From contig JAIOOR010000010.1 of NCBI GenBank assembly GCA_021414365.1, forward strand, positions 1 through 61,145: a DNA stretch of 61,145 bases, written 5' to 3'. The position numbers and the translations under genes are program-made. Positions 1 through 61,145 of the stretch are shown here, piece after piece (within the stretch, counting starts at the first letter, position 1; each line of letters starts with the position of its first letter). The stretch comes from Nitrosarchaeum sp. (GTDB taxonomy: Archaea > Thermoproteota > Nitrososphaeria > Nitrososphaerales > Nitrosopumilaceae). The notes under the pieces were generated by a model. The model saw only the letters and a list, made by a program, of their open reading frames with translations. It was not told where the DNA came from and did no database searches.

Positions 1-135
1 GAGTTTTCCTTTAGGTATCAGAGTTGACATTGCACCTGCAATAAAAAATGCAGGAACAAGGCAAAACAGCGTATGGCTAAGAAGATAGTCCTTTATTGCA
101 TTAAACCCAGCTTCAATGATTGGAAGAAATTCCAT
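1..135 (-). CDS. Predicted permease, COG0701/DUF318 family (N-terminal part only)
   Basis: The reverse strand reads 45 codons without a stop from an ATG at 135-133 to the window edge, so only the N-terminus is present. The translation begins MEFLPIIEAG and continues into a hydrophobic stretch ending FFIAGAMSTLIP, which resembles the first membrane segment of the COG0701 (YraQ/DUF318) permeases. The thioredoxin-like gene just upstream, with a 3-nt gap, supports this: permeases of this family often sit beside small CxxC redox proteins. Substrate is unknown; metal or metalloid export has been proposed for relatives. Family call is moderate because of the short fragment. Confidence 0.65.
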   Translation of the reverse strand, partial: MEFLPIIEAGFNAIKDYLLSHTLFCLVPAFFIAGAMSTLIPKGKL

Positions 136-138
136 CTC

Positions 139-372
139 TTATTTCCTGATTAAAGAAAGTAGTTCTTCTACACTTGGTACTTTACCTGATATGACGACTT
201 TTCCATCTATTGACAGTGCAGGAGTGACAAAGACATTTCTTTCAATTATCTTATCCATATCGTAAATGTGTTCAATGTCAACTTTCAAACCCAATTTTGA
301 TGCTGCATCCTTGGCTCGTTTTTCAAGCTCTTTGCATTTTGAGCAACCGCTTCCAAGTATTTCGATTTTCAT
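139..372 (-). CDS. Small redox-active disulfide protein (thioredoxin_3/MTH895-like)
   Basis: This 77-aa cytosolic protein has the compact thioredoxin fold pattern of the MTH895 family. The N-terminal strand is followed by a CSKC active site at residues 10-13, and the cis-Pro region is VTPAL at about residues 49-53. The family carries out thiol-disulfide exchange with unknown partners. Stop codon TAA at 141-139 is three bases from the ATG of the permease, so the two are almost certainly co-transcribed and may work together. Length is normal for the family. The physiological substrate cannot be read from the sequence. Confidence 0.85.
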   Translation of the reverse strand: MKIEILGSGCSKCKELEKRAKDAASKLGLKVDIEHIYDMDKIIERNVFVTPALSIDGKVVISGKVPSVEELLSLIRK

Positions 373-426
373 AAAATAGATAACTCCTGATGATTTTTAG
401 ATGAATCACTAGTTTCCAATGTAACC

Positions 427-849
427 TCACTTTACGATTAATACTGGAACCTTTGAGTTGTGCACTACTGTGTTTGATACACTTCCAAGGAGCATTTGCT
501 TTACCACACCGCGTCCACGTGCACCAATCACAATTAAATCAAATTTTTGTTTTTGGGCAAAATCAATGATCTTTTTTGCCTCATGCCCAAACAGAATCTT
601 CTTTTTAAAACCAATAGTATTTTTTGTAACTTGACTTTTTGCAGTATTGAGGAATTTTTCTACTTTTTTTAGTTCGTTTTGTGTTTGAGGTACATAGATC
701 AAACTTGGATTGTCATAGGCAACGCGTAAAACATACAAAGCAGTTATGGACGAATCGCACTTTTTTGCAAGATAAATTGCCTTTGTTAGTGCCTTAAACG
801 AGTTTTTAGAACCATCAAGCGGAACAAGAATGTTTTGGATTACTTCCAT
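427..849 (-). CDS. Universal stress protein, UspA family, ATP-binding type
   Basis: A 140-aa single-domain UspA protein. The N-terminal strand ILVPLDGS and the C-terminal nucleotide motif G-x2-G-x9-GS (GARG...LGSVS) are intact, which marks the ATP-binding subclass. UspA proteins bind nucleotides and respond to stress; their exact targets are generally unknown. It faces the same way as the redox protein and permease but is separated by about 50 nt, so joint transcription is possible but not certain. A second, longer UspA occurs at 46.7 kb. Confidence 0.9.
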   Translation of the reverse strand: MEVIQNILVPLDGSKNSFKALTKAIYLAKKCDSSITALYVLRVAYDNPSLIYVPQTQNELKKVEKFLNTAKSQVTKNTIGFKKKILFGHEAKKIIDFAQKQKFDLIVIGARGRGVVKQMLLGSVSNTVVHNSKVPVLIVK

Positions 850-1125
850 AGGTACGATTCTGCCAACTTGAATTTAACTTGTTTTTTAATTTATCAGTCA
901 TGATAATTATAAATTCCACGTTTTTTAGATCCAGAATTCCTTCTAAACCCTTAGTGTCTATTCTTGTATGATCATTAGCGTTATAACCAAGAAATTCAGT
1001 TTCTGAATTATGATAAAAATGACACAATTTTATGATGATTTTTACGCACAAAATATACCAGAGATATGGAAAACTGGTAGTAAAATGCGGTATGATGATA
1101 GGCTTACGCCATAGGTGAATTAAAC

Positions 1126-1389
1126 ATGGTATCACATGAAGAAATTCAACACGTTGCAAAATTAATGAAAATCGAGCTTGATGATCCTACAATTTATGAG
1201 CGAGTTGATAAAATGATAAGCTATTTTGACATTTTAGATTCAGCCGGTGTAGAATCTGAAGAAATGTCTTTTACAGAAATTCCATTATCTGAGTTGAGAG
1301 AAGACAAGTACATCCCATTTAATGAGAAACTAATTGAAAAACTAAATTACTATAAAGGAACCTATGTCAGAGCTCCGAAGATGATTTAA
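1126..1389 (+). CDS. gatC: Aspartyl/glutamyl-tRNA amidotransferase subunit C
   Basis: An 87-aa GatC, the small stabilising subunit of the GatCAB complex that converts mischarged Asp-tRNA(Asn) and Glu-tRNA(Gln) to the amide form. It has the family pattern HVAKLMKIEL near the N-terminus, a helical SYFDIL segment and the C-terminal LREDK region. A purine-rich GGTGA sits about ten bases before the ATG. It is the first gene of a tight gatC-gatA-gatB cluster: the TAA is directly followed by the TTG of gatA. The 276-base stretch upstream holds no convincing gene. Confidence 0.93.
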   Translation: MVSHEEIQHVAKLMKIELDDPTIYERVDKMISYFDILDSAGVESEEMSFTEIPLSELREDKYIPFNEKLIEKLNYYKGTYVRAPKMI

Positions 1390-2835
1390 TTGAATCTAAA
1401 AATTTCAGCCTTAGAATTTACTAGGCAAGTAAAATCTGGAAACCTATCTGCAGAAGATTTTATTGCCAAAACTATGGAGCGTATACAAAACATTGATGGT
1501 AATTTACATGCATTTTTATCATTAAATGACAAGGCAGTTGATCAAGCAAGAGACATTGATAAAAAAATAAAATCAGGTGAAAAAGTTGGAGAGTGTTTTG
1601 GCATGCCAATTTCTATTAAAGACAACATATGCATCAAAGACACCAAAACAACATGTGCATCAAAAATGCTTGAAAATTTTATTGCGCCTTATGATGCCAC
1701 GGTAATTACAAAACTAAAACAACAAGATGCGATTTTTGTTGGAAAAGTAAATTTAGATGAATTTGCAATGGGCCTCTCTACTGAATTTAGTGCATATGGT
1801 CCAAGTAAAAATCCCTGGAATACAGATTATGTTCCTGGAGGTTCTTCTGGAGGCAGTGCCGTTTCTGTAAGTGCGTTTGAATGTGTTACATCATTAGGTT
1901 CTGATACTGGTGGTTCTGTTAGAAATCCTGCAAGTTTTTGTTCCACTGTGGGATACAAACCAACTTATGGATTAATTAGCAGATACGGACTAATTTCATA
2001 TGCTAATAGCATTGAACAGATAGGACCTCTAACCAGGACAGTTGAGGATGCAGCATTTATGCTGAATCTAATTACAGGATTGGATCCTAATGATAACACT
2101 ACCGTGAACAACCGTGATGAGGATTATCTAAAAGATATCAATTCAGGTATAGAAGGCAAAAAAATAGGCATAATAAAAGAAATGATTGGCGAAGGAATTG
2201 ATCCATCAGTACTTTCTGCAACGAAAAATGCAATATCAAAATTAGAAGGATTGGGGGCAACATGCGAAGAAATTTCCCTTGACATGGTAAAATATTCTGT
2301 TGCAGCATATTATACAATTACAGCTACTGAGGCAGGAAGTAATCTTGCAAGATACGATAATTTAAGATATGGATATGATTTTTCAGTTGAAGGTTTTGAG
2401 TTTAATTCCTATATTAAAAAAGCAAGAAAAAAACTAGGTCCTGAGGTAACAAGACGTATGATCCTTGGAGGATTTGTTCCATCTGCAGGTCATGCAGGGA
2501 AATATTTTCTCAAAGCGCTAAAAGTAAAAAATAAACTCACTAGAGAAATCAATGACGTATTTAAGAAATTTGATCTATTAATTTCGCCAACTGTTCCAGT
2601 ACTGCCTTTTAAGATTGGTGAAAAAATAAATGATCCTGTTGCACTATTTCTCATCGATATAAACACAGTTACTGCAAATCTTACTGGAAAACCGGCAATA
2701 TCAATTCCATATGCAATTTCAAATGGATTACCCATTGGAATTCAACTCATTGCAAATTCTATGGATGATAAATTGTTACTTCAAGCAGCTTATGCATTAG
2801 AAAAAACAGTTGTACTACCGGAGGTTCCAATTTGA
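1390..2835 (+). CDS. gatA: Aspartyl/glutamyl-tRNA amidotransferase subunit A
   Basis: A 481-aa amidase-signature enzyme that releases ammonia from glutamine for tRNA amidation. The Lys-cisSer-Ser triad is visible: K77 in ISIKDN, S152 in GGSSGGS and S176 in SDTGGS, all offset by two residues from the well-studied Staphylococcus aureus enzyme. The start is TTG, immediately after the gatC stop, and the protein is full length. The C-terminal end overlaps gatB: the TGA shares bases with the TTG start of gatB, which points to translational coupling. Confidence 0.96.
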   Translation: MNLKISALEFTRQVKSGNLSAEDFIAKTMERIQNIDGNLHAFLSLNDKAVDQARDIDKKIKSGEKVGECFGMPISIKDNICIKDTKTTCASKMLENFIAPYDATVITKLKQQDAIFVGKVNLDEFAMGLSTEFSAYGPSKNPWNTDYVPGGSSGGSAVSVSAFECVTSLGSDTGGSVRNPASFCSTVGYKPTYGLISRYGLISYANSIEQIGPLTRTVEDAAFMLNLITGLDPNDNTTVNNRDEDYLKDINSGIEGKKIGIIKEMIGEGIDPSVLSATKNAISKLEGLGATCEEISLDMVKYSVAAYYTITATEAGSNLARYDNLRYGYDFSVEGFEFNSYIKKARKKLGPEVTRRMILGGFVPSAGHAGKYFLKALKVKNKLTREINDVFKKFDLLISPTVPVLPFKIGEKINDPVALFLIDINTVTANLTGKPAISIPYAISNGLPIGIQLIANSMDDKLLLQAAYALEKTVVLPEVPI

Positions 2836-4235
2836 CAAAAATTGGATTAGAAATTCACTGCCAACTTACAAATCTAGAGAGTAAGTTATTTTGTTCATGT
2901 AAGGCAAATTATAGAGAATTTGAACCAAATGTAAATATTTGTCCGATTTGTATGGGATTGCCAGGTAGCCTTCCAAGATTAAATCAAAAGGCAGTTGAAA
3001 AAGCAACAATGATTGCAATGGCACTAAATTGCAGTACTCCTGAAAAAATTATGTTCTTTAGAAAAAATTATTTTTATCCTGATTTGCCAAAGAACTTCCA
3101 AATAACACAGCTAAATATCTACGGGGATACCAGTGTGGGCGGTCGTGGAACCTTGATGGTCGGAGACAAGGAGATTCGAATAACTAGAATTCAACTAGAA
3201 GAAGATCCAGGCAGGCTAATCTATGAAGGAAGTTCTGAAAAAAATCAAATTACATTGGTTGATTATAATCGTGCAGGTACTCCTTTAGTGGAGATTGTAA
3301 CTGAACCTGACTTTGAAAACCCAAAAGAAGTAAGAGAATTTCTAAACATTTTATCTGATTTATTGGAAAATCTAGGTGTATCTGATCCAAGCTTAGAGGG
3401 TGCAATGAGAGCAGATGCCAATGTATCCATTGAAGGTGGGAACAAAGTTGAAATAAAAAATATTGGTTCATTTCATGATTTAGAAAAAGCAGTTCATTTT
3501 GAGATTACTCGTCAACAAAGCTTGCATTCTAGAGATATTCCAATCATTCAAGAAACACGACACTGGGATGATAAAAGAAAAATTACCATTTCTTCAAGAT
3601 CAAAAGAAGAAGATCTAGATTACAGATATTTTCTAGAAGGTGATATTCCATCAATTAGAATTGCAGATAATATTAAAGAAAAATTAAAATCAGAAATGCC
3701 TGAAAGCATTAGTTCTAAAAAACAAAGATACGTTTCAAAATACAATATTCCTCCACAGGTTGCAGATGTACTTTCTTCTGATAAATTCTATTCTGACTTG
3801 TTTGAAGATGCACATACTGTAGAAAATGCAAAAGAGGTTGCAAATATTATAACTACTGATTTAATGGGGTTAGTAGATACAAGAGAGAAAAGAGAATCCT
3901 CAAAATTAAAATCATCTCATCTAAAGGATATAGCTAATTCAATACAATCCGGCAAGATTGCCAGAAACTCTGCTAAAAACGCATTATATGAAATCATAAA
4001 AACCGGCAAGTCATTATCTAGTGTTATATCTGAAATGGATCTTGGTAATGTTTCAGATGAATCTGAATTATCTAAAATTATTGAATCTGTCATATCTGAA
4101 GAAAATCAAGCTGTAGAACAAGCGAAGTCCAATCCTCAAACTATCAACTATCTTGTAGGAAAAGTAATGCAAAGAACAAAAGGAAAGGCAGACCCAAAGT
4201 TAACTCTTGATTTGTTGAAAAAGAAAATTCCGTAA
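2832..4235 (+). CDS. gatB: Aspartyl/glutamyl-tRNA amidotransferase subunit B
   Basis: A 467-aa GatB, the subunit that phosphorylates the mischarged tRNA-bound acid and receives ammonia from GatA. The start MTKIGLEIHCQL is typical. The zinc-binding cysteines are present as C-S-C and C-P-I-C flanking residues 22-41, and the C-terminal helical YqeY-like tail ends in LTLDLLKKKI. TTG start overlaps the gatA stop. The gene is full length. Presence of GatCAB fits an archaeon that makes Asn-tRNA indirectly; archaeal Gln-tRNA formation usually uses GatDE, not seen here. Confidence 0.96.
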   Translation: MTKIGLEIHCQLTNLESKLFCSCKANYREFEPNVNICPICMGLPGSLPRLNQKAVEKATMIAMALNCSTPEKIMFFRKNYFYPDLPKNFQITQLNIYGDTSVGGRGTLMVGDKEIRITRIQLEEDPGRLIYEGSSEKNQITLVDYNRAGTPLVEIVTEPDFENPKEVREFLNILSDLLENLGVSDPSLEGAMRADANVSIEGGNKVEIKNIGSFHDLEKAVHFEITRQQSLHSRDIPIIQETRHWDDKRKITISSRSKEEDLDYRYFLEGDIPSIRIADNIKEKLKSEMPESISSKKQRYVSKYNIPPQVADVLSSDKFYSDLFEDAHTVENAKEVANIITTDLMGLVDTREKRESSKLKSSHLKDIANSIQSGKIARNSAKNALYEIIKTGKSLSSVISEMDLGNVSDESELSKIIESVISEENQAVEQAKSNPQTINYLVGKVMQRTKGKADPKLTLDLLKKKIP

Positions 4236-4236
4236 T

Positions 4237-4500
4237 ATGGCTGAACTTTCTTTAGAAGAAATAGAATTTATCAAAATACTAGCAAATTCGGATTCTACCA
4301 TACTTCAAAATAGTATGAATGAAGCAACTAGGCATAAACTTGATGCTCAGATAGGTGTTATTTTACGAGAATATTACAAAGAAAATACCCAAGATTTGAA
4401 AACAGGTTGGAAAGAAAAGTTTACCAAAGTTGGCATTACCGAAGATGATGGCAAGGCTGCAATTGCATGTGCCCGAAGATTAGGGATTGACATCTCTTAA
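4237..4500 (+). CDS. Conserved-looking hypothetical protein after gatB
   Basis: An 87-aa acidic-to-neutral, mostly helical protein with no signal peptide, membrane segment or cysteine motif except one Cys near the C-terminus. It starts one base after the gatB stop, so it is very probably the last gene of the gatCAB transcription unit. I do not recognise a family. Its helical character recalls tRNA-binding tails of GatB/YqeY proteins, but there is no motif to prove this. Confidence 0.7.
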   Translation: MAELSLEEIEFIKILANSDSTILQNSMNEATRHKLDAQIGVILREYYKENTQDLKTGWKEKFTKVGITEDDGKAAIACARRLGIDIS

Positions 4501-4541
4501 TTCTGAATCTTTTTACATCTGCTGGATTTTAAAATAATAGG

Positions 4542-6467
4542 TTGTCTGATTTTGTTTTTATTCCAACTGAAAAACAAATTCAATCTTCAAACATTTACAA
4601 ATTTATGAAAAAACACAACATTTCAACATTACAAGAACTCTCTCAAAAGGCAAACCAAAATTTAGAATGGTTTTGGGAGGAAGTAAGTAACTACTATGGA
4701 ATCATTTGGGATAAACGATTTACAAAAGTTCTAGACACTTCAAAAGGAATACCTTGGTCAAAATGGTTCATTGATGGCAAAACTAACATTTACAAATCAT
4801 CTGTTGAAAAATTCGCCAAAAAAAATTCTGATAAAATAGCATATGTTTTTGTTTCAGAAGATAAAAAAACCATGAAAATTACATATTCTGAATTAGATCA
4901 CAAAGTCAACAAACTTGCAAATGCCTTAAAAAAATTAGGTGTAAGAAAAGGAGATGTTATTGCAATATATCTTCCGATGATCCAAGAAGCTTTTCTTGCA
5001 ATTCTTGCATCTGCAAAAATTGGTGCTGTTCAAACCGTGATATTTTCAGGATATAGTTCAGAATCCCTTCACATTAGACTTCAAGACTGTAAAGCCAAAA
5101 TTCTTTTTGTTTGTGATGGATTTCAAAGAAATGGAAAGCCAATATCACAAAAACAAATTATCACTACTGCCATAAAAGATACAGAAATTGAAAAGACTAT
5201 TGTAATTTCTTACAATGGAATTGATTTGTATGATGAATCTGAATCAATTGTTTTTTACAATAATCTAGTATCTGATCAAAATTCTTTATGTCCTACGGAA
5301 ATTACGGATTCTGAGGATCCGTTGTTTATTTTGTATACGTCTGGAACAACTGGAAAGCCAAAAGGTGTGATTCACACTCATGGTGGATTCTCTGTTTTTG
5401 CAGGACATCAATCTGGATTTTTAATTGATATGAATGAAAATGATATTCTTTTATGGCCTGCAGATATTGGTTGGATCACAGGTCTAGTTTGGAATGTCTA
5501 TGGTCTTTTGATTTTAGGTGCAAGTGCTGTAATTTATGATGGGGCATTAAACTACCCAAATTTTAATCGTATTTGGGATATGTTACATGATTATGATGTG
5601 ACTATTTTTGGAATATCTCCAACTGCTGTAAGACTGTTTAAAAAAAATAACATTGAACCGCTAAAACTACACTCATTTGAAAAAATCAAAAACATACCCA
5701 TTACTGGGGAGCCTTTAGATGAAGATTCTTGGTGGTGGCTATTTGAAAAAGTTGGTGATAAAAAAATCCCTATAATGAATTTGTCGGGAGGAACTGAAAT
5801 AGGCGGTGCAATGCTATCTGTTTTTCCTGGAATGAAACTAAAACCCTCAACTGTTGGGGTTCCATGTCCTGGAATGAATTTAGATGTATTTGATGATGAT
5901 GGAAAATCAATTCGTAAAAAAGATGGATACCTTGTAGTAAAATCCCCATGGCCTGCAATGACTAGAGGTTTGCTAAATGATGATGATCGATATCTTCAGA
6001 CTTATTGGTCACGATTTGAGAATATTTGGTTTCATGGGGATTATGTTTTTGTTGATATGAATGGTTTGTGGTATATGAAGGGACGAGCAGATGATGTCAT
6101 TAATGTATCTGGTCATAGAATGAGCACTGCTGAAATTGAACATGTGGTAATATCACACAATAAAATCTCAGACGCTGCATCTATTGCAATTCCAGATGAA
6201 ATTACGGGTGAGGCAATTGTTGTTTTTTACGTAACTAAAAATAAAGAAGAATCTACAATGGACACTGAAATATCTGAGTATATTTCAGAAAAAATTGGTA
6301 AAATCGCTCGCCCAAAAATGGTATATAAAATTTCTGATCTTCCAAAGACTAGAACTGGAAAAATCATGCGCAGATTACTAAAAGCAAAACTATTGGGATT
6401 GCCGTTAGGCGATTTATCATCCATTGAAAATCCTCTCGTGTTAAATGAGATTTCAAAAATACTTTGA
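4542..6467 (+). CDS. AMP-forming acyl-CoA synthetase (acetyl-/acetoacetyl-CoA synthetase family)
   Basis: A 641-aa ANL-superfamily ligase that activates a short carboxylic acid through an acyl-AMP to acyl-CoA. Visible core motifs are YTSGTTGKPKG (phosphate loop), SGGTEIGG, FHGDYV, the hinge GRADDVINVSGHR, and PKTRTGKIMRR with the catalytic Lys. An ACS-type N-terminal region of about 100 residues precedes the AMP-binding domain. Acetate, propionate, 3-hydroxypropionate or acetoacetate are possible substrates; sequence reading alone does not decide. The thaumarchaeal hydroxypropionate/hydroxybutyrate cycle uses acyl-CoA ligases, but its known ones are ADP-forming. The start is TTG; an in-frame ATG about 20 codons in is an alternative. 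Confidence 0.88.
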   Translation: MSDFVFIPTEKQIQSSNIYKFMKKHNISTLQELSQKANQNLEWFWEEVSNYYGIIWDKRFTKVLDTSKGIPWSKWFIDGKTNIYKSSVEKFAKKNSDKIAYVFVSEDKKTMKITYSELDHKVNKLANALKKLGVRKGDVIAIYLPMIQEAFLAILASAKIGAVQTVIFSGYSSESLHIRLQDCKAKILFVCDGFQRNGKPISQKQIITTAIKDTEIEKTIVISYNGIDLYDESESIVFYNNLVSDQNSLCPTEITDSEDPLFILYTSGTTGKPKGVIHTHGGFSVFAGHQSGFLIDMNENDILLWPADIGWITGLVWNVYGLLILGASAVIYDGALNYPNFNRIWDMLHDYDVTIFGISPTAVRLFKKNNIEPLKLHSFEKIKNIPITGEPLDEDSWWWLFEKVGDKKIPIMNLSGGTEIGGAMLSVFPGMKLKPSTVGVPCPGMNLDVFDDDGKSIRKKDGYLVVKSPWPAMTRGLLNDDDRYLQTYWSRFENIWFHGDYVFVDMNGLWYMKGRADDVINVSGHRMSTAEIEHVVISHNKISDAASIAIPDEITGEAIVVFYVTKNKEESTMDTEISEYISEKIGKIARPKMVYKISDLPKTRTGKIMRRLLKAKLLGLPLGDLSSIENPLVLNEISKIL

Positions 6468-6498
6468 TAAAATCACTATGTGGGTAATTTGAAAAATA

Positions 6499-6828
6499 TC
6501 ATGCATCTTTATTTTGGATGATTTCTTTATCTATTAAAATTGTAATTGCGTCATCTATCTCAACTGCATTAAATTTTGTTGGTTTGCCATAGGCTGATGT
6601 AACAATCTCTCTTTGTTGTAAATTATTTAGTATATCGTATATTTCTGTTCTTGATATTCTAAGTGATTCTGATATTGATGTAGCTGTTTTGGTACCATTT
6701 TTATTAAGATGTAGATAAACTTCGACCTGATTTGGAGTTAGAAGATATTCTAAAATATTCCTGTTTATCTCATTAATCTCATTTAATCTATTATCAAATT
6801 CAATTTCACTTTTTCTACATGTATTCAT
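6499..6828 (-). CDS. Small TrmB-type winged-helix regulator
   Basis: A 109-aa protein made almost only of a TrmB winged helix-turn-helix: LTPNQVEVYLHL, then a recognition segment ISRTEIYDILNNLQQREIV. The C-terminal sensory part of longer TrmB proteins is missing, so it is a DNA-binding stub rather than a full sugar-sensing TrmB. It is closely similar in its HTH to the larger TrmB at 7.9 kb. It lies head-on to the acyl-CoA synthetase gene and downstream, in the same direction, of flaK. Confidence 0.85.
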   Translation of the reverse strand: MNTCRKSEIEFDNRLNEINEINRNILEYLLTPNQVEVYLHLNKNGTKTATSISESLRISRTEIYDILNNLQQREIVTSAYGKPTKFNAVEIDDAITILIDKEIIQNKDA

Positions 6829-6916
6829 AAAATATTATCAAAAATTTATGACATAAGCAACTGTGTGTTATTTCATATTACAGATACAAATTTAGGCATG
6901 ATTCTGGATTTTGATA

Positions 6917-7609
6917 CTATTTTACAAAGAGATCCAATATGAAATCTCCGTATACTAATTGTATAAAAAAACCCCCCGTGATTAATAACATGTAGGGAAT
7001 TCCAGGCGTAATCCATGTGTTAGGTTTTGTACAATATTGCTGATTTTCAGCATGCTGGATTTTTAAATTTATTTTCTTTTTACCCTTTACTGTTTTTTCA
7101 ATTGTAAAACAAAATTTTGGGTTTTTTGCCTTGTATCCTATCATCATTGCACAAATTTTTCTAAACTGACTCTCTTCAAACCCCTCAAAAATATTCTCGT
7201 GTTTTATGGTGGCTATTAAATTTCTAATAACATTGATAGAGATAGGCACGACAAACAATATTATAGCATTTGATAGTGTTGTAAATGGTGTCACCGAATT
7301 TTCTGAAAATGTAGTCAAAGGCGCAATTACTGCCAAAGCAATTAAAGCAAATGCGTCTGCACCACCAAATAATCCAAGCCTCCAAATAAAAATCACGAAT
7401 GGGGCAATGATTAGTGCCATTCCGATATTAACTAAATGAGGGATTATGTCTGAATTTATAAAAATTAATAAAAATCCGCCCACTCCAAAACCAATCCAGA
7501 AATAATCATGAATCTCTCTCTTCCAAACATCTACAATAGAGGCAATTATCAACATGGTAATGGCCACAATTATTCCAATTACATTGTAATTCAGTAATGA
7601 TTCAAGCAA
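6917..7609 (-). CDS. flaK: Preflagellin (archaellin) peptidase
   Basis: A 230-aa polytopic aspartic membrane protease of the A24/FlaK-PibD family that trims class III signal peptides from archaellins and other pilins. Both catalytic Asp are visible: D27 in IVDVWKREI and D85 in FGGADA, the archaeal form of the GxGD motif. At least five hydrophobic segments are present, and a C-terminal one begins near residue 203. A charged loop of about 50 residues (roughly 145-200) with Lys-rich sequence sits before the last helix. It is encoded about 18 kb from the archaellins that it should process. Confidence 0.9.
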   Translation of the reverse strand: MLESLLNYNVIGIIVAITMLIIASIVDVWKREIHDYFWIGFGVGGFLLIFINSDIIPHLVNIGMALIIAPFVIFIWRLGLFGGADAFALIALAVIAPLTTFSENSVTPFTTLSNAIILFVVPISINVIRNLIATIKHENIFEGFEESQFRKICAMMIGYKAKNPKFCFTIEKTVKGKKKINLKIQHAENQQYCTKPNTWITPGIPYMLLITGGFFIQLVYGDFILDLFVK

Positions 7610-7848
7610 TTATTCTTCATTCATTATTGAATATTTTATGTTCTTGTATATTTTTGATGAAATAATTTATGCTTTAGGCTCACGAATTGATTTTAAACAT
7701 TCTTTATCCCTTAACCTTTAGTCTAATCCGATCTTAATTTACATAAGAAACTAACAAAAAAATTTAATATTATATAAAAAATATGAAATTATTTTATAAA
7801 TTCTTAAATTTAGTCAAATAATATCATATTTCTAAAAAGTTGAAAAAG

Positions 7849-7863
7849 TGATCGATCCGATCA
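7849..7863. promoter_or_regulatory. 15-bp palindrome TGATCG-ATC-CGATCA upstream of TrmB gene
   Basis: A perfect inverted repeat TGATCGATCCGATCA ends 42 bases before the TrmB start at 7906. A related half, ATCCGATC, occurs near 7726. The 296-base gap between flaK and this gene is otherwise very A+T-rich. A self-regulating operator is the simplest reading, but this is inference. Confidence 0.45.
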
Positions 7864-7905
7864 ATACTTCTTAGCTTCACTACAATATAGCATAGTTATT
7901 TCTTA

Positions 7906-8772
7906 ATGAGGATCCTGAAAAACATGACCACAAAAGCCGAACAAACTTCAATATTTAATTCCACACCGGAAACTCAAATGTATAAGTACAAACTAACTGT
8001 AGAAAAAGTTCAGGCAGAATTACTGCAGTATGGACTAACCTCAAATCAAAGTAAGGTGTTTATCTATCTTGGAAAATACGGGGCAAAGACTGCGCCTGAG
8101 GTATGTAAGGCACTTAAATTGCCTAGAACTGAAACATATCATTTACTTTCAGCCTTGCAAAATAAAGGAATTGTTTCAGCTACATTTCAACATCCTATAC
8201 AATTTACCGCATTACCATTAAACAAAGCAATATGGATTTTAGTAAATTCTGAAAAAGAGAGACTAAAATCTCTCGAACACATGGAACGCGGATTATCTGA
8301 ATTATGGGATAATATTCCAACTTTTGATTCAGTACATGAGGAAGTTGAAGAGAAATTTCAAATGCTACAAGGAGCAAATCAAATTCAATCAAAAATTACT
8401 GAAATGACTGATAATTTTAAAGACGAATTTTTGATATTGGGTTCTGAGAAAGATTATATCAAATTATATCATGGTGAATTTTTGGAATTTTTTGTAAAAT
8501 CAAAACAAAAATTTAGATTACTAAGTGCTTGTTCTGAAAAAACCACATACATATTTGATAATTTAGAAAGAAAAAACATAAAAAAACTCAGCGAAGACGT
8601 TCAAAACAATCTCTGTTTTATTCTAAAGGATGAGGCTGAATTATTATTCTTTACAAAAAATGCAACCTCGCCAGAACCATTTGCAATGTGGACAAATTCT
8701 AAGGCTATGATTTATTCAATGAAATTACTTTTTGAATCTCTTTGGATAAATTCGAAGAGCATTCATCTCTAG
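7906..8772 (+). CDS. TrmB family transcriptional regulator
   Basis: A 288-aa regulator with a winged HTH at about residues 35-105 (LTSNQSKVFIYLGKYG and LPRTETYHLLSALQNKGIV) followed by a coiled segment and a C-terminal domain of about 150 residues. That domain resembles the ligand-binding or dimerising part of TrmB proteins. Such proteins bind DNA as activators or repressors. A perfect palindrome lies just upstream and could be its own operator. It may start at the second ATG (MTTKAEQ, six codons in). Confidence 0.88.
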   Translation: MRILKNMTTKAEQTSIFNSTPETQMYKYKLTVEKVQAELLQYGLTSNQSKVFIYLGKYGAKTAPEVCKALKLPRTETYHLLSALQNKGIVSATFQHPIQFTALPLNKAIWILVNSEKERLKSLEHMERGLSELWDNIPTFDSVHEEVEEKFQMLQGANQIQSKITEMTDNFKDEFLILGSEKDYIKLYHGEFLEFFVKSKQKFRLLSACSEKTTYIFDNLERKNIKKLSEDVQNNLCFILKDEAELLFFTKNATSPEPFAMWTNSKAMIYSMKLLFESLWINSKSIHL

Positions 8773-8844
8773 TTTAAGAAAATACTATTTGTCAGATTCA
8801 AACTAGTCCACTTCTTTATATATAAATTTTCATTAAATTTTGAT

Positions 8845-9582
8845 ATGGATTTCACCTATAGTAAGGTCAAAACAGGAATTCCAGGACTTGATTCTATTAT
8901 ATCTGGAGGATTGAAAAAAAACCGCACTGTTGTCATCTCAGGTCCTCCAGGTAGTGGGAAGACAACTTTTGGATTGCAATTTTTACATTCTGGTTCTAAA
9001 GACTTTGATGAATCCTGTGTTTATGTTTCAATGTCTCAAAACATCACAGAAATAAAAAATGACTGTAAATCATTTGGCTGGGATCTTGATGATTTGATAA
9101 GTAGAGATAAAATTTTAATGGTTGACGCAAGGCCATTTAAAATTCAAGATGAATTGATTGGCAAAGATGATTCTTTGTATCGAGGTGAACAGATGCCGTT
9201 TGAACACTTAACAAAATTATTGCTAAGTAGCATTAAAAGAATTGAAGCTAAACGAGTAGTCATTGACTCTATTACAATTTTGGCAATGCAATATCAAGAC
9301 AAGTTTTACATGCGTCAGGGATTACAGGGAATGATTCAGGCATTAGAAAATTTTGGAGTAACATCAATAATAATATCTGAAAACTCTGGAAACGATGAAA
9401 TTCCTTTAGAGTGGTTTGTTGCATCAGGAATTATCCAAATTAGGCACACTAGAAAAGAAGACACAATGGAAAGATCAATTCAAGTAACAAAAATGCGTGG
9501 CATAAAACATAGTCAACAAATTCATCCGATAATTATTGATGAAAATGGGATGCACATACAACATCCAAGGTTGATCCCGTAG
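8845..9582 (+). CDS. KaiC-like RecA-superfamily ATPase
   Basis: A 245-aa single-domain KaiC-type ATPase. The Walker A motif GPPGSGKTT begins near residue 33, preceded by TGIPGLDSIISGG, which is the KaiC/GvpD hallmark. The Walker B strand is VVIDSIT near residue 141. Such archaeal stand-alone KaiC domains are signalling or regulatory ATPases of mostly unknown target; FlaH is a relative. It follows the TrmB gene by 72 nt in the same direction and may be co-regulated. It is not a circadian KaiC, which has two domains. Confidence 0.87.
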   Translation: MDFTYSKVKTGIPGLDSIISGGLKKNRTVVISGPPGSGKTTFGLQFLHSGSKDFDESCVYVSMSQNITEIKNDCKSFGWDLDDLISRDKILMVDARPFKIQDELIGKDDSLYRGEQMPFEHLTKLLLSSIKRIEAKRVVIDSITILAMQYQDKFYMRQGLQGMIQALENFGVTSIIISENSGNDEIPLEWFVASGIIQIRHTRKEDTMERSIQVTKMRGIKHSQQIHPIIIDENGMHIQHPRLIP

Positions 9583-9583
9583 T

Positions 9584-10807
9584 CTATTTCCTTTTTTTAA
9601 TTTGTTGAACAACCATTGGCAAAAATGCCCCCACATCAGTGACTATTCCTAATGCTTGCCATGTACCTCTATCCATGAGCTTAGTTACTGTTGGTTGATT
9701 AATGTCAATTACAATTACTTTGACATTTGCAGGTAACATATTTCCAGTTGCAATAGAGTGAAGCATTGTGGAAATCATTATCACCATATTTGCATCTTTG
9801 AGGATTTTTTTATACTCTTTTTGTGCAACTGCCACATCTGTTATCACATCTGGTAATGGGCCATCATCTCGAATAGAGCCTGCCAACACAAAAGGAATGT
9901 TATTTTTTACACACTGGTACATTATACCCCGTGTTAATTTTTTAGTCTTGACCATGTTTGCAATAGAGCCTGCACGAAAAACTGCGTTTATCGTTTCCAT
10001 GTGATTTCTATGTCCACGGTATGCCAAAGTTGCATCATGGACATTCATGCCAAGGGATGTTCCAAGTGTGGCATACTCTATATCGTGAACTGCTAATGCA
10101 TTTCCCGCTAAAATTCCATCTATAAATCCAAGTTTAATTAATTCTGCAACTGAATCTGCTGCACCAGTATGGACGATCGCAGGACCGCCTACGATTATTA
10201 TTTTTCCTCCTGTTTTTTTTGTTTTATAGATGTCTTCTGCAACTTTTTTTGCAATGTGTTGAGTTGGTCGTTCACTTGAACTAGAACTACCCATAAATTC
10301 AAAAACGTTTACTCCTTCTCTCGGGCGCTCTGGAGGGGTTATCTTAATCCCACTTTCGCCTACTACTATTTCATCACCTTTTTTTACATCTCTTACAGGT
10401 AAACAATATGCTCTATTGTCTCTAAGTAGGATGCATTTGTCCATCATCATGTTTTCAACTTGAATCCACTTGTTATTATGAAAAATCTGCGTATGATTAT
10501 TTGTGGTACTGTAAAAATCTTCAGGCATTACCATGTCTTTTGGTGCTTTTTTTAGTACGACTGTTTTTTGTATTTTTGAAACAGCACCTTCCCGATAAAT
10601 GGTTTCTAAAATTTCATCAAGATGTTTTTGATTCTTTCCTGTAACTGATAATCTTGCATATGATGGATCTTTTTTCTTTTTTCCTATGCTAATTTCTTCT
10701 ACCTGAAATTCTCCATGAAGATCCATTATTTTATCGAATATTTTTGTAAGAATAGAAGAATCAATAAGATGACCGCTAACTTCGATCTCCTGAGAAAATT
10801 TAGCCAT
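9584..10807 (-). CDS. TIGR00300 family protein, archaeal ornithine cyclodeaminase type
   Basis: A 407-aa protein of the LOR/SDH-like TIGR00300 family. The N-terminal 100 residues form an ACT-like domain (EIEVSGHLIDSSIL). The C-terminal part has a Rossmann-like NAD-binding region with GGPAIVHTGAADS and the family signature DGILAGNALAVHDIE. A characterised methanogen member converts ornithine to proline, so that function is the best guess. It ends one base from the convergent KaiC-like gene. No neighbouring arginine or proline pathway gene is in this window. Confidence 0.88.
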   Translation of the reverse strand: MAKFSQEIEVSGHLIDSSILTKIFDKIMDLHGEFQVEEISIGKKKKDPSYARLSVTGKNQKHLDEILETIYREGAVSKIQKTVVLKKAPKDMVMPEDFYSTTNNHTQIFHNNKWIQVENMMMDKCILLRDNRAYCLPVRDVKKGDEIVVGESGIKITPPERPREGVNVFEFMGSSSSSERPTQHIAKKVAEDIYKTKKTGGKIIIVGGPAIVHTGAADSVAELIKLGFIDGILAGNALAVHDIEYATLGTSLGMNVHDATLAYRGHRNHMETINAVFRAGSIANMVKTKKLTRGIMYQCVKNNIPFVLAGSIRDDGPLPDVITDVAVAQKEYKKILKDANMVIMISTMLHSIATGNMLPANVKVIVIDINQPTVTKLMDRGTWQALGIVTDVGAFLPMVVQQIKKRK

Positions 10808-10886
10808 TGTTATTCTAATTATAATGATAACAAAAGCTTTACGCTGATTTTTTTTGACTATTCTTGGTAAAAAATTGTTAATTTGA

Positions 10887-11234
10887 CTATACTGGAAGAG
10901 TCACTTTGCCTTTGTATTCTACAATACTGTCTTTATGAAACAGTTCCTCCAAAATAATTTTTTGCTCCTTTGTCACTCCTTGAACAATTGTCTTAGAAAT
11001 TCCATTATTGTCAACTAATGCAAGTATGTATCCACTATTATCAGTTAAAACAAACCCTGCTGATTCATCTACAAATGCATAAAGGTTCTCTTCACCTACC
11101 GGTTCCCAAACATTCGTTTTGTTGTCTCTTAATGCTAGTGCAGGCATTGCTTTTCCATTTGTTAATTTATTTAGATATTCTCTTGCATTTGCTACTCTTT
11201 TCTGTCCTGTTTTTAAAGCCTTAAAATATTGCAC
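10887..11234 (-). CDS. Hypothetical protein, 115 aa
   Basis: A basic N-terminus (MQYFKALKTGQKRVANAREYL) is followed by a beta-rich body with alternating hydrophobic residues ending KVTLPV. It has no signal peptide, membrane segment or cysteines. I do not recognise the family. Codon use and the good separation from neighbours suggest a real gene. It lies upstream, in the same direction, of the cyclodeaminase gene, 79 nt away. Confidence 0.65.
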   Translation of the reverse strand: MQYFKALKTGQKRVANAREYLNKLTNGKAMPALALRDNKTNVWEPVGEENLYAFVDESAGFVLTDNSGYILALVDNNGISKTIVQGVTKEQKIILEELFHKDSIVEYKGKVTLPV

Positions 11235-11371
11235 AACATAAAGAAAATATCGTTGTTATAAAAACAATCTCTTATGAAAGTGGCATAAAAAATTCAGAAA
11301 ATTATTATCTCGTCTCATCATAAAAATTAATAATCAAAATCATACTTGGAAGTCCTATTTTTAAAATTAAA

Positions 11372-12112
11372 TTATGATCGAGCAAACATTCCAATAATTT
11401 TATAATCTGCACTTGTACCGGAATTGAATATCGATGATTTTACCGTACCATAATCTTTGTGTTCTACAATTACATCCATATAATACGGAGAACCAGAAAC
11501 ATCATTTATTACAGTTTTAAAATTCGATGTATGGAAAGTTCCAGAAAATATTTCTTTTTCGGATGTTCTAATTATTACATTTGCACTTATTGTATTACCT
11601 GTTACATCAAAATATTGAAGCAAAACATCACCATTGGTTTGTTGAACAGATGATAATGAAAGTTTTTCATTTATGATTGCATTTGAATCTGTGTTCTCTG
11701 ATGCAATGTCTATATTCTCATGTGAATTATTAATTGGTAGATTTATCGGATTTGTAGATATGATTGTAGGTTCTGGAGAATCTTGTATCGTATTATTTTT
11801 AAAAATTTTTCCAATGTCATTTAAAATATTTATTTTGGATATTTTTTCCTTCAATACATCTTGAGAAGATTCTTTTGCACTGTTTATTTGATTGTTGATA
11901 GAATTGGTTTTTTCATTCATCAACTTTGCTGAAGAATCTAAACTATTTTCAACGGATTTTGCAGTTTTTGTTCCTATGTTTCCCATATTATCTTTCATAG
12001 AATCAATTACATTACTTGATGCATTGCTGAAAATTGTATTATTTTGTGTTGAAAATATTGCCAATCCTATGAGCAATACTGCAGAAATTGCAATTATTTT
12101 TATAAACATCAA
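11372..12112 (-). CDS. Membrane-anchored extracellular protein with coiled-coil stalk
   Basis: A 246-aa protein. The first 20 residues are a hydrophobic signal or anchor (FIKIIAISAVLLIGLAIF). Residues about 35-95 are rich in Ser, Asn, Lys and Gln with heptad-like spacing, suggesting a coiled stalk. The C-terminal 90 residues are beta-rich (QTNGDVLLQYFDVTGN and later), like a small Ig or carboxypeptidase-regulatory fold. It is probably exposed outside the cell. Function is unknown; there is no operon partner. Confidence 0.65.
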   Translation of the reverse strand: MMFIKIIAISAVLLIGLAIFSTQNNTIFSNASSNVIDSMKDNMGNIGTKTAKSVENSLDSSAKLMNEKTNSINNQINSAKESSQDVLKEKISKINILNDIGKIFKNNTIQDSPEPTIISTNPINLPINNSHENIDIASENTDSNAIINEKLSLSSVQQTNGDVLLQYFDVTGNTISANVIIRTSEKEIFSGTFHTSNFKTVINDVSGSPYYMDVIVEHKDYGTVKSSIFNSGTSADYKIIGMFARS

Positions 12113-12269
12113 TTAATAATTTAAAAAATATTTTTTAGACAGGATGTGAAAAAATACACGATAATGATTAATTTTATTTAGCTAATTCAAATAATCATAA
12201 AAATTATCTATAGTACAAATTTTTGATTTTGTACGCAAGATTGTTATATCTTTCAAATAAGATGAAATC

Positions 12270-12551
12270 ATGCCTCTGACAAATAACGTAATAATAAAAT
12301 TAAATGATATAACTACTATTGTTGAAGATAAAAATAAACTAAAAGAAGAAGAAATTGAGGTTATCAAATCAATTTTTAAAGAAATTCTTGAAAATGGAGA
12401 AAGATATGATGTGGATGATATTGAATCATGGTTTGAAAATGAGGGTAGTTGGCAAAACAAAGCAACTAGAATTAGAGTGATCAATCTCTCACATTACGTT
12501 CAAGACAAATATGAGCAGTCAACAAGACTGAGAATCATTTCAGATAAATAA
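12270..12551 (+). CDS. Hypothetical acidic protein, 93 aa
   Basis: A soluble, charged, mostly helical protein with a central KLKEEEIEVIKSIFKEIL segment and a C-terminal WQNKATRIRVINLSHYV region. No family is recognised. The opposite-strand frame covering the same bases looks like a shadow, being Ser/Ile/Leu-biased. A TATA-like TTATATC lies about 25 bases upstream of the ATG, consistent with a leaderless transcript. Confidence 0.6.
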   Translation: MPLTNNVIIKLNDITTIVEDKNKLKEEEIEVIKSIFKEILENGERYDVDDIESWFENEGSWQNKATRIRVINLSHYVQDKYEQSTRLRIISDK

Positions 12552-12556
12552 TTCCA

Positions 12557-12784
12557 TTAAATTTCTAATTGCTCTAAAAGTCTTCCAACAATTTTTGCAT
12601 TTTCTTTTCGCTCATTTAATATCTCATTGATTCTGACACTTTTTGTCTTATCGTCTAAAGAAATTATCTGAAAATATTCCTCATCCAAGTCGTTATTTGC
12701 CTGTAATCTCTTAATTATTTCAAAGAGTATGCCTATTATCTGTTTTTGCGCTTCAATTAATTCATCTTTGCTTTTTTCAATCAT
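12557..12784 (-). CDS. Small helical hypothetical protein after HD gene
   Basis: A 75-aa, Glu/Lys-rich helical protein (KDELIEAQKQIIGILFEI and a C-terminal NAKIVGRLLEQLEI). Its start codon overlaps the last bases of the HD-domain gene upstream, so it is translationally coupled to it. It has no recognisable domain. A partner or regulator role for the HD enzyme is possible but only inferred from the overlap. Confidence 0.6.
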   Translation of the reverse strand: MIEKSKDELIEAQKQIIGILFEIIKRLQANNDLDEEYFQIISLDDKTKSVRINEILNERKENAKIVGRLLEQLEI

Positions 12785-13310
12785 ATCCTACAATCTCTTT
12801 AAATAATTTTAATAATTTTGGATCTGATAATTCCTTTTTTGCTGATTTAAAAAATGAATCTAGTTTTTCTTTAGAATACCCCTCATCTGAATAAATTTTA
12901 GCTTGTAAAGCCATTTCTAATTTATCTAATTGATGAACTATTTTTGCTTCTGCTGAATCATTTAACGCATATTCCTCCCAAAGATCATTGTACTGTTTTT
13001 GAAGTAAAATTGGCAATTCTTTTAAAATTTTTTTCATTGTATTATTTTCTAATAATCTTTTTTCATTTTTAGAAATTTTCTCTGGTGTAATATCGCCTGT
13101 GATTGATTCTGCCAAATCATGTAAAAGAATAATTTTTAAAATTTTTTCCGTATTGTAATTTTCTAAATCTGAAAAAATCATGCCTATGACAGACATCGAA
13201 AATACGTGGTCTGCAACTGATTCCGGTTTATCTATGGATAGTTTATCAATCCATCCTTGACGTGGAATTTTTTTTAGATTTGCAGAAGTTTGAAAAAAAT
13301 TTAGAATCAA
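12777..13310 (-). CDS. HD-domain phosphohydrolase, HDDC2/YfbR-like
   Basis: A 177-aa HD protein. The metal ligands are in place: H34 in SVADHVF, the HD pair in LLHDLAES, and a distal Asp in HQLDKLEMALQA. The N-terminal pattern LKKIPRQGW and the GDITPEKIS loop are typical of the HDDC2/YfbR group, whose characterised members remove phosphate from 5'-deoxynucleotides. It is a soluble enzyme of nucleotide salvage or clean-up. It overlaps the small gene that follows. Confidence 0.87.
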   Translation of the reverse strand: MILNFFQTSANLKKIPRQGWIDKLSIDKPESVADHVFSMSVIGMIFSDLENYNTEKILKIILLHDLAESITGDITPEKISKNEKRLLENNTMKKILKELPILLQKQYNDLWEEYALNDSAEAKIVHQLDKLEMALQAKIYSDEGYSKEKLDSFFKSAKKELSDPKLLKLFKEIVGYD

Positions 13311-13499
13311 GACAGTAGTGTTTTCTTCATATGAAATGATTCTGAATTTTGAAAATAGATGTTATGACGATTGACTGATTTATATTTATATTCAAATTTT
13401 GAATTAATTTGTGCGTAATTACCTTTAGACAACACTTGATTTCATAAGTAAATGGTAATAAATAATTCGAATAACATAATAGTTTAAGATATTTTTCAT

Positions 13500-14042
13500 A
13501 TGTTGTTGAAAATTTATACGAAGACTGGTGATGATGGAATCACTGGGTTGCAAGGAAATTTGAGAATATCTAAATCCCATCCAAGAATTAGCGCTTATGG
13601 TGCAATTGATGAATCTAATGCTGTTTTGGGAATAGTTATGTCTTTTGAATTGGATGAAGATATTGCTAAACTGCTGAATTTAATTCAAAATGAATTATTT
13701 GTTGTTGGGGCAGATCTTTCAAATCCAAATCTTAAAGATGATAAAAATAGAGTCACATCTAACATGATAGATAATTTAGAAAAATACATAGATAAATTTG
13801 AAGATGAGTTAACCCCGCTGACTAATTTTATATTGCCTGGAGGAAATAATGTTGCTTCTCATCTTCATCATGTTAGAACGGTTATCCGACGAGCCGAGAC
13901 TTGCATAGTGTTATTAGATGAACAAGAAAAACTAAATCCTGAATGTATAAAATATGTTAATCGATTATCTGATTTGTTTTTTGTCTTAGGTAGAGTATTA
14001 AATAAAAGAAAAGGACAAAATGACATAATTTGGAAAATCTAG
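13500..14042 (+). CDS. Cob(I)alamin adenosyltransferase, PduO type
   Basis: A 180-aa PduO-type adenosyltransferase that moves the adenosyl group of ATP to cob(I)alamin to make coenzyme B12. Motifs visible are the N-terminal ATP loop TKTGDDGITGL, the YGAIDESNA segment, the VRTVIRRAE helix with the conserved Arg, and NRLSDLFFVLGR. Length is normal for the single-domain family. Thaumarchaea make cobalamin, and the hydroxypropionate/hydroxybutyrate cycle uses a B12-dependent methylmalonyl-CoA mutase, so the enzyme fits the organism. Confidence 0.93.
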   Translation: MLLKIYTKTGDDGITGLQGNLRISKSHPRISAYGAIDESNAVLGIVMSFELDEDIAKLLNLIQNELFVVGADLSNPNLKDDKNRVTSNMIDNLEKYIDKFEDELTPLTNFILPGGNNVASHLHHVRTVIRRAETCIVLLDEQEKLNPECIKYVNRLSDLFFVLGRVLNKRKGQNDIIWKI

Positions 14043-14222
14043 TGATGGTTATTGATTCATTCAATTGACTAAGACATGTTGTATCTTGTTAAATTTATCA
14101 CTTGTTTTTGATTTTTAACAGTATTGTTTAATTTTAATTGTATTTTATGATAATTCCTATTATTTTCAAATATTTGTAATAAAGACAACTTTTAATTCCT
14201 CAAGCAAAAACAAATTTGTTGT

Positions 14223-14296
14223 GCCAGCGTAGCTCAGCCTGGGAGAGCACTCGGCTGAAGACCGGGCTGTCGGGCGTTCAAATCCCCCCGCTGGCA
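14223..14296 (+). tRNA. tRNA-Phe (anticodon GAA)
   Basis: A full 74-nt cloverleaf. The acceptor GCCAGCG pairs with CGCTGGC and the discriminator is A at 14296. The D arm is GCTC/GAGC and the anticodon stem is CTCGG/CCGGG with one T-G pair. The loop CTGAAGA gives anticodon GAA. The T loop is TTCAAAT. The T stem GGGCG/CCCCC has one C-C mismatch at the fourth pair. CCA is not encoded and there is no intron. A TATA-like CTTTTAAT lies about 30 bases upstream. Confidence 0.95.
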
Positions 14297-14354
14297 TTTT
14301 TAATTTTAGTATGTTGAAAACCAAAATCTACAAATGATTTCAAATAAACTAATT

Positions 14355-15434
14355 TTATTGTACAATAGTTTTTTGTTTGTTCGTTTTTGGTAAAATTACT
14401 GAAAATGCAGATGGATGATTTTTATAGATTAATTTGCCTCCATGCTGTTCTATGATCATTTTGCAAATAGCTAATCCTAGTCCACTTCCATGTTGTTTTG
14501 TTGTAAACATTGGTTCAAACATTTTAGTTTGTACTTCTGAGCTTATTCCTTCTCCGGAATCTTCAAAATAAACTTCGATACTACTGTCATTATTGAGCAT
14601 TTTTACCGTAATGTAACCTTGACCCCTAATGGCTTCTAATGCATTTTTGATTAGATTTACAAATACGGCTTCTAATTTTCTCTCATCGCATAGAATGGGC
14701 ATGTCATTACCTTCAATTTTTAAATTCACTGATGATGGTATCTCTAAATTGTCAATTGATGCATTTAAGATTTGTTTTAATGTGTTTTGTTTTAAATTAA
14801 GTTCAGACATTCTTACAAATTCTAAAACATCTTCGATGATGTGAGTTATTTTTGAAATCGCATCTGTAATTCTTTGCTGATTTTTTATTTTATCCATTAC
14901 GCTGATGTTTGGTGATTGACATAAGATATCATGAGACATTCTTAATTTAGATAATGGATTTCTTATGTCATGTGCTAATCTTGATGTAAATTGTCCAATC
15001 ATGGCCATTTTTTCACTTCTCATCAAGTCACTTGACTGTTCTTGGATCTTCTTTTCTAGGAAAATCTGTTTTATGGAGAGTTCTTTTTCTTTCTTGATAA
15101 CTTTGCCCAGATCTATTTTTAATAATTCATTAAGTTTGCTATAATTGGATTTTTCTACACTTATGGATTTTAATTCATTTTCTAGATGAGCATTTTTTTC
15201 TTGGATTGATTTAGTCATATTTTCAACAAAAGAAATCTTTTCTTGAAGTTGATGGTTTACTTTAGTCATCTCAGCTACTCGCTCGTTTGCCATTTTATTC
15301 ATCTCTTGCATACGGAAATCATTTTCTTTGAGTTCTTTTTTAGCTAGTTCCAAATCTTTTAATGCATTAATTGAAATTTGAGCTAAATCTCGTAATACTG
15401 GATCATTTTCAAGAGGACTATCTGTTAGCATCAT
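14355..15434 (-). CDS. Cytosolic histidine kinase with coiled-coil N-terminus
   Basis: A 359-aa soluble kinase. Residues 20-140 are a long charged coiled coil with no PAS or membrane segment. The H box RLAHDIRNPL carries H155. The HATPase part has the N box VNLIKNALEAI, the G1 motif DSGEGIS, the F box MFEPMFTTK and the G2 motif GSGLGLAI, so it should be active. How it senses a signal is unclear; the coiled coil may bind a partner. A 19-bp palindrome of the recurring type lies upstream at 15466. No receiver gene is adjacent. Confidence 0.92.
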   Translation of the reverse strand: MMLTDSPLENDPVLRDLAQISINALKDLELAKKELKENDFRMQEMNKMANERVAEMTKVNHQLQEKISFVENMTKSIQEKNAHLENELKSISVEKSNYSKLNELLKIDLGKVIKKEKELSIKQIFLEKKIQEQSSDLMRSEKMAMIGQFTSRLAHDIRNPLSKLRMSHDILCQSPNISVMDKIKNQQRITDAISKITHIIEDVLEFVRMSELNLKQNTLKQILNASIDNLEIPSSVNLKIEGNDMPILCDERKLEAVFVNLIKNALEAIRGQGYITVKMLNNDSSIEVYFEDSGEGISSEVQTKMFEPMFTTKQHGSGLGLAICKMIIEQHGGKLIYKNHPSAFSVILPKTNKQKTIVQ

Positions 15435-15465
15435 TTTTGATTAGAATTTGTATGATATTACCTAA

Positions 15466-15484
15466 AGTTTGTTTAAAGCAAACA
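15466..15484. promoter_or_regulatory. Recurring 19-bp palindrome: AGTTTG-N7-CAAACA
   Basis: AGTTTGTTTAAAGCAAACA is centred about 40 bases upstream of the kinase start at 15434. The inner five positions on each side are perfectly inverted (GTTTG/CAAAC) with a 7-base spacer, as in the other sites of this window. A TATA-like GGTAATATC on the reverse strand lies between site and gene. Confidence 0.55.
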
Positions 15485-15567
15485 AACGTGAGCCTAGTAC
15501 AAATAAAATATGTTGATGCATAAGTCAATCGTATTTTGTTCATTAATTTTCATATTTGTATGAAGGT

Positions 15568-15699
15568 ATGATAATAATGAATCAATCAATACAAATTTCA
15601 AGTAATATACAAAAATCTCTTCAAAAAAATGCTCCTGACGTATTAAATACATACAAGTCGTATTTGGAATTTCTTAAAGATGTGGAAATTTGCGACTAA
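15568..15699 (+). CDS. Possible small protein, 43 aa
   Basis: An ATG-initiated frame of 43 codons ending in TAA, translating to MIIMNQSIQI and a later NTYKSYLEFLKDVEIC. It lies in the 275-base gap between two kinase genes. The amino-acid mix is protein-like and amphipathic, and there is an A+T-rich promoter-like region upstream, but there is no homology I can recognise. The second ATG (codon 4) is an alternative start. Confidence 0.35.
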   Translation: MIIMNQSIQISSNIQKSLQKNAPDVLNTYKSYLEFLKDVEICD

Positions 15700-15709
15700 T
15701 TCCATTCTC

Positions 15710-16807
15710 TTATTTACTGATTTGAGACACTAAATCAGATTTTTTTGGTAACGTCACTGTAAATATCGTTGGTTGAGATTTAACAGAAATTGTGCCATTA
15801 TGTGCACTGATAATTGATTTTACACTGGAAAGCCCAAGTCCGGTTCCTTGCTGTTTAGTGGTAAACATTGGTTCAAATATTTTATCTATGATGTGTTCTG
15901 GAATGCCACTCCCAGAGTCTTCAATTTCAATTATGGCCAAATTGTCTGACTCTTTGAATCTTATTTTGATTCTGCCGTTTTCATTAATTGCTTGAATGCC
16001 ATTTAAAATGATGTTGACTAATACAACAGAAATTCGTTTTTTATCACACCACAACTTAATGTCATTTTTTGGAAGTTCAAATTGTACCTTATTTGGAATG
16101 TGAATTGAATCGAGTGCATCTGCAAGAATTTCTGATAATGAATATTTTTCAAATAACATCCTGTCATGTCTGACAAAATCTAGTACATCTTCTATTTGAT
16201 GAGTAATTCTGTCTATGGAACGGTCAATTTTATCCATATTTTTTAATTTAACATCATCGACAGCATACAAAATTTTAAGGTTTTCTACCGCTGCTCGTAT
16301 TACAGAGAGAGGATTTCGTATATCATGAGCTATTCGTGAGGAAAGCTCTCCAATTAGTTCAAATCTTTCTCGTAATACCTGTGTTTCTGTCCACTGTTTC
16401 TGATCTGTTATGTCTGTAGATATGGCGATGTATTGTAGGATGTTTCCATCAGATTCAAAAATTGGTATAATTGTAATTTTTTGCCAAAAGTAAGTGCCAT
16501 CTTTAGCTTTGTTTTTTATTTCTCCATGCCAAATCTTTCCATTTGTTATTGATTTCCACATATTTTCATAAAACTCCTTAGAATGAAAATTTGATTTTAA
16601 AATTCTATGATTCTTTCCTAAAATCTCAGTTTCAGAGTATTTTGAAATTTTACAAAATTTTTCATTCACATATGTAATGTCGCCATTTGTATTAGTAATT
16701 ACAAGAATTGATGTTTGATCTAAAGCATACTGAATATTTTCTAAATTTTTTATTTTACTGTTAATACTTATTTTTCGAAAGTTTATTTTACCTGAGGAAT
16801 CACTCAC
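15710..16807 (-). CDS. PAS-domain histidine kinase, cytosolic
   Basis: A 365-aa kinase with no membrane segment. A PAS domain spans about residues 25-135 (NGDITYVNEKF, then KAKDGTYFW), of the same type as the PAS at the end of the chemoreceptor at 34.4 kb. The H box RIAHDIRNPL has H161. The N box VNIILNGIQAI, G1 DSGSGIP, F box and G2 GTGLGL are intact. The PAS core could bind a small ligand or haem, but no ligand residue can be named. It is followed by a small possible gene and the coiled-coil kinase. Confidence 0.92.
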   Translation of the reverse strand: MSDSSGKINFRKISINSKIKNLENIQYALDQTSILVITNTNGDITYVNEKFCKISKYSETEILGKNHRILKSNFHSKEFYENMWKSITNGKIWHGEIKNKAKDGTYFWQKITIIPIFESDGNILQYIAISTDITDQKQWTETQVLRERFELIGELSSRIAHDIRNPLSVIRAAVENLKILYAVDDVKLKNMDKIDRSIDRITHQIEDVLDFVRHDRMLFEKYSLSEILADALDSIHIPNKVQFELPKNDIKLWCDKKRISVVLVNIILNGIQAINENGRIKIRFKESDNLAIIEIEDSGSGIPEHIIDKIFEPMFTTKQQGTGLGLSSVKSIISAHNGTISVKSQPTIFTVTLPKKSDLVSQISK

Positions 16808-16938
16808 ATCAAAAATACATCATCTAAGTATATGATTATATCGTTAAAAATATTATTAAAATACGTTTTTTAGATTCATTATTATGCTCAGTAATTATTT
16901 TTTGTCTTTTTACTTGTTCACACGCCTAAAAACTATTT

Positions 16939-17103
16939 TTAATTTTTCATTCTTAGTATTAACTGAGTCAATCCTTCTATGGTATGTTCTATTCCATGCT
17001 CCTCAATAGAATGTTTTTGATATTTTTCGATTAACTCCGAATCATTTCCTTCTATCTCATATTTACAGTCAAAACCATAATTACAACAAGATATTTTTGT
17101 CAT
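16939..17103 (-). CDS. DUF1059-like small Cys/His protein, 54 aa
   Basis: A short frame from ATG at 17103 to TAA at 16939. The protein starts MTKISCCNYGFDCKYEIEG and has Cys at 6, 7 and 13 and His at 31, 36 and 40, with the HSIEEHG segment. This layout matches DUF1059 proteins, small Cys- and His-containing proteins common in archaea whose role is unknown; metal binding is plausible. A GC-rich multi-hairpin segment lies 110-190 bases upstream on the same strand and could be its leader or a separate RNA. Confidence 0.7.
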   Translation of the reverse strand: MTKISCCNYGFDCKYEIEGNDSELIEKYQKHSIEEHGIEHTIEGLTQLILRMKN

Positions 17104-17136
17104 AATGTTTTTTCTACACTACAAGATAAATGATCT

Positions 17137-17155
17137 AGTTTGTTCAATTAACTCA
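17137..17155. promoter_or_regulatory. Weak match to recurring 19-bp palindrome
   Basis: On the reverse strand the half AATTGAACAAACT matches the right half of the strong site at 43735, but the left half is degraded. It lies 34-52 bases upstream of the DUF1059-like gene. It is listed as a weak candidate only. Confidence 0.25.
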
Positions 17156-17213
17156 AATAGGCTTTGTAATGACAATTCTAATTTTTCTGAATATGAAAAT
17201 TTTAATCTGTAAC

Positions 17214-17290
17214 CTCCCCCGAGGGGAGTCGCAAGGGACGCGACATCCCATCGAGAGTTATCGATGACAAATAATATCACCCCATTGGGT
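17214..17290. ncRNA. GC-rich multi-hairpin segment, possible structured RNA
   Basis: In a very A+T-rich gap, about 77 bases form a row of stem-loops. CTCCCC/GGGGAG with loop CGA is at 17214-17228. GGGAGTCGC pairs with GCGAC-A-TCCC across a 7-base loop, giving nine pairs with one bulge at 17224-17249. CATCGA/TCGATG is at 17249-17266, and ACCC/GGGT at 17279-17290. The first two share bases and exclude each other, as in an attenuator. No frame explains the segment. Strand is not determined; it may be a small RNA or the leader of the DUF1059-like gene on the reverse strand. Confidence 0.5.
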
Positions 17291-17370
17291 TAATTGGATA
17301 TTGTATGTACGAATTACTCACTCTGTTTATTTTTCAGAAATTGCTGAGATATTTTTTAAATTAGAAATAA

Positions 17371-17688
17371 TTATTCTTCAGTTGTTATAGCGACTCGATT
17401 CTTCAAGTTTTTGAGAAATTCACGAATTTGTTCATGTTGTTGAACAGTTTTATAAATTATATACAATTCATCATATGATAGGTTTAATTTTTTCAAATCC
17501 TCTTGTGATATACCATAGTGATTTAATACTGCCCAGCAAGATACTGAAACTTTTGGTCTGGTTACAGCACAGGTGCCCATCTGTATTGATATTTTATACA
17601 TAGTATCATATTCACAGCGAATCTTATACGTTCTCTGGAAAAACAAGTCAAAATCAGGTACCGTTATGGAACAAAATCTACAAAACAT
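17371..17688 (-). CDS. Hypothetical protein, up to 105 aa
   Basis: The longest frame starts MFCRFCSITVPDF, but an internal Met at residue 30 (MYKISIQMGTC) may be the true start. The body has a TCAVTRPKVSVSCWAVL segment with spaced cysteines, then a helical tail ending NRVAITTEE. I do not recognise a family. If the longer start is right, a CxxC pair at the N-terminus could bind metal. Confidence 0.5.
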   Translation of the reverse strand: MFCRFCSITVPDFDLFFQRTYKIRCEYDTMYKISIQMGTCAVTRPKVSVSCWAVLNHYGISQEDLKKLNLSYDELYIIYKTVQQHEQIREFLKNLKNRVAITTEE

Positions 17689-17763
17689 GACATAAAATCT
17701 GCAATAAAACCCATTTCAAAGAAAACTGAAAATCATATTAATAGAAAATTATCACAAAAATAC

Positions 17764-18147
17764 ATGAAAGAGCAGGTATATGGTACAGAAAAAGGACATA
17801 TCAACAAAGTTGTATCTTGGTTAAATGAACAAGCAGAATCTGAAGGTTTGAAACTGAAGTTAAAATCTGAAGACTATTTGTTATCGACTCAAAATTTTGG
17901 TGATTTTGAATTGTTTTCAGTATCCGATGATTCGCTCCTAGTCAGAAAATTAATTTCTAAAGCTGGAAAAAGATTTAACATAAAAATGATTGAAGGAGGG
18001 TATAAAGAAAAAGCAAGAATAATTCGCAGAAGAAAGTCTGATTATGCCAAAGTCCTAAAAGGTGATAAAGTCGTTGGGCATTTAGAATTAGAATCTGCCC
18101 GATTTGGGCCCCTAAAATGGGAGATTAAAGCTGAAGAAAGACGTTAG
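17764..18147 (+). CDS. Hypothetical basic protein, 127 aa
   Basis: A soluble protein with a mixed alpha-beta body and a strongly basic segment (KARIIRRRKSDYAKV) near residues 82-98, ending WEIKAEERR. The basic patch could bind nucleic acid. No known motif is seen. It is divergently arranged from the 105-aa gene, with a shared promoter region of about 75 bases. Confidence 0.65.
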   Translation: MKEQVYGTEKGHINKVVSWLNEQAESEGLKLKLKSEDYLLSTQNFGDFELFSVSDDSLLVRKLISKAGKRFNIKMIEGGYKEKARIIRRRKSDYAKVLKGDKVVGHLELESARFGPLKWEIKAEERR

Positions 18148-18200
18148 TGTTTTTAAAATTACTTTTTAAATTATTTATTTCAAATTTACCTTTACATAAT

Positions 18201-18671
18201 CTATCTTACAGTCTCTGGACTTTGAGTGGCAGTCATTACTGTCTCTTGTTGATTTGTTCTCTTTATGGTCACAAAAGATTTAGGCTCGATTTTTTTTAGT
18301 AAAAATTCTAACGAAAATGGTTTTTGAATAATTTGTAGAAATCCTTCTTTAGTTCCTTCTTGTGCTCTTAGAATATTTTGACCTTGTGCAGATAAAAAAA
18401 CTATCTTCTGTTCTGGACACATCTTGTGGATTTTTTCATACACCTCTGTCCCTTTCATTTTTGGCATATCCTGATCAAGTAGAACACAGTAATATGGAGG
18501 AGATTTGTCTTTTAATACAACCCGTCTATATCTAAATTCATTTGTAAATTTCTCAAAACATTTTGCACCGTCATTAAAAATTGTTATTTTGTATCCTTTT
18601 GCCTCCAAGAATTTTTTATACTGTGTAGCAGTAAAGGTATTGTCTTCTGCTATTAATAACTCTAAATCCAT
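18201..18671 (-). CDS. Stand-alone receiver (CheY-like) protein
   Basis: A 156-aa protein made of a receiver domain plus a short Thr/Gln-rich tail. The acidic pocket is AEDN, the phosphoacceptor D66 is in LLDQDMP, and the conserved Lys is in IQKPF. An insert of about ten residues (about 47-58) sits before the acceptor strand. It has no DNA-binding or enzyme output domain, so it should act by protein contact or relay. It is similar to the receivers at 43.8 and 46.2 kb. Confidence 0.88.
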   Translation of the reverse strand: MDLELLIAEDNTFTATQYKKFLEAKGYKITIFNDGAKCFEKFTNEFRYRRVVLKDKSPPYYCVLLDQDMPKMKGTEVYEKIHKMCPEQKIVFLSAQGQNILRAQEGTKEGFLQIIQKPFSLEFLLKKIEPKSFVTIKRTNQQETVMTATQSPETVR

Positions 18672-18722
18672 ATTTTTTCAATATTTTTTTAACTTAAGAG
18701 GATCTGTTTGTAAATATTAAGC

Positions 18723-19574
18723 TCATTTTTGGCATGTTGTAGTACCGTCTGATTTTTCGTTATACAAATCAACTACAGACATGATATCACAATCTGAAAT
18801 GTAAGGATATGTCATGTCTATAGTAGGTGCCATAAGATCTTCTGGAGCCGTAGAATGACCCAACCCTATCGCATGACCAAACTCATGTCTTGTTATGGTT
18901 TCTAATTGGCTAGAAGAAAGAGCGTTGACATTATAGATAGTTATGAATGCCTTTACAATTTTATCTCCTTCAAGAACTGTTTTTGTATATCCTGTATTTC
19001 CTGATCGATCTTTTATGTTTGAAAGAATTATGATGATATCTCCGTTTTCTTTATCTGAATTTGTAATCACAAAATTTTTAGGGATTGGAATTTTAGTGTC
19101 AGGTGTGGATTGAAGAGCTCCTTTCCAACCTAAATAATACGTAGAAAAAGAATTTTTTGGTCCTTTGTGTAATAACGAGTCATCTATACTCATAGTTTCA
19201 GTAGACATAATCGAGTTTTTAATAATCTCAATTGATTCATTAGGCATTGAAACTGGATTGATGATATTAACACTCAATGTTGTGCCGGGTAAAATTCTCC
19301 AGTATTTGTATAAATTTATAGAATCACCTCTTAAATTTTCAACTTGATATACTGTACTGAAAAGACCTGCTGGATTTAACATTTCTTCATGTTGGCCTGA
19401 TGATGAAGGTAATCCAGCAAAATACCCCCCAAAAAATATCAGAATCCCAAGTTGTGACAAAAGAATTGCCTTGCGGTTTTTTATTTTTTGAGTTTTTAAT
19501 CCAAATCTTCGATATGGTTTTGTATGATCTTTATGTTGTAAATTGTTTTTTAAAATTTCAAAATCATCAATCAT
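18723..19574 (-). CDS. Membrane-anchored matrixin-like zinc metalloprotease
   Basis: A 283-aa protein with a single membrane segment near residues 36-54 (LLSQLGILIFFGGYFAG) and an outside C-terminal catalytic domain. The zinc motif HEFGHAIGLGH fits HExxHxxGxxH of metzincins, and LMAPTIDMTYPY beyond it supplies the Met-turn region. The spacing is typical of archaeal matrixin-like peptidases. The substrate is unknown and there is no propeptide cysteine switch that I can identify. It is divergent from the secreted gene at 19.7 kb. Confidence 0.85.
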   Translation of the reverse strand: MIDDFEILKNNLQHKDHTKPYRRFGLKTQKIKNRKAILLSQLGILIFFGGYFAGLPSSSGQHEEMLNPAGLFSTVYQVENLRGDSINLYKYWRILPGTTLSVNIINPVSMPNESIEIIKNSIMSTETMSIDDSLLHKGPKNSFSTYYLGWKGALQSTPDTKIPIPKNFVITNSDKENGDIIIILSNIKDRSGNTGYTKTVLEGDKIVKAFITIYNVNALSSSQLETITRHEFGHAIGLGHSTAPEDLMAPTIDMTYPYISDCDIMSVVDLYNEKSDGTTTCQK

Positions 19575-19612
19575 GAAAATTCTTAGTCATGAGATGTCGA
19601 TATATTGAAGTC

Positions 19613-19658
19613 TGTTCATCATGAACAACCTTTTGTAATTGTTTAAATTGAACAAAAT
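19613..19658. promoter_or_regulatory. Two palindromic elements in divergent promoter region
   Basis: TGTTCATCATGAACA at 19613-19627 is a perfect 7-1-7 palindrome. TGTTTAAATTGAACAAAAT at 19640-19658 fits the 6-7-6 layout of the recurring operator with two mismatches. Both lie between the divergent metalloprotease and the secreted gene at 19692. Confidence 0.4.
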
Positions 19659-19691
19659 GTTCCTTTTGTATTCATTTGGAGCATTCAAAAC

Positions 19692-20450
19692 ATGCGTAAT
19701 AATAGAATGATGATGCTTTCGTTAATCCTAATTATGTTGGCTTTAATTATTATTTTAAAAACTGGGTTTTCAGATGCGGTAAATGTATCTAATGATTATG
19801 ACCAGTTTGACATTTCACAAATGCCTGAAACCCGATACTATGAGCAATATTCAGAATTAAGTGCACCTTCAAACACTGTTGTTGTCTATCCAATTCTTAC
19901 TCAAACTGCATATGCGTGGAAAGGAATACATGATTTCTATACCGGACGTTGTGATGCATGCAGTACAGTTAAAATTGACAAGTTTTATGATCCTATTTTC
20001 TCTACGGGTGCAAACAGCTTTAGAATATTGGAATTTTTGGGATATGATGTTATTGACGATATAGCAATTGATAAGGATCCAAATATCTTGAAAAAATACA
20101 ATTCTGTAGTTTTACTTCATAATGAATTTGTTACACAAAATGAATTTTTTGCAATCACTTCTCATCCAAATGTAATTTACTTGTATCCAGGAGCATTTAA
20201 CTCAAAAGTGAAAATAAATTATGATGACCAATCAATTACTTTACAGAGAGGACCCGCGTTTCCAGAGTCTGATGTTAAAAGTGGATTTGATTGGACGTAT
20301 GACAATTCCAATATTTCAGACAATACCTCTTGTGAAAATTGGAGTTTTGAAATGATTTACCATGGATACATGTTAAATTGTACTCCTGAATATCTAATTC
20401 AAGACAGTGATAATTTATTAAAAGAAATAAAAAAATTAAGTGAAATTTAA
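19692..20450 (+). CDS. Secreted or membrane-anchored protein of unknown function
   Basis: A 252-aa protein whose first 30 residues hold a strong hydrophobic segment (MMMLSLILIMLALIIIL), so it is exported or anchored. The body has two Cys near residue 82 (GRCDACS) and two near the C-terminus (TSCENW and LNCTPEY), which may form disulfides. A segment LEFLGYDVIDD with VVLLHNEFVT recalls Rossmann-like or glutamine-amidotransferase-like folds, but no catalytic motif is visible. I do not recognise a family with certainty. Confidence 0.65.
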   Translation: MRNNRMMMLSLILIMLALIIILKTGFSDAVNVSNDYDQFDISQMPETRYYEQYSELSAPSNTVVVYPILTQTAYAWKGIHDFYTGRCDACSTVKIDKFYDPIFSTGANSFRILEFLGYDVIDDIAIDKDPNILKKYNSVVLLHNEFVTQNEFFAITSHPNVIYLYPGAFNSKVKINYDDQSITLQRGPAFPESDVKSGFDWTYDNSNISDNTSCENWSFEMIYHGYMLNCTPEYLIQDSDNLLKEIKKLSEI

Positions 20451-20538
20451 TTTTTTTAATATTTTTGCAAAATTCTTTTTAGCATTAATTCAAAGTATGT
20501 TTTGAAATATCCTCAAAATATTATCTCTAAAAAACAAT

Positions 20539-22866
20539 TTATTTTTTCTTCTTTTTCATGTATATTACAATTCCGCCAATTAGTGCCGGAACAAGTATTA
20601 TCACAGGATCAAATCCACCCATGTCCGGTTTTGTAAATGATTTTTGTAGTTTTGATTCATCAATAATGTCTTGAGATGTTGCATTTACTTTGACTATTTT
20701 AGATGCAAATGCCGATTGAATTGGACCTTCTCCAATACTGGCAATAATTTTGACTTTATCTTTTGAAGTTGCGATAACTGATGCAATGGCCTCTCCTGTT
20801 GGCCCTGTTTTTTCATCGGAAATTGTAGATATTCCACCTTCTAATGTCCATTTGATACCTGCATTTTGTAAAGGAGCGCCATTTTGTGTTGCTTGAATGG
20901 AAACAATAAATGAATCGCCTTCGTTAATCAAATCTTCGCTAGTAATTTTTATTGTTGGTGTGGCTTCTTCAACTTTGATTTCGTCTGTAACTAATGGTAG
21001 TCCTTCTGAAACTAATGATACATCAATATTTCCAGTAGTTTTTGGAGTGATATCTAATTTGACAAAACTAATTCCTTGAGGAATAATTATGTTATTTGGA
21101 AAATTGATAATAGATGGATCGGATGAAAATATTTTTACTTCGGTGTCTTTATTTGCGTTTATTGGTAATCCATTTGAATTTAATATCTGAATAGTAAAAG
21201 TGTCTTTTACTCCACTGAATAATTTTTCTGAGTGATCAATTTTCAATGAATCAGGATTTGATGATGTACTTGAAAGAGAAACAGTCGCCTCAAATTCTCC
21301 TACACTTAATGTAATACTCTCGTCTCCAGAATCAATTGCAGTAATAGGAATTAAAACAAAGTAAGGAAATATTTCCATTTTGGATTTATCTATTTTAAAA
21401 ATTTTAGATTCTGAAATATCTATTTGTTGGATTTGTGAAGTTTTAAATAATTTTCCATCCGATGATTCCATGTAAACTATCATCCATTGCTCTTCTCCAT
21501 TTAGAACCGTGTTGGCATGTAAATGAGTCTTTAAAGTTACTGCGTCTTTGCTAAAGCCTTGAATGTCCAGTGAGATAGGTTTAAAATTTTGAATTTGTGG
21601 TGCTATATCCGTATCAGAAGGTACAAAATTTCCCATATTTCCAAATACTAAAGATGAATCAGTACCTTTTTTCAATATCGAAGGTTCAATTTTTATTGAT
21701 TTATCTGAAACAGAGAATGGTATTATTATATCTCTATTAGCAATTACAGGTTTGCCATTTGCATCTTCAAGATAAATAACTCCTATCAGCTGATTATTGC
21801 CATTTGCTAGAACAGATAATGGGTAAAATTTGACCTCTTCATCGTCGTATGATTCACTATCTAGTGTTTGAAATGTTTTTTCTACAACAATCAATGGGTC
21901 CTGCGTAGTTGCAGTTAATGTAAATGAATTCACTACTCCCTTTTGAATTGAAAATGTTGTTTCTCCTGTTGTCTCTCCTTTTTTAATTTGGAAATATCCT
22001 ATTCTGGTAAGAGCATCTTCTTCCAAACTTGTATTGACTGCTTCTGAATTAGTGGAAATTTGATAATGTACTGTAATGTCTTCGTCGGCTTCAATTAATT
22101 TTCCATTTGAAAATAACTGTGCAATTAAATGCGTATTTGATGATTTAGATGAAGTGATTATTTCGGGAACAATTGCTATCTCAATTGTTCTTTTTGGTTC
22201 TTCTTCAACTGTTAGTAGTTTAGAAGATTCAAGTTCATCTGTTTTTGCAGTAATTGTAACAATCCCATCTTTAATGCCAGTAAATATCTGCTTAGATCCA
22301 AAATCTCCTTTAGAAATAATTACATTTGAATTTTCTAACGAAATAATTCCTGATTTAGATGTATTAAGTTTAACCAGATAATCTTTATCTGCTCTTATTG
22401 CTGCACCATTCTCATCAGTCAATAATAATGACAACACTCCTTGATTATTTTCTTTAATATCCAGGGTATCCGGAAAAATATCTAATGAAATATTTTTAGG
22501 AAGATTATTTCCGTACACTGTAATTGGAATTTGTAATAACTGCGCTCCCTCGCCATAAACATAAAGTACCGTTTCACCTTCTTTTTTTGCGTCTAGTTTA
22601 ATAATTGTTTTATAATCATGTGTTTGTTTCATGTCTACCACATCTATTATGGATTTATCATGTGATTCTACTTTTAGGTCATGAATTTTTTCCAACTGCA
22701 CTTGTCCATTAACACTAGTGAATAGTTCAAGCATCACTATATCATTTTCATGAATTTTTTGAGGGAGTATATTATATTCTATATCATAATTGTTTTCAAT
22801 GGCAAATGTTTTTCCAATAGTTGTAAAAAATATCAGGAAAATTAGTCCCACTAAAAGCAATTTCAT
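20539..22866 (-). CDS. Large surface protein with Ig-like repeats and C-terminal anchor
   Basis: A 775-aa protein with a signal peptide (KLLLVGLIFLIFFTTIGKTFA), a long beta-rich body, and a C-terminal membrane helix FDPVIILVPALIGGIVIYM followed by a Lys-rich end. The body repeats bacterial-Ig (Big)/invasin-type patterns such as DENGAAIRADKDY, DANGKPVIANRD and NSNGLPINANKD, at least four times. This is the architecture of thaumarchaeal surface or adhesion proteins. It is likely part of the cell envelope. Direct repeats in the intergenic region upstream may be control sites. Confidence 0.83.
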   Translation of the reverse strand: MKLLLVGLIFLIFFTTIGKTFAIENNYDIEYNILPQKIHENDIVMLELFTSVNGQVQLEKIHDLKVESHDKSIIDVVDMKQTHDYKTIIKLDAKKEGETVLYVYGEGAQLLQIPITVYGNNLPKNISLDIFPDTLDIKENNQGVLSLLLTDENGAAIRADKDYLVKLNTSKSGIISLENSNVIISKGDFGSKQIFTGIKDGIVTITAKTDELESSKLLTVEEEPKRTIEIAIVPEIITSSKSSNTHLIAQLFSNGKLIEADEDITVHYQISTNSEAVNTSLEEDALTRIGYFQIKKGETTGETTFSIQKGVVNSFTLTATTQDPLIVVEKTFQTLDSESYDDEEVKFYPLSVLANGNNQLIGVIYLEDANGKPVIANRDIIIPFSVSDKSIKIEPSILKKGTDSSLVFGNMGNFVPSDTDIAPQIQNFKPISLDIQGFSKDAVTLKTHLHANTVLNGEEQWMIVYMESSDGKLFKTSQIQQIDISESKIFKIDKSKMEIFPYFVLIPITAIDSGDESITLSVGEFEATVSLSSTSSNPDSLKIDHSEKLFSGVKDTFTIQILNSNGLPINANKDTEVKIFSSDPSIINFPNNIIIPQGISFVKLDITPKTTGNIDVSLVSEGLPLVTDEIKVEEATPTIKITSEDLINEGDSFIVSIQATQNGAPLQNAGIKWTLEGGISTISDEKTGPTGEAIASVIATSKDKVKIIASIGEGPIQSAFASKIVKVNATSQDIIDESKLQKSFTKPDMGGFDPVIILVPALIGGIVIYMKKKKK

Positions 22867-22907
22867 TATAAAAATTAGGTCTAAAAATCATATAATCTAC
22901 AGTTTAT

Positions 22908-22970
22908 ACAACTTGAACGTACAAGTGCCTCAAATGAACAATCAATAGTTCAAACAACTTGAACGCACAG
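22908..22970. repeat. Direct repeat ACAACTTGAACGYACARG, two copies
   Basis: The 17-18-base element occurs at 22908-22925 and 22954-22970, 46 bases apart start to start, in the gap between the divergent surface-protein and TPR genes. One turn of reading shows no other explanation. The spacing is near four or five helical turns, as expected for paired regulator sites. Confidence 0.5.
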
Positions 22971-23003
22971 AATGCTATTAGATTAAAAATATCATCATAC
23001 CTA

Positions 23004-24806
23004 ATGTCTGCAAATTCTGCAATGGTTAAATTTAAGATGGTAAACGGCCTGATAGGCAGCATTTTAGAAGAAAACGGTCTTTCGCTCAAGTCATTATTTC
23101 CAAAATTACCCCCCATAAACATTGAAACAAAGTCAAAAATCGATAAATTGCTAGAATCTAGAGAACGAATCAAAAGTCAAATTGAGGATACAAATTTTGA
23201 TGATTTTACAGATGATCTAAATCTGGCAAATTATTTTCTTGCTTGCAGACAATTTACAGAATCTTTAAAATATTATGAAAGTGCCCTGATAAAAAATCCA
23301 CAGTCATATTCTGCTTTGTGTAATAAAGGATTATGTCTTTACAATCTATCTCAATTAGATGAAGCGATTGCATCTTATAATGAAGCCCTGAAAACATATC
23401 ACAATATTCCAGAGGCCTTTTTTATGAAGGGAAAAATTATGTTGTCAAAACAAAATACTGCAGAAGCTATAAACCAATTTCACCATGTATTGGATTTGGA
23501 ACCTGAAAATGTTGAAGCAAAATACTACCTAGCTAAATCAGTGCTAAAAACAAACAACACAGATAACGCAATAAAAATTTTAGAGTCCATTGTAGAAAAT
23601 CATGAGCATGTAGAGTCTTTGCTTTTATTAGGGCAGATTGCAATAAAAAACAATGATTCTCCAAAAGCATCACTATATCTAACAAAACTTTTGGAACTCT
23701 CACCAAACAATATAGAAGCTCATCTTCTTTTAGGAAAAATAAATATAAATGGAAAGATTACAGATGACGCAGTTTCTCATTTTGAGAAAATTTTGGAACT
23801 CTCACCAAACAATATAGAATCCAATCTTCTTTTGGGAAGAATCAAAATGGATGCAAACAATACTGATGAAGCACTTTCTCATTTTGAAAAAATCTTGGAA
23901 ATATCCCCAAATCATATGGATGCATTAAATTCTAAAATTATACTATTAGAAAAGCTGGGAAAAGTAGATGAGGCCATAGAATACTGTGAACGATTCGCAG
24001 CATCCCTGTCTGATCCTACGGAACAAGTTCTCAAAAAGGGAATTTTATTGTACAATAGCAACAGAATTGGTGAGGCACTTGCAAACTTTAATGAGATTTT
24101 GGGAAAATCCAATAACAATAATGTCGCTCTATTATACAAAGCAAAAATCTTTACTCAAAAACAAGAGTTTCAAGAAGCACTGTCTTGCATAGATATTATT
24201 TTAAAATCAGAATCAGATAATGTAGATGCGCTGGAATGTGCAGCTGATCTGTCACTTAAAGTTGGAAATTATGAAAACGCATTGTCTTACTTTAATGATA
24301 TCTTATCAAGAATGCCTCACTCAAAATCATTTTTAGAAAAAAAATCCCAAGTCTTATCCATACTTGGACTCCATGAGGAATCAGGACAAATATACATGGA
24401 ACTGCTTCAGCATGATAAAACAAACGTGCCTATTTTGTGCGAACTCGGTAAGATCCATCTGATTTTGCATAATTATGAAAAAGCGATAGACTTCTTTGAT
24501 AGCGCGCTTAGGAAAAAGCCATTTGATTCTAAAATTATATTTAAAAAATCCCTGGCATTTTTCTCTCAGCAAAAATATGATGCTTCAATTCTTTGCCTGG
24601 AAAAAATCTCCGAGACAGATCCTCTTTATGACTATGCCCAATATCAAAAATCAAAGATTCAGATGATACGTGGAAATACAAAACAGTCCATGGAGATTTT
24701 ATCAAAAATAATCAAATCAAACAATGTCTTCAAGTATATGGCATCCAATGAAATACTATTTGAAAGTATTTCAGATACGTATGAATTCAAAGAATTAACA
24801 AAATAA
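23004..24806 (+). CDS. TPR-repeat protein
   Basis: A soluble protein of about 600 residues made of tandem tetratricopeptide repeats from about residue 65 to the end. Units such as NPQSYSALCNKGLCLYNLS, DEAIASYNEALK and SPNNIEAHLLLGK are clear, and some neighbouring repeats are nearly identical at DNA level near 23690-23900. A longer frame starts 45 bases upstream, but that start falls in a direct repeat of the promoter region, so the ATG at 23004 (MSANSAMVKF) is preferred. Such proteins are scaffolds for protein complexes; the partner is unknown. Confidence 0.9.
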   Translation: MSANSAMVKFKMVNGLIGSILEENGLSLKSLFPKLPPINIETKSKIDKLLESRERIKSQIEDTNFDDFTDDLNLANYFLACRQFTESLKYYESALIKNPQSYSALCNKGLCLYNLSQLDEAIASYNEALKTYHNIPEAFFMKGKIMLSKQNTAEAINQFHHVLDLEPENVEAKYYLAKSVLKTNNTDNAIKILESIVENHEHVESLLLLGQIAIKNNDSPKASLYLTKLLELSPNNIEAHLLLGKININGKITDDAVSHFEKILELSPNNIESNLLLGRIKMDANNTDEALSHFEKILEISPNHMDALNSKIILLEKLGKVDEAIEYCERFAASLSDPTEQVLKKGILLYNSNRIGEALANFNEILGKSNNNNVALLYKAKIFTQKQEFQEALSCIDIILKSESDNVDALECAADLSLKVGNYENALSYFNDILSRMPHSKSFLEKKSQVLSILGLHEESGQIYMELLQHDKTNVPILCELGKIHLILHNYEKAIDFFDSALRKKPFDSKIIFKKSLAFFSQQKYDASILCLEKISETDPLYDYAQYQKSKIQMIRGNTKQSMEILSKIIKSNNVFKYMASNEILFESISDTYEFKELTK

Positions 24807-24818
24807 AAAAAATAAAAA

Positions 24819-25628
24819 TTAAATGGAAGATACCATTTCCATTGGTTTTGATTTTTTCCACATATGATTGCACAGACTGAACATGTTTTCAACCATTTCT
24901 TCAGAATTTGTATACATGATTGAATCTACTTCATCAATCAGGTCCATTGATTCTTTCATTGCGCCTGACATGATAAGTTGTCGTTTTGTTTCTACTATCA
25001 TTCTACTTTTTGATGGTAGTTTTCCAATTCTAACTTCTGTAGCACCTAGCTGATTAATAATTTCCATAGTCTTTGAATTACACTCGTTTGTAATGATTTT
25101 GATATCCGCGCCATCATTTACTCGTGCATGGATTTTATCTGGAATGGATGTGTGATACATTCTCATTAAATCCTCTGATGTAGTGACTAGGAAAATTTTG
25201 TTTGTTGATTCTTGAATCAGTTTTCCAATTCTAGTGTAGATGTTAGATCTTCCTTGTACAATTGAGAACGAAGACAAATCCGTAGGAGTTGTTTCTCTTT
25301 CATAATTGTTTAGATTTTCTACAAGAGTTCTTGCTAATTTTTGCAACATGATGATCTCATCTTCCTTTTTTTGAATCACACTTGTTAATGCCTCAGATGG
25401 TTGTACAGCATTTACAATTGTAGGATTTGAAAAGGTTGTAGAGATAACGCCCATATTTCTTAGCTTGTTTAAAGATCTGTATGCTTTCCCTCTATCTACA
25501 TCCAGTTTTTGTGCCATTGTGCCAACAGTTACAGAACCCATTTGAAGTAAACCGACATAGATTTTTGCATCAATTTCTTCTAACCCGAAATGAAACAGTG
25601 AAGTGTAAATTTCATCTTTGCTTACCAT
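24819..25628 (-). CDS. TrmB family regulator beside the archaellum locus
   Basis: A 269-aa TrmB protein with a winged HTH at residues 5-85 (GLEEIDAKIYVGLLQMG, then VDRGKAYRSLNKLRNMGVI) and a C-terminal phospholipase-D-like sensory domain. It is divergent from the first archaellin gene with only about 220 bases between them, so it is the best local candidate to regulate the archaellum operon. That role is inferred from position. No self-site of the recurring 19-bp type was found directly at its own start. Confidence 0.88.
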   Translation of the reverse strand: MVSKDEIYTSLFHFGLEEIDAKIYVGLLQMGSVTVGTMAQKLDVDRGKAYRSLNKLRNMGVISTTFSNPTIVNAVQPSEALTSVIQKKEDEIIMLQKLARTLVENLNNYERETTPTDLSSFSIVQGRSNIYTRIGKLIQESTNKIFLVTTSEDLMRMYHTSIPDKIHARVNDGADIKIITNECNSKTMEIINQLGATEVRIGKLPSKSRMIVETKRQLIMSGAMKESMDLIDEVDSIMYTNSEEMVENMFSLCNHMWKKSKPMEMVSSI

Positions 25629-25790
25629 ATTACATTCCTCTCTGTATTTGGGTGATATTTATTTCTGATCTACTATGCGTAATTATATACGGTAGATACT
25701 GTTGTTTACTTGTCATCATAGGTATAACAGAAATTTGTATAATTAGATGTTGTATGTATATCATAAACGAACAACGAATTTTTTCTGAAC

Positions 25791-25809
25791 TGTATGTTCA
25801 CTCCATACA
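25791..25809 (+). promoter_or_regulatory. Recurring 19-bp palindrome upstream of archaellin 1
   Basis: TGTATGTTCACTCCATACA has perfect 6-base arms and a 7-base spacer. It directly abuts the sequence CACTCTAGGATATACCC, which contains a TATA-like GGATATAC. The same downstream stretch recurs before archaellin 3. Its place just upstream of the TATA-like box is where archaeal activators bind. Confidence 0.6.
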
Positions 25810-25848
25810 CACTCTAGGATATACCCAAACCACACTATTCTCTAATCA

Positions 25849-26562
25849 ATGAAATTACAACGAAAGGGAACGCGACATTCTCATCGTGGAGTCATCGGTG
25901 TAGAGTCTGCAATAGTTATGATTGCATTTGTAATCGTAGCAGCAGCCTTGGCATTTGTTGTACTAAACATGGGATTCTCTACTTCGCAAAAAGCAAAGAC
26001 AACCATTCTTTCAGGATTGGCAGAATCAAGTAGCAGCTTGGAAGTCTCTGGTAAAGTTATTGGAGTTGGATGTACTACCGCTGCTGGTAGCTGTACCAGT
26101 TCACCAGTGCTTAATGCAACTGCAATACCAATCAAAATTACATCTGGTGGTGATTCAGTTGAATTATCTGCTGCAACCACAACAGTAAGCTATGTCAGCA
26201 ATTCAAAACAATACACTGACATTTATGTTGGACCACTTCCAGCAACAACAGAATATCGTTCATTGTCAGATGCATTTGATGGTGCTGTAGGTGTTTTGAG
26301 TGGATTTTCAGGTACTGTACAACCAATTACAGGAACAAATCCATCTTCAACTAGTGCATTTGTTTATTGGACTGTAGCATCAAACACCAATGCAATACTA
26401 GATCAAGGTGAACACGCTATTTTGGCAATCGCATATGCTTCTGCTGATAGACCAGCTGCATTGGATAAAATCAGAGCTGAAATAATTGTGTCAACAGGTG
26501 CTTCATTGACAGTAGAAAGACAAGTTCCAAACATCACTACTAGCGTAGTAGATCTAGGTTAA
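25849..26562 (+). CDS. flaB: Archaellin 1
   Basis: A 237-aa filament subunit of the archaellum. A basic leader MKLQRKGTRHSHRG precedes the class III cleavage site, giving a mature start VIGVESAI followed by a long hydrophobic helix (VIVAAALAFVVLNMGF) that forms the filament core. The C-terminal beta domain ends VPNITTSVVDLG. A CTTAAGSC cysteine pair near residue 70 is unusual for archaellins. It should be cut by FlaK at 6.9 kb. A short hairpin terminator follows. The name arlB is also used. Confidence 0.95.
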   Translation: MKLQRKGTRHSHRGVIGVESAIVMIAFVIVAAALAFVVLNMGFSTSQKAKTTILSGLAESSSSLEVSGKVIGVGCTTAAGSCTSSPVLNATAIPIKITSGGDSVELSAATTTVSYVSNSKQYTDIYVGPLPATTEYRSLSDAFDGAVGVLSGFSGTVQPITGTNPSSTSAFVYWTVASNTNAILDQGEHAILAIAYASADRPAALDKIRAEIIVSTGASLTVERQVPNITTSVVDLG

Positions 26563-26605
26563 ACCAGTTTTCTGGTTTTCCCAATTTTTCTTCTTTTTAA
26601 TTTTT
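26561..26605 (+). terminator. Hairpin plus T-rich tail after archaellin 1
   Basis: AAACCAG-TTTT-CTGGTTT (26561-26577) overlaps the archaellin 1 stop codon and is followed by a T-rich tract. It would end most transcripts here and favour high expression of the first archaellin, with archaellin 2 started from its own promoter. Confidence 0.6.
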
Positions 26606-26630
26606 AAAATTAAACTAGTCTGTTTGAATT

Positions 26631-26649
26631 ATACACACTTGATCATATA
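26631..26649 (+). promoter_or_regulatory. Recurring 19-bp element upstream of archaellin 2 (degenerate)
   Basis: TGTTTGAATTATACACACT has the full left arm TGTTTG and a decayed right arm CACACT. It sits 25 bases before the GTG start, just ahead of a TATA-like ATCATATACTATTATA. The placement agrees with the sites of archaellins 1 and 3. Confidence 0.4.
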
Positions 26650-26673
26650 CTATTATACGATTGTTTAAAATTA

Positions 26674-27387
26674 GTGAATTTACAAAGGACGCGACATTCT
26701 CATCGTGGAATTATTGGTGTAGAGTCTGCAATAGTTATGATTGCATTTGTAATCGTAGCAGCAGCCTTGGCATTTGTTGTACTAAACATGGGATTCTCTA
26801 CTACACAAAAAGCAAAAACCATAACTACTTCAAGCCTTGAAGAAGCAAGCACTGCCATGGAAATTTCAGGCACAGTATTTGGAATCGGGTGCACAAGTTC
26901 ATCTGCAAGCTGTGATTCAATACAAAAAATTAACGCAACAATAATTCCAATAAAAATTGCGGCGGGTGGACAATTAGTAAATTTTGCTCCGGGTGTAACT
27001 GCAATCAGCTTCTTTTCAAAAAACGTCGAATATACAAATATCTTTGCAGGCACAATAACTGTTGATGAATACAAACAGCCAATCCTAGCATTCAGACAGG
27101 CGGCATTAGAAGCAGGCGCTGCCTTTGATGCATTTAATGGATCAAATCCTATTAATGGTACACTGCCGAGTGAAACCACTGCATTTGTTTACTGGCCAAA
27201 AAGATTAAACACAAACAGTATTTTAGAATCAGGTGAACACGCTGTATTGGCAATAGGATTTGCCGATTCTGATAGACCTGTAGCAGGTGAAAAAATCAGT
27301 ATTGAAATAATGCTATCTGATGGCGGAACATTGTCAATAGATAGAATCATTCCTAACATTACTAGAGAAAATGTAGACCTGGGTTAA
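26674..27387 (+). CDS. flaB: Archaellin 2
   Basis: A 237-aa archaellin starting at GTG. The leader MNLQRTRHSHRG and core helix are nearly identical to archaellin 1, also at DNA level over about 110 bases, while the rest of the protein differs clearly. This pattern suggests gene conversion or selection limited to the N-terminal polymerisation helix. A Cys pair is again present (GCTSSSASCDS). The C-terminal end is IPNITRENVDLG. A T-rich tract follows the stop. Confidence 0.94.
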   Translation: MNLQRTRHSHRGIIGVESAIVMIAFVIVAAALAFVVLNMGFSTTQKAKTITTSSLEEASTAMEISGTVFGIGCTSSSASCDSIQKINATIIPIKIAAGGQLVNFAPGVTAISFFSKNVEYTNIFAGTITVDEYKQPILAFRQAALEAGAAFDAFNGSNPINGTLPSETTAFVYWPKRLNTNSILESGEHAVLAIGFADSDRPVAGEKISIEIMLSDGGTLSIDRIIPNITRENVDLG

Positions 27388-27437
27388 TCTTAGCAAAAGT
27401 CTTTTTTCTTCTTGTTTTATTTTAACACCCATACTAG

Positions 27438-27456
27438 TGTTTGATCACCATAAACA
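27438..27456 (+). promoter_or_regulatory. Recurring 19-bp palindrome upstream of archaellin 3
   Basis: TGTTTGATCACCATAAACA has 6-base arms around a 7-base spacer and directly abuts the same CACTCTAGGATATACCC promoter block as archaellin 1. It shows that the operator with its promoter was duplicated or kept together with the gene. Confidence 0.6.
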
Positions 27457-27495
27457 CACTCTAGGATATACCCAAACCACACCATTCTCTAATCA

Positions 27496-28115
27496 ATGAA
27501 ATTACAACGAAAGGGAACGCGACATTCTCATCGTGGAGTCATCGGTGTAGAGTCTGCAATAGTTATGATTGCATTTGTATAATTTCTAGTCTAGAGGAAG
27601 CTAGTAGCTCAATGCAAGTATCCGGAAAGGTAATCGCGGGAGGAGACGTCAATAATGCATGGATCCATACTGTAGGAGTACCAATCAAGATTGCATCAGG
27701 TGGTGATGTAGTAAACTTGAGTAACGCAACAATGGCAGTAAAATATGTCAGCAACTCAATAAACTATGATGACATCTATGTAGGTGCAATGAACGGTGAA
27801 TACAAGAGTTTATCATCTGCTGCAGCAGCTGCATTAGCAGATAACTCTGGTGATATGGCCGACATTGATGCCAATCCATTTGTATCTGGATTGTCGACAA
27901 ATACTCGTGCATACATTTACTTTGCACAAGAAGTCAATAGCAACGATATACTAGAACAAGGTGAAACTGCAGTGCTTGCAATCACATTCAAATCTGGTGA
28001 TACACCACAAGTACTAGACAAGATCAAAGCAGAAATAATCATCCCAACCGGGGCTGCATTGACTGTAGAGAGACAAATTCCACCAATCACAACAAGCATA
28101 GTAGATTTGGGCTAG
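27496..28115 (+). pseudogene. flaB: Archaellin 3, interrupted by an out-of-frame deletion
   Basis: The gene begins at ATG 27496 with the same leader and core-helix start as archaellin 1, but meets TAA at 27580 after 28 codons. From 27579 another frame resumes at ATA ATT TCT and runs to 28115 as a normal archaellin C-terminal part ending ITTSIVDLG. Compared with copies 1 and 2, 24 codons of the core helix are replaced by two bases, a loss of 70 nt at a short TAAT microhomology. The product cannot polymerise. The lost part is identical among copies, so an assembly collapse cannot be excluded. Confidence 0.8.
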
Positions 28116-28124
28116 GAGATTAAA

Positions 28125-29204
28125 ATGCTCCACCCACCAGCTTTTTTCTTAAAATTTTTTTTAAACGAAAGTAATCAAAAAACTATCATAATCTCTTCAT
28201 TTGCTACTTATTTTTTAGTGGCATACGAATTATTTCCATATTTGATATTTGATGAACAGAATTTCTTGTTTAGTGTGATTGTTCCATCGGTAGGATTAAT
28301 TTTTGGACTCTATTGGAAAAAGATTCCTTTGAAAATATTTTCATCAAAAAACAAATCAACCAAAGCAAATAATCCCATTAAAGAAAAACCCGTTGAAGAC
28401 TCTATTGAAAGCATGGTTAATTCTTATGCAGAAGATGATAAGATGGTGGTTTCAGATGGTACCATAGGAAATTCTGAGATTGAAGCCATGTTGGCAAGAA
28501 CCAATACTGCCCCATCAGCACAAGAAACACCTGATATTGAATCATTACTTGCAGGAACTGACTCAAACACATTTGATGTTTCTTCAAATGATCAAAATTT
28601 AGATGCACAGATGATGATAATGGAAAAAATTGAGCCTATAGAAAACGCGATTAGCACATTCAAATTAGATTTTGATCAGTTCAAGCAAGATCTAATCATG
28701 GTAAAAGAAGAAGTAGATGCCCTATCTTCATCATTTGAAAGTACAATGACTGAAATTAAATGTATTACAACTGACTTTAACAATCCTCTAAATTTTATGA
28801 ATCATGATTCTATTAGACAAAATATTCAAACAATTGATGTTGATAAATTAATTAAACCTACTATTTCTACATCCATATCTGAAAATATACGTGAACCAGA
28901 ACCAGTAAGAGAACAAATACGTGAACCAGAACCAGTAAGAGAAGAGATTGAAGAATCTACAAAAGATATTGCACATTTACCTGAAGAGATCAAAGCAGTT
29001 GTAGAAGAATTCTCAAATGATTTTTCACCTGAAGAAGTATACGAGTTAGCAAAAATTCACTGTAAAACATCAAAAATTGCATTAGATGAAAAACAATTGG
29101 CATTATTTATAGATAAAAAAAATAATTCAGATGAATTAAAAAAGAAATTTAACATATCTGAATCAGCGCAGTCAAAACTTTCAGTTTCAAGTGATGTGAT
29201 ATAA
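28125..29204 (+). CDS. FlaX-like archaellum accessory membrane protein
   Basis: A 359-aa protein in the exact place where crenarchaeal flaX lies (flaB-X-G-F-H-I-J). Two hydrophobic helices cover about residues 20-65. They are followed by a long charged cytosolic part with a predicted coiled coil near 170-225 and a helical C-terminal domain near 285-345. A perfect-like tandem repeat (IREPEPVREQ, IREPEPVREE) links them. No FlaC/D/E domain is seen. By position and shape it may form the cytosolic ring around the motor as FlaX does, but sequence similarity is not evident. An AGGAGAT ribosome site precedes the ATG. Confidence 0.75.
   Translation: MLHPPAFFLKFFLNESNQKTIIISSFATYFLVAYELFPYLIFDEQNFLFSVIVPSVGLIFGLYWKKIPLKIFSSKNKSTKANNPIKEKPVEDSIESMVNSYAEDDKMVVSDGTIGNSEIEAMLARTNTAPSAQETPDIESLLAGTDSNTFDVSSNDQNLDAQMMIMEKIEPIENAISTFKLDFDQFKQDLIMVKEEVDALSSSFESTMTEIKCITTDFNNPLNFMNHDSIRQNIQTIDVDKLIKPTISTSISENIREPEPVREQIREPEPVREEIEESTKDIAHLPEEIKAVVEEFSNDFSPEEVYELAKIHCKTSKIALDEKQLALFIDKKNNSDELKKKFNISESAQSKLSVSSDVI
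28887..28946 (+). repeat. 30-bp tandem duplication inside the FlaX-like gene
   Basis: Two nearly identical 30-base units (28887-28916 and 28917-28946) begin ATACGTGAACCAGAACCAGT and encode IREPEPVREQ and IREPEPVREE. The repeat is in frame and lengthens a Pro/Glu-rich linker. Confidence 0.85.
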
Positions 29205-29683
29205 TGGCAGCTGGTGTTCTAAGCGAAGGTGTATTAATTATCGCATCTGTCATATTGGCAGGAATGATTACGGGAATTGTTATTAGCAAAGTTGGTTCAT
29301 TTGAAAGTTTTTACACTGCTACCACAGAAGCACAAAAAGAAAAACTGTTAAACAAATTTGAAATAATACATGTAGTAAAAACAAATAATACATCAGTTGA
29401 CATTTGGGTAAAAAATACCGGATTATCCCCAATTCAAAAATTAGATTCTATGGACATATATTTTGGCCAAATTCATTCGGCACAATTAATTCCATACAAT
29501 CAAGGCTCCAATCCGCAATGGGTATTTGGAGATGACACAACACCGAGTTCTATTTGGTCTCAAGGAAATACCGTTAAAATCACTTTACAAGATGGCACTG
29601 CTTTACAATCTTCAACTTCATATGAATTACAAATGATTATTTCAAATGGTGTATCTGATGACACGATTTTCTCAGTAAACTAG
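29204..29683 (+). CDS. flaG: Archaellum stator-like protein FlaG
   Basis: A 159-aa protein with one N-terminal helix (SEGVLIIASVILAGMITGIVI) and an extracellular beta-sandwich domain. This layout and the order FlaX-like, FlaG, FlaF fit FlaG, which together with FlaF contacts the S-layer and anchors the motor. Its start overlaps the stop of the FlaX-like gene (TAATG). The hydrophobic helix resembles that of archaellins, as in known FlaG. Confidence 0.88.
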   Translation: MAAGVLSEGVLIIASVILAGMITGIVISKVGSFESFYTATTEAQKEKLLNKFEIIHVVKTNNTSVDIWVKNTGLSPIQKLDSMDIYFGQIHSAQLIPYNQGSNPQWVFGDDTTPSSIWSQGNTVKITLQDGTALQSSTSYELQMIISNGVSDDTIFSVN

Positions 29684-29692
29684 GTGATCAAA

Positions 29693-30202
29693 ATGGGGTT
29701 AAGTGTTGCAATAAGTGGGGGAATCATCATGTTTGGAATAATTTATCTCATGTTTTCGCTAAGTGGTCTTACAGATAGCATTGCATCTATTTCGGATTCA
29801 TCAATGCACAGTTCGGATTTAGAAAATAAACTTGTAAAAACATCTATCACGATAAATTCAATTACTGCTACTGGTACAACTTCTAACGTTAGTATAGTTA
29901 TAAAAAATGATGGGATTGAAAAACTGTGGGAATTTGAAAAATTCAACGTGATAATAACTTATGAAAGTTCTGGTACTACATATACAGAAAATCTGATATA
30001 TACAGATACATGTCCTTCAAGTCCAGGCCAATGGTGTCCTCTTTCATTTAATAATGATGTGATAGATCCAAAAATTCTCAATTATAATGAAACTTTGAGC
30101 ATTGATGCTAAAGTATCCAACAACATTACAGCCCTTACTAATGTTATTTGTGTAGTTTCAACACAAAATGGAGTTGTTGCAACAGAAACTACTGTGGCGT
30201 GA
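29693..30202 (+). CDS. flaF: Archaellum protein FlaF
   Basis: A single-span protein (MGLSVAISGGIIMFGIIYLMFSL) with an outside Ig-like domain that in other archaea binds the S-layer and works with FlaG. A GTG nine bases upstream would lengthen it by three residues, but AGGTGATC, a strong match to the 16S anti-Shine-Dalgarno, overlaps that GTG, so ATG 29693 is the likely start. Two Cys pairs in the outer domain (TCPSSPGQWC) may form a disulfide. Confidence 0.85.
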   Translation: MGLSVAISGGIIMFGIIYLMFSLSGLTDSIASISDSSMHSSDLENKLVKTSITINSITATGTTSNVSIVIKNDGIEKLWEFEKFNVIITYESSGTTYTENLIYTDTCPSSPGQWCPLSFNNDVIDPKILNYNETLSIDAKVSNNITALTNVICVVSTQNGVVATETTVA

Positions 30203-30205
30203 TTC

Positions 30206-30224
30206 TGTTCAAAAAAATCAAACG
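30206..30224 (+). promoter_or_regulatory. Recurring 19-bp element before flaH
   Basis: TGTTCAAAAAAATCAAACG keeps the arms TGTTCA and CAAACG around 7 bases. It is followed within ten bases by a TATA-like TTAAATAA and lies in the only real gap (77 bases) of the archaellum operon, so it may drive an internal promoter for flaHIJ. Confidence 0.5.
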
Positions 30225-30279
30225 TTTTCTTAAATAAAAAATTTCCATAGTTACATTGTTTCGAAATTGAGGTGCAAAT

Positions 30280-30993
30280 ATGGTTTCCACTATTCCTACT
30301 GGTAACGAAGAATTCGATAGACAATTTGGTGGGGGTATACCTACACCGTCACTAGTATTCATAGAAGGAGAGCATGGTACTGGCAAGAGTGCAATCTCCG
30401 CTCAAATAATGAACGGATATCTAACAGCCAGAACAAACAAGAAATACAAATTATTATGCATAATTGAAAATACTGTTACACAATATATTCAAAAAATGAA
30501 ATCATTGACATTTAATTTTTCAAAACCATTTGTACGAAATCAATTAATGTTTGTTCCAATATTTATAAAAAATGCTAAATGGTCTGAAAAAAATTCAGAA
30601 AAAATCTTACCTGCAATTAAAGAATTTATCACTAGAAAATTAAATTTAGTAGATGGCATAATTATAGATTCCATCTCTCCAATGGTAATTAATTCTGATA
30701 ATCAATCTATTATGGATTTTTTGTCTTTTTGCAAAGAGATAGTTGCAAAAGGTAAAACAGTGATAATTACTAGTCACTCTTCTGATTTTTCCAAGTCTGC
30801 AAATACAGCTCTTATTGGTGCATCAGATGTTTATTTAAAACTTGGAACTATAATAGTTGGAAGCAGAGAAGTAAAAACTCTAAAAATTGTAAAACTATTG
30901 GGTGCTAAAGATACTCCTGAATCAGGGTTTGCTTTTGAAGTTGATCTAATTTTTGGAATTAAGATTGTCCCAGTGTCTATGGCAAACGCTTAG
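30280..30993 (+). CDS. flaH: Archaellum ATPase-like regulator FlaH
   Basis: A 237-aa RecA/KaiC-fold protein with Walker A GEHGTGKS at about residues 30-37 and a Walker B strand GIIIDSISP. FlaH binds ATP and sits on FlaI inside the cytosolic ring, regulating assembly and rotation. GAGGTG lies just before the ATG. It is the first gene after the operon's only long gap and has its own candidate operator and promoter. Confidence 0.93.
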   Translation: MVSTIPTGNEEFDRQFGGGIPTPSLVFIEGEHGTGKSAISAQIMNGYLTARTNKKYKLLCIIENTVTQYIQKMKSLTFNFSKPFVRNQLMFVPIFIKNAKWSEKNSEKILPAIKEFITRKLNLVDGIIIDSISPMVINSDNQSIMDFLSFCKEIVAKGKTVIITSHSSDFSKSANTALIGASDVYLKLGTIIVGSREVKTLKIVKLLGAKDTPESGFAFEVDLIFGIKIVPVSMANA

Positions 30994-31002
30994 GTGAGAA
31001 AA

Positions 31003-32673
31003 ATGGTATTTAATTTATCTTCAATCCAAGACAAAAACTTTGTAGCAAAATTACAGGAAAAACCATACTTGCTAAAATACGTTGAAGCATATCAGATGAA
31101 AGGAAATCCACTCCCTCTTTTTTCTGAAGAATTAAAATCAGAACATAAAAAGCTCAAAGAACCAAATTTAATTTATACAGTTGCTGAAGATACATTTATC
31201 CATATTAATCCAAACACTACTGCCGATGACGGATACAATGAGTATGTCACAATAGAACCTGAAGAACCTGAGAGAACATTAATGGAGTATGCCGACCGTG
31301 TCTTTGCTGCTAAAGCCGGAGGCCTTGATCCCCCAGCAGAAATTACTGAAAGATTTAACATGGTAAATAATTATCTAAACGATACACTGGTATCTACTTC
31401 AGATCCTGTTGATTATTCTAAATTAGGTGATCCTTTCAAAATTAAGAAACTCCCAGTTCATTCAAAAGAGCTAATCAATCTAAAATATCATTTTCTTCAA
31501 AGAAGGGCAGGTACGGGTCTTTTAGAGCCATTTCTAAATGATCCAAATCTTGAAGATATTTCGATCATTGGTGCTGGAAACATGTACATTATCCATAAAG
31601 CATTTGGAACATTAAAGGTCCCAGTTTTTCTCAGCATTGATGCAATTGATGAGTTAATTGTTAGTTTATCTGAACAATTTGGAAAAACTGTATCTCACGC
31701 AAAACCTGTAGTTGATGCTACATTGCCTGATGGTTCCAGAATTAACATCGTATTTGGAAAAGACATCAGCAGAAAAGGAACAAATGCAACAATCAGAAAA
31801 TTTGCTAGTACCCCATTATCAATAATTCAAGTTCTTTCATCAGGTGTGATGAATTTTACTGAAGCAGGATACCTGTGGATGATGTTGGAGGCAGGGATGA
31901 GTCTTTTTGTAAACGGAGAAACCGCATCTGGCAAAACAACTACTTTGATGGGACTGACCGCATTTATTCCATCTAATTGGAAAGTGGTAAGTATTGAAGA
32001 TACTCCAGAGCTGACATTACCGCACAATAACTGGATTACTGAAGCCACTAGGGATACTGGAAACAAAGCATCAAGTGTCACAATGGATGATTTACTAAAG
32101 GCTGCATTAAGACAACGTCCTAATTACATTCTTGTAGGAGAAATCAGAGGTGCGGAAGGAAATGTTGCATTTTCTGCAATGCAGACAGGTCACCCAGTTA
32201 TGGCAACCTTTCACGCTGCAGGCATGGTTCCACTTATTCAGAGATTATCTAATGCTCCAATTAACATACCAAAAACATACATGGAAAATCTGAATCTGGC
32301 ATTATTTCAAGCGGCTGTACTAAATCCAGAAGGAAAGAGAGTTCGTAGAGTGCTGTCAATAAATGAAATCATTGGAATCTCAAATGAAGGAAACGTGATG
32401 TTCATACCTGTGTTTGATTGGGATGCTGGAACTGATACTGTGAGATTCAAAGGAAAAGGAAGCAGTGCACTTTTCATTTCAAAGGTTTTGGAAAGACGAG
32501 GTATGAAAAGAAGAGATGAGGCACTTTTGTATGATGAGTTGGATTTACGCTCAAAGATACTCGAAAGAATGTTAGAAAAAAAAATCTTTAACTATTATGA
32601 TGTATTTAATGCAATCTCTCATTGTAGAGAAATTGGACTAGAGCAATATTACAAGGAGCTTGCAATGCATTGA
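31003..32673 (+). CDS. flaI: Archaellum motor and assembly ATPase FlaI
   Basis: A hexameric type II/IV secretion-type ATPase of about 556 residues that powers both filament export and rotation. Walker A GETASGKTTT is near residue 305, Walker B is VGEIRGAE near 380, and the His box is in FHAAGM. A GTG nine bases upstream would add three residues; AGGTGA overlapping it is the ribosome site, so ATG 31003 is preferred. The stop overlaps the TTG of flaJ. Confidence 0.95.
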   Translation: MVFNLSSIQDKNFVAKLQEKPYLLKYVEAYQMKGNPLPLFSEELKSEHKKLKEPNLIYTVAEDTFIHINPNTTADDGYNEYVTIEPEEPERTLMEYADRVFAAKAGGLDPPAEITERFNMVNNYLNDTLVSTSDPVDYSKLGDPFKIKKLPVHSKELINLKYHFLQRRAGTGLLEPFLNDPNLEDISIIGAGNMYIIHKAFGTLKVPVFLSIDAIDELIVSLSEQFGKTVSHAKPVVDATLPDGSRINIVFGKDISRKGTNATIRKFASTPLSIIQVLSSGVMNFTEAGYLWMMLEAGMSLFVNGETASGKTTTLMGLTAFIPSNWKVVSIEDTPELTLPHNNWITEATRDTGNKASSVTMDDLLKAALRQRPNYILVGEIRGAEGNVAFSAMQTGHPVMATFHAAGMVPLIQRLSNAPINIPKTYMENLNLALFQAAVLNPEGKRVRRVLSINEIIGISNEGNVMFIPVFDWDAGTDTVRFKGKGSSALFISKVLERRGMKRRDEALLYDELDLRSKILERMLEKKIFNYYDVFNAISHCREIGLEQYYKELAMH

Positions 32674-34178
32674 TTACAAATCTTATTCCTAAAGTTAAAA
32701 ATGTTTTCAGTTCTGGTAGTAAAATTGATGAAAATTTTGTTTATTTTATGGCATATCTGTATAGTATCTCTACTGGTGAAATAGGAGCTGTGGATTTATT
32801 CAAAACAGCAAAAGATTCCAAATACGGAAAATATTCTGCGGCATTCAAAGACACATACAGATTGGGAATAGGATGGTCATATGGTCTTGCATCTGCGTGT
32901 GAGATGATGGGAAAAATAGTTTCAGATAGAAAAGACGATCCGATGAAATTACTTTTAGTGAAATTGTCACAAGTTGTACGATTAGGAGATGAGTTAAAGG
33001 CATTTTTTAGAGACGAGTTAAAAAATTCTATTTTAACATACGAAATAAAATATGAGGCAAATCTTGAATCGCAGAAATTATTTTCCGAAATGTTTTACAC
33101 CTTAATGTCTACCGCAGCATTTATGATTTCCGCAAATTCTATTATGAGTATGTTGATGGGATTTGGAGATTCAGGGCAGATTTTGATAATTTCAATGGTG
33201 GGTACAGGTGGAGGAATGGCAGTTTTTGTAGCAATGATGTTTTTTATGTTCCCTCGAGACAAATTGGCTCATATCAATCCAGTACTTGAACAAAAATTTC
33301 GAATGAAAATTTATCTTGCTGTAGGGGCATGTGTAGGAATATCATCAGTGTTAATAATTATAGATATTGTACCTCCTGTACTTGCTGTAGGGTTGGGTGG
33401 AATCCCATTGTTGTATCCGGGAATTCTTGCAAAAAAGGCAGAATCAAAAATTTATAGTTATACGGAATGGTATCCCACATTCATTCTTCATTTTTGTCAA
33501 TTATTTGCGACCGTAGGTTCGATGGGACAGGCATTACAAGCAGTAATGAGAAGTAATTTTGGAACAATTCAAAATTTTATTGATTCATTTAAAAACAGAA
33601 TTAAAAACAGAATTGATCAAATAATTGGTTTCGAATTATTTTCAATTGAAACTGAGAACCACCTTATTGCAAGTGGTAATTCAATTATATCTGCAGGAAT
33701 TTACAAGGGGGCGGATATGAACATTGTAGGAAACATTGTATCAGATCTTACAAAAAAAATTAATGAGTTAAGAGGAAAAAGAACTCAAAATGCATCAACA
33801 TTTCAACTAGTTGTAATTATCTTACACGTGCTTTCTCTTTCAGTATTTGGATTAATGAATAAACTGACAGAATTATTTAATGGGATATCGGGAGGAGAAC
33901 TATCAAATGTTGCATTCAAATTGACACCGATAGATCCCGCGCTTATGAGTTCTCTTATGCCAGTTCTTGTCATTATGACATCCATAATCAGTGGGTTTGC
34001 AATAAAGATAGTTAAGGGAGGATTATACAAGACAGTATTTTTCTATATTGGATTATTACTTGTTATTGGAGGAGTCTCAATGTATGTAATTAGCACATTC
34101 ATGTCTACATTTTTGGAGCAGATAATATTCACTGCGCCATTGCCTGGAATATTACCTGCTGTAGTACCTGGAGTTTAA
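32670..34178 (+). CDS. flaJ: Archaellum membrane platform protein FlaJ
   Basis: A 502-aa polytopic protein, the only fully integral part of the archaellum motor and partner of FlaI. Several membrane segments are clear: a pair around residues 145-205, one at 215-250 and three or more from about 370 to the end. Two large charged cytosolic loops lie between them. Start is TTG, sharing two bases with the flaI stop, with AAGGAG some ten bases upstream. It is the last archaellum gene. Confidence 0.94.
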   Translation: MITNLIPKVKNVFSSGSKIDENFVYFMAYLYSISTGEIGAVDLFKTAKDSKYGKYSAAFKDTYRLGIGWSYGLASACEMMGKIVSDRKDDPMKLLLVKLSQVVRLGDELKAFFRDELKNSILTYEIKYEANLESQKLFSEMFYTLMSTAAFMISANSIMSMLMGFGDSGQILIISMVGTGGGMAVFVAMMFFMFPRDKLAHINPVLEQKFRMKIYLAVGACVGISSVLIIIDIVPPVLAVGLGGIPLLYPGILAKKAESKIYSYTEWYPTFILHFCQLFATVGSMGQALQAVMRSNFGTIQNFIDSFKNRIKNRIDQIIGFELFSIETENHLIASGNSIISAGIYKGADMNIVGNIVSDLTKKINELRGKRTQNASTFQLVVIILHVLSLSVFGLMNKLTELFNGISGGELSNVAFKLTPIDPALMSSLMPVLVIMTSIISGFAIKIVKGGLYKTVFFYIGLLLVIGGVSMYVISTFMSTFLEQIIFTAPLPGILPAVVPGV

Positions 34179-34346
34179 TTGGTCTAATATGTAAAATAAG
34201 ATAATTTAGTTTCAATAATAAAAAACAATAGACATTTTTAAGTACAAATCTCAAACTTTGCCTAAATGGAATTTGTAATTTTATTTTGATACATTTGTTA
34301 TAATGCGGTCAGGCAAAAGAATGCCAATTAATAATTGTCGTTTTAT

Positions 34347-34365
34347 TGTTCTATATGAACAAACA
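34347..34365 (+). promoter_or_regulatory. Recurring 19-bp palindrome upstream of chemoreceptor gene
   Basis: TGTTCTATATGAACAAACA fits TGTTYR-N7-YAAACA and also contains a perfect inner TTGTTC/GAACAA palindrome. A TATA-like TTTAAAA lies about ten bases downstream and the preferred ATG at 34400 is about 20 bases after it. Confidence 0.6.
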
Positions 34366-34399
34366 AATCATTATGTTTAAAATTGGTTTTTATGAAGTT

Positions 34400-35794
34400 A
34401 TGACCATACAAGCCACTAGAATTTTTGATGAGAAAATCAATGAAAAATTCAATGCATCTGATTCAAATAATTCCATCTTTGAAAATGAAAAAATAACTTC
34501 CAAAGTTCTTAGATCATTTAATGAAGCAGTATCTATGTCCGAACAGCTTACCGATACAGTTGCAGAATTAGAAAATGCTACAAAAAGTCAAACCAGTGGA
34601 ATTGAAGAGGTATCTCAATCTATTCAATCCATTGCAATGGCTATACAGAGTGTTGCATTTAACGCAACTAAAACAATGGATAGGATGAAACAATCTGAGC
34701 AAATTACTCGAACTATTAGTGCTGATGCAGAAAAAGGAATGAGTAAAATGAATAGCATGAAATCGATAGTTTCCGAGTCATCAAACGACGTTAAAAAACT
34801 AACTAAAGAATTATCAAAAGTAGATAACATGACAAAATTCATTACTCAGATTGCTGAACAAACAAATCTTTTGGCACTAAATGCAGCAATAGAAGCCGCT
34901 AGAGCTGGAGATGTTGGAAGGGGATTTGCTGTTGTTGCAGAAGAAGTAAGAAGACTGGCAGAAAATTCTAAAAAAGGGGCTGAAGATATTTCTGAATTAA
35001 TTAGTTCTCTTAAAGAATCGTCTGATGAAACAATGAATAGTATAGAGAAAGGCAACAGCGTAGTTCAAGATTCTTATGATGTTATAACAAATATTCTTAC
35101 CTCAATTAATGGGATTACAACATCTATCTCTGAAGTTGTTTCTCAAATGCAAGAAATTTCAGCTGCAACTGAACAAGTTTCAAGTGGTACTGAAGAAGCT
35201 ACTGCAGCCAGTGAAGAGATTCTTTCAGTAGCACAAACAAATTTGAAAAGTTATGAGGATATAGTTATAGCAAAAGAGAAAGAATCACAAATTCTACAAA
35301 ATGTAAATGCAGATATGAAAACAATGGCAGGAATCATTGATGTTTTAGATTCATCTACAATCATATCCATCACAGATGAAAATGGATTAATAACATATGT
35401 AAACAAATTTTTTATTGATGTGGCAAAATTTTCTACACATGAATTAATTGGAAAAAGTCATAAGATTCTTGAATCTGGATGGCATGACAAAAAAGCCATC
35501 GAATCAATTTGGAAAAAAATTAGTGCAGGCATAATATTTCAAGGATATTTCAGAAATAAAGCAAAAGATGGAAGCATATATTGGATAAAGACTTCAATTA
35601 GTCCAATATATGACGAAAATGATCGAATCAAAGGATATGTTAATGCAAGCACCCCAATAACAGAATTAATGATGATGATGGGTCTTGAAGAAGCATGCAG
35701 TAACATAGAAGCAGGAAAACCAGTGAAACCACATCTCAAAAAAATTGTTGAAAAATTAAGATCTGTCAACTATCAAATAATTGATAATATTTGA
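34400..35794 (+). CDS. Soluble chemoreceptor (MCP) with C-terminal PAS domain
   Basis: A cytosolic receptor of about 464 residues without membrane segments. The coiled-coil signalling domain comes first, with the hairpin tip [18 protein letters not shown] at about residues 153-170. A PAS domain follows at about 310-425 ([12 protein letters not shown], then [12 protein letters not shown]). This is the reverse of the usual sensor-first order. The PAS is close in type to that of the kinase at 15.7 kb, hinting at redox, energy or metabolite sensing. Longer frames start inside the operator and promoter, so ATG 34400, a leaderless start, is preferred. Confidence 0.9.
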
Positions 35795-35871
35795 ACGTGA
35801 ATGCTCTTTCAATTTATCAGTATGAAAGATAAAAAATTTTAAAACAAAATAAATATTCAGTAATGATATGT

Positions 35872-35890
35872 TGTTCATATCATACAAACT
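35872..35890 (+). promoter_or_regulatory. Recurring 19-bp palindrome upstream of cheW
   Basis: TGTTCATATCATACAAACT has arms TGTTCA and CAAACT with a 7-base spacer. A TATA-like CTTTTAATC follows about ten bases later, and the cheW ATG is 36 bases from the site. Confidence 0.55.
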
Positions 35891-35925
35891 AGGGATTATC
35901 TTCTTTTAATCATTTCAATAATTTA

Positions 35926-36537
35926 ATGTCTTCAGAGATACTTCTAGATGATGTAATACAAGCAGTGTCGTTTACAGTTTCAGAAAAAACATCAAAAAAA
36001 GGCAATTATGCTATTTCAATTGATCAAGTAAAAGAAATAAGAACGGCAGATGCAATTACAAAAATCCCCAAATCAAAATCATATGTAAAAGGACTAATGA
36101 ATTTAAGGGGAAAGATTATCCCAATTATTGATGTGAGTGAAAAAATTGGTTTAACTAAAACACCCCTCATGGATACTTCTAAACAAAGAATTTTGGTAAC
36201 TGATGTCAATGATACTCTAACAGGATTATTAGTAGATGAGGTAAATGATGTAATTAAAATTCCTACAAAAGAAATTGAATCTGTAGAATTTGGAACATTA
36301 GAAACAAATAGGTACATAAGAGGAATTGCAAAAACAAAAGATAATCTAATTGTATTACTTGATGTTTCAAAATTCCTTAGAGATTCATCAAATAATCTTG
36401 AACAAATCGAAATCAATTCTAATTTAGAAACTAAAACAGAGCATAATGTAAAAAATTCTGAAAGTACATTGACAGAAAATTATGAAATACTGCCTGAAAT
36501 TGATGAATTAATTAAACAGGAAATACAACGACAGTAA
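35926..36537 (+). CDS. cheW: Chemotaxis coupling protein CheW
   Basis: A 203-aa CheW that links receptors to CheA. The CheW fold is clear: VKEIRTADAITKIPKS, GLMNLRGKIIPIIDV, and LTGLLVDEVNDVI. A C-terminal tail of about 45 residues (after residue 155) is acidic, low in complexity and unlike normal CheW. It has its own promoter-like region and operator, separate from cheB. It is the only CheW in the window. Confidence 0.93.
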   Translation: MSSEILLDDVIQAVSFTVSEKTSKKGNYAISIDQVKEIRTADAITKIPKSKSYVKGLMNLRGKIIPIIDVSEKIGLTKTPLMDTSKQRILVTDVNDTLTGLLVDEVNDVIKIPTKEIESVEFGTLETNRYIRGIAKTKDNLIVLLDVSKFLRDSSNNLEQIEINSNLETKTEHNVKNSESTLTENYEILPEIDELIKQEIQRQ

Positions 36538-36594
36538 ATTAGAATACAGTTTAATTTCTTTGATTATTTTCAATATGAAAAAATGATTAGAGTG

Positions 36595-36613
36595 TGTTCG
36601 TCTCAAACATACA
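36595..36613 (+). promoter_or_regulatory. Recurring 19-bp element upstream of cheB
   Basis: TGTTCGTCTCAAACATACA fits the 6-7-6 layout (TGTTCG/CATACA). It lies about 90 bases before cheB in a gap that should carry the promoter of the cheB-A-C-R transcription unit. Confidence 0.5.
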
Positions 36614-36704
36614 TCAAATTATTATGAGTTTTTCATTACATTAATCATGATTTGTTTAATTATTGATAAATGTGATTTTATTATTTATGCGAGATGATTG
36701 CTAG

Positions 36705-37760
36705 ATGTTAGAACAACAACTAAAACCAATCAAAGTTTGTGTGGTAAATGATTCAAATCTGATGAGAAAATATTTAAGTGATTTAATAACCTCAGATGAA
36801 ATCGAAGTAATTTGGACTGCGATTGACGGAGAGGACGCAATTACAAAAATCACTTTAAAACAACCAGATGTTGTTTTATTAGATTTAGAAATGCCCAAAA
36901 TGGATGGACTTACATTTATTGAAGAGATGGTAAAATCTGGAACATTACTTCCAATAATCGTAGTAAGTTCATTTTCTCAAAAAGGTGCTAAAATTGTTTT
37001 AGATGCATTAGAAAATGGTGCTGTTGATTTTGTAACTATTCAATCAAATATTCAAGATAACGAAAATTTAAAAGAAACACTTGTAACTAAAATAAAAATT
37101 GCGTATAATTCAGATCCATATCAATTAATTCCAGAAAAAATTCACTCACTTAGACCAAAACATCAAGGAATTCAGATGATGAATAGTTCCGAAAGATTAG
37201 TTGTTATAGGTTCTTCTACCGGAGGTCCTGGAACTATTCAAAAAATTTTAAGTGAATTGCCTACAGATCTACCTGCTGGAATTTTATTGGTTCAACACAT
37301 GCCAAAAAATTTTACACAACAATTTGCATCTAGATTATCTGAAAACTCTGGATTTGCGGTAAAAGAAGCAAAGGAGGGGGACATGATCAAGGATGGTGAA
37401 ATTCTAATTGCTCCCGGGGATTTTCATATGATAGTACAACCAAATAGAAAAATACATCTGGATTCAAGTGAAAAAAGATTTGGTGTAAGGCCATCTATTA
37501 ACATGACAATGATTTCGGCATCAGAAGTTTATGGTGCTGATCTTGTAGGGGTAATTCTAACTGGAATGGGACATGATGGAGGATTTGGAATGAAAACCAT
37601 TAAAAAAAGAGGAGGTCATACAATAGTGCAAAATAAAGAGACATGTGTAATATTTGGAATGCCTAAAGAAGTCATTGATCTTAATGCTGCAGATCATATT
37701 TTACCCTTAAACAAAATTTCTTCCAAAATTTCAGAGGAGATTCAAAAACTTGTCAGATAA
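36705..37760 (+). CDS. cheB: Protein-glutamate methylesterase CheB
   Basis: A 351-aa enzyme that demethylates or deamidates receptors. The N-terminal receiver has acceptor D60 in VVLLDLEMP. The C-terminal esterase has the triad S171 (IGSSTGG), H198 (VQHMP) and D291 (TGMGHDG). Its 3' end overlaps the preferred TTG start of cheA, so the two are coupled. All key residues are intact. Confidence 0.95.
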   Translation: MLEQQLKPIKVCVVNDSNLMRKYLSDLITSDEIEVIWTAIDGEDAITKITLKQPDVVLLDLEMPKMDGLTFIEEMVKSGTLLPIIVVSSFSQKGAKIVLDALENGAVDFVTIQSNIQDNENLKETLVTKIKIAYNSDPYQLIPEKIHSLRPKHQGIQMMNSSERLVVIGSSTGGPGTIQKILSELPTDLPAGILLVQHMPKNFTQQFASRLSENSGFAVKEAKEGDMIKDGEILIAPGDFHMIVQPNRKIHLDSSEKRFGVRPSINMTMISASEVYGADLVGVILTGMGHDGGFGMKTIKKRGGHTIVQNKETCVIFGMPKEVIDLNAADHILPLNKISSKISEEIQKLVR

Positions 37761-39309
37761 TAATTATCGTGAGATGTATGTATCTGAGGCACTTGAGCAC
37801 GTAACTATTATCACTCAAACACTTTTACAGTTAGAAAAAAAACCTGATGAAAGATCATACTTAGATCAGATTTTTCGTTCAGCACATACAATTAAAGGAA
37901 TGGCATCAACTATGGGTTATCACGATACGGTAGAATTATGTAAAAATATTGAAAATATTTTTGATGAGATTAGAAATGGTGTTGAAAAACTAACTTCTCA
38001 TATTGCAAGTATTCTCTTTATTTGGATTGATCTTTTACAACAGATGATATCTGATGAAAAATTAAAAATTGATTTAGATCCATATTTGAAAAGTTTAAGA
38101 AATCCAGAAGAGGTAAAAAATCATTTAGAACCTAAACCCTCTACAAATGTTTCAAATACAATTCGAGTGAAAATGTCTGATCTTGATTTGTTAGTAAATG
38201 TGGTTGGTGAACTACTTATTTCAAAAATGAGATTAAAACAAGCTATTGAAAATAAAGATTATGATGAATCAAAACAAATAATGAATGAAACTGATAGATT
38301 AATTGCAGATTTGCAATATAAAACAATGCAAGTACGCCTAGTTCCAGTAAATCAAATTTTTGATAGATTCAGCAGAACCGTAAGAGATGTTTCTAAACAA
38401 CTAGGAAAGCAAATTAATTTTGAAATGCATGGGTCTGGAATAGATCTTGATCGAAGTGTTTTAGATTCAATTACAGATCCATTGTTACATATTTTAAGAA
38501 ATTGTGTAGATCATGGAATTGAATCTGTCGAAGAAAGAATCCAAAATAATAAATCCAAAATAGGTCAGATTACGTTAACTGTTACTCGAAAAGGAGACAA
38601 TATTCTAATCATAGTAGCTGATGATGGAAAAGGAATTGATGCAGAAAAGGTAAAAGAAAAAGCAGTTGAAAAAGGAATCATTACCAAAAATGAAGCAATC
38701 AAAATGAATCATCAAGAAGCAATTCGCTTGATTGGTTCTCCTGGACTGTCTACAGCTAAAGAAGTCACAGATATCTCTGGGCGGGGTGTTGGTATGGATG
38801 TAGTAATCTCCAACGTTGAATCAGTTGGAGGGTCATTGAATATTCTCAGTGAATACGGAAATGGAACTACTATGATTCTGACCTTGCCTTTGAATATTTC
38901 AATAATTAAAGGATTAATAATTCTAGTTTCAAACCAACGATTTGTACTACCAATATCAAGCATTGTGACTACAGTAAACATACCACGTACTGAAATTTTT
39001 TCAGTGCATGGAAATGATGTAATAAAATTTCAAAATAGTATCATCCCATTAATAAAATTAAATGAATTATTTGAAATACAAGACAAGAAATCATTTGAAA
39101 ATGAATCAATCACTGTTGTAGTTATTGAAAATGAAGAAAAAAATTATGGATTAGTAATTGATTCATTTGAAAGAAATCAGGATGTTGTAATAAAAAAATT
39201 AGAACAAAACGAATACTCTGACTTATTTCTAAATGCAACTATACTTCCAGATGGAAGAGTATCCTTGGTGATCGATCCTTCATTATTAGTTGATTTGGTG
39301 ATTCCATGA
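37750..39309 (+). CDS. cheA: Chemotaxis histidine kinase CheA (no P2 domain)
   Basis: A 519-aa CheA. The P1 Hpt domain carries H46 in FRSAHTIKGMAS. After a short linker (about 105-135) comes P3 (VKMSDLDLLVNVVGELLI), then the P4 ATPase with the N box HILRNCVDHGIE and G boxes DDGKGID and GRGVGMD, and the P5 CheW-like end. There is no room for a P2 domain, so CheY and CheB would be recruited without it. The TTG start is chosen because it overlaps cheB; ATG eight codons in is an alternative. Confidence 0.94.
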   Translation: MSDNNYREMYVSEALEHVTIITQTLLQLEKKPDERSYLDQIFRSAHTIKGMASTMGYHDTVELCKNIENIFDEIRNGVEKLTSHIASILFIWIDLLQQMISDEKLKIDLDPYLKSLRNPEEVKNHLEPKPSTNVSNTIRVKMSDLDLLVNVVGELLISKMRLKQAIENKDYDESKQIMNETDRLIADLQYKTMQVRLVPVNQIFDRFSRTVRDVSKQLGKQINFEMHGSGIDLDRSVLDSITDPLLHILRNCVDHGIESVEERIQNNKSKIGQITLTVTRKGDNILIIVADDGKGIDAEKVKEKAVEKGIITKNEAIKMNHQEAIRLIGSPGLSTAKEVTDISGRGVGMDVVISNVESVGGSLNILSEYGNGTTMILTLPLNISIIKGLIILVSNQRFVLPISSIVTTVNIPRTEIFSVHGNDVIKFQNSIIPLIKLNELFEIQDKKSFENESITVVVIENEEKNYGLVIDSFERNQDVVIKKLEQNEYSDLFLNATILPDGRVSLVIDPSLLVDLVIP

Positions 39310-40046
39310 GCTTACTGTCTTCTGAAATTGAAAAATTAACTGGAACTTTTAATGATTACATTACTGAAAAAACTGTTGGTGCGTTATCTATACTTCTTAA
39401 TGAACCGATTAAACATGAATTAACCATGTTTGAAAATAATTTGAATTCCATAAATTTCAATTTACCTTCAGATGAGATTAAAATGTGTTCAGTCAGATTA
39501 AATGGCAAAGGAGATCTACACATAGAATTACTATACACAGTAAAACTTCATCATGCCGTAAAAATAGCTTCAAAATTAATCGGAACAGAAGTATATGAAA
39601 TCGATGAGATGGGGACGTCTGCATTACAAGAAGTAGCCAATATTCTAACGGGTTCATTTTTTAATGCCTTATCCGATAATACTGGATTTTGTATTGATCT
39701 ATCTACTCCTACATTCAAAGAAGGAGAAATTCGTAATCTGCTTTTAGATCCTACAAAAGATGTTATACGTATTACAAATGATGTTATGATAACTGATGTA
39801 CTTCTTATAGGAGCTACAACTGGAATTGAAATCCATATGTTAATTATACAACATACTGAACATGCAAGAAAATTAATCTATTCAGGAATAAAAAATTCAG
39901 GTAATTTTGAACCTGCTAATTTATTAAATAATGATAGATTGGGAGGGGAAAATTCAGCAATAGAAGAATTACTGGACATGTACAATGAAAATATTCCTAA
40001 CAATATTTCAAAAGATGACATTTTAAAATCAGGTGTTACAAAATGA
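39306..40046 (+). CDS. cheC: CheC-family phosphatase of CheY-P
   Basis: A 246-aa CheC/FliY-type protein. One phosphatase-type helix is clear, SALQEVANILTGS at about residues 104-116, with the expected acidic and Asn residues. The first CheC helix near residue 22-36 (TVGALSILLNEP) lacks them, so it seems to be a one-site enzyme. The C-terminal 50 residues are extra and acidic. Its start overlaps cheA by four bases (ATGA), and its own stop overlaps the next small ORF the same way. Confidence 0.85.
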   Translation: MSLLSSEIEKLTGTFNDYITEKTVGALSILLNEPIKHELTMFENNLNSINFNLPSDEIKMCSVRLNGKGDLHIELLYTVKLHHAVKIASKLIGTEVYEIDEMGTSALQEVANILTGSFFNALSDNTGFCIDLSTPTFKEGEIRNLLLDPTKDVIRITNDVMITDVLLIGATTGIEIHMLIIQHTEHARKLIYSGIKNSGNFEPANLLNNDRLGGENSAIEELLDMYNENIPNNISKDDILKSGVTK

Positions 40047-40186
40047 TGATCGTAAATAAATTAGTCTTAAAGAATAAAAAAACTCCACTAATTTCAGAAT
40101 ATTTACCTTCATCTGATGAATGTTGGGTTAGATTTTATTGTAATTTACAGATGATGGTAAAAAGAAAAAAAGGTGAAAAAAGATGA
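40043..40186 (+). CDS. Unlisted 47-aa ORF coupled between cheC and cheR
   Basis: The frame starts with ATG ATG in an ATGA overlap with the cheC stop and ends at TGA inside an ATGA overlap with cheR. The product starts MMIVNKLVLK, has a central DECWVRFYC segment with two Cys and a Trp, and ends in a strongly basic KRKKGEKR. The double 4-nt overlap means translation would pass from cheC through this frame to cheR. AAAGGTG near its end serves as the cheR ribosome site. No known family is recognised. It may be a linking peptide or a real small chemotaxis protein. Confidence 0.6.
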   Translation: MMIVNKLVLKNKKTPLISEYLPSSDECWVRFYCNLQMMVKRKKGEKR

Positions 40187-40992
40187 TGGAATCAAGAATT
40201 ATTCATAAATTAGAACCAATAATTTCTGAAGTAAAGAAAAAAACAGGAATAAATATACAAAATTTTAAGGATTCATTTCTAGAACGCCGTATTCTTCATA
40301 GAATGTGTGATGTTGGAATTTCAGATTATGAGGAATATGTAAAATTGATATCTACAAATTTTAACGAAGCTGGTTCACTTTATGACTCATTTTCTATTAA
40401 CGTTACAAAATTTTTTAGAGATCCACATGTTTGGAAAAAATTTGAATATGAAATTATGCCTAATTTTTGTGATTCTAATAGATCATCATCTATTCTTGCA
40501 TGGAGTTGTGGAAGTTCCACTGGGGAAGAGACACATAGTTTAGCTATATTATTAAATGAATCTTTAAACAAACAAATCAAATACAGAGTTTTTGGAACTG
40601 ACATAAATGATAATGCTATTGTAAATGCTAAAAAAGGCATTTACAAAAAAGAGAATCTATTACATGTTAGTGAACAGCAACTGGCAACTTACTTTGAAAA
40701 ATTAAACGATAATCAATTCCAAGTAAAACCTATTATAAAAAACAAAATTGAATATGAAAAATCAGATATGATGAAAACGTCTAGAAAACTATTTGATATA
40801 ATATTTTGTAGAAATGTTTTGATTTATTATGACAAAAACGTACATGAAATAATTTTTAAAAAGTTTTTTGATTTATTAAAAAAAGACGGTGTGTTAGTAT
40901 TGGGACAAGATGAATCAATGATCGGTACAAAAAATCGCAATTACTTTAATTTATTATATCCTAGAGAGAGAATTTATCAAAAGAAGAACTAA
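40183..40992 (+). CDS. cheR: Chemotaxis receptor methyltransferase CheR
   Basis: A 269-aa SAM-dependent methyltransferase that methylates receptor glutamates. The N-terminal helical domain ends in FFRDPHVW, and the SAM loop is AWSCGSSTGEE. The VFGTDIND and DIIFCRNVLIYY strands are typical. The start overlaps the preceding small ORF by four bases; ATG 40183 is preferred, with a second ATG next to it. It is likely the last gene of the cheB-A-C-(small ORF)-R unit. Confidence 0.95.
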   Translation: MMESRIIHKLEPIISEVKKKTGINIQNFKDSFLERRILHRMCDVGISDYEEYVKLISTNFNEAGSLYDSFSINVTKFFRDPHVWKKFEYEIMPNFCDSNRSSSILAWSCGSSTGEETHSLAILLNESLNKQIKYRVFGTDINDNAIVNAKKGIYKKENLLHVSEQQLATYFEKLNDNQFQVKPIIKNKIEYEKSDMMKTSRKLFDIIFCRNVLIYYDKNVHEIIFKKFFDLLKKDGVLVLGQDESMIGTKNRNYFNLLYPRERIYQKKN

Positions 40993-41045
40993 ATTTATTT
41001 TTGATTTCATTTTTATGAACAGATATTTTACACATTAAGTTTTTC

Positions 41046-41064
41046 TGTGTGTATGTTTTAAACA
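41046..41064 (+). promoter_or_regulatory. Recurring 19-bp palindrome upstream of cheY
   Basis: TGTGTGTATGTTTTAAACA has arms TGTGTG and TAAACA with a 7-base spacer, one mismatch from the sites at 27438 and 52179. TATA-like ATATTAAC and TTTATTAAATATA lie between it and cheY. Confidence 0.5.
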
Positions 41065-41156
41065 CGCTGGTGGATATTAACACATCAAGTTTATTAAATA
41101 TATGAAATTCATTGTTGAAAAATTATCAAGGGTTTCAAAAATTATACGGTGTTAAA

Positions 41157-41534
41157 ATGAGTGACGGTGTAAAAATTCTCATTGTAGATGATGCTTCCTT
41201 TATGAGAACTGTTTTAAAAGATATTTTAAAATCAAATGGTCTTTGCAATGATACTATTGAGGCAGCAGACGGTGTAGAAGCTGTACGTCAATACATTCAA
41301 CACAAGCCAGATTTGGTAACAATGGATGTCAATATGCCAAAAGCAGATGGACTTCAAGCCCTTAAAGGAATAATGAAGGTTAATGCCAATGCAAGAGTAA
41401 TAATGGTTACTTCAGTAGAACAAAAACACATTGTTCAAGATGCAATGAAATTAGGTGCACGGGATTACATTATCAAACCATTTGACCGATCAAATGTGGG
41501 ATTGATATTAAACAAAGCACTAAGAACAAAATAA
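41157..41534 (+). CDS. cheY: Chemotaxis response regulator CheY
   Basis: A stand-alone receiver. With the ATG at 41157 (MSDGVKILIVDDASFMR) it is 125 residues long, the normal CheY length; a TTG 45 bases upstream is less likely. The acidic pair is DD11-12, the acceptor D57 is in VTMDVNMP, and the Lys is in IIKPFD. It is the most canonical CheY in the window and the natural partner of CheA here. In archaea CheY-P acts on the motor through CheF, which is not visible in this window. Confidence 0.92.
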   Translation: MSDGVKILIVDDASFMRTVLKDILKSNGLCNDTIEAADGVEAVRQYIQHKPDLVTMDVNMPKADGLQALKGIMKVNANARVIMVTSVEQKHIVQDAMKLGARDYIIKPFDRSNVGLILNKALRTK

Positions 41535-41626
41535 GTCCAAAAAAGAGGACCACTTCCAAAAAGGAATGCTGATTTTAAGCATAATTCCAGCTATTCTATA
41601 GGCTGTAAACTTGTAATAAAATTAGG

Positions 41627-43006
41627 ATGCCATACCGCAATATAGTATTCATAATTACCTTAGGTATTTTTGGAGTAACTTTAGGGTCCGTGGTAAATGC
41701 TTATTCGCTACAAGATAATGTTTTAGTTGGAAATTATCCAAGAAGCATAGACATTGATCCATATCTAAACAATCTATATGTGGCAAATTATGATTCAGGA
41801 ACTGTTAGTGTTATTGATTCAAAAAACATGATCATCAAAGACACTATTTTCATAAATAATGGAAATTCACATCCAACAAAAATAGGAGTGGATTCTAAAC
41901 GTCATCTAATTTTTGTATCTGATAAAATTTCAGGAAAACTAACTGTAATTAACGGAATCAATAATGAAATAATTAACTCACAAAAAATTGGACAGTCATT
42001 ATGGGATTTACAAATTAATGACAACAATGAAAAAATCTATGTTTCTGATCTAGCAACTAATAATGTATTAATTGTAGATTCGTCTAGTTTAGGAATAATA
42101 AAATCAGTTCCTCTCAATACAAGTCCTTGGGCAATAACAATTGATCACAAAACAAACAAAGTATATGTTGCAAGTGGTGATTCTCAAGAAATTAATATTT
42201 TAGATGGAGTTACGAATGATTTGACTGATAAAATAAATCTAGGTGTAAAACCATGGGGAATTTCAATAAATGAAAATACTGGCGTTATGTATGTTGCAAG
42301 TTGGGATTCCAACAAAATTACCATGATTGACATTAGTGATAATAAAATAATTTATGAAATACCTGTTATTTCTGGTGCGTGGCTAATGTCAACTAATCAA
42401 AATAATGGAGTTACAATTATTTCAAATGAACATACAAATGAACTATACTTGTTAAGTGATGACTATACACAATACAAATCAATTTCAGTACAAGATTCTC
42501 CACAATCCATAGTGGTTGATCCTCTTTCTAATACCGTATTTACTGCAAATCCTCTATCAAATTCAGTATCATCTATAATTTATGATAGTGGAAATTTTAA
42601 AAATACTGTCCTTCCAGGAGACATTTTAGATGCAAATTCGATTGATAATAACATGGTTTTGGATGTTTTAAATGGAATTTTAAAAACTCCTGATAATCAA
42701 AACGTTGATGATGATTTAATTTCAGGTCTTTTAAAAAATGTAGGAATTACTGGAGAATTTGATGGAAATGAAATTGCCAATCTGTTAATCGGAGATTATA
42801 ATAAGAAAATTCAAATGCAACCAAAAACAGCTCAAGTACCCGGTTGGACAACAGAACTTGTTACAATGTTTGGAAATGATAAAGGATATCAAGTTCCAGA
42901 AAGCATAAATTGTGATGATGCATCATTTTCATCAATACACGATATTGATAATGTAAACGCATATGATATTTGGCTTAAAATACTTCCAATATGTGCATTG
43001 TCTTAG
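41627..43006 (+). CDS. Secreted YVTN-type beta-propeller protein
   Basis: A 459-aa exported protein with a signal peptide (NIVFIITLGIFGVTLGSVVNA) and at least six propeller repeats of the YVTN/NHL type, such as NNLYVANYDSGTVSVID, EKIYVSDLATNNVLIVD and NKVYVASGDSQEINILD. The last 130 residues are different and may be a separate domain with two Cys (INCDDAS and PICALS). Propellers of this kind are common on thaumarchaeal surfaces and bind ligands or other proteins. Confidence 0.88.
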   Translation: MPYRNIVFIITLGIFGVTLGSVVNAYSLQDNVLVGNYPRSIDIDPYLNNLYVANYDSGTVSVIDSKNMIIKDTIFINNGNSHPTKIGVDSKRHLIFVSDKISGKLTVINGINNEIINSQKIGQSLWDLQINDNNEKIYVSDLATNNVLIVDSSSLGIIKSVPLNTSPWAITIDHKTNKVYVASGDSQEINILDGVTNDLTDKINLGVKPWGISINENTGVMYVASWDSNKITMIDISDNKIIYEIPVISGAWLMSTNQNNGVTIISNEHTNELYLLSDDYTQYKSISVQDSPQSIVVDPLSNTVFTANPLSNSVSSIIYDSGNFKNTVLPGDILDANSIDNNMVLDVLNGILKTPDNQNVDDDLISGLLKNVGITGEFDGNEIANLLIGDYNKKIQMQPKTAQVPGWTTELVTMFGNDKGYQVPESINCDDASFSSIHDIDNVNAYDIWLKILPICALS

Positions 43007-43650
43007 TCATTTTTTTGTTTTTTAATAAATGTAAATAATGCACCAATGATGCCAATTCCCAAAACAACCACTAGACAAATTGTAGATATATAGACTAGTG
43101 TAGGTATTGTCTTTATCATATACCCAAACTCCGTTTGATATAATGCACTGGTAGCAATTCCTGCAAAAATCAACGATATTGTAATTACATTTCCAAATAG
43201 ATTTGTACCAAAAAGATGAAGCCATGAAAACACGGTGGATATTTTAGTAAATGTTCTATCCAAATTTGCTTCAATGTGATTATAAAATAATCCTGTAATG
43301 GCCAAACCTGCAGTTAAACCAATTTGTAAAATATACCCAAAAAAGAAAATACCGAGCTTATCTGTGAATGCAAATTCAAACATGTTTTCAATATTTCCAT
43401 TAAAAACAAGAATCTGATTTAAAAATAAAGCAATAGTCAATCCTGTAAGAATTGCCCCTTGAACCATTGAAGATATGATGAATCTTTTTCCAAATTTACC
43501 CGGTTTTGATTCATCTGAAATTTCAAGAAATTCACGTTTTGATATCTTTTTTTCCAAGTTAACATAATCATTGAATTTTTCTAATAAATGAGCCTCTTCT
43601 TTAGAGCTATACTCCATTTCATCTCGGTTTTCAGAGTTAAAAAATCTCAT
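43003..43650 (-). CDS. Four-helix membrane protein of unknown function
   Basis: An acidic cytosolic N-terminus is followed by four hydrophobic segments (about MVQGAILTGLTIALFL, IFFFGYILQIGLTAGLAI, NVITISLIFAGIATSAL and LVYISTICLVVVLGIGIIGAL). The frame extends to 43731, but the ATG at 43650 (MRFFNSENRDEM) follows a TATA-like TTATATCA at leaderless distance and is preferred. No family is recognised. It converges on the propeller gene, overlapping by four bases. Confidence 0.65.
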   Translation of the reverse strand: MRFFNSENRDEMEYSSKEEAHLLEKFNDYVNLEKKISKREFLEISDESKPGKFGKRFIISSMVQGAILTGLTIALFLNQILVFNGNIENMFEFAFTDKLGIFFFGYILQIGLTAGLAITGLFYNHIEANLDRTFTKISTVFSWLHLFGTNLFGNVITISLIFAGIATSALYQTEFGYMIKTIPTLVYISTICLVVVLGIGIIGALFTFIKKQKND

Positions 43651-43734
43651 ATTTGGATTAGGGACATTTTGATAATATGATATAATGTGTGTTAATTGAA
43701 CGAACTGTGGTGAACTGAAAACTTGGATCAAAAA

Positions 43735-43753
43735 TGTTTGAATTGAACAAACA
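43735..43753. promoter_or_regulatory. Recurring 19-bp palindrome, exact: TGTTTG-N7-CAAACA
   Basis: TGTTTGAATTGAACAAACA has perfect 6-base arms. It lies between a divergent membrane-protein gene and the receiver gene at 43787, about 15 bases before a TTTTTAACA TATA-like stretch of the receiver. Confidence 0.65.
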
Positions 43754-43786
43754 ATTCATCATAAAGATGTTTTTAACAATAAAAGC

Positions 43787-44155
43787 ATGATAAAAAGAAT
43801 TCTAATAGCTGAAGATAACAAGTTTACATCTATGCAATATGCCAAATTACTTGAAAATAAAGACCATGTGGTAGAAATAGCAACCGATGGAGATGAGTGC
43901 ATAAAAAAATATGCCGAAAGTATTGTAGATAATTCAAATGAAAAAAGATTTGATGTGATAATTTTAGATCATTCCATGCCAAAAAGAAGTGGTGTAGATG
44001 TAGCAATGAATATTCTGTCATTAAACCCTAAACAAAAAATCATTCTTGCGTCGGCTACTGCATTATCTGCTGAAAAAACATATTCAAAACTAAAAAACAA
44101 AATTACATTTCTTCAAAAACCTTTTGAGCTTTCAAAGATTTTAGAATTAATTTAG
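43787..44155 (+). CDS. Stand-alone receiver protein
   Basis: A 122-aa receiver with the acidic AEDN site, acceptor D61 in IILDHSMP and the Lys in FLQKPFE. There is an insert near residues 43-55 before the acceptor strand, as in the receiver at 18.2 kb, so these belong to one subgroup. It has no output domain. It is followed tail to tail by the membrane kinase at 44.2 kb, which may be its partner. Confidence 0.88.
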   Translation: MIKRILIAEDNKFTSMQYAKLLENKDHVVEIATDGDECIKKYAESIVDNSNEKRFDVIILDHSMPKRSGVDVAMNILSLNPKQKIILASATALSAEKTYSKLKNKITFLQKPFELSKILELI

Positions 44156-44183
44156 ATTGTAATTTTTAAATCATTTATCGATA

Positions 44184-45638
44184 TTAATTATGTTCTAGTT
44201 CTTTTTCCAAATTTGATTTGTCGGATACTTTCCAATTAAGATCAAATGTCAGCAACGGAAGAGTTATTTCAAACATAGGATACCTGTTTTTATTATAGGC
44301 AATAATTTTCCCATTATGTGCGTCAACTATTTTTTTTGAAATATATAATCCAAGTCCAAATCCAGTTACTTTGTTGATATCTTTTGTTACAACTTCTTTG
44401 AACATTTTTGGTAAAACTTCATTTGGAATTTCAGGTCCTGTATCAGTAAAGAATAGTTTTATGGATTTTTCATCTTTTAACAAATGGGTTTGAATCTTTA
44501 TCTCCCCTGATTCCGTAAATTTAATACAATTATCTAAAATATTTCTGAAAACTTGTTTCATTCTGGTTTTATCCAAATTTAGCATTACATCTACATCGAA
44601 TTTTGTTATGATTGGAACTTTTCTTTCAGGATTAAATTGTTCTGAACTTACAACTTCTTGAATGATGCTGTTTATACTACTTTTCTCTAAATGTAGTTCC
44701 AGTTCGTCATTTTCTATTTTGGTGAGATCCAAGACATTATTTGCAATGTTCTCCAAATGAAATGCGATACTAGATATTCCATCTAGTGCCTCTTGTTTAC
44801 TAATAATTTCTGTTTTAGCTAGTTCCACAAAGCCAAAAATTGGTTGAAGTGGTCCTTTTAATTCATGTGATGCTATTGATATGAACTCCTTTCTTTTTTT
44901 ATCCATTTTTTTCAATTTTTCATTAAGTTCATGAAGATTTTTTGTTTGATTTTTTATTTCCAATTTTAAATTTGCGTTAGTTTGATTAAGAAAGAAAACA
45001 AGCATTGTGGTAATAAGCCCCAATAATATTATCATCATTAATTCAAAAATTTGAAAATTGTCCACTATATATCCAATTGACATCATAGATGTGTCAGGAA
45101 TTGAATTTATTGTTTGCTTTATGGTTTCAATTTTTGTAAATAATTCTGATTGTAAATATTTTATATTCTCATATTCTTTTAGAAAATCTGATTGTTTACC
45201 GTCATAGTAATAATTTAATGCCATAGATACATTATTCTCATAATTCAAATGTAATTCATAAAATGAATCAAAATTCTTTTGTAATTCAGACGATTTATTT
45301 CCAAAAAGATATTCATCTGTTTTTTGGTTATGTACCACAAATTCATTAAAATCTTTTAATTCATTTTTTATTTCGGTATTATATATCCAAATATTTCCCA
45401 CATCATTGTAGTTTTTTTCTGAAATTAATCTTTCAAAAACATTTGATTGTTTTTCATACTTTTCTTTTATGTTTTCAAAATTTACTATTTTTTGATCATA
45501 TTCAACATGATAGTTGAAATTTTGATTAATTTCATCCATTGTTTTTATTGTATATATTGAAGCAATGCCTAATAGCAAAATTATCATAGATATACATATT
45601 CCAATCCTAAACTGGGCATTACTAGTAATTTGTAACAA
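44184..45638 (-). CDS. Membrane histidine kinase with extracellular sensor
   Basis: A 484-aa kinase. A first membrane helix is at about residues 12-32 and a second at about 197-217, enclosing about 165 residues of helical outside sensor. The cytosolic H box is ISIASHELKGPL with H258. The ATPase has the G1-type DTGPEIP and G2-type FGLGLYIS motifs. The G1 motif is altered (DTGPE in place of DxGxG), so activity might be unusual. Start is TTG. It is divergent from the receiver at 45.8 kb, its likely partner. Confidence 0.9.
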   Translation of the reverse strand: MLQITSNAQFRIGICISMIILLLGIASIYTIKTMDEINQNFNYHVEYDQKIVNFENIKEKYEKQSNVFERLISEKNYNDVGNIWIYNTEIKNELKDFNEFVVHNQKTDEYLFGNKSSELQKNFDSFYELHLNYENNVSMALNYYYDGKQSDFLKEYENIKYLQSELFTKIETIKQTINSIPDTSMMSIGYIVDNFQIFELMMIILLGLITTMLVFFLNQTNANLKLEIKNQTKNLHELNEKLKKMDKKRKEFISIASHELKGPLQPIFGFVELAKTEIISKQEALDGISSIAFHLENIANNVLDLTKIENDELELHLEKSSINSIIQEVVSSEQFNPERKVPIITKFDVDVMLNLDKTRMKQVFRNILDNCIKFTESGEIKIQTHLLKDEKSIKLFFTDTGPEIPNEVLPKMFKEVVTKDINKVTGFGLGLYISKKIVDAHNGKIIAYNKNRYPMFEITLPLLTFDLNWKVSDKSNLEKELEHN

Positions 45639-45675
45639 TATTTTGTTATGAATTAATCAAACTTGAATTACTGGT

Positions 45676-45694
45676 TGTTTGTTTTCAACAAACA
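45676..45694. promoter_or_regulatory. Recurring 19-bp palindrome, exact: TGTTTG-N7-CAAACA
   Basis: TGTTTGTTTTCAACAAACA has arms that extend to eight perfect bases (TGTTTGTT/AACAAACA). It lies between the divergent kinase and receiver genes and could control both. Extra TGTTTG half-sites are close by, and TAATTTATAACC follows toward the receiver. Confidence 0.7.
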
Positions 45695-45754
45695 CTTTTG
45701 TTTGTTCATAATTTATAACCATCTTCTTTTGATTAAGAAAAAATACTCTTCATT

Positions 45755-46147
45755 ATGATACGTGTTATAGTAGTTGATGATGATTTTGATACAGCTGAGG
45801 TGTTTTCAGAATATCTGATGTTAAACAATATCGATGTTGTTGGAAAAGCGTATAATGGCTTTGAGGGGATAAAATTATTTGAGGAAAAAAAACCAGATAT
45901 TGTGTTTTCAGATATTTGGATGCCTAAATTTGACGGGTTTTACCTTTTAGATAATCTAAAATCATTATATCCAAATCAAAAAATCATCATGATAACTGCT
46001 GACCTTTCTCAGGAAACTTATGTCAAGTTAAAAGAATCTAAGGCAGACGCATTAATCTTCAAGCCTTTTAGAATCAAACAAATTTTAGAAACAATAAATA
46101 AAATATCTGAAAAAGATTCAGGATTAGTCACAATGGTTAATAAATAA
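45755..46147 (+). CDS. Stand-alone receiver protein
   Basis: A 130-aa receiver with VDDD, acceptor D53 in IVFSDIWMP, and the Lys in IFKPFR. No output domain. It is divergent from the membrane kinase and probably its target. A second receiver gene follows after 21 bases in the same direction, so the two may be co-expressed and compete for phosphate. Confidence 0.9.
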   Translation: MIRVIVVDDDFDTAEVFSEYLMLNNIDVVGKAYNGFEGIKLFEEKKPDIVFSDIWMPKFDGFYLLDNLKSLYPNQKIIMITADLSQETYVKLKESKADALIFKPFRIKQILETINKISEKDSGLVTMVNK

Positions 46148-46168
46148 CTTCCATTAGAAAATAATGCT

Positions 46169-46666
46169 ATGAAAATATTAATTGTTGAAGATGAAGTAGA
46201 TCTATTAGAAGAATATCAAACTTTTCTTGAATCTCATAATCATAAAGTAGTTCTAGCCACTGATGGCGAATCTGCTCTTAAGACATATTTCTCAAAAACA
46301 GATAAAGAATCAAATTCATCTTATTTTGATATTGTTGTTTTAGACTATCAACTACCTGGAAAAAATGGGATGCAAGTAGCATCTGAGATTTTATCTAAAT
46401 GGCCAGAGCAGAGAATCTTATTTGCTTCTGCATATGTTGAAGACACATTAAAAGAATCCATAAAAACATTGAAACAAATCGTTGAACTTCTTCAAAAGCC
46501 ATTTAGCTTACAAACGATGTTGAGCATCATTGAAGATACTAGAACTTATGCAGAGTTAGAAAAACTTAATGTGGATATCAAAAATCTAAAAAACATAGAA
46601 CCAACACATGCTCAAATTACCACTTATTTGGACATTATGAAAAAATTACATGAAAAATCAAAATAA
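46169..46666 (+). CDS. Receiver protein with C-terminal helical tail
   Basis: A 165-aa protein: a receiver (VEDEVD, acceptor D59 in VVLDYQLP, Lys in LLQKPFS) followed by about 45 residues of charged helix (LEKLNVDIKNLKN, then YLDIMKKLHEKS). It has the same pre-acceptor insert as the receivers at 18.2 and 43.8 kb. The tail may serve dimerisation or docking. It is probably in one transcript with the receiver before it. Confidence 0.88.
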   Translation: MKILIVEDEVDLLEEYQTFLESHNHKVVLATDGESALKTYFSKTDKESNSSYFDIVVLDYQLPGKNGMQVASEILSKWPEQRILFASAYVEDTLKESIKTLKQIVELLQKPFSLQTMLSIIEDTRTYAELEKLNVDIKNLKNIEPTHAQITTYLDIMKKLHEKSK

Positions 46667-46688
46667 TTCAAATTTTTTCAAAACATAT

Positions 46689-46707
46689 TGTTTGAACTGA
46701 TCAAACA
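46689..46707 (+). promoter_or_regulatory. Recurring 19-bp palindrome, exact: TGTTTG-N7-CAAACA
   Basis: TGTTTGAACTGATCAAACA has perfect 6-base arms and inner CTGATCA symmetry. A TATA-like TTTTTTTAAATTT starts four bases downstream, and the UspA start is 21-33 bases from the site. Confidence 0.65.
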
Positions 46708-46727
46708 TCTTTTTTTAAATTTAGCAA

Positions 46728-47222
46728 ATGATCTTATTTATGCAATTAAACGTGGAACCAAGAAAAAACATCCCAATCCCCGTTTTTAGGAAAATATTGA
46801 TTCCATATGATGATTCAAAACTATCAGAGAAAGCATTTTGGTATGCAGTTAATTTGGATATGAATCATAAAACAGAAATTTTAATTCTTTCAGTATTTCA
46901 TAGTGATCATTTACCTAGTTCTTTTTTAGATTATAATGCCCACCAAACAATCATAGAGAAAGATAAACTAATTCACGTTAAACTAAAGCATAACGAAATG
47001 AAAAAAGTTGCAGAAAAATATGGCATTTCATGTAATTCTTATCTAGCACTTTCTTCTTCTATAGCACAGTCGGTTATATCATATATTTATTCCACACATG
47101 CAGATTTAGTGATTATGGGAACACGTGGTACTGGGTCTGGTACAGGTAGAAAATTAATGCTTGGCAGTGTATCTCTTGAAGTTTCTCAATATTCACCTGT
47201 TCCAGTTTTATTAGTGAAGTAG
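46728..47222 (+). CDS. Universal stress protein, UspA family
   Basis: A UspA of up to 164 residues with ILIPYDDS at the N-terminal side and the nucleotide motif MGTRGTGSGTGRKLMLGSVS near the end. This glycine-rich loop is two residues longer than in the 0.4-kb UspA. The TATA position fits the second ATG at 46740 (MQLNVEPRKN) as a leaderless start. It carries a strong copy of the recurring operator, which ties it to the motility and signalling group. Confidence 0.9.
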   Translation: MILFMQLNVEPRKNIPIPVFRKILIPYDDSKLSEKAFWYAVNLDMNHKTEILILSVFHSDHLPSSFLDYNAHQTIIEKDKLIHVKLKHNEMKKVAEKYGISCNSYLALSSSIAQSVISYIYSTHADLVIMGTRGTGSGTGRKLMLGSVSLEVSQYSPVPVLLVK

Positions 47223-47346
47223 AAATTATTAGTAAAAATATTCATAGAATTAGGAAATTCATGATGATTTAGCAGATGATTGTAATTATGTATGTATGAA
47301 AACAACACACACAGGGTAATAATAGATTCAATAGAAAATAATTTGT

Positions 47347-47808
47347 TTGTATGAAAAATTAGAAAAAAAATCAAACGACTCTGAATTAAACGAAATATTG
47401 AAAAATAATTTGTTTTTTGAATTTGAGAACCAAATTAATGTAACCATCGAAACAGATTCAAAAAATATCAAAATGAATTCAATTACAAATATCATAAATA
47501 TCTCAATAGACAAAGTAATTGATGATATTGTAACCGATTTAATTAATATAAATCCGATTTTGTTAAGTTCAAAAAACATTAGAAAAATTGCAAAAATCTG
47601 TGAAAAATTTTTTAGAGATTCAAATTTTGGAATGTTTGAATATGTACAAAAAACAGGCATGAGTATTTTTAAAGTTGAGCATAGTTCAGGTGTAAACGGT
47701 ACTGAATTTTTAAAGAAATTCTTTGAAAAAATATTTGAAATTTCTTTAAAGGGATATTCCTTTTACATAATTTCTAATGAAAATTATGTATGTGTAATGT
47801 TTAGATAA
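47347..47808 (+). CDS. Hypothetical protein, 153 aa
   Basis: A soluble protein from a TTG start, without membrane or metal motifs except a lone Cys. The second half (FFRDSNFGMFEYVQ and VEHSSGVNGTEFLKKFFEK) has the feel of a small ligand-binding V4R- or MEDS-like fold, but this is only an impression. The first half is rich in Ile and Asn. It lies between UspA and the convergent NDH-2 gene. Confidence 0.55.
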   Translation: MYEKLEKKSNDSELNEILKNNLFFEFENQINVTIETDSKNIKMNSITNIINISIDKVIDDIVTDLININPILLSSKNIRKIAKICEKFFRDSNFGMFEYVQKTGMSIFKVEHSSGVNGTEFLKKFFEKIFEISLKGYSFYIISNENYVCVMFR

Positions 47809-47817
47809 TATTAACAG

Positions 47818-49251
47818 TTAAAATTTAAAAGTCAGTTGTTCTTTAATTGATGGAATATTCTCTGTAATATGAATACCATGTGTCTTTTTCTTTTTAATTG
47901 ATCCAATCAGTGTAACATCCCGTGGTAATAGAAAATCAATTGACCAATCTACAAATATCTTAATTTTTTTACCAAATGTTGGAATTTTTGACAAGTAATA
48001 AGATCTCCAAACCAACCAAGCTGGAATTCCACTTAGATCATGGTCTGCAATAGTGGCAATACCCATCCTATTTCCAATAATTGCCATTATCCCCATACTA
48101 TTAAATGAAAATCTCTTTAATTTTTTCTTGCCATCAAATACCGCCTCAAGATTTTCGGCAATTACTTTACCCTCTCTAATTGCATGTTGTGCAGTTGATG
48201 GGTATATGCTATTTGAAGCAGCATCTTTGATCCAAGCACAATCACCTAGAACAAAGACATTATCATGATTTTTCATTCTTAACATTTCATCTACTTGAAC
48301 TCTACCATTATCTCCATGTTCACATTTTAATTCAGAAATGACTTGATTCATAGTAATCCCTCCAGTCCAAATCAGTGTTGCACATGGTAATTTTTCATTG
48401 TTATTTAGCATAACAAATTCTTCTCCTGCATCAACAGCTCTTGCATTTTTTAATACTGTAACCCCCTCTTTTTCAATAAAATCCAGAGCTGTTTTTGCTA
48501 GTTTTTCATTAATCTCAGGTAAAATTCGATCTTTTGAGGAGATTAGAACCACGTTAATATTTTTTGGATTGATACTTTTGTAGAAATTTGAAATTGATTG
48601 TCTAACAAAATGATTAATTTCACTTATTGTTTCAACTCCTGCAAATCCACCACCTATAACAACAAACGTCAATAATGTTTTTTGTAATTTATAATTTCCT
48701 GTCTGAGCGGCATGCTCTAACATCAAAATAATGTGATTTTTAACCGCAATTGCATCCTCGATAGTTTTCATAGAAAATGAATGCTTTTCCAAATTAGTAT
48801 TTTTGAAATAATTACTTTTACCTCCTAATGCTAATACCATATAATCATATTCTAATGTACGTACTTTATTATCAAATGATCTTTGAATGGTAACAAGCTG
48901 TTGATCTAAATCAATGGATTCTACTGTTGCTTGTAAAAATTTAGCTTTTTTACAAAAATAGCGTATAGGTGTAGAAATATTACTTGGATGAATTAATCCA
49001 GATACAACTTGGGGCAGCATAGGAGTAAAAAGAAAATAATTATCATTTGAAACAATAGTAATTTCCACTTTTTCATTTTCAAATCTTTTTTCTATATCAC
49101 GTAATATTGTAATTCCGCCAAATCCCCCACCTAAAATTAGGATTTTCTTGATTGAGGTTGATTGACTTTTATGTGCAGTTATGTGATGTGCATAATATTC
49201 AAATTCTGAAGAAAATACAAGATTACAATTATTGCAATTTATTTTTGACAT
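47818..49251 (-). CDS. Type II NADH dehydrogenase (NDH-2) with N-terminal C2H2 zinc finger
   Basis: A 477-aa flavoprotein. The FAD motif GGGFGGITILRD is near residue 41 and the NADH motif GGGFAGVETISEI is near 200. Later FAD contacts VFVLGDCA are present, and a C-terminal amphipathic part (LPRDVTLIG) suits membrane surface binding. NDH-2 passes electrons from NADH to quinone without pumping protons. The first 27 residues form C6-x2-C9-x12-H22-x4-H27, a classical C2H2 finger not part of the usual enzyme. Related sulfide:quinone reductases lack the paired Cys seen in that group, so NDH-2 is preferred. Confidence 0.85.
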   Translation of the reverse strand: MSKINCNNCNLVFSSEFEYYAHHITAHKSQSTSIKKILILGGGFGGITILRDIEKRFENEKVEITIVSNDNYFLFTPMLPQVVSGLIHPSNISTPIRYFCKKAKFLQATVESIDLDQQLVTIQRSFDNKVRTLEYDYMVLALGGKSNYFKNTNLEKHSFSMKTIEDAIAVKNHIILMLEHAAQTGNYKLQKTLLTFVVIGGGFAGVETISEINHFVRQSISNFYKSINPKNINVVLISSKDRILPEINEKLAKTALDFIEKEGVTVLKNARAVDAGEEFVMLNNNEKLPCATLIWTGGITMNQVISELKCEHGDNGRVQVDEMLRMKNHDNVFVLGDCAWIKDAASNSIYPSTAQHAIREGKVIAENLEAVFDGKKKLKRFSFNSMGIMAIIGNRMGIATIADHDLSGIPAWLVWRSYYLSKIPTFGKKIKIFVDWSIDFLLPRDVTLIGSIKKKKTHGIHITENIPSIKEQLTFKF

Positions 49252-49288
49252 GATTGAATATCATGAAACATGCTTTAAACCTCCTGTC

Positions 49289-49307
49289 TGTTTAAATTCT
49301 ACAAAAA
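49289..49307. promoter_or_regulatory. Likely copy of the recurring 19-bp element before NDH-2
   Basis: On the reverse strand TTTTTGTAGAATTTAAACA differs by one arm base from TGTTTG-N7-TAAACA. It is centred 47 bases upstream of the NDH-2 start, with AGGAGG close to the gene. Confidence 0.4.
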
Positions 49308-49462
49308 TAATGTTTAACATAGAATTATTCTAAAAAAAGATTGGGAATGCACTGGGTTAATTTCTGGTTAAAAATTTGATATAATGAGCATTTTGAGATG
49401 CTTGAAATTAAAATTCCGATTAATTTAGAATTAAAATTTTAGAATTAAAATTTTAGAATTAT

Positions 49463-50119
49463 TTAGGGCATATTTTTTATATTTTTTAAAAAAAATTTTC
49501 TACTTATGCCCAAAAACACTGTAAACTCCATGCATTCAATCAACATTATTTGCCAAAAATACATCACCCATCCCCCCATCAGATGATCTGAAACAGCTAG
49601 AACTACTGAAAAAATCTTAAAATCTTGTACGGATAATAAAGGTAACACTACTATGGCATCTATTTGCTGATTAGGTGATATTTGTGAGGTTACACGCTGG
49701 ATAGCATCATAACTCAAATCTGAATCTACCAAAATTCCCTGTTTATGTAATTGAGTAATCACTTGATCTTTCAAATCAGAATAATCGTGATTTCCTACAT
49801 GTATGCTAAATACGGTAAATCCCCCAATAAAGAGAAACAATCCCGTTTGAACATATACAAACCATTTTCTTTTACCATGATAATTTTTACTGATTTGTCG
49901 TAAAAACATTTGTCCAAAAACCCCTATTTTTTCTTTTTTCGCTAAAAATAAGATTATTCCAAAAACTAGCGAGATTAATCCAAGAGAGCCTAACCATTCA
50001 TCAGAAAATATGATTTTAGAGAATATTCTAAGCGGTACCAAAATTGCAATTAAAGAAAAAGCGACAATTATGAATTCAATTTTAGGAGAAAAAGTTTTGT
50101 TTTTGTTAAATAAAGTCAT
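49463..50119 (-). CDS. Membrane protein of unknown function
   Basis: A 218-aa protein with four hydrophobic segments: two in the first 60 residues, one at about 88-106, and one near the C-terminus (GGWVMYFWQIMLIECMEF). An outside loop of about 70 residues lies between the third and fourth. It follows the C2H2 mini-protein on the same strand with a 21-base gap. No family is recognised. Confidence 0.65.
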   Translation of the reverse strand: MTLFNKNKTFSPKIEFIIVAFSLIAILVPLRIFSKIIFSDEWLGSLGLISLVFGIILFLAKKEKIGVFGQMFLRQISKNYHGKRKWFVYVQTGLFLFIGGFTVFSIHVGNHDYSDLKDQVITQLHKQGILVDSDLSYDAIQRVTSQISPNQQIDAIVVLPLLSVQDFKIFSVVLAVSDHLMGGWVMYFWQIMLIECMEFTVFLGISRKFFLKNIKNMP

Positions 50120-50140
50120 GATTCAAAGTTTAAGATTTAA

Positions 50141-50275
50141 TCAATATTTTGATTTACGTTGTTTTGAATGTGCTTTAATCATGTGTATCTGTGTTCTATG
50201 AGATTCTGAGAATTCCATATTGCATATTCGACATACCAATCCCATATCCTGATATTTTTTCTTAAAGAAACTCAT
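50141..50275 (-). CDS. Stand-alone C2H2 zinc-finger mini-protein, 44 aa
   Basis: A short ATG frame gives MSFFKKKYQDMGLVCRICNM and continues to a basic tail KQRKSKY. Ligands are C15-x2-C18-x12-H31-x4-H36, the same spacing as the finger on NDH-2 at 49.2 kb. Basic ends on both sides suggest nucleic-acid binding. It starts with a clean ATG, has no stop within, and is followed closely by the membrane-protein gene. Archaeal C2H2 mini-proteins are known, but the role here is open. Confidence 0.7.
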   Translation of the reverse strand: MSFFKKKYQDMGLVCRICNMEFSESHRTQIHMIKAHSKQRKSKY

Positions 50276-50380
50276 AGACTTTGATTAATTATTCTCATTA
50301 TAATCAACAGTATGTTTAATTCAGACAATCAACATTTGAGTATTTTAAAAAATAATATTTGAAAATTTAAATAATTATAA

Positions 50381-50959
50381 TTAGGGGTTGAACATCGATG
50401 GAAGAAGTTTTCTGTATTGATCATATTCGGATTTTAACTGCCAACCATCTTCAGCATTTTTAGTACTTTTCAAAACCAAGATTTGTTGATTAATATCTTT
50501 TAGTTCTTGAATCATAGAATTTCTTTGAATTGTGATATCATCACTTCCAATATAGGAATCCATCGAAGTCATGTATTTTTCATATTTTATCTTAAAATCT
50601 AACAGTTTTTCCAAATATTCATCTGTAGTGAGTTTTCCACCGGAATAATCAAGGCTGATTTGATTATAATTTGTACTTAGTCGTATTCCGTTATTTTGAA
50701 TTTTTTCACTTGCTACAAGATCAGGAGTCTCTTTTTCTTTTAGAACATCCTCATCGGTAATATCTTTAAACATGCCCAAAGTATGCTCCTCAGTCGATTT
50801 CTCATGAGCAACTTGATTAATAAAATCTTGCCCCATATCCAAAATTGATGATTTTTCAACATTTGGATCTGAATGGATACCATTTCCTGGAACATTATAA
50901 ATCGATAAAAAAGCTAGAGGAATTCCAATTAATGCTAGTAAAAATATCCACTTATACAT
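50381..50959 (-). CDS. Exported protein of unknown function, 192 aa
   Basis: The N-terminus is a signal peptide or anchor (WIFLLALIGIPLAFLSIY). The mature part is acidic and mostly helical, with a segment LTTDEYLEKLLDFKIKYEKYM that recalls short helical hairpins of exported archaeal proteins. No cysteines, so not a lipoprotein by the classical box. No family is recognised; no operon partner. Confidence 0.6.
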   Translation of the reverse strand: MYKWIFLLALIGIPLAFLSIYNVPGNGIHSDPNVEKSSILDMGQDFINQVAHEKSTEEHTLGMFKDITDEDVLKEKETPDLVASEKIQNNGIRLSTNYNQISLDYSGGKLTTDEYLEKLLDFKIKYEKYMTSMDSYIGSDDITIQRNSMIQELKDINQQILVLKSTKNAEDGWQLKSEYDQYRKLLPSMFNP

Positions 50960-51114
50960 TTGATATCAAAAGATAATTTGGGCGTTATTGATTATAAGAA
51001 TAAGTTAATAAAAAATAAAATACAGAAGTATATTAGGAAAATAATTATTGATATATTAAAAAATCTATAAAAAATGGATTTTTTAAGGGGGACAAATTTT
51101 TGTTTCTAAAATAA

Positions 51115-51537
51115 TCATGTTGGTTTTGGAATTTGACCGTACAGTCCCATTCTTTTCCTCTCACGTAATGCATCAGCTACAACTTTCAATAAATTCACAC
51201 GTTGCATCGGTTTAGGAACAAAACTAAAAGCTCCAAGTCTCATCATTCTATTAAGAAGTTCTTGGTCATCAGTATATGCGGTAGTCATAATTACTTTGAT
51301 TGTAGGATCATCCTTACAGATGGCTTCTAATACTTGCATTCCATCCATACCGGGCATTTGCCAATCCAATAATACTGCATCTGGTTTGTACTGCCTGTAC
51401 ATCTTGAAACCTTCAACACCACTTGATGCTAGTAGTACTGTAATGAATTTAATATCTTCTTTAATTATCGTTTTTGCAAATTCCCTAAATGAGGCAGAGT
51501 CATCAATTATTAGAAAAATCGGATATTGTCTTCCCAT
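51115..51537 (-). CDS. Stand-alone receiver, tandem copy A
   Basis: A 140-aa receiver with IDDSASFREFA, acceptor D58 in VLLDWQMP, and the Lys in VPKPM. It shares about two thirds of its residues with copy B just upstream, and long stretches are almost identical at DNA level, for example around 51160-51290 and 51690-51820. It is therefore a recent tandem duplication. No output domain. Confidence 0.9.
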   Translation of the reverse strand: MGRQYPIFLIIDDSASFREFAKTIIKEDIKFITVLLASSGVEGFKMYRQYKPDAVLLDWQMPGMDGMQVLEAICKDDPTIKVIMTTAYTDDQELLNRMMRLGAFSFVPKPMQRVNLLKVVADALRERKRMGLYGQIPKPT

Positions 51538-51570
51538 AAATAATTTATAAGTTTAATCAATATAGGAAAT

Positions 51571-51589
51571 TGTATGATTTCTATGAACA
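51571..51589. promoter_or_regulatory. Recurring 19-bp palindrome upstream of receiver copy A
   Basis: On the reverse strand TGTTCATAGAAATCATACA fits 6-7-6 with one arm mismatch. It sits 34-52 bases upstream of the start at 51537, with a TATA-like TTATAAATT between. Confidence 0.55.
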
Positions 51590-51639
51590 CGCAGATTTAC
51601 TTTAAATTACATAAAAACCCTAAGTTATAAAAATTAGCA

Positions 51640-52077
51640 TCAAACTTGAGATGATTTTACAGGATTACGAATTGTGCCATAAAAGTTGGCGTTTCTTCTC
51701 TCACGTAATGCATCAGCTACAACTTTCAGTAAATTTATTCTGTTCATAGGTTTAGGAACAAAACTAAAAGCTCCAAGTCTCATCATTGTATTGAGAAGTT
51801 CTTGGTCATCATCATACGCGGTAGTCATAATGACTTTGGTAGTAGGATCATCTTTGATAATTGCCTCTAACACAATTAATCCATTATAATCCGGCAGATG
51901 CAAATCCAATAATATCACATCTGGTTTGTATTGCTTGTATAATTTTAGACCTTCAACACCATTTGCGGCTTGAAAAATATTTATCCATTTGATATCCTCT
52001 TTAATAGAATATTTTGCAAATTCTCTAAATGCAAGAGAATCATCTATTACCAAAACTATAGGATATGTTCGACCCAT
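51640..52077 (-). CDS. Stand-alone receiver, tandem copy B
   Basis: A 145-aa receiver paralogous to copy A, with IDDSLAFREFA, acceptor D58 in ILLDLHLP, and the same end ALRERR followed by a different tail. Changes concentrate around the acceptor loop (DWQMPGMDG against DLHLPDYNG), which suggests that the two copies now have different partners. Each copy has its own operator and promoter. Confidence 0.9.
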   Translation of the reverse strand: MGRTYPIVLVIDDSLAFREFAKYSIKEDIKWINIFQAANGVEGLKLYKQYKPDVILLDLHLPDYNGLIVLEAIIKDDPTTKVIMTTAYDDDQELLNTMMRLGAFSFVPKPMNRINLLKVVADALRERRNANFYGTIRNPVKSSQV

Positions 52078-52110
52078 GATTTTTTAATGGGTTTAAGAAA
52101 TTTATCAGAT

Positions 52111-52129
52111 TGTTTGATTTAATTAAACA
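52111..52129. promoter_or_regulatory. Recurring 19-bp palindrome upstream of receiver copy B
   Basis: TGTTTGATTTAATTAAACA lies 34 bases upstream of the receiver start at 52077. The inverted symmetry extends outward to AGATTGTTT/AAACAATCT. Confidence 0.6.
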
Positions 52130-52178
52130 ATCTAAATTAGAGACTAATTGAAGATGGTAAATTTGATCATTTAGTATG

Positions 52179-52197
52179 TGTTTGTACACTGTAAACA
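52179..52197 (+). promoter_or_regulatory. Recurring 19-bp palindrome upstream of histidine kinase
   Basis: TGTTTGTACACTGTAAACA lies 38 bases before the kinase start at 52235. A TATA-like TATTTAAT lies between. Together with the site at 52111 it forms a back-to-back pair in the divergent promoter region. Confidence 0.6.
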
Positions 52198-52234
52198 CTC
52201 TGAAATCTAAATCAAAGATATTTAATTACAACAT

Positions 52235-53323
52235 ATGCGAAAATATCTTTACAGAAAAGATTTCGATGAAAATGACGTAGACCCTCTGAATGCTCCTAAA
52301 AGAACAATTTTCTTTCATACAAAAAAAGCAGATTTAGGAGAAATTACAGACCAAGATCAAACAAAAGAGGACCAACAAACATCTGCATATGCAACCATAC
52401 AAGAACCACATTTAGAAAAAGAGGACAAAATAAATGACATTATAACAAAAAAACTATTCCAAGATTCATTTTCTGCCATTGAAGTATTCAATGAGAAAAA
52501 AATGGAAATGATGTATAATCAATTAGAAAATGAAAAAAAATTATCTGAGGAATTAAATGAAAAACTGCATCAGAATTTATCAAAAATTGCAAAAGCAGAA
52601 TCAGAACTTGTAAAAAAGAAAACCGGTTTAGAATTAGAATTACAACAAAAAACTAAAGAATTACTTGCATCTGAACGTCTTTCTGCAATTGGGGAACTCT
52701 CATCACGAATTTCTCATGATTTGAAAAATCCTTTGACCGTAATTAAAGGAACAGTGGGAGTCTTAAAATTAAGAAAAGGTATGCCTATAGATGATTTTGT
52801 AATGAAGAGACTAGAATTAATGGAGGCATCAATATTTAGAATGACTCATCAAATCGATGGCGTATTAGATTATGTACAACATACCCCACTTGATAGAAAA
52901 GAAGAATCACTAAGAAAAATTATTGAGGAATCATTACAATTACAAACAATGCCATCAAACATTACGCTGATACTGCCAAAAAATGACATTGTTTACAACT
53001 GTGATCGTGTTAAAATGGAAGTAGCATTTGCAAATATAATTTTGAATTCAATTCAAGCAATCGGATTAGAAAAAGGACAGATCATAATCAACATTGAAGA
53101 GACACAAATTGCAGTAACTATTACAATTCAGGATTCAGGTAAAGGGGTCTTAAATGAACACATCCAAAAAATCTTTGAACCGCTGTATACTACAAAGCAA
53201 GAAGGTACAGGGTTAGGATTGTCTAGTGTCAAAGGTATCATTGAACAACATGGCGGCATAATCGGTTTTAAAAACAATCCGACTACTGTAACAATTACAT
53301 TTCCAAAAACATCATCAAAATAA
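52235..53323 (+). CDS. Cytosolic histidine kinase with coiled-coil N-terminus
   Basis: A 362-aa soluble kinase. Residues 1-70 are charged and look disordered; about 85-150 is a coiled coil. The H box RISHDLKNPL has H161, and the ATPase has N box ANIILNSIQAI, G1 DSGKGV, F box FEPLYTTK and G2 GTGLGLSS. It resembles the kinases at 14.4 and 15.7 kb in its catalytic part. It is divergent from the tandem receivers and is their most likely phosphate source. Confidence 0.92.
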   Translation: MRKYLYRKDFDENDVDPLNAPKRTIFFHTKKADLGEITDQDQTKEDQQTSAYATIQEPHLEKEDKINDIITKKLFQDSFSAIEVFNEKKMEMMYNQLENEKKLSEELNEKLHQNLSKIAKAESELVKKKTGLELELQQKTKELLASERLSAIGELSSRISHDLKNPLTVIKGTVGVLKLRKGMPIDDFVMKRLELMEASIFRMTHQIDGVLDYVQHTPLDRKEESLRKIIEESLQLQTMPSNITLILPKNDIVYNCDRVKMEVAFANIILNSIQAIGLEKGQIIINIEETQIAVTITIQDSGKGVLNEHIQKIFEPLYTTKQEGTGLGLSSVKGIIEQHGGIIGFKNNPTTVTITFPKTSSK

Positions 53324-53418
53324 TCAAAAAGATTTCTTAAATTTATAGAATTTATCTATTTTACCAAAATCAGGAATCTAGATTTTAAATTTTAAAATAA
53401 TAATTCTGCATAATATTT

Positions 53419-53443
53419 AAAAACAAGGTAACCTCTTGTTTTT
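53419..53443 (+). promoter_or_regulatory. 25-bp palindrome AAAAACAAG-N7-CTTGTTTTT at promoter
   Basis: Perfect 9-base arms around GTAACCT overlap the end of a TATA-like TAATATTTAAAA and end eight bases before the ATG at 53452. It could be a repressor site or a hairpin in the 5' leader. Confidence 0.5.
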
Positions 53444-53451
53444 CGACATTA

Positions 53452-53682
53452 ATGACTGAAAAAAAGAAAAAAGAAGTTCCAAAGGCAAAGGTATCTCCAA
53501 AGGCAAAGGTATCTCCAAAGGCAAAAGGAGTAAAATCTAAGACGAAGAAATCAAAAGAAGTTCAAAGTGATGATATGAGTATCGTCATAGTTGATGACGA
53601 TATTACAATAGATCAAGAAAAAGTCAATGAGGAAAGAAGAGCATATCTTGAGGAATCAAGATCGCAAGATGCATACGACTAA
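53452..53682 (+). CDS. Small Lys/Pro-repeat protein with acidic tail
   Basis: A 76-aa protein whose first half is highly basic with repeats of SPKAKV and whose second half is acidic (IVDDDITIDQEKVNEE). The DNA of the basic part is a tandem repeat of an 18-base unit from 53479 on. The basic part looks like a histone-tail or nucleic-acid-binding segment. I recognise no family. A palindrome overlaps its promoter. Confidence 0.65.
   Translation: MTEKKKKEVPKAKVSPKAKVSPKAKGVKSKTKKSKEVQSDDMSIVIVDDDITIDQEKVNEERRAYLEESRSQDAYD
53479..53526 (+). repeat. 18-bp tandem repeat, about 2.7 copies
   Basis: The unit CCAAAGGCAAAGGTATCT occurs twice in full (53479-53496 and 53497-53514) and once in part. It is in frame and encodes the PKAKVS repeats. 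Confidence 0.85.
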
Positions 53683-53846
53683 AGCAATCTTTGATGATAA
53701 ATAGAATTAACCAAATCACTTTCTTAGGCACAAATTGGTTTTAGAGTTTTTTAATTTTATTTGAAATTAGTAAAAAAGCGATCAAATGTCATAAAATCTT
53801 AAATTTACATTTTTTCGATGTTTGGTAGTTGAAGATTCAAAAAATC

Positions 53847-53987
53847 ATGCAAACTGCTAGCGAAATTGGACTTAGAATTAACAAATTAGATGATTTGGAT
53901 GAGAAAACCCTGCAAGACATTCATCAGGCAATAATTGAATACAAAGAAAACCGAAACGATGTACACATAATTGATTACATGTGGTAA
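53847..53987 (+). CDS. Small hypothetical protein, 46 aa
   Basis: An ATG frame giving MQTASEIGLRINKLDDLDEK and ending VHIIDYMW. It is helical with a clear hydrophobic pattern and looks protein-like. An in-frame TTG six codons upstream is another possible start. It stands alone between the Lys-repeat gene and a 300-base non-coding stretch. No family recognised. Confidence 0.5.
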   Translation: MQTASEIGLRINKLDDLDEKTLQDIHQAIIEYKENRNDVHIIDYMW

Positions 53988-54287
53988 AGAACAATTTCTA
54001 ATTTTTAGTGTGTCATACAAAATTTTTATTAAATTCAAAAACCCCAAACATATGGAAGCTGGATGGTCATAATTTCCAACATTAGCAGGTGATTGTTCTC
54101 TTACTAAGATATCCTATTCCACCGGAGAATAATCAATCTAGCTTCCAAAATTGCAAAAACCAGCAAATGCAGTGAGGCACAGCATTGTGATTAACAAGGG
54201 AACAAAAACTAGAACTATTTGAAAAACAAACCATAGTGCAAAACATCAGAAGAACTTTTCAATGACTAAATATTGATTTCATACAGT
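53988..54287. other. Non-coding stretch with an 8-bp inverted repeat and a leader shared with another gene
   Basis: No frame of note. TGGAAGCT (54053-54060) and AGCTTCCA (54140-54147) form a perfect inverted repeat around about 80 bases, which contain AGCAGGTGATTG and a GGAGAAT. The last 45 bases before the next gene (GAAGAACTTTTCAATGA and on to the start codon) are nearly the same as those before the gene at 57830, so they are a shared promoter and leader. Confidence 0.55.
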
Positions 54288-56855
54288 ATGAAGTATTTTG
54301 TGATTACTCTTTTCTTTGTTGGACTTGTTGGTAGTGCGTCTGCACAATATATGGGTGGTTCTCAAGAATCTGGTCTAATTTGGCCTCCTGTATGTATTGG
54401 CATACATTGTCTATCGTCTGATGAAGTTATAAAAAATGTCTTTAGCAGTGCAATATCAGAACCATTTGATCAAAGTGATTCAGTTATTGTAGGAACAGTA
54501 ATACAAAAAGAAAACAAAGACAAACACATTACATATTCCATTAACGTTGATTTCTATCTCAAAAACAAACAATCGTTTGATTTGATTACTGCAACTCTAA
54601 ATGATGCAACAGAGCCAGCAACTTTTCCCGAGGTGCTTTATTATAATTCCCCCGTCTTCAATGAAGGCGATCTTGTATTTGTTTACCTGAAAAAAACAGA
54701 TGGAGTCTATACCATATTGCCGCAATCATTTGCGCTGGACAAACATGAGCCAAGAGGTCCTCCGCCTGACATATTGCTAACAACTAGCCCAAGAAATGAT
54801 AAATTTGCACAGGGAGATGAGATTACGGTATCTGGTCAGGTAAGAAAAGCAGAGTTGTATTATTCTGCCAAAAAAGGCGAGTCTCTTGATGTCAAACTGA
54901 CAATATTAGATGAACAAAGAAAACCTGTTCAATCTAATCGGATAAACATTGACTCCAACGGGAATTTTCAATATGTCTTACAAACATTAAATCTTCCTCC
55001 AGGACAGTACGATCTTGACATAAACTATGGTCCTGAAACAACCTCTCCAAGAGTCACACTTGAACCCAACCTGAAATACTGGACTCCGCTAAAACAAATC
55101 AAATCAGGAATTCCAGTTGATGAAATTCAATGCACGGAAAACCTAGTTCTAATCCAAAAGTATGATGGTTCTCCTGCATGTGTAAAACCAGATACAAAAG
55201 AAAAGATGATTGAACGTGGATGGATTAAGGATCATTCAAACAAAATAACATTTGAAGACTACATGGTAGATTGCAATAATAAAATGAATCCATACGAAGA
55301 ATATGAGTGCTTTAAGGACGCCCTCTCTAGCTGTAAAATGGCTACGGTGAATCCAGAAATTTACACTATAGAGGGAGATGCTGTGTATACCACACTAGAG
55401 ATAACTCCTGACTGTAAAATTAAGGGAATAGCAGATATGAGCACTGATAGGTTTTGGGGTCATCCTGAAATCATCACAGCTGTTTGCAGCACGATAGATC
55501 GTGATGAGTACATGTGGGTAGTCAAAGACTGTGATGCAGAAAAACTTCCTGAAATACAGTTTAATTTTGAGATGCAGTTGTATCCAAAGATTCTAGAATG
55601 TGAAGAAAATGGAAACACATGGAGTCGTGAAACCCTGTCTTGCATCACCAAACATTCCTCCTCAGGCGAATCAATCTGGAAAAAATACATCACAGTTTCT
55701 GCAAGTAGAATTGACAAATCAAATCTAGAGGATATCTTAGACATAATAAAATTAGAAAATTCGCCACAAAACGATTTATTAGATCTACTTGTTGGTGCAG
55801 ATGGCTGTAAAAATGAAACAGAGATATGCAAAATATCTGGAGGTATATCACTTGACAGAACCTATTCTTTTCTTTCTTCGAGTCTACGCGTATCAGATAA
55901 TGACATGTATTCTGTCACTCTGACTCCGACTCAAGCAGACAATATTTTCTCAGTATTGGATTGGACCAGAAATGAAAATTCATTTTATGTAGTAATCCAG
56001 TGGGACGAAAAATATTACTTGTTGGAGTTATCGACATTTGATAATTCAAAAACCCCTGATGTCAAAATGAACATTATTGGAACATCATATGAGCCAGTTT
56101 CATTAAAACGCGGTGAGATTCTAAACTATACCATTCAGATTAACACGTGGGCTACATATGGTGACTCTGCCAAAATAGATCTCAGCGCAATTCAAGATAC
56201 AAAAGATTCTGGAATTACAGTATGGGTTGAGCCCAAGATTGTATTTATTCCAGAGAGAAGCAATGCAACTACAACCCTATTCATACAAGCTCAGGATGAT
56301 GCAAAAGATGGAATCTACGACATTAGAGTAATAGGGTACGCAAATGAAAAACTAGCCAATCTCTATTGCAGAAATACCACATGTCCTACGATAAAAATTG
56401 GAGACTCTGATTGGGCTATTCGTACATTTGGATCCGGCACCAATATGGGAATAGGTGGAGGTCAACATCCTGAAAACACTTGGATGGAACTAGAGTTAAA
56501 CAAGAATGAATTCTTTGAGGGCGATATGGTAGAAATCAGAGCATACATGATTAACAACAGCACTGAAAAGATTACGGTTGTTCCAGACAACCTATTGATC
56601 AAGGTGATAAAAGCGCAACCTGTTGGATACTATGAAAATCTTTACGGTATTGATGCAAGATACGAGTCAGACAAGCCAATTGTATTAGAGCCTGGCTCAA
56701 AGACACTTTTGGCGAGACCTTTTTACTGGAACCAAAACACATTTCAGAATTTGGATGACGAGCAAAGAGTTGAACCGCGAGAGCACAAGATGATAGCGAC
56801 ATTTGTAGCAGGCAGTAATGCATGGAGTGATGACATATGGTTTGGAATTAAATAG
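54288..56855 (+). CDS. Large secreted multidomain protein, 855 aa
   Basis: An exported protein with a signal peptide (KYFVITLFFVGLVGSASA). An N-terminal domain begins CIGIHCL and contains SDSVIVGTV, similar in outline to NTR/TIMP-like folds. Then comes an Ig-like domain (ITVSGQVRK through YDLDINYG), a short CTENLVLI...CVKPDT...ERGW motif module typical of thaumarchaeal exported proteins, and more beta domains to the end. There is no C-terminal anchor. The ATG at 54288 is chosen over the TTG at 54273 because it matches the start of the gene with the same leader at 57830. Confidence 0.8.
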   Translation: MKYFVITLFFVGLVGSASAQYMGGSQESGLIWPPVCIGIHCLSSDEVIKNVFSSAISEPFDQSDSVIVGTVIQKENKDKHITYSINVDFYLKNKQSFDLITATLNDATEPATFPEVLYYNSPVFNEGDLVFVYLKKTDGVYTILPQSFALDKHEPRGPPPDILLTTSPRNDKFAQGDEITVSGQVRKAELYYSAKKGESLDVKLTILDEQRKPVQSNRINIDSNGNFQYVLQTLNLPPGQYDLDINYGPETTSPRVTLEPNLKYWTPLKQIKSGIPVDEIQCTENLVLIQKYDGSPACVKPDTKEKMIERGWIKDHSNKITFEDYMVDCNNKMNPYEEYECFKDALSSCKMATVNPEIYTIEGDAVYTTLEITPDCKIKGIADMSTDRFWGHPEIITAVCSTIDRDEYMWVVKDCDAEKLPEIQFNFEMQLYPKILECEENGNTWSRETLSCITKHSSSGESIWKKYITVSASRIDKSNLEDILDIIKLENSPQNDLLDLLVGADGCKNETEICKISGGISLDRTYSFLSSSLRVSDNDMYSVTLTPTQADNIFSVLDWTRNENSFYVVIQWDEKYYLLELSTFDNSKTPDVKMNIIGTSYEPVSLKRGEILNYTIQINTWATYGDSAKIDLSAIQDTKDSGITVWVEPKIVFIPERSNATTTLFIQAQDDAKDGIYDIRVIGYANEKLANLYCRNTTCPTIKIGDSDWAIRTFGSGTNMGIGGGQHPENTWMELELNKNEFFEGDMVEIRAYMINNSTEKITVVPDNLLIKVIKAQPVGYYENLYGIDARYESDKPIVLEPGSKTLLARPFYWNQNTFQNLDDEQRVEPREHKMIATFVAGSNAWSDDIWFGIK

Positions 56856-56858
56856 AGA

Positions 56859-57059
56859 ATGAAAACTAGACTTTTTGTTTTTTGCATTGTTACAGTGACG
56901 CTGTCTTTTGCAACTTTGTTTTTTGTAACAAATGATTCTGATGGTTATTCATATATTCCAATTGATTGTAAAATAAAATATATGTTTGGATATTTCTCAG
57001 ATTCTCCTGAATCTCTGGTAGGTTGTTTTATGGCAAGTCATCCAGCACAATTTCAGTAA
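56859..57059 (+). CDS. Small exported protein of the MKTRL group
   Basis: A 66-aa protein with a signal peptide starting MKTRLFVFCIVTVTL and two Cys in the mature part (DCKIKY, VGCFMAS). It starts three bases after the large secreted gene, so it is co-transcribed. Its first codons match those of the gene at 57830 and the remnant at 59466. Confidence 0.6.
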   Translation: MKTRLFVFCIVTVTLSFATLFFVTNDSDGYSYIPIDCKIKYMFGYFSDSPESLVGCFMASHPAQFQ

Positions 57060-57154
57060 TCTGTAAATGTTGGTTTTACTCCCACGTGATGTTTTATTTT
57101 TGTTTTAGTAATTATTTATTCAATCCTTAAATCCCATTACTCGTGGAAAATATC

Positions 57155-57613
57155 ATGACATCAAGTAATGGTATAGTGATGAATCTTGATAATCAATATC
57201 TAATTGAAACTAATGAACAGGTTCTCCTAAGACACAAGAAAAGAACCGGTGAATCTGTATACATTGGGGTTATTCAAAAAAATATGGATGAAGTGCTTCC
57301 AATGATAAATGATGTTAGTAATTCTGAAAATAAAGAACAAGATCTGATTGAAAAAGCTGCTCGTATTCTAGGGGTCATTATTTTGAAACAACCATTCATG
57401 GATGGTAACAGAAGAACTGGAATTATTGCAGCAGGCAAATTTTTGCGTGATAATGGATATGATTTAGATATTGATCCTGAAGGGGAGAATTTGGAATTAA
57501 GATCAATGTTGAGAAGGATCAAGGATCGAATGTCAACCCTGAACCCAGAAGTCATTGGACAGTTGTCTTTTTATATTTCAAAAAGAATGAAAGAACATGA
57601 GTCCAGAAGATAA
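57155..57613 (+). CDS. Fic/Doc-like protein lacking the catalytic His
   Basis: A protein of about 152 residues with the Fic fold core: KAARILGVIILKQPFMDGNRRTG, where the motif Q-P-F-M-D-G-N-R-R-T-G stands in place of H-P-F-x-x-G-N-G-R or Doc's HxFxxxNKRT. The catalytic His is replaced by Gln, so AMP or phosphate transfer is doubtful. The anion-binding Asn and Arg remain. A GTG four codons upstream is possible, but a TATA-like CTTAAATC fits a leaderless start at ATG 57155. Confidence 0.8.
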   Translation: MTSSNGIVMNLDNQYLIETNEQVLLRHKKRTGESVYIGVIQKNMDEVLPMINDVSNSENKEQDLIEKAARILGVIILKQPFMDGNRRTGIIAAGKFLRDNGYDLDIDPEGENLELRSMLRRIKDRMSTLNPEVIGQLSFYISKRMKEHESRR

Positions 57614-57680
57614 GAAAATTAACGATGAACTCCTGGAGAAATACTCTAAACTTTTAGATGATCTCGCTCATGACGACTAG
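57597..57680 (+). CDS. Possible 27-aa peptide overlapping the Fic-like gene
   Basis: An ATG frame overlaps the last 17 bases of the Fic-like gene and gives a highly charged helix MSPEDKKINDELLEKYSKLL plus an acidic end. Its size and overlap recall a tiny antitoxin or inhibitory peptide, but the Fic inhibition motif (S/T)xxxE(G/N) is not present. It may be chance. Confidence 0.3.
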   Translation: MSPEDKKINDELLEKYSKLLDDLAHDD

Positions 57681-57829
57681 TTTCCAGACTATTTTCATGT
57701 GTTTCAAGTCTAAACAGTTTGACCTGTTCTATGTTTTGTATCTAGTCTCCAATTATATTTTCTTCAAGTAAGACATCCATAAAAGATTCGAAGAACTTTT
57801 CAATGATTAATAGTTGAGTTTCATATAGT

Positions 57830-58303
57830 ATGAAAACTAGGCTATTGATAATACTTGGACTTGCAACAGCTGTTGTGACTTCAGCATTTATCCTAAATGA
57901 AATGTTTGATCCTGTTTTTTCTGAAAATCCAAGTTTACTTGGTACATGTAATTTGATTCACGGTGAAAATAACACATTTTATGTATCTGAAGACTGTAAA
58001 ATGGAGGCATTCAAACCAATAAGACCATCTGCAACATTTTGGAGTATGGAGTTGAACCAAAAGATACACGAAGCAGCCAAAATAAGAAATGCGTGCATTC
58101 CAGTGAGTGGATTTGATGTAGATGACATTAAAGGAGTTTTAACAATCTATCTTACAAAAGAAAACGAGTTAAAGTACAAAGAAGACATAGACAAGATCAT
58201 TGAAATACCATATGTGATCAAAACAACAGATCGACTCCCATCTGGCACATTCAATCCTCTAAGAGATGCGGGGTGTTTTATAGAAACTATTCTTGATGAT
58301 TAG
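57830..58303 (+). CDS. Exported protein of the MKTRL group, 157 aa
   Basis: A signal peptide (MKTRLLIILGLATAVVTSAF) and four Cys in the mature part (GTCNLI, EDCKME, NACIPV, AGCFIE) that could form two disulfides. I recognise no family. The leader before the ATG is nearly the same as that before the large secreted gene at 54288. A small membrane-protein gene follows after three bases. Confidence 0.65.
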   Translation: MKTRLLIILGLATAVVTSAFILNEMFDPVFSENPSLLGTCNLIHGENNTFYVSEDCKMEAFKPIRPSATFWSMELNQKIHEAAKIRNACIPVSGFDVDDIKGVLTIYLTKENELKYKEDIDKIIEIPYVIKTTDRLPSGTFNPLRDAGCFIETILDD

Positions 58304-58306
58304 AAA

Positions 58307-58507
58307 ATGAAAATTGAGATTGAAGTTGCAATAATCACTGGAATTATTCTTGCAGTAATAGTGGGAGTGTTTTACCTGGTCGTATTTCTACCATTGGATT
58401 TTTACTTTGAATGTATACAACATGGAATGATTCCCTCTGGAACTCGTTCAGAGTATGCATGTCACCAACTTCAAGATTATTTGATGTTCATACCACGTGT
58501 AAACTAA
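58307..58507 (+). CDS. Small membrane protein, 66 aa
   Basis: One long hydrophobic helix (AIITGIILAVIVGVFYLVVFL) and an outside end with two Cys (FECIQHG and YACHQLQ). Three bases after the preceding gene, so co-transcribed with it. Function unknown. Confidence 0.6.
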   Translation: MKIEIEVAIITGIILAVIVGVFYLVVFLPLDFYFECIQHGMIPSGTRSEYACHQLQDYLMFIPRVN

Positions 58508-58745
58508 TACGATACAGACAAAATACAATGAGTCAAATCTTGTAGTTTTCTGATTCGGTCTATGTCTAGAATGAAAATATTCTATTTTTGTGACATTTCT
58601 AAGCCTCCGTCTATATTCCCCGCGTCATATGCAGGAGTATAGACAGGTACTGTCCATTTGACCTTTTTCCATCTAAAAATATAGACAGAATTGATGAATT
58701 TGTAAGAACACTTTATGAACATCATATGACTCGTTTAATGTTATT

Positions 58746-59402
58746 ATGAAGTATTTTGTAATTTTGTTTGGCTGTCTGATTTTGATTGGATTTACAGGAA
58801 TTACATTCGCTGATCCATTTGATCTTACTATTTTATCACCAATACAACAATACAAAAATCATCAGGATCCAAGGTTTGTTTTCTGTGATCAGCATTTAAT
58901 TTCCATAGTAAAAATTGATGGGAAATACGGATGTGTAACTAAAGATACTAGTTTTAAACTAATAGAGAGAGGATGGGCAAAATGTGAAAATCAAATAGGA
59001 ATATGGATTAGCTCATGTGAAATCAAAGGCGAACAGTCACTCAAATTTTTAACTCAGATACAAGTCACTGAAGACGACAAGACATACGTTGTACCATTTC
59101 AAATCTCAAATGGAATTCTCAAAGACATTTTATTTGATAAATCTAGCAATTCATTAAAAATTTCAATGAATGCAACTGATGATGGCAGATTGAAAATTTC
59201 AATTCCTAGGGAATTGTTGGATGCAAAACAAAGTTATTGTCCAATTGATCCAAAAAGACCAGATAATCTTTTTTTTGTTTTACGTGATGGTGAAGAAATT
59301 GAATCTCAAGAAATTCAAAGTACAGATACCACACGTACATTGGATGTAAGATTTTTGAAAACAACCACAAAAATTGAAGTTATTGCTGTATGTTGGGCCT
59401 GA
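58746..59402 (+). CDS. Exported protein with the C...CVKxDT...ERGW module
   Basis: A 218-aa exported protein with a signal peptide (MKYFVILFGCLILIGFTGITFA). Its first mature segment FCDQHLISIVKIDGKYGCV followed by KLIERGWAKC matches the module in the large protein at 54.3 kb. The rest is a beta-rich domain ending CWA. The start resembles that of the gene at 54288 (MKYFVI). Four or more Cys suggest disulfides. Role unknown. Confidence 0.65.
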   Translation: MKYFVILFGCLILIGFTGITFADPFDLTILSPIQQYKNHQDPRFVFCDQHLISIVKIDGKYGCVTKDTSFKLIERGWAKCENQIGIWISSCEIKGEQSLKFLTQIQVTEDDKTYVVPFQISNGILKDILFDKSSNSLKISMNATDDGRLKISIPRELLDAKQSYCPIDPKRPDNLFFVLRDGEEIESQEIQSTDTTRTLDVRFLKTTTKIEVIAVCWA

Positions 59403-59465
59403 GAAAATAGGTACAGAATAATTCTACTAAAATTGAAACATTGTTGTTTAATATTTGGAGAGAAA

Positions 59466-59525
59466 ATGAAAACTAGGCTTTTGATAAAATATATTGATGA
59501 GGAAAATTTCTGTTTTAGAAAATAG
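59466..59525 (+). pseudogene. Remnant of an MKTRL-type gene start, 19 codons
   Basis: ATGAAAACTAGGCTTTTGAT matches the start of the gene at 57830 with one change over 22 bases, but a stop follows after 19 codons. The sequence after the first seven codons is not like a signal peptide. It looks like a decayed or truncated duplicate. Confidence 0.5.
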
Positions 59526-59562
59526 TTATTTAAAAATATAAAATAAAAACCGAGAAGAAGAG

Positions 59563-59901
59563 TTACCCTCTTCCCATTGCGGCGTATTTTCCACTTTTGC
59601 CTCTCACAAAGAATGCTGCAGCAATGCCACCAAATATTCCAGCAGAAATAATCGATGAGCCTACCATTCCGTCTAAGGATAGTAGCGGAGTTCCTGAGCC
59701 TAATCCTTTGTTTTCAGCAGCTAATGTTTGTCTTGCTTGAGCCAGCTTGAGTGCTTCCTCAAGAGTGTATGCGCCTGTTTGGCCTTGTGGTCCAACGTTT
59801 CCCAAGTATGGTTCCAATTCAGCATACACCATACTCATTCCAGGTGCTAACAAAATTGCAGTCATTATTCCTGCAACTATTGCGGATGTTTTTTTGTTCA
59901 T
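59563..59901 (-). CDS. Exported protein with GSGTP motif and C-terminal membrane helix
   Basis: A 112-aa protein with a signal peptide (TSAIVAGIMTAILLAPGMSMVYA), a helical mature part (TLEEALKLAQARQTL), then GLGSGTPLL, and a C-terminal helix IISAGIFGGIAAAFFV with a basic end. The GSGTP motif before the helix is shared with the divergent HTH protein next to it. It may be a membrane-tethered sensor or substrate for processing. No known family. Confidence 0.65.
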   Translation of the reverse strand: MNKKTSAIVAGIMTAILLAPGMSMVYAELEPYLGNVGPQGQTGAYTLEEALKLAQARQTLAAENKGLGSGTPLLSLDGMVGSSIISAGIFGGIAAAFFVRGKSGKYAAMGRG

Positions 59902-59992
59902 GGTACAATATACGTCAATTTTGATTATAACGTTTGATGAAATTATTATTTTACTAATCCTTACATACTAGATTGCCGTATATTACATATCT

Positions 59993-60742
59993 ATGATTGA
60001 TAAAAATTCTATTACAGAGAACGCTGTAAATATTTTTTCTTTGGATGATGTAAAGATGAAAGTGTTGGCAAAAGTTATTTCAAATAAATCAAGCATTGAA
60101 ATTCTGAATTTGTTATTTGACAATCAGATGACTGCAAACGAGATTGCAAAGAAAACAAACATGTCACTGCAGCTTGTAAAATATTATTTGGACATGATGC
60201 TACAAATTGAACTAATACAGATCTCAAAGACTGAAAAAAACTCAAAGGCACGAGACATGAACTATTACAAGACATCAAAGCTTGCCATCATAATCACGCC
60301 ATCAAAAATTACAGAGAAAACCAAGCAGAGTAAATCTCTTGTGCGCTGTTTTAGTTCCATTTCGAGGTTTTTTGGAATGAGTGTAATTTCTACAATTGCC
60401 GCAATGTCATTAATTACAATATCTGCTGAAAGCCGATTACTAGAGCCAATCATTAGCTGGTATTCAAAATTCAATCTACCTATAGCAATTTCAGGAACCG
60501 GCATTGTCAACTCAGTAGATGAATCACTATATCTCTCAAAAACAAAGGTAGAATCCGTGATTTCAAACCCAGGAGCAGGTTCTGGAACGCCTTACCTTGA
60601 TCCATATACCGGAATATCAAGTTTGAGTGGAACTGACATTACCCTTATGGTATTGATTCTTGCAGGAATTGGTGGAATACTGTCATTTATTGTATTCAAT
60701 AAACTGATTCACACATTGCAAAAGAATCCATCAACGTGTTGA
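59993..60742 (+). CDS. Membrane-bound HTH regulator with GSGTP motif
   Basis: A 249-aa protein. The N-terminal 90 residues form an ArsR-like winged helix (SNKSSIEILNLLFDN, then ANEIAKKTNMSLQLVKYYLDMM). A first membrane segment is near residues 127-142. An outside loop of about 65 residues ends in GAGSGTPYL, followed by a second helix LMVLILAGIGGILSFIV. So DNA binding is tied to an outside sensor. The gene is divergent from the exported GSGTP protein, which may be its signal or target. Confidence 0.75.
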   Translation: MIDKNSITENAVNIFSLDDVKMKVLAKVISNKSSIEILNLLFDNQMTANEIAKKTNMSLQLVKYYLDMMLQIELIQISKTEKNSKARDMNYYKTSKLAIIITPSKITEKTKQSKSLVRCFSSISRFFGMSVISTIAAMSLITISAESRLLEPIISWYSKFNLPIAISGTGIVNSVDESLYLSKTKVESVISNPGAGSGTPYLDPYTGISSLSGTDITLMVLILAGIGGILSFIVFNKLIHTLQKNPSTC

Positions 60743-60812
60743 TCATTCCAACAAATAAAATCAAAAAGATTCGAATCATTTATGAGGTTTATAAAATTCC
60801 ATTAAAATAATC

Positions 60813-61145
60813 GTGAAATTTTTTACAAAAAAAATCATCAAAGACATCTTGATAGTTGCCATAGGAGTAATTGCAATTTGGATTAGTTTACAAGTTGTAT
60901 TTGGTACACAGAATCCATTTTATGTAGTAGCCAGTGGAAGTATGATTCCAGTTTTACAAGTATACGATGTATTAATTGTTCAAGGACATGAGTCATTTGA
61001 TGACATTAAAGTTGGAGACATCATTGTCTTTAATCGTCCTACAACACATGATAGGGTAATTGTACATAGAGTTGCATCAATTATTGACGATAATCCAAAA
61101 ACAATCAGAACAAAAGGAGACGCAAATCCAGGTTCAATTCCAGGA
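60813..61145 (+). CDS. Signal peptidase I, archaeal type (C-terminal part missing)
   Basis: 111 codons from GTG at 60813 to the window edge. A membrane helix (ILIVAIGVIAIWISLQVVF) is followed by the Ser motif ASGSMIPVL and by VIVHRVAS, whose His replaces Lys as general base in archaeal and ER-type S26B enzymes. It cuts Sec/Tat signal peptides outside the membrane. It lies 70 bases after the HTH gene in the same direction. The rest of the catalytic domain is beyond the window. Confidence 0.9.
   Translation, partial: MKFFTKKIIKDILIVAIGVIAIWISLQVVFGTQNPFYVVASGSMIPVLQVYDVLIVQGHESFDDIKVGDIIVFNRPTTHDRVIVHRVASIIDDNPKTIRTKGDANPGSIPG

Follow-up and report, generated by a model that had tools for sequence, protein, structure and literature searches.

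Short intergenic RNAs that act in trans have been described in Haloferax volcanii (PMC6490895), and multi-copy noncoding RNAs in picocyanobacteria, where the abundant Yfr103 occurs as several paralogous copies per genome with a conserved structure (PMC5069720). The palindromic REP/RAYT elements (related to IS200/IS605) are likewise intergenic hairpins that are scattered through the genome and have a bulged stem. The element reported here has something of all three: it is short, structured, intergenic and without a coding frame (as are the Haloferax RNA genes, whose mode of action it would share if it is transcribed), it keeps its structure across multiple paralogues within a genome (as does Yfr103), and it consists of dispersed hairpins, one of them bulged (as do REP elements). 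Yet it differs from the Haloferax sRNAs in forming a multi-copy paralogous family that is tied to one archaellum lineage and known from sequence alone; from Yfr103 in its domain of life and its size (~120 nt here vs. 290–328 nt), the likeness being one of description with no sequence relation claimed; and from REP/RAYT elements in its low copy number, its long conserved single-stranded 3′ block, and the lack of a Y1 transposase in most carriers.

In Nitrosarchaeum limnia, a large motility locus—an archaellum–chemotaxis island—has been reported (PMC3043068), and an island of the same kind lies beside the RNA studied here. The available part of that paper names another conserved noncoding RNA, common to N. 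maritimus (which is stated to be without flagellar genes), and makes no mention of an RNA of this family. Our literature search found neither a description of an RNA matching this family nor a paper describing an RNA that belongs to the archaellum system. Objects of this kind are already known; what is new is the RNA family, and what is unusual is its tie to one archaellum lineage.

Extent and Fold of the Element

The window (i.e., the whole 61,145-nt stretch of Nitrosarchaeum sp. contig JAIOOR010000010.1 analyzed here) contains a gap of ~25% GC that holds a hairpin-rich island, where GC content reaches 0.45–0.49 (80-base windows, 17180–17299) against ~0.20–0.30 around it, as the first-pass annotation had recognized. 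The + strand of 17200–17310 has a predicted folding energy of −35.2 kcal/mol (z = −2.6), which 1 of 200 dinucleotide shuffles equaled, and the − strand gives z = −2.5. The island had been placed at 17214–17290 and is indeed there, but 17290 is set too early as its end: homology with the other copies carries the element to ~17331, and the best-conserved sequence block (TTGTATGT...TCACTCTGTTTA, 17301–17329, weakly structured in the alignments) falls outside the earlier interval. At full length, the element spans 17212–17331 on the + strand, where the structure model R2 matches with 117.8 bits over model positions 1–119, and it has 24 other homologous copies.

The hairpins are those originally drawn—H1, a nine-pair stem with one bulged A, H3, and a weaker fourth around CACCCCATTGGG. 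All coordinates that follow are on the + strand. H1 (17214–17228; CTCCCC/GGGGAG, loop CGA), identified by folding and covariation, and the nine-pair stem (17224–17249; GGGAGTCGC at 17224–17232 with GCGAC-A-TCCC at 17240–17249) both use GGGGA 17223–17227 and therefore exclude each other, so that the proposal of two mutually exclusive hairpins is borne out. The nine-pair stem comprises helix H2 (17228–17244; GTCGC/GCGAC, loop AAGGGAC), which is paired across copies and replaced by ACGTCGTAA/TTACGACGT in copy L043, together with an extension (17224–17249; GGGA 17224–17227 with TCCC 17246–17249, the bulged A 17245 lying between the two parts) that is paired in 83% of cells over 25 copies. Pairing across copies likewise defines an outer stem (17220–17253; CGA 17220–17222 with TCG 17251–17253), longer in dispersed copies (e.g., CTCTCAAAG/CTTTGAGAG in L065 and CCCAGAGGG/TTCTCTGGG in L047), and helix H3 (17249–17266; CATCGA 17249–17254 with TCGATG 17261–17266).

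A possible long-range pairing, alternative to H2, would join 17240–17254 (GCGACATCCCATCGA) to 17290–17304 (TTAATTGGATATTGT), i.e., GCGACAT... with ...TGTTGT. It is paired in 76% of cells vs. 34–46% when slid, and its support is only moderate because the changes are mostly one-sided. Pairing of the H2 loop with TCCC, as a pseudoknot or as an alternative fold, did no better than shuffles and was rejected.

Covariation, Strand, and Selection

Helices were scored over the 25 copies on an alignment built blind to structure (A5). Here the long stem is paired in 77% of cells vs. 32–47% when slid, and H1, H2, and H3 together in 74% vs. 28–52%, with 22–23 two-sided changes, a number reached in 0 of 500 shuffles. 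H1 alone, on an alignment not fitted to it (A6), has a covariation score of 0.318 vs. 0.005–0.182 when slid, its percentage paired being unremarkable given its C-rich and G-rich arms. Specific compensating changes are found in H1 (CCCTCTC/GAGAGGG in L053, CCCCTC/GAGGGG in L064), in H3 (ATCAA/TTGAT in L058, ATACAGA/TCTGTAT in L049), and over longer stretches in L043 (GGGAG-ACGTCGTAA / TTACGACGT-A-TTCTT) and L055 (CTCTCA...GGGAAGT / ACTTCCC...TGAGAG). The paired changes that the first-pass annotation had proposed looking for in relatives are thus present, and its suggestion of a structured RNA stands.

The RNA sequence itself is under selection. Between the window and genome G008, identity is 85% within the RNA and 58% in the flanks, and between the two genera or distant Nitrosopumilus species it is 68–78% within the RNA and 50–54% in the flanks (random sequence of the same composition gives ~52%). 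Between species, figures of 76–85% for the RNA contrast with 50–58% for the flanks. No protein-coding frame is kept on either strand, and every frame is interrupted in the majority of the 25 copies. At the Rfam gathering threshold, the window and nine loci with copies match tRNAs alone; at a permissive threshold the top sub-threshold match is PrrF (19.6 bits vs. 90). By eye, the alignment has neither a CUGA D box nor a 3′ ACA box, the features sought for box C/D and H/ACA RNAs.

Counts of G-U against A-C pairs favor the + strand as the RNA strand: 13:3 in the extension, 11:0 in the outer stem, 14:0 in H3, and 11:4 in H1 (49 vs. 7 in sum), while H2 alone runs opposite (6 vs. 11). This falls short of proof because the counts take in related sequences, and folding z-scores do not tell the strands apart (means −1.8 and −2.05; −2.7 for the 5′ half on the + strand).

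The strand bears directly on whether the island is, as was originally offered as a choice, a leader of the neighboring DUF1059-like gene or a free RNA. That gene (16939–17103, − strand, 54 aa; PF06348, E = 2e-6) remains next to the RNA in related genomes, where the island copy always lies ~100 bp from its start; a − strand with equal folding potential could serve as a 5′ leader of the attenuator or riboswitch-like type. However, the gene is divergent from the RNA and starts 5′ of it, opposite to the strand that the wobble counts favor, and fourteen copies elsewhere have no DUF1059 gene, nor any common gene, downstream. Moreover, the interval between the RNA and the gene contains a conserved palindrome and a TATA-like stretch, so that the gene seems to be served by a promoter region of its own. 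Given the favored strand and the absence of a shared downstream gene, we regard the leader as very improbable, and a free RNA as the better of the two options.

The palindrome (TTTGTTCA-AT-TAACTCAAAT, 17139–17158) is a candidate operator whose position is conserved in 10 of the 11 genomes. Specifically, the motif TTTGTTCAnnTGAACAAA stands 34–76 bp before the RNA at 10 of the 11 island loci, with weaker versions at L057 and L059 (10–11 of 16 positions) and no good match at L062, and it also precedes two dispersed copies, matching at 14 and 15 of 16 positions; scores of at least 14 of 16 occur in 0.2% of AT-rich background stretches. Similar sites number 14 in the window vs. 3.6 expected. The same motif recurs near gene starts of the motility island (17139, 19639, 34346, 43734, and 46688), which makes it a candidate motility-regulon operator—a lead noticed after the fact. 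Neither a conserved TATA box nor a terminator was found, and the TATA profile is flat, and so uninformative, around all copies.

Family Census and the Motility Island

The window's own genome holds two weak but full-length relatives of the island on other contigs, and these keep the same order of elements when aligned. A sequence-only profile from four copies (R1) found further copies, and a structure (covariance) model from 25 copies (R2), scanned over 250 Nitrosopumilaceae genomes, counted exactly 25 copies, spread over 11 genomes that belong to two genera; scanning a sample of 300 genomes from the order gave no further copy. R1 also matches many other genomes weakly (E 0.002–1), but these matches are judged to be chance, as R2 does not confirm them, and the single match in viral contigs (L072), inside a coding gene, is likewise chance. 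The island is one copy of a previously uncatalogued family of structured noncoding RNAs ~120 nt long, with 11 island copies (one per genome) and 14 dispersed copies.

In every carrier genome, one copy is located in the archaellum–chemotaxis island. In the seven genomes examined in detail, this copy is flanked by the divergent DUF1059-like gene (− strand) and a convergent ORF of 84–113 aa (− strand; in the window 105 aa at 17371–17688), beyond which follow a gene for a 127-aa protein (17764–18147, + strand, an island-type paralogue), a response regulator, and a matrixin-like peptidase. Archaellum genes begin ~8.5 kb to the right (25849–34178, + strand) and include archaellins, a FlaF-like gene, ArlH (30280–30993), an ArlI-type ATPase (31003–32673), and, by position, a probable ArlJ (32670–34178). 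Beyond these lie the chemotaxis genes (34355–40992, + strand; MCP at 34355, CheB at 36705, CheA at 37774, CheC at 39306, CheR at 40183). Gene order from 16939 to ~31000 is kept in five genomes.

The RNA is found only in ammonia-oxidizing archaea with one type of archaellum. ArlH of the island lineage (at least 70% identity) is present in 11 of 250 genomes, exactly the 11 RNA carriers; a diverged ArlH (44–52%) is present in 37 more, all without the RNA, and the remaining genomes have neither. Similarly, the island-type 127-aa paralogue occurs only in RNA-bearing genomes (151 genomes and the four remaining carriers searched). These genomes are related, so the match between RNA and ArlH is not a set of independent observations, and the island copy could have been co-inherited by hitchhiking with the island. 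This restriction to one archaellum type suggests that the RNA may be part of motility control.

The archaellin genes themselves have several peculiarities. Each genome has several of them (25849–27600 and loci L139–L148), with the first ~40 codons near-identical across species, even at silent sites, and 27496–27600 is a truncated copy of the same start; the shared starts and the truncated copy suggest gene conversion or cassette-like archaellin variation. Upstream (25790–25848 and counterparts) stand imperfect inverted repeats of the type TGTTTG N7 CAAACA, which may be operators, perhaps of the TrmB-like regulator at 24819–25628, itself 84–99% identical across island genomes.

The RNA might act on archaellin mRNA: its core AAGGGACGCGACATCCCATCGAGAGTTATCG resembles the first archaellin codons in the sense direction, which would allow it to serve as a decoy, and the 3′ segment of the RNA is complementary to that same motif. 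The RNA's best local match is indeed to archaellin starts in the window, G008, and G125, and the motif GCGACATTCTCATCG is letter-identical in nearly all archaellins examined. Against this, shuffled sequences give sense-match scores in the same range, the ranking for antisense pairing does not put archaellins at the top, and their identity may stem from gene conversion; we consider this account improbable. More broadly, a search for antisense targets among island gene starts gave no conserved base-pairing and no consistent candidate.

Dispersed Copies

Carriers have up to three dispersed copies each, at unrelated sites, such that G000, G008, and G110 hold four RNA copies apiece. The neighbors of the 14 are unrelated genes on either strand, though several copies adjoin response regulators or a histidine kinase. 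Two sets are shared between loci: L051 and L054 are orthologous, and L044 and L047 seem to be so, with neighbors locally inverted. In G000 (contig C21), one copy sits in a ~340 bp gain between thrS and an agmatinase gene, which abut in 12 relatives, and a weak direct repeat (ATGGT) marks the ends of the gain; this insertion indicates that copies are acquired and afterwards retained over long periods. Two local features of G008 were also observed: L047 and L048 have nearly identical 3′ halves and different 5′ halves, as if by gene conversion, and the response regulator just before the copy at 689855 (L048, −371 to −7) is split into two frames.

This dispersal raises the main rival to a regulatory RNA, a mobile or domesticated repeat, i.e., a small non-autonomous, MITE-like element whose hairpins act as DNA and of which one copy became fixed in the motility island. 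Extra copies at unrelated sites and the gain between abutting genes, with its weak direct repeat, speak for such an element. However, neither sharp shared ends nor terminal inverted repeats were seen among the copies, and the flanks of paralogues fail to align; they are old and diverged, while the island copy has been kept by selection in 11 species; and G-U pairing within the helices is a sign of RNA. As for a REP element with its RAYT, the Y1 transposase (PF01797) is above cut-off in only 2 of 11 carriers and absent from the other nine (including G000, G008, and G110), which makes that variant unlikely. A decayed Y1 transposase fragment does occur in G248 (contig C1, 1761140–1761247), 2.7 kb from the dispersed copy at 1763895–1764014. 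Overall, we consider a mobile element unlikely, if the strongest of the competing accounts.

A Possible Role in Motility Control

We lean toward reading the island as the gene for a free-standing noncoding RNA of ~120 nt, transcribed from the + strand, that regulates the motility system. It would be the motility-island member of a small family whose other copies have reached a handful of further sites in the same genomes. In its 5′ half, hairpins would compete for bases, with H1 set against the extended H2 stem, and H2 in turn may compete with the possible pairing to the 3′ half. Such fold switching could hide or expose the conserved, weakly structured 3′ segment, which, once exposed, might bind a protein or an mRNA; the overall mode would likely be that of a trans-acting regulatory RNA of the motility program. 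A more far-reaching version, which is possible but which we hold as doubtful, is that this bistable RNA family belongs to one archaellum lineage as a dedicated component and has spread with it between genera, its trans copies tuning archaellin or chemotaxis genes, perhaps through mimicry of, or pairing with, the start of archaellin mRNA.

To our knowledge, very little is known of post-transcriptional control in ammonia-oxidizing archaea. The covariance model (R2) can now be used to find the family in metatranscriptomes, and, as a structured RNA whose occurrence coincides exactly with one archaellum lineage and which has paralogues in trans, the family offers a concrete gene with which RNA control of archaeal swimming may be tested.

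Follow-up and report, generated by a model that had tools for sequence, protein, structure and literature searches.

A conserved 23-bp nested inverted repeat at archaellum, chemotaxis and two-component promoters of Nitrosarchaeum sp. and a TrmB-family protein as its candidate regulator

TrmBL1 of Pyrococcus and Tgr of Thermococcus are winged-helix regulators of the TrmB family with an inverted-repeat operator upstream of BRE/TATA, and this one operator serves many scattered operons (PMC4158304). From sites upstream of TATA they activate (PMC4158304). In Haloferax volcanii, the gene of CsmR adjoins the archaellin genes, and a motility regulon is read through a TATA-adjacent palindrome (PMC13286277). 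The archaellum activator EarA, a single winged-helix protein, acts immediately upstream of the archaellin promoter, and in Sulfolobus the archaellin (arlB) promoter is controlled by the Arn network of ArnR/R1, ArnA and others (PMC13286277). The locus described here resembles these systems. A gene for a TrmB-family winged-helix protein adjoins the archaellins, and an inverted repeat recurs next to the TATA boxes of scattered operons, archaellin promoters included. Judged from sequence data, these sites are probably operators of the TrmB-family factor, which would switch motility and signalling genes jointly (probability about 0.74).

Form and promoter position of the element

The window, i.e. 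the whole stretch of 61,145 nt analysed, comprises positions 1-61,145 (forward strand) of contig JAIOOR010000010.1 from Nitrosarchaeum sp. (GCA_021414365.1; GTDB lineage Archaea; Thermoproteota; Nitrososphaeria; Nitrososphaerales; Nitrosopumilaceae). The own genome (1.875 Mb) was searched by pattern, and matrix scoring was confined to the window and selected stretches. For the window the matrix was trained only on other genera, its own genus being left out. The reversed pattern served as control in the genome-wide pattern searches, shuffled sequence in the window. Random stretches of the own genome, used as negatives, were dropped as a pure negative set, as one of them contained two kinase paralogues bearing sites.

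In the original prediction, a 19-bp palindrome with 6-7-6 architecture, TGTTYR-N7-YAWACA, was described before archaellum, chemotaxis and two-component genes. The recurrence is real and, by shuffles and the out-of-genus matrix, far above chance. The inverted repeat is present as well, but extends beyond the 19 bp into a nested form of 23 bp, WGTn-TGWTYR-N3-YRAWCA-nACW, in which two 10-bp half-sites (TGTnTGWTCA) flank a 3-bp spacer (10-3-10). A matrix-free spacing test gave peaks solely at gaps 7 and 3, and solely between genes. Since gap-3 pairs were enriched about as strongly as gap-7 pairs and the 23-bp register fitted better (15.6 bits per site with the 23-bp model vs 13.5 bits in the model comparison), the 19-bp palindrome was rejected as the final form.

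Fourteen of the 15 sites listed before were found as given, seven of the listed sites matching TGTTYR-N7-YAWACA exactly and the remainder with at least one mismatch. The three copies reading exactly TGTTTG-N7-CAAACA could be located at 43735, 45676 and 46689. For archaellin 2 the coordinate was wrong: position 26631 holds ATACACACTTGATCATATA, and the true site, TGTTTGAATTATACACACT, lies at 26621 (23-bp form 26617-26639). Sites absent from the list, among them 19609, 25751, 47289 and 50309, were found with the out-of-genus matrix (Table 1).

Table 1 Candidate regulator gene and 23-bp sites in the window; bit scores from the matrix trained on other genera
Feature	Position	Strand	Bits	Remarks
TrmB-family winged-helix regulator, candidate DNA-binding protein	24819-25628	-		269 aa; PF01978, PF11495; own-promoter sites
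trmB-side operator	25751-25773		16.5	upstream of both trmB (about 122 nt from its start) and archaellin 1 (75 nt); second site kept at 116-129 nt in relatives
Archaellin 1 operator	25791-25813	+	20.5	35 nt before ATG 25849
Archaellin 2 operator	26617-26639	+	19.7	34 nt before start
Archaellin 3 operator	27438-27460	+	23.9	perfect match to 23-bp pattern; gene itself broken
arlH (flaH) operator	30202-30224	+	15.1	start codon 55 nt downstream (relatives 55-56 nt), SD-like GAGGTG present
Chemoreceptor operator	34343-34365	+	15.3	34 nt before inferred ATG 34400; relatives 33-34 nt
cheW operator	35868-35890	+	12.7	35 nt before ATG 35926
cheB operator	36591-36613	+	22.6	91 nt before ATG 36705; relatives 86-113 nt
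cheY operator	41046-41068	+	18.8	relatives 77-97 nt
Receiver gene 43787 operator	43731-43753	+	13.5	33 nt before start
Operator between histidine kinase 44184-45638 (-) and receiver pair 45755/46169 (+)	45672-45694		15.9	
UspA-type gene 46728 operator	46685-46707	+	15.4	relative G093: 32 nt before start
Operator of gene 47347 (no assigned function)	47289-47311	+	12.1	35 nt; kept in G093
Receiver gene 51115-51537 operator	51571-51593	-	18.4	33 nt
Receiver gene 51640-52077 operator	52111-52133	-	17.4	33 nt
Histidine kinase 52235 operator	52179-52201	+	19.6	33 nt
Histidine kinase 14355-15434 operator	15466-15488	-	24.4	best of the window; 31 nt
Operator pair 19609-19631 and 19636-19658	19609-19658		19.2 and 10.4	34 and 33 nt from two starts; between matrixin-type metallopeptidase (-) and gene without annotated function (+); relatives have similar pairs between divergent genes without assigned function
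Operator-like site upstream of gene 49463-50119 (no assigned function), its possible target	50309-50331		15.7	

In the 23-bp register the bimodal distance to the TATA-like box became a single peak. The box starts 6 nt downstream in 55 of 82 sites, in agreement with the position just upstream of TATA claimed for most sites, and the start codon follows 33-35 nt downstream of the site in 64 of 75 cases. Copying of promoters, e.g. of the tandem archaellins, would be a very improbable source of the repeats. Archaellin 1 and 3 do share long identical flanks downstream; the non-archaellin promoters, in contrast, have no common flanks, although the element and its distance to TATA are the same there. 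Duplication is thus contradicted except at the archaellin copies.

The operator lies directly upstream of BRE/TATA at promoters with short leaders or none, and bound TrmB would therefore aid recruitment of TFB/TBP. From this position, activation is the rather likely effect of the bound factor. The site ends about 5 nt before TATA and touches or overlaps BRE, so that a repressor could occlude TFB until a signal releases it, and several TrmB proteins do repress (PMC4158304). However, where TrmB proteins are known to repress, their sites overlap BRE/TATA or are placed at the transcription start, whereas upstream sites activate (PMC4158304). Repression is thus the less likely mode here.

Enrichment and conservation of the sites

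With up to one mismatch to the 6-7-6 pattern, 41 matches were counted in the window compared to 12.7 expected in shuffles, and none of 100 shuffles reached this number. The matrix detected 20 intergenic and 2 genic matches from 12 bits upwards (shuffles: 1.2); from 15 bits upwards all 16 matches were intergenic, most of them at promoter distance. Across the genome the exact pattern occurred six times and the reversed control not at all. Ten exact copies of TGTTYR-N7-YRAACA were found in 1.875 Mb, six of them inside the 61-kb window.

An A+T-rich genome could yield TGTTTG/CAAACA pairs by base composition, from which the gene-near ones would have been picked. Consistent with this, the loose pattern with one mismatch was not enriched genome-wide (116 copies vs 129 in the reversed control), and of the 15 exact-pattern copies found outside the window, 12 fall inside genes. 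Loose matches alone are therefore no evidence. Nevertheless, chance is contradicted by the matrix-free spacing peaks, the out-of-genus matrix and the constant promoter position, and it is refuted by the matrix scan of the window and by a clean split between genomes with and without the regulator; its probability is negligible. In 12 relatives with regulator and archaella, 8-16 copies of the 23-bp pattern per genome were found (reversed control 0-2), in 12 relatives without regulator 0-1. The recurrent copies TGTTTGATTAGTCCAAACA and TGTTTGAATATGACAAACA were taken as chance, because they occur in regulator-less genomes too and their counterparts in the own genome lie within predicted ORFs.

In six Nitrosopumilaceae genera, orthologous promoters bear the sites too, namely those of archaellin, arlH, receptor, cheW, cheB, cheY, receiver and kinase genes. 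Enrichment at promoters over genes and shuffles, together with this conservation, is what a single regulon generally displays, and it supports the proposal of one regulon for motility and signalling. A matrix equally frequent in genes or shuffled sequence, or a lack of conservation in relatives, had been named as refuting this proposal, and neither was observed. The element is absent from the archaellum clusters of other families, which have other TrmB proteins. Two relatives depart from the general picture: G125 has ArlH and sites (L140) but no strong TrmB match in an incomplete assembly, and in G011 sites are present, its sole TrmB (45% identity) being without an own-promoter site.

The TrmB-family protein as candidate regulator

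The DNA-binding protein went unnamed in the original prediction; a likely candidate is the TrmB-family protein, encoded divergently from archaellin 1 and adjoining the filament genes. Its winged-helix domain PF01978 was detected with 6e-15 (55.3 bits, cut-off 25.6), the C-terminal effector-binding domain PF11495 weakly (1.7e-5, 24.6 bits vs cut-off 22.2). With a moderate AlphaFold model (pLDDT 68), the best Foldseek match was TrmBL2 (5box, E 5e-14), and TrmB (3qph) was matched with E 3e-11. TM was about 0.4, and the overall TrmB/TrmBL2 fold with a coiled-coil dimerisation helix may be present.

ArlH and TrmB occur together in 42 cases, one alone in 6 and 5, and neither in 147 (p about 5e-31, with ancestry ignored). 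An own upstream site was found for 34 of 36 TrmB orthologues compared to 0 of 20 distant paralogues (36-42% identity). Paralogues of 36-39% were excluded as candidate readers, their own-promoter site being absent. For copies of 49-63% identity, a D..N..N recognition helix went with a site in 28 cases and without in one, other helices in 3 and 10 cases, respectively (p 2e-6, with the classes set after seeing the data). Despite their sequence closeness, the copies L102, L105, L106 and L034 have no own site.

These data make it likely that the protein binds the 23-bp sites. The regulon might also be real with trmB as merely another target, the element being read by a different DNA-binding protein encoded elsewhere. 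A regulator gene can bear a site as target of another factor, and because trmB sits within the regulated neighbourhood, co-occurrence and own-promoter sites are expected anyway. This alternative is nevertheless quite unlikely. In the named Nitrosotenuis loci a site persists 40 nt before the trmB start, although the stretch examined shows no archaellum gene, and site presence follows the type of recognition helix. Furthermore, a domain search of the scanned site-bearing neighbourhoods in the window detected no DNA-binding domain in genes other than TrmB; the receivers of the window are single-domain, and genes without assigned function are also present.

According to the preferred reading, a TrmB dimer would bind the nested inverted repeat with one 10-bp half-site on each side of the 3-bp spacer. 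TrmB would jointly switch on the archaellins, the archaellum motor (arlH and the genes that follow), the receptor and che genes as well as a number of histidine kinases and receivers, and would feed back on its own gene. As remote kinase genes bear the same site, it also suggests which of the orphan kinases and receivers are part of the motility programme.

In six sampled genomes of a sister family a distant TrmB (17-26% identity) occupies the same divergent place, with another recognition helix and without the 23-bp operator. A TrmB-type regulator divergent beside the archaellins may tentatively be regarded as the general master swimming switch of ammonia-oxidising archaea, a reading with slightly less than even chances, in which Nitrosopumilaceae would use the TGTnTGWTCA code for motor, chemotaxis and kinase/receiver network, and the switch would have retained its place but not its DNA code.

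Comparison with described regulators

Ammonia-oxidising archaea are abundant nitrifiers with few genetic tools. In the open literature searched, neither an archaellum regulator of these organisms nor the 23-bp operator or the candidate TrmB regulator was found described. If true, they would thereby have their first proposed archaellum switch. The candidate protein is now named, the operator exactly defined, and the target promoters are listed together with their constant geometry; all of this can be tested in vitro.

The Arn network of Sulfolobus consists of membrane-bound one-component regulators and kinases and not of TrmB proteins (PMC13286277). EarA is known only from Euryarchaeota (PMC13286277), and the candidate is assigned to TrmB by Pfam. 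The element reported here is palindromic, 23 bp long and covers che and kinase genes too. CsmR is a 13-kDa Lrp/AsnC-type protein with the operator TATCA-N4-TGATA, and its targets rise in the deletion strain (PMC13286277). A CsmR regulon was ruled out for the candidate by the 269-aa TrmB-type protein and the different operator with TGTnTGWTCA half-sites. The haloarchaeal TrmB VNG1451C belongs to the same family as the candidate, but is a metabolic regulator with another operator, TACT-N7-8-GAGTA. In Haloferax, TrmB influences motility via glucose metabolism (PMC13286277). TrmBL1 and Tgr act on sugar metabolism through the Thermococcales glycolytic motif (TGM), TATCAC-N5-GTGATA (PMC4158304). The consensus found here does not match this operator, and the TGM regulon was rejected; the 10-3-10 nested repeat differs from it in form and serves motility and signalling genes instead.

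Form of the element and promoter anatomy

The positions of 14 of the 15 listed sites were confirmed. Only the archaellin 2 site, placed at 26631 in the original prediction, was misplaced and lies at 26621 (23-bp form 26617-26639). As claimed, three exact copies of TGTTTG-N7-CAAACA are present in the window. With one mismatch, 41 pattern matches were counted in the window vs 12.7 in shuffles. Exact TGTTYR-N7-YRAACA occurs ten times in the whole 1.875-Mb genome, six of these within the 61-kb contig; for TGTTTG-N7-CAAACA six copies were found genome-wide and none of the reversed pattern. The loose pattern (one mismatch) showed no genome-wide enrichment, and 12 of 15 matches beyond the window fall in genes. 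Thus, only strong, promoter-placed sites count.

The element had been described as 19 bp of 6-7-6 structure, TGTTYR-N7-YAWACA. The inverted repeat is present, but another form fits better. Half-site pairs, counted matrix-free in the window and relatives, gave two peaks, at gaps of 7 and 3, both confined to intergenic DNA. Free-centre alignment favoured the symmetric 23-bp form WGTn-TGWTYR-N3-YRAWCA-nACW (15.6 vs 13.5 bits per site), with centres displaced by 2 bp, in either direction, from those first given. Relative to the 19-mer, TATA-like boxes occur at two separate spacings. Downstream of the 23-mer, the box begins after 6 nt in 55 of 82 sites, in agreement with the predicted position just upstream of it, and the start codon follows after 33-35 nt in 64 of 75 cases. 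The 23-bp register unifies the promoter anatomy. Because it does so and fits better, the half-sites are probably 10 bp (TGTnTGWTYR) around a 3-bp spacer. Both distances point to transcripts that are leaderless or have a very short leader. The archaellum motor gene arlH starts 55-56 nt from the element behind an SD-like GAGGTG, the TATA spacing being retained; its promoter appears to be the usual arrangement plus an added leader.

Archaellin 3 (27496-28115) is broken by an in-frame stop after MKLQRKGTRHSHRGVIGVESAIVMIAFV, the remainder being out of frame; its operator at 27438 is intact.

Conservation and further members

A matrix built solely from sites of other genera, with neither the window nor G093, a close relative of it, among the training data, gave 22 window matches of at least 12 bits, 20 of them intergenic (shuffles 1.2); at 15 bits or more, all 16 were intergenic. 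Weight-matrix comparison with genes and shuffles thus supports the predicted promoter location. Additional sites are listed in the table. The metallopeptidase may be a secreted protease belonging to the motility regulon. A weak symmetric site (22901-22923, 8.6 bits), 34-35 nt from each of the divergent starts 22866 (-) and 22959 (+), possibly marks another member. The element is also carried by three histidine kinase genes in remote parts of the genome.

Additional sites in the window and, on C9, elsewhere in the genome
Site	Position	Location	Source
Site pair	19609/19636 (19609-19658)	between divergent matrixin-type metallopeptidase and unknown gene	out-of-genus matrix
Single site	25751	trmB side	out-of-genus matrix
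Single site	47289		out-of-genus matrix
Single site	50309		out-of-genus matrix
Remote kinase site	C9:84553	38 nt before kinase start	
Remote kinase site	C9:38198	48 nt from paralogue of kinase 14355	
Remote kinase site	C9:39922	~183 nt from second paralogue of kinase 14355	

The expected conservation in relatives was found as well. Orthologous promoters (archaellins, arlH, receptor, cheW, cheB, cheY, receivers, kinases) carry the element at matching distance, even where protein identity is as low as 45-60%. In 40 archaellum/chemotaxis stretches of six family genera, of which some, but not g9, g13 and g22, had supplied training sites, 219 of 247 matches of at least 11 bits were intergenic (25 expected in shuffles); genes were called with a simple ORF caller, many assemblies are incomplete, and tandem archaellin promoters are duplicates and hence non-independent. 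With up to one mismatch, 12 genomes that have TrmB and archaella each contain 8-16 copies of the 23-bp pattern (0-2 of the reversed control), and 12 complete relatives lacking the regulator each contain 0-1. In 16 archaellum stretches from other families no excess was detected (3 matches vs 4.7 in shuffles). Two of these three, both strong, lie next to arlH on a single 4.4-kb contig (G290 contig 49), which may be misassigned (contamination) or laterally transferred.

In G011 (L139), four tandem operators (17914, 17947, 17980, 18013; 33-bp spacing) precede one archaellin gene. Between archaellins of L040, also in L041, L043, L051 and L052, a 288-aa protein (6893-7759 in L040), cupredoxin-like by eye, is encoded with the conserved site TGTTTGATCAAAATAAACA; the gene is absent from the corresponding place in the window.

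A TrmB-family candidate regulator

The product of 24819-25628 belongs to the TrmB family, and structural comparison matched it best to TrmBL2 and TrmB. Its gene and archaellin 1 are oriented divergently, and the region separating them holds two operators. In the window's site-bearing neighbourhood it is the only gene that was recognised as DNA-binding. Two further TrmB-type genes of the contig (6499-6828, 7906-8772) have no operator sites nearby. Among 200 family genomes, uncorrected for ancestry, 42 have both a close TrmB orthologue and ArlH, 6 TrmB only, 5 ArlH only and 147 neither. The element precedes 34 of 36 TrmB orthologues (0.6 expected by shuffling) and none of 20 paralogues of 36-42% identity. 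At the Nitrosotenuis loci, where the stretch covered shows no archaellum gene, trmB is still preceded by a site, at 40 nt from its start. In a comparison restricted to TrmB copies of 49-63% identity, a site accompanied 28 of 29 copies with the recognition helix DRGK(A/T)YR(S/A)L(N/S/T)(K/R)L(R/K)N and 3 of 13 with other helices (p 2e-6, classes picked after inspection).

TrmB-family regulators bind palindromes as dimers; sites of TrmBL1 and Tgr upstream of BRE/TATA activate, those at or after TATA repress (PMC4158304). Since the element lies upstream of and close to the TATA box, activation is favoured by this analogy: a TrmB dimer on the element would recruit TFB and feed back on its own gene. 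Repression by TrmB through the same element is rather unlikely, but keeps some weight because the site touches the BRE.

Comparison with known archaellum regulators

Described archaellum regulators are EarA of Euryarchaeota, the Arn network of Sulfolobus and CsmR of Haloferax; for Thaumarchaeota, the CsmR study reports no co-occurrence of csmR with archaellins (PMC13286277). In the literature searched, neither the element nor a TrmB archaellum regulator was described for ammonia oxidisers. Six sampled genomes of a sister family (L154-L158, L164), with loci lacking the 23-bp operator, encode a distant TrmB-like protein (17-26% identity) with a different recognition helix, likewise divergent beside an archaellin.

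Follow-up and report, generated by a model that had tools for sequence, protein, structure and literature searches.

A broken archaellin gene in a Nitrosarchaeum array, probably a recent pseudogene

Background

The archaellum cluster in a stretch of DNA from Nitrosarchaeum sp., an ammonia-oxidising archaeon, opens with three genes for archaellin, the protein of the swimming filament, and the third of them stops after 28 codons. Is it a dead gene, a gene that is switched off for the time being, or an accident of assembly? The window, by which we mean the whole stretch of DNA that was analysed, is 61,145 nucleotides long, and makes up the entire contig C11 of a genome of 1.875 Mb assembled in 26 contigs. 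The answer defended here, which we hold to be probable, is that the third archaellin is a real and recent pseudogene, in an array that is contracting and whose copies are being homogenised.

The array and its relatives

Among the 18 genomes of the genus that were searched for related arrays, the closest array is that of G002, assembled in one contig of 1.77 Mb. It contains, in this order, archaellin A, a cupredoxin-like gene (a label given by eye from the sequence, not by a family search), and archaellins B, C and D. Four archaellins in the order A-B-C-D are also found in B52T3L11, and types A and D in NORP47 and LS_AOA. The array of the window is shorter, and A is missing. With all coordinates on the forward strand unless otherwise stated, it is formed by copy 1 (25849..26562), whose body is 81% identical to B of G002; by copy 2 (26674..27387), an intact C-type archaellin with a GTG start, 83% identical to C; and by copy 3 (27496..28115), the broken orthologue of D, whose body is 74% identical to it. 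The gene order, the repeated 5' block, the protein family and the archaellum cluster that follows are the same as in the tandem archaellin arrays (ArlA/ArlB, PF01917) of Nitrosopumilaceae-like ammonia oxidisers: the differences are the apparent loss of A and the broken D.

The remainder of the cluster (28125..34178) has all its ORFs open; the Arl names used here are deduced from position. An ORF without Pfam match starts at 28125, only 9 nucleotides past the stop of D, and is followed by an archaellin-like ORF at 29204, a FlaF-like ORF at 29684, a KaiC-type ATPase (ArlH-like) at 30280, a T2SSE ATPase (ArlI-like) at 30994, and an ArlJ-like ORF at 32670, which has no Pfam match and is named from its position only. 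Upstream of the array, on the reverse strand, lies a TrmB-type regulator (24819..25628) that is 99% identical in G002. D is the sole broken gene of the window among the archaellum-cluster genes that can be compared with G002. In G002 itself (locus L016), a run of N at about 399400-399765 falls in the ORF after D, and that gene is comparable only in part.

Three other differences with G002 were observed in the window. The best match of a 529-aa ORF (37720-39309) is an ORF of 316 aa that covers its first part only, which may reflect a break or a fusion in one of them. Two adjoining ORFs (51115-51543 and 51640-52077) both match one single ORF of G002, and are probably a tandem duplication. Finally, an ORF of 860 aa (54273-56855) has a weak match, over 62 residues, in the compared stretch of G002.

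The lesion in the third archaellin

The gene starts at ATG 27496 and, as an earlier note on this DNA had proposed, it is broken out of frame with a TAA immediately following, at 27580-27582. The N-terminal part is intact, over 28 codons rather than the 27 first counted. The deletion is also larger than the 70 nucleotides first suggested: compared with the intact D of G002, 73 nucleotides are missing, that is, 24 codons and one base, which puts the body out of frame. By alignment, the junction (27578..27580) is located at 27578/27579 or 27579/27580, one A being ambiguous, and has at most about 1 nucleotide of common sequence.

After the lesion, the orphaned frame (27582..28115) runs for 177 codons with no further stop, and matches positions 43-162 of PF01917 with 28.4 bits, or 29.5 bits when its in-frame neighbours are included, so that the C-terminal domain is recognisable. 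The downstream frame is, as had been claimed, archaellin-like and free of any other lesion; it has a locally divergent stretch at about 27650-27680.

A functional archaellin combines, in one frame, a class III signal peptide, a hydrophobic core helix and a body. D keeps the signal peptide, but its helix is mostly gone after codon 28 and its frame is broken. Since the lost codons are mostly those of the core helix, which forms the core of the filament in solved archaella (PMC8821640), the product of D should not assemble, and D is almost certainly non-functional. Its orthologues are intact in G002, NORP47, B52T3L11 and LS_AOA, which provide the full third copy that the earlier note had suggested looking for. 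In the arrays of relatives no broken copy was seen: all archaellin starts examined there head full-length genes. Given that D is intact in relatives, and that it is the only comparable gene of the cluster to be broken here, the break is not a matter of chance.

The break also seems young, as had been suspected. Compared with D of G002, the part of D after the lesion has a dN/dS of 0.16, and its two intact neighbours have values of 0.12 and 0.24. Because the value for D falls within the range of the intact neighbours, and no further stop has appeared, these comparisons support a break that is recent relative to the split between the window and G002.

Copy 1 and the missing gene

The promoter and start of D were said to be nearly identical to those of copy 1. 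Indeed, the block formed by the promoter region, the start and the first 28 codons of D (27438..27579) is 95% identical, over 142 nucleotides, to the corresponding block of copy 1 (25791..25932), with an exact run of 96 nucleotides.

Of the 250 nucleotides that precede copy 1, 247 can be aligned, with 88% identity, to the sequence before A in G002; the regions upstream of B and D in G002 match just the last 55-67 nucleotides. Copy 1 joins an upstream region of A type to a body of B type. A search of the rest of the assembly recovered neither A nor the cupredoxin-like gene. As relatives do have A, the most economical interpretation is that A and its neighbour were lost via recombination between the repeated 5' ends, and that copy 1 would be the fusion remaining after this loss. 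In the same assembly, the tips of three short contigs (C8, C16 and C20, of 1.6-2.4 kb) are N throughout.

There is a comparable case in the operon of Halorubrum lacusprofundi ACAM 34, where recombination in the region of the signal peptide led to the loss of archaellin flaB1, whose 5' end stays on the next gene (PMC7349177). This species belongs to another phylum and its operon has two genes; no extra truncated copy is described in the passage on this loss (PMC7349177).

Homogenised 5' ends

The similarity between 5' ends is not particular to the window. A match to PF01917 is present in 59 of the 200 genomes of the family that were searched, and in the arrays that were fetched many pairs of paralogues have exact runs of 100-200 nucleotides around the start, some of them of 400-860 nucleotides. 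A comparison of 36 codons in 69 archaellin copies from 21 genomes gives, at positions with the same residue, a mean codon identity of 0.96 for the 98 pairs within genomes and of 0.63 for copies from different genomes. By this measure the archaellin 5' ends of the family show concerted evolution, with gene conversion as its likely cause. No literature that treats archaellin together with concerted evolution was found.

In some genomes the similarity goes beyond the 5' end: G025, G072, G087 and G118 have long identical tracts between archaellin copies. In the arrays of G025, G072 and G118 (L100, L102 and L110), pairs of archaellins are identical over 665-674 nucleotides from the codons of the cleavage site on, and have different 5' ends, a pattern suggestive of an exchange of promoters or bodies; in the pair of G118, 34 nucleotides just before the identical tract are also common.

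Assembly and sequencing artefacts

The alternative that best survives, although we consider it unlikely, is that the deletion is artefactual, having come from either the sequenced molecules or the assembly: a chimera of amplification or library construction, or a minority haplotype kept as the sole unambiguous path. Identifying the assembler is useful here. Six pairs of contig tips in the assembly overlap by exactly 141 bp, and exact contig overlaps of the maximal k are a signature of MEGAHIT, with a k list that ends at 141 (PMC10914622). Judging by the contig overlaps, the assembler is taken to be MEGAHIT with k=141, and later processing of the assembly may have occurred.

The 5' repeat does break other assemblies: contig L012 of NORP47 begins inside it, and archaellin N-terminal fragments lie at contig ends in several members of the family. 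In error-free graphs with k=141, counting only branches inside archaellin genes, 14 of the 18 multi-gene arrays of relatives branch, so that most intact arrays would be affected, and the array of the window does not. The four other arrays are draft assemblies; they are also unbranched, and the lack of branching is therefore not peculiar in itself.

The contig of the window runs unbroken through the lesion. The same would be expected of a short-read assembler that, faced with a mixed population, retained the sole unambiguous path, and chimeras could yield a junction of low homology. A collapse at an identical repeat, as the earlier note had considered, is nevertheless disfavoured: it requires a join over a shared k-mer, and the junction, judged against D of G002 and with the inferred k of 141, shares at most about 1 nucleotide. 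Sequences are joined in a k-mer graph only where reads connect them, and the reads must therefore have contained the junction. Moreover, an intact D with a helix block in common with copy 1, on the pattern of the G002 paralogues, would presumably create an exact repeat of about 147 nucleotides or more, at which the contig should have ended. We infer that the organism itself carries the deletion, rather than the sequenced DNA alone.

Reshuffling, switching and residual function

A more speculative proposal is that the homogenised 5' block serves as a recombination address for swapping promoters and filament bodies, the broken D being one state of a reshuffling array. Recombination among copies, part of what the earlier note supposed, has support from the family as a whole and from the A/B fusion at copy 1; we regard the proposal itself as quite improbable.

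More improbable still is a switchable, phase-variable D, off at present and restorable from copies 1 or 2. The long block identical to copy 1 on the left side of D, the homogenisation of 5' blocks within genomes across the family, and the long tracts shared between copies in the four genomes named above would suit it. However, the homology lies to the left of the lesion only: in the 200 nucleotides to its right, the longest exact match to copies 1 or 2 is 11-12 nucleotides, and begins about 140-165 nucleotides away. A search of the assembly for a second copy of the right flank of D, which might act as silent donor, found none, no convincing inverted repeats were seen at D, and no broken copy was observed in the arrays of relatives. 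D has thus neither donor homology on both sides nor invertible repeats, and the idea that recombination could restore it is not supported. Salmonella-type phase variation of bacterial flagellin relies on an invertible element and on alternative filament genes. The likeness to the window is that several filament genes, alternatives to one another, are present in a single genome; the window has no invertible element, no donor copy and no right-hand homology. In the part of the literature covered by a search on archaellin, phase variation and recombination, no phase-variable archaellin system was found.

Equally hard to credit is a residual use of the orphaned body or of the 28-residue peptide, or a promoter of D kept only to transcribe the downstream archaellum genes: the promoter block is conserved and the next ORF is very close, but the ORF that starts at ATG 27612 in the body lacks both signal peptide and helix. 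Recoding or frameshift suppression is ruled out, since the helix codons are absent rather than merely out of frame.

Conclusions

The preferred reading remains that of a recent pseudogene in a contracting array. An ancestral four-gene array, with A, the cupredoxin-like gene, B, C and D, would have shrunk in two steps, in either order. In one, an in-register recombination between repeated 5' ends would have removed A and the cupredoxin-like gene, leaving B behind the upstream region of A; in the other, a deletion with little or no homology would have eliminated the greater part of the core helix of D and shifted its body into another frame. B and C would be the intact archaellins left to the cell.

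Short-read assemblies tend to break in archaellin arrays, and archaellin counts in metagenome-assembled genomes are thus unreliable. The case of D is one of ordinary gene death. For a group that offers few genetic tools, the array shows archaellin genes whose 5' ends are homogenised and which, it would seem, are lost via recombination.
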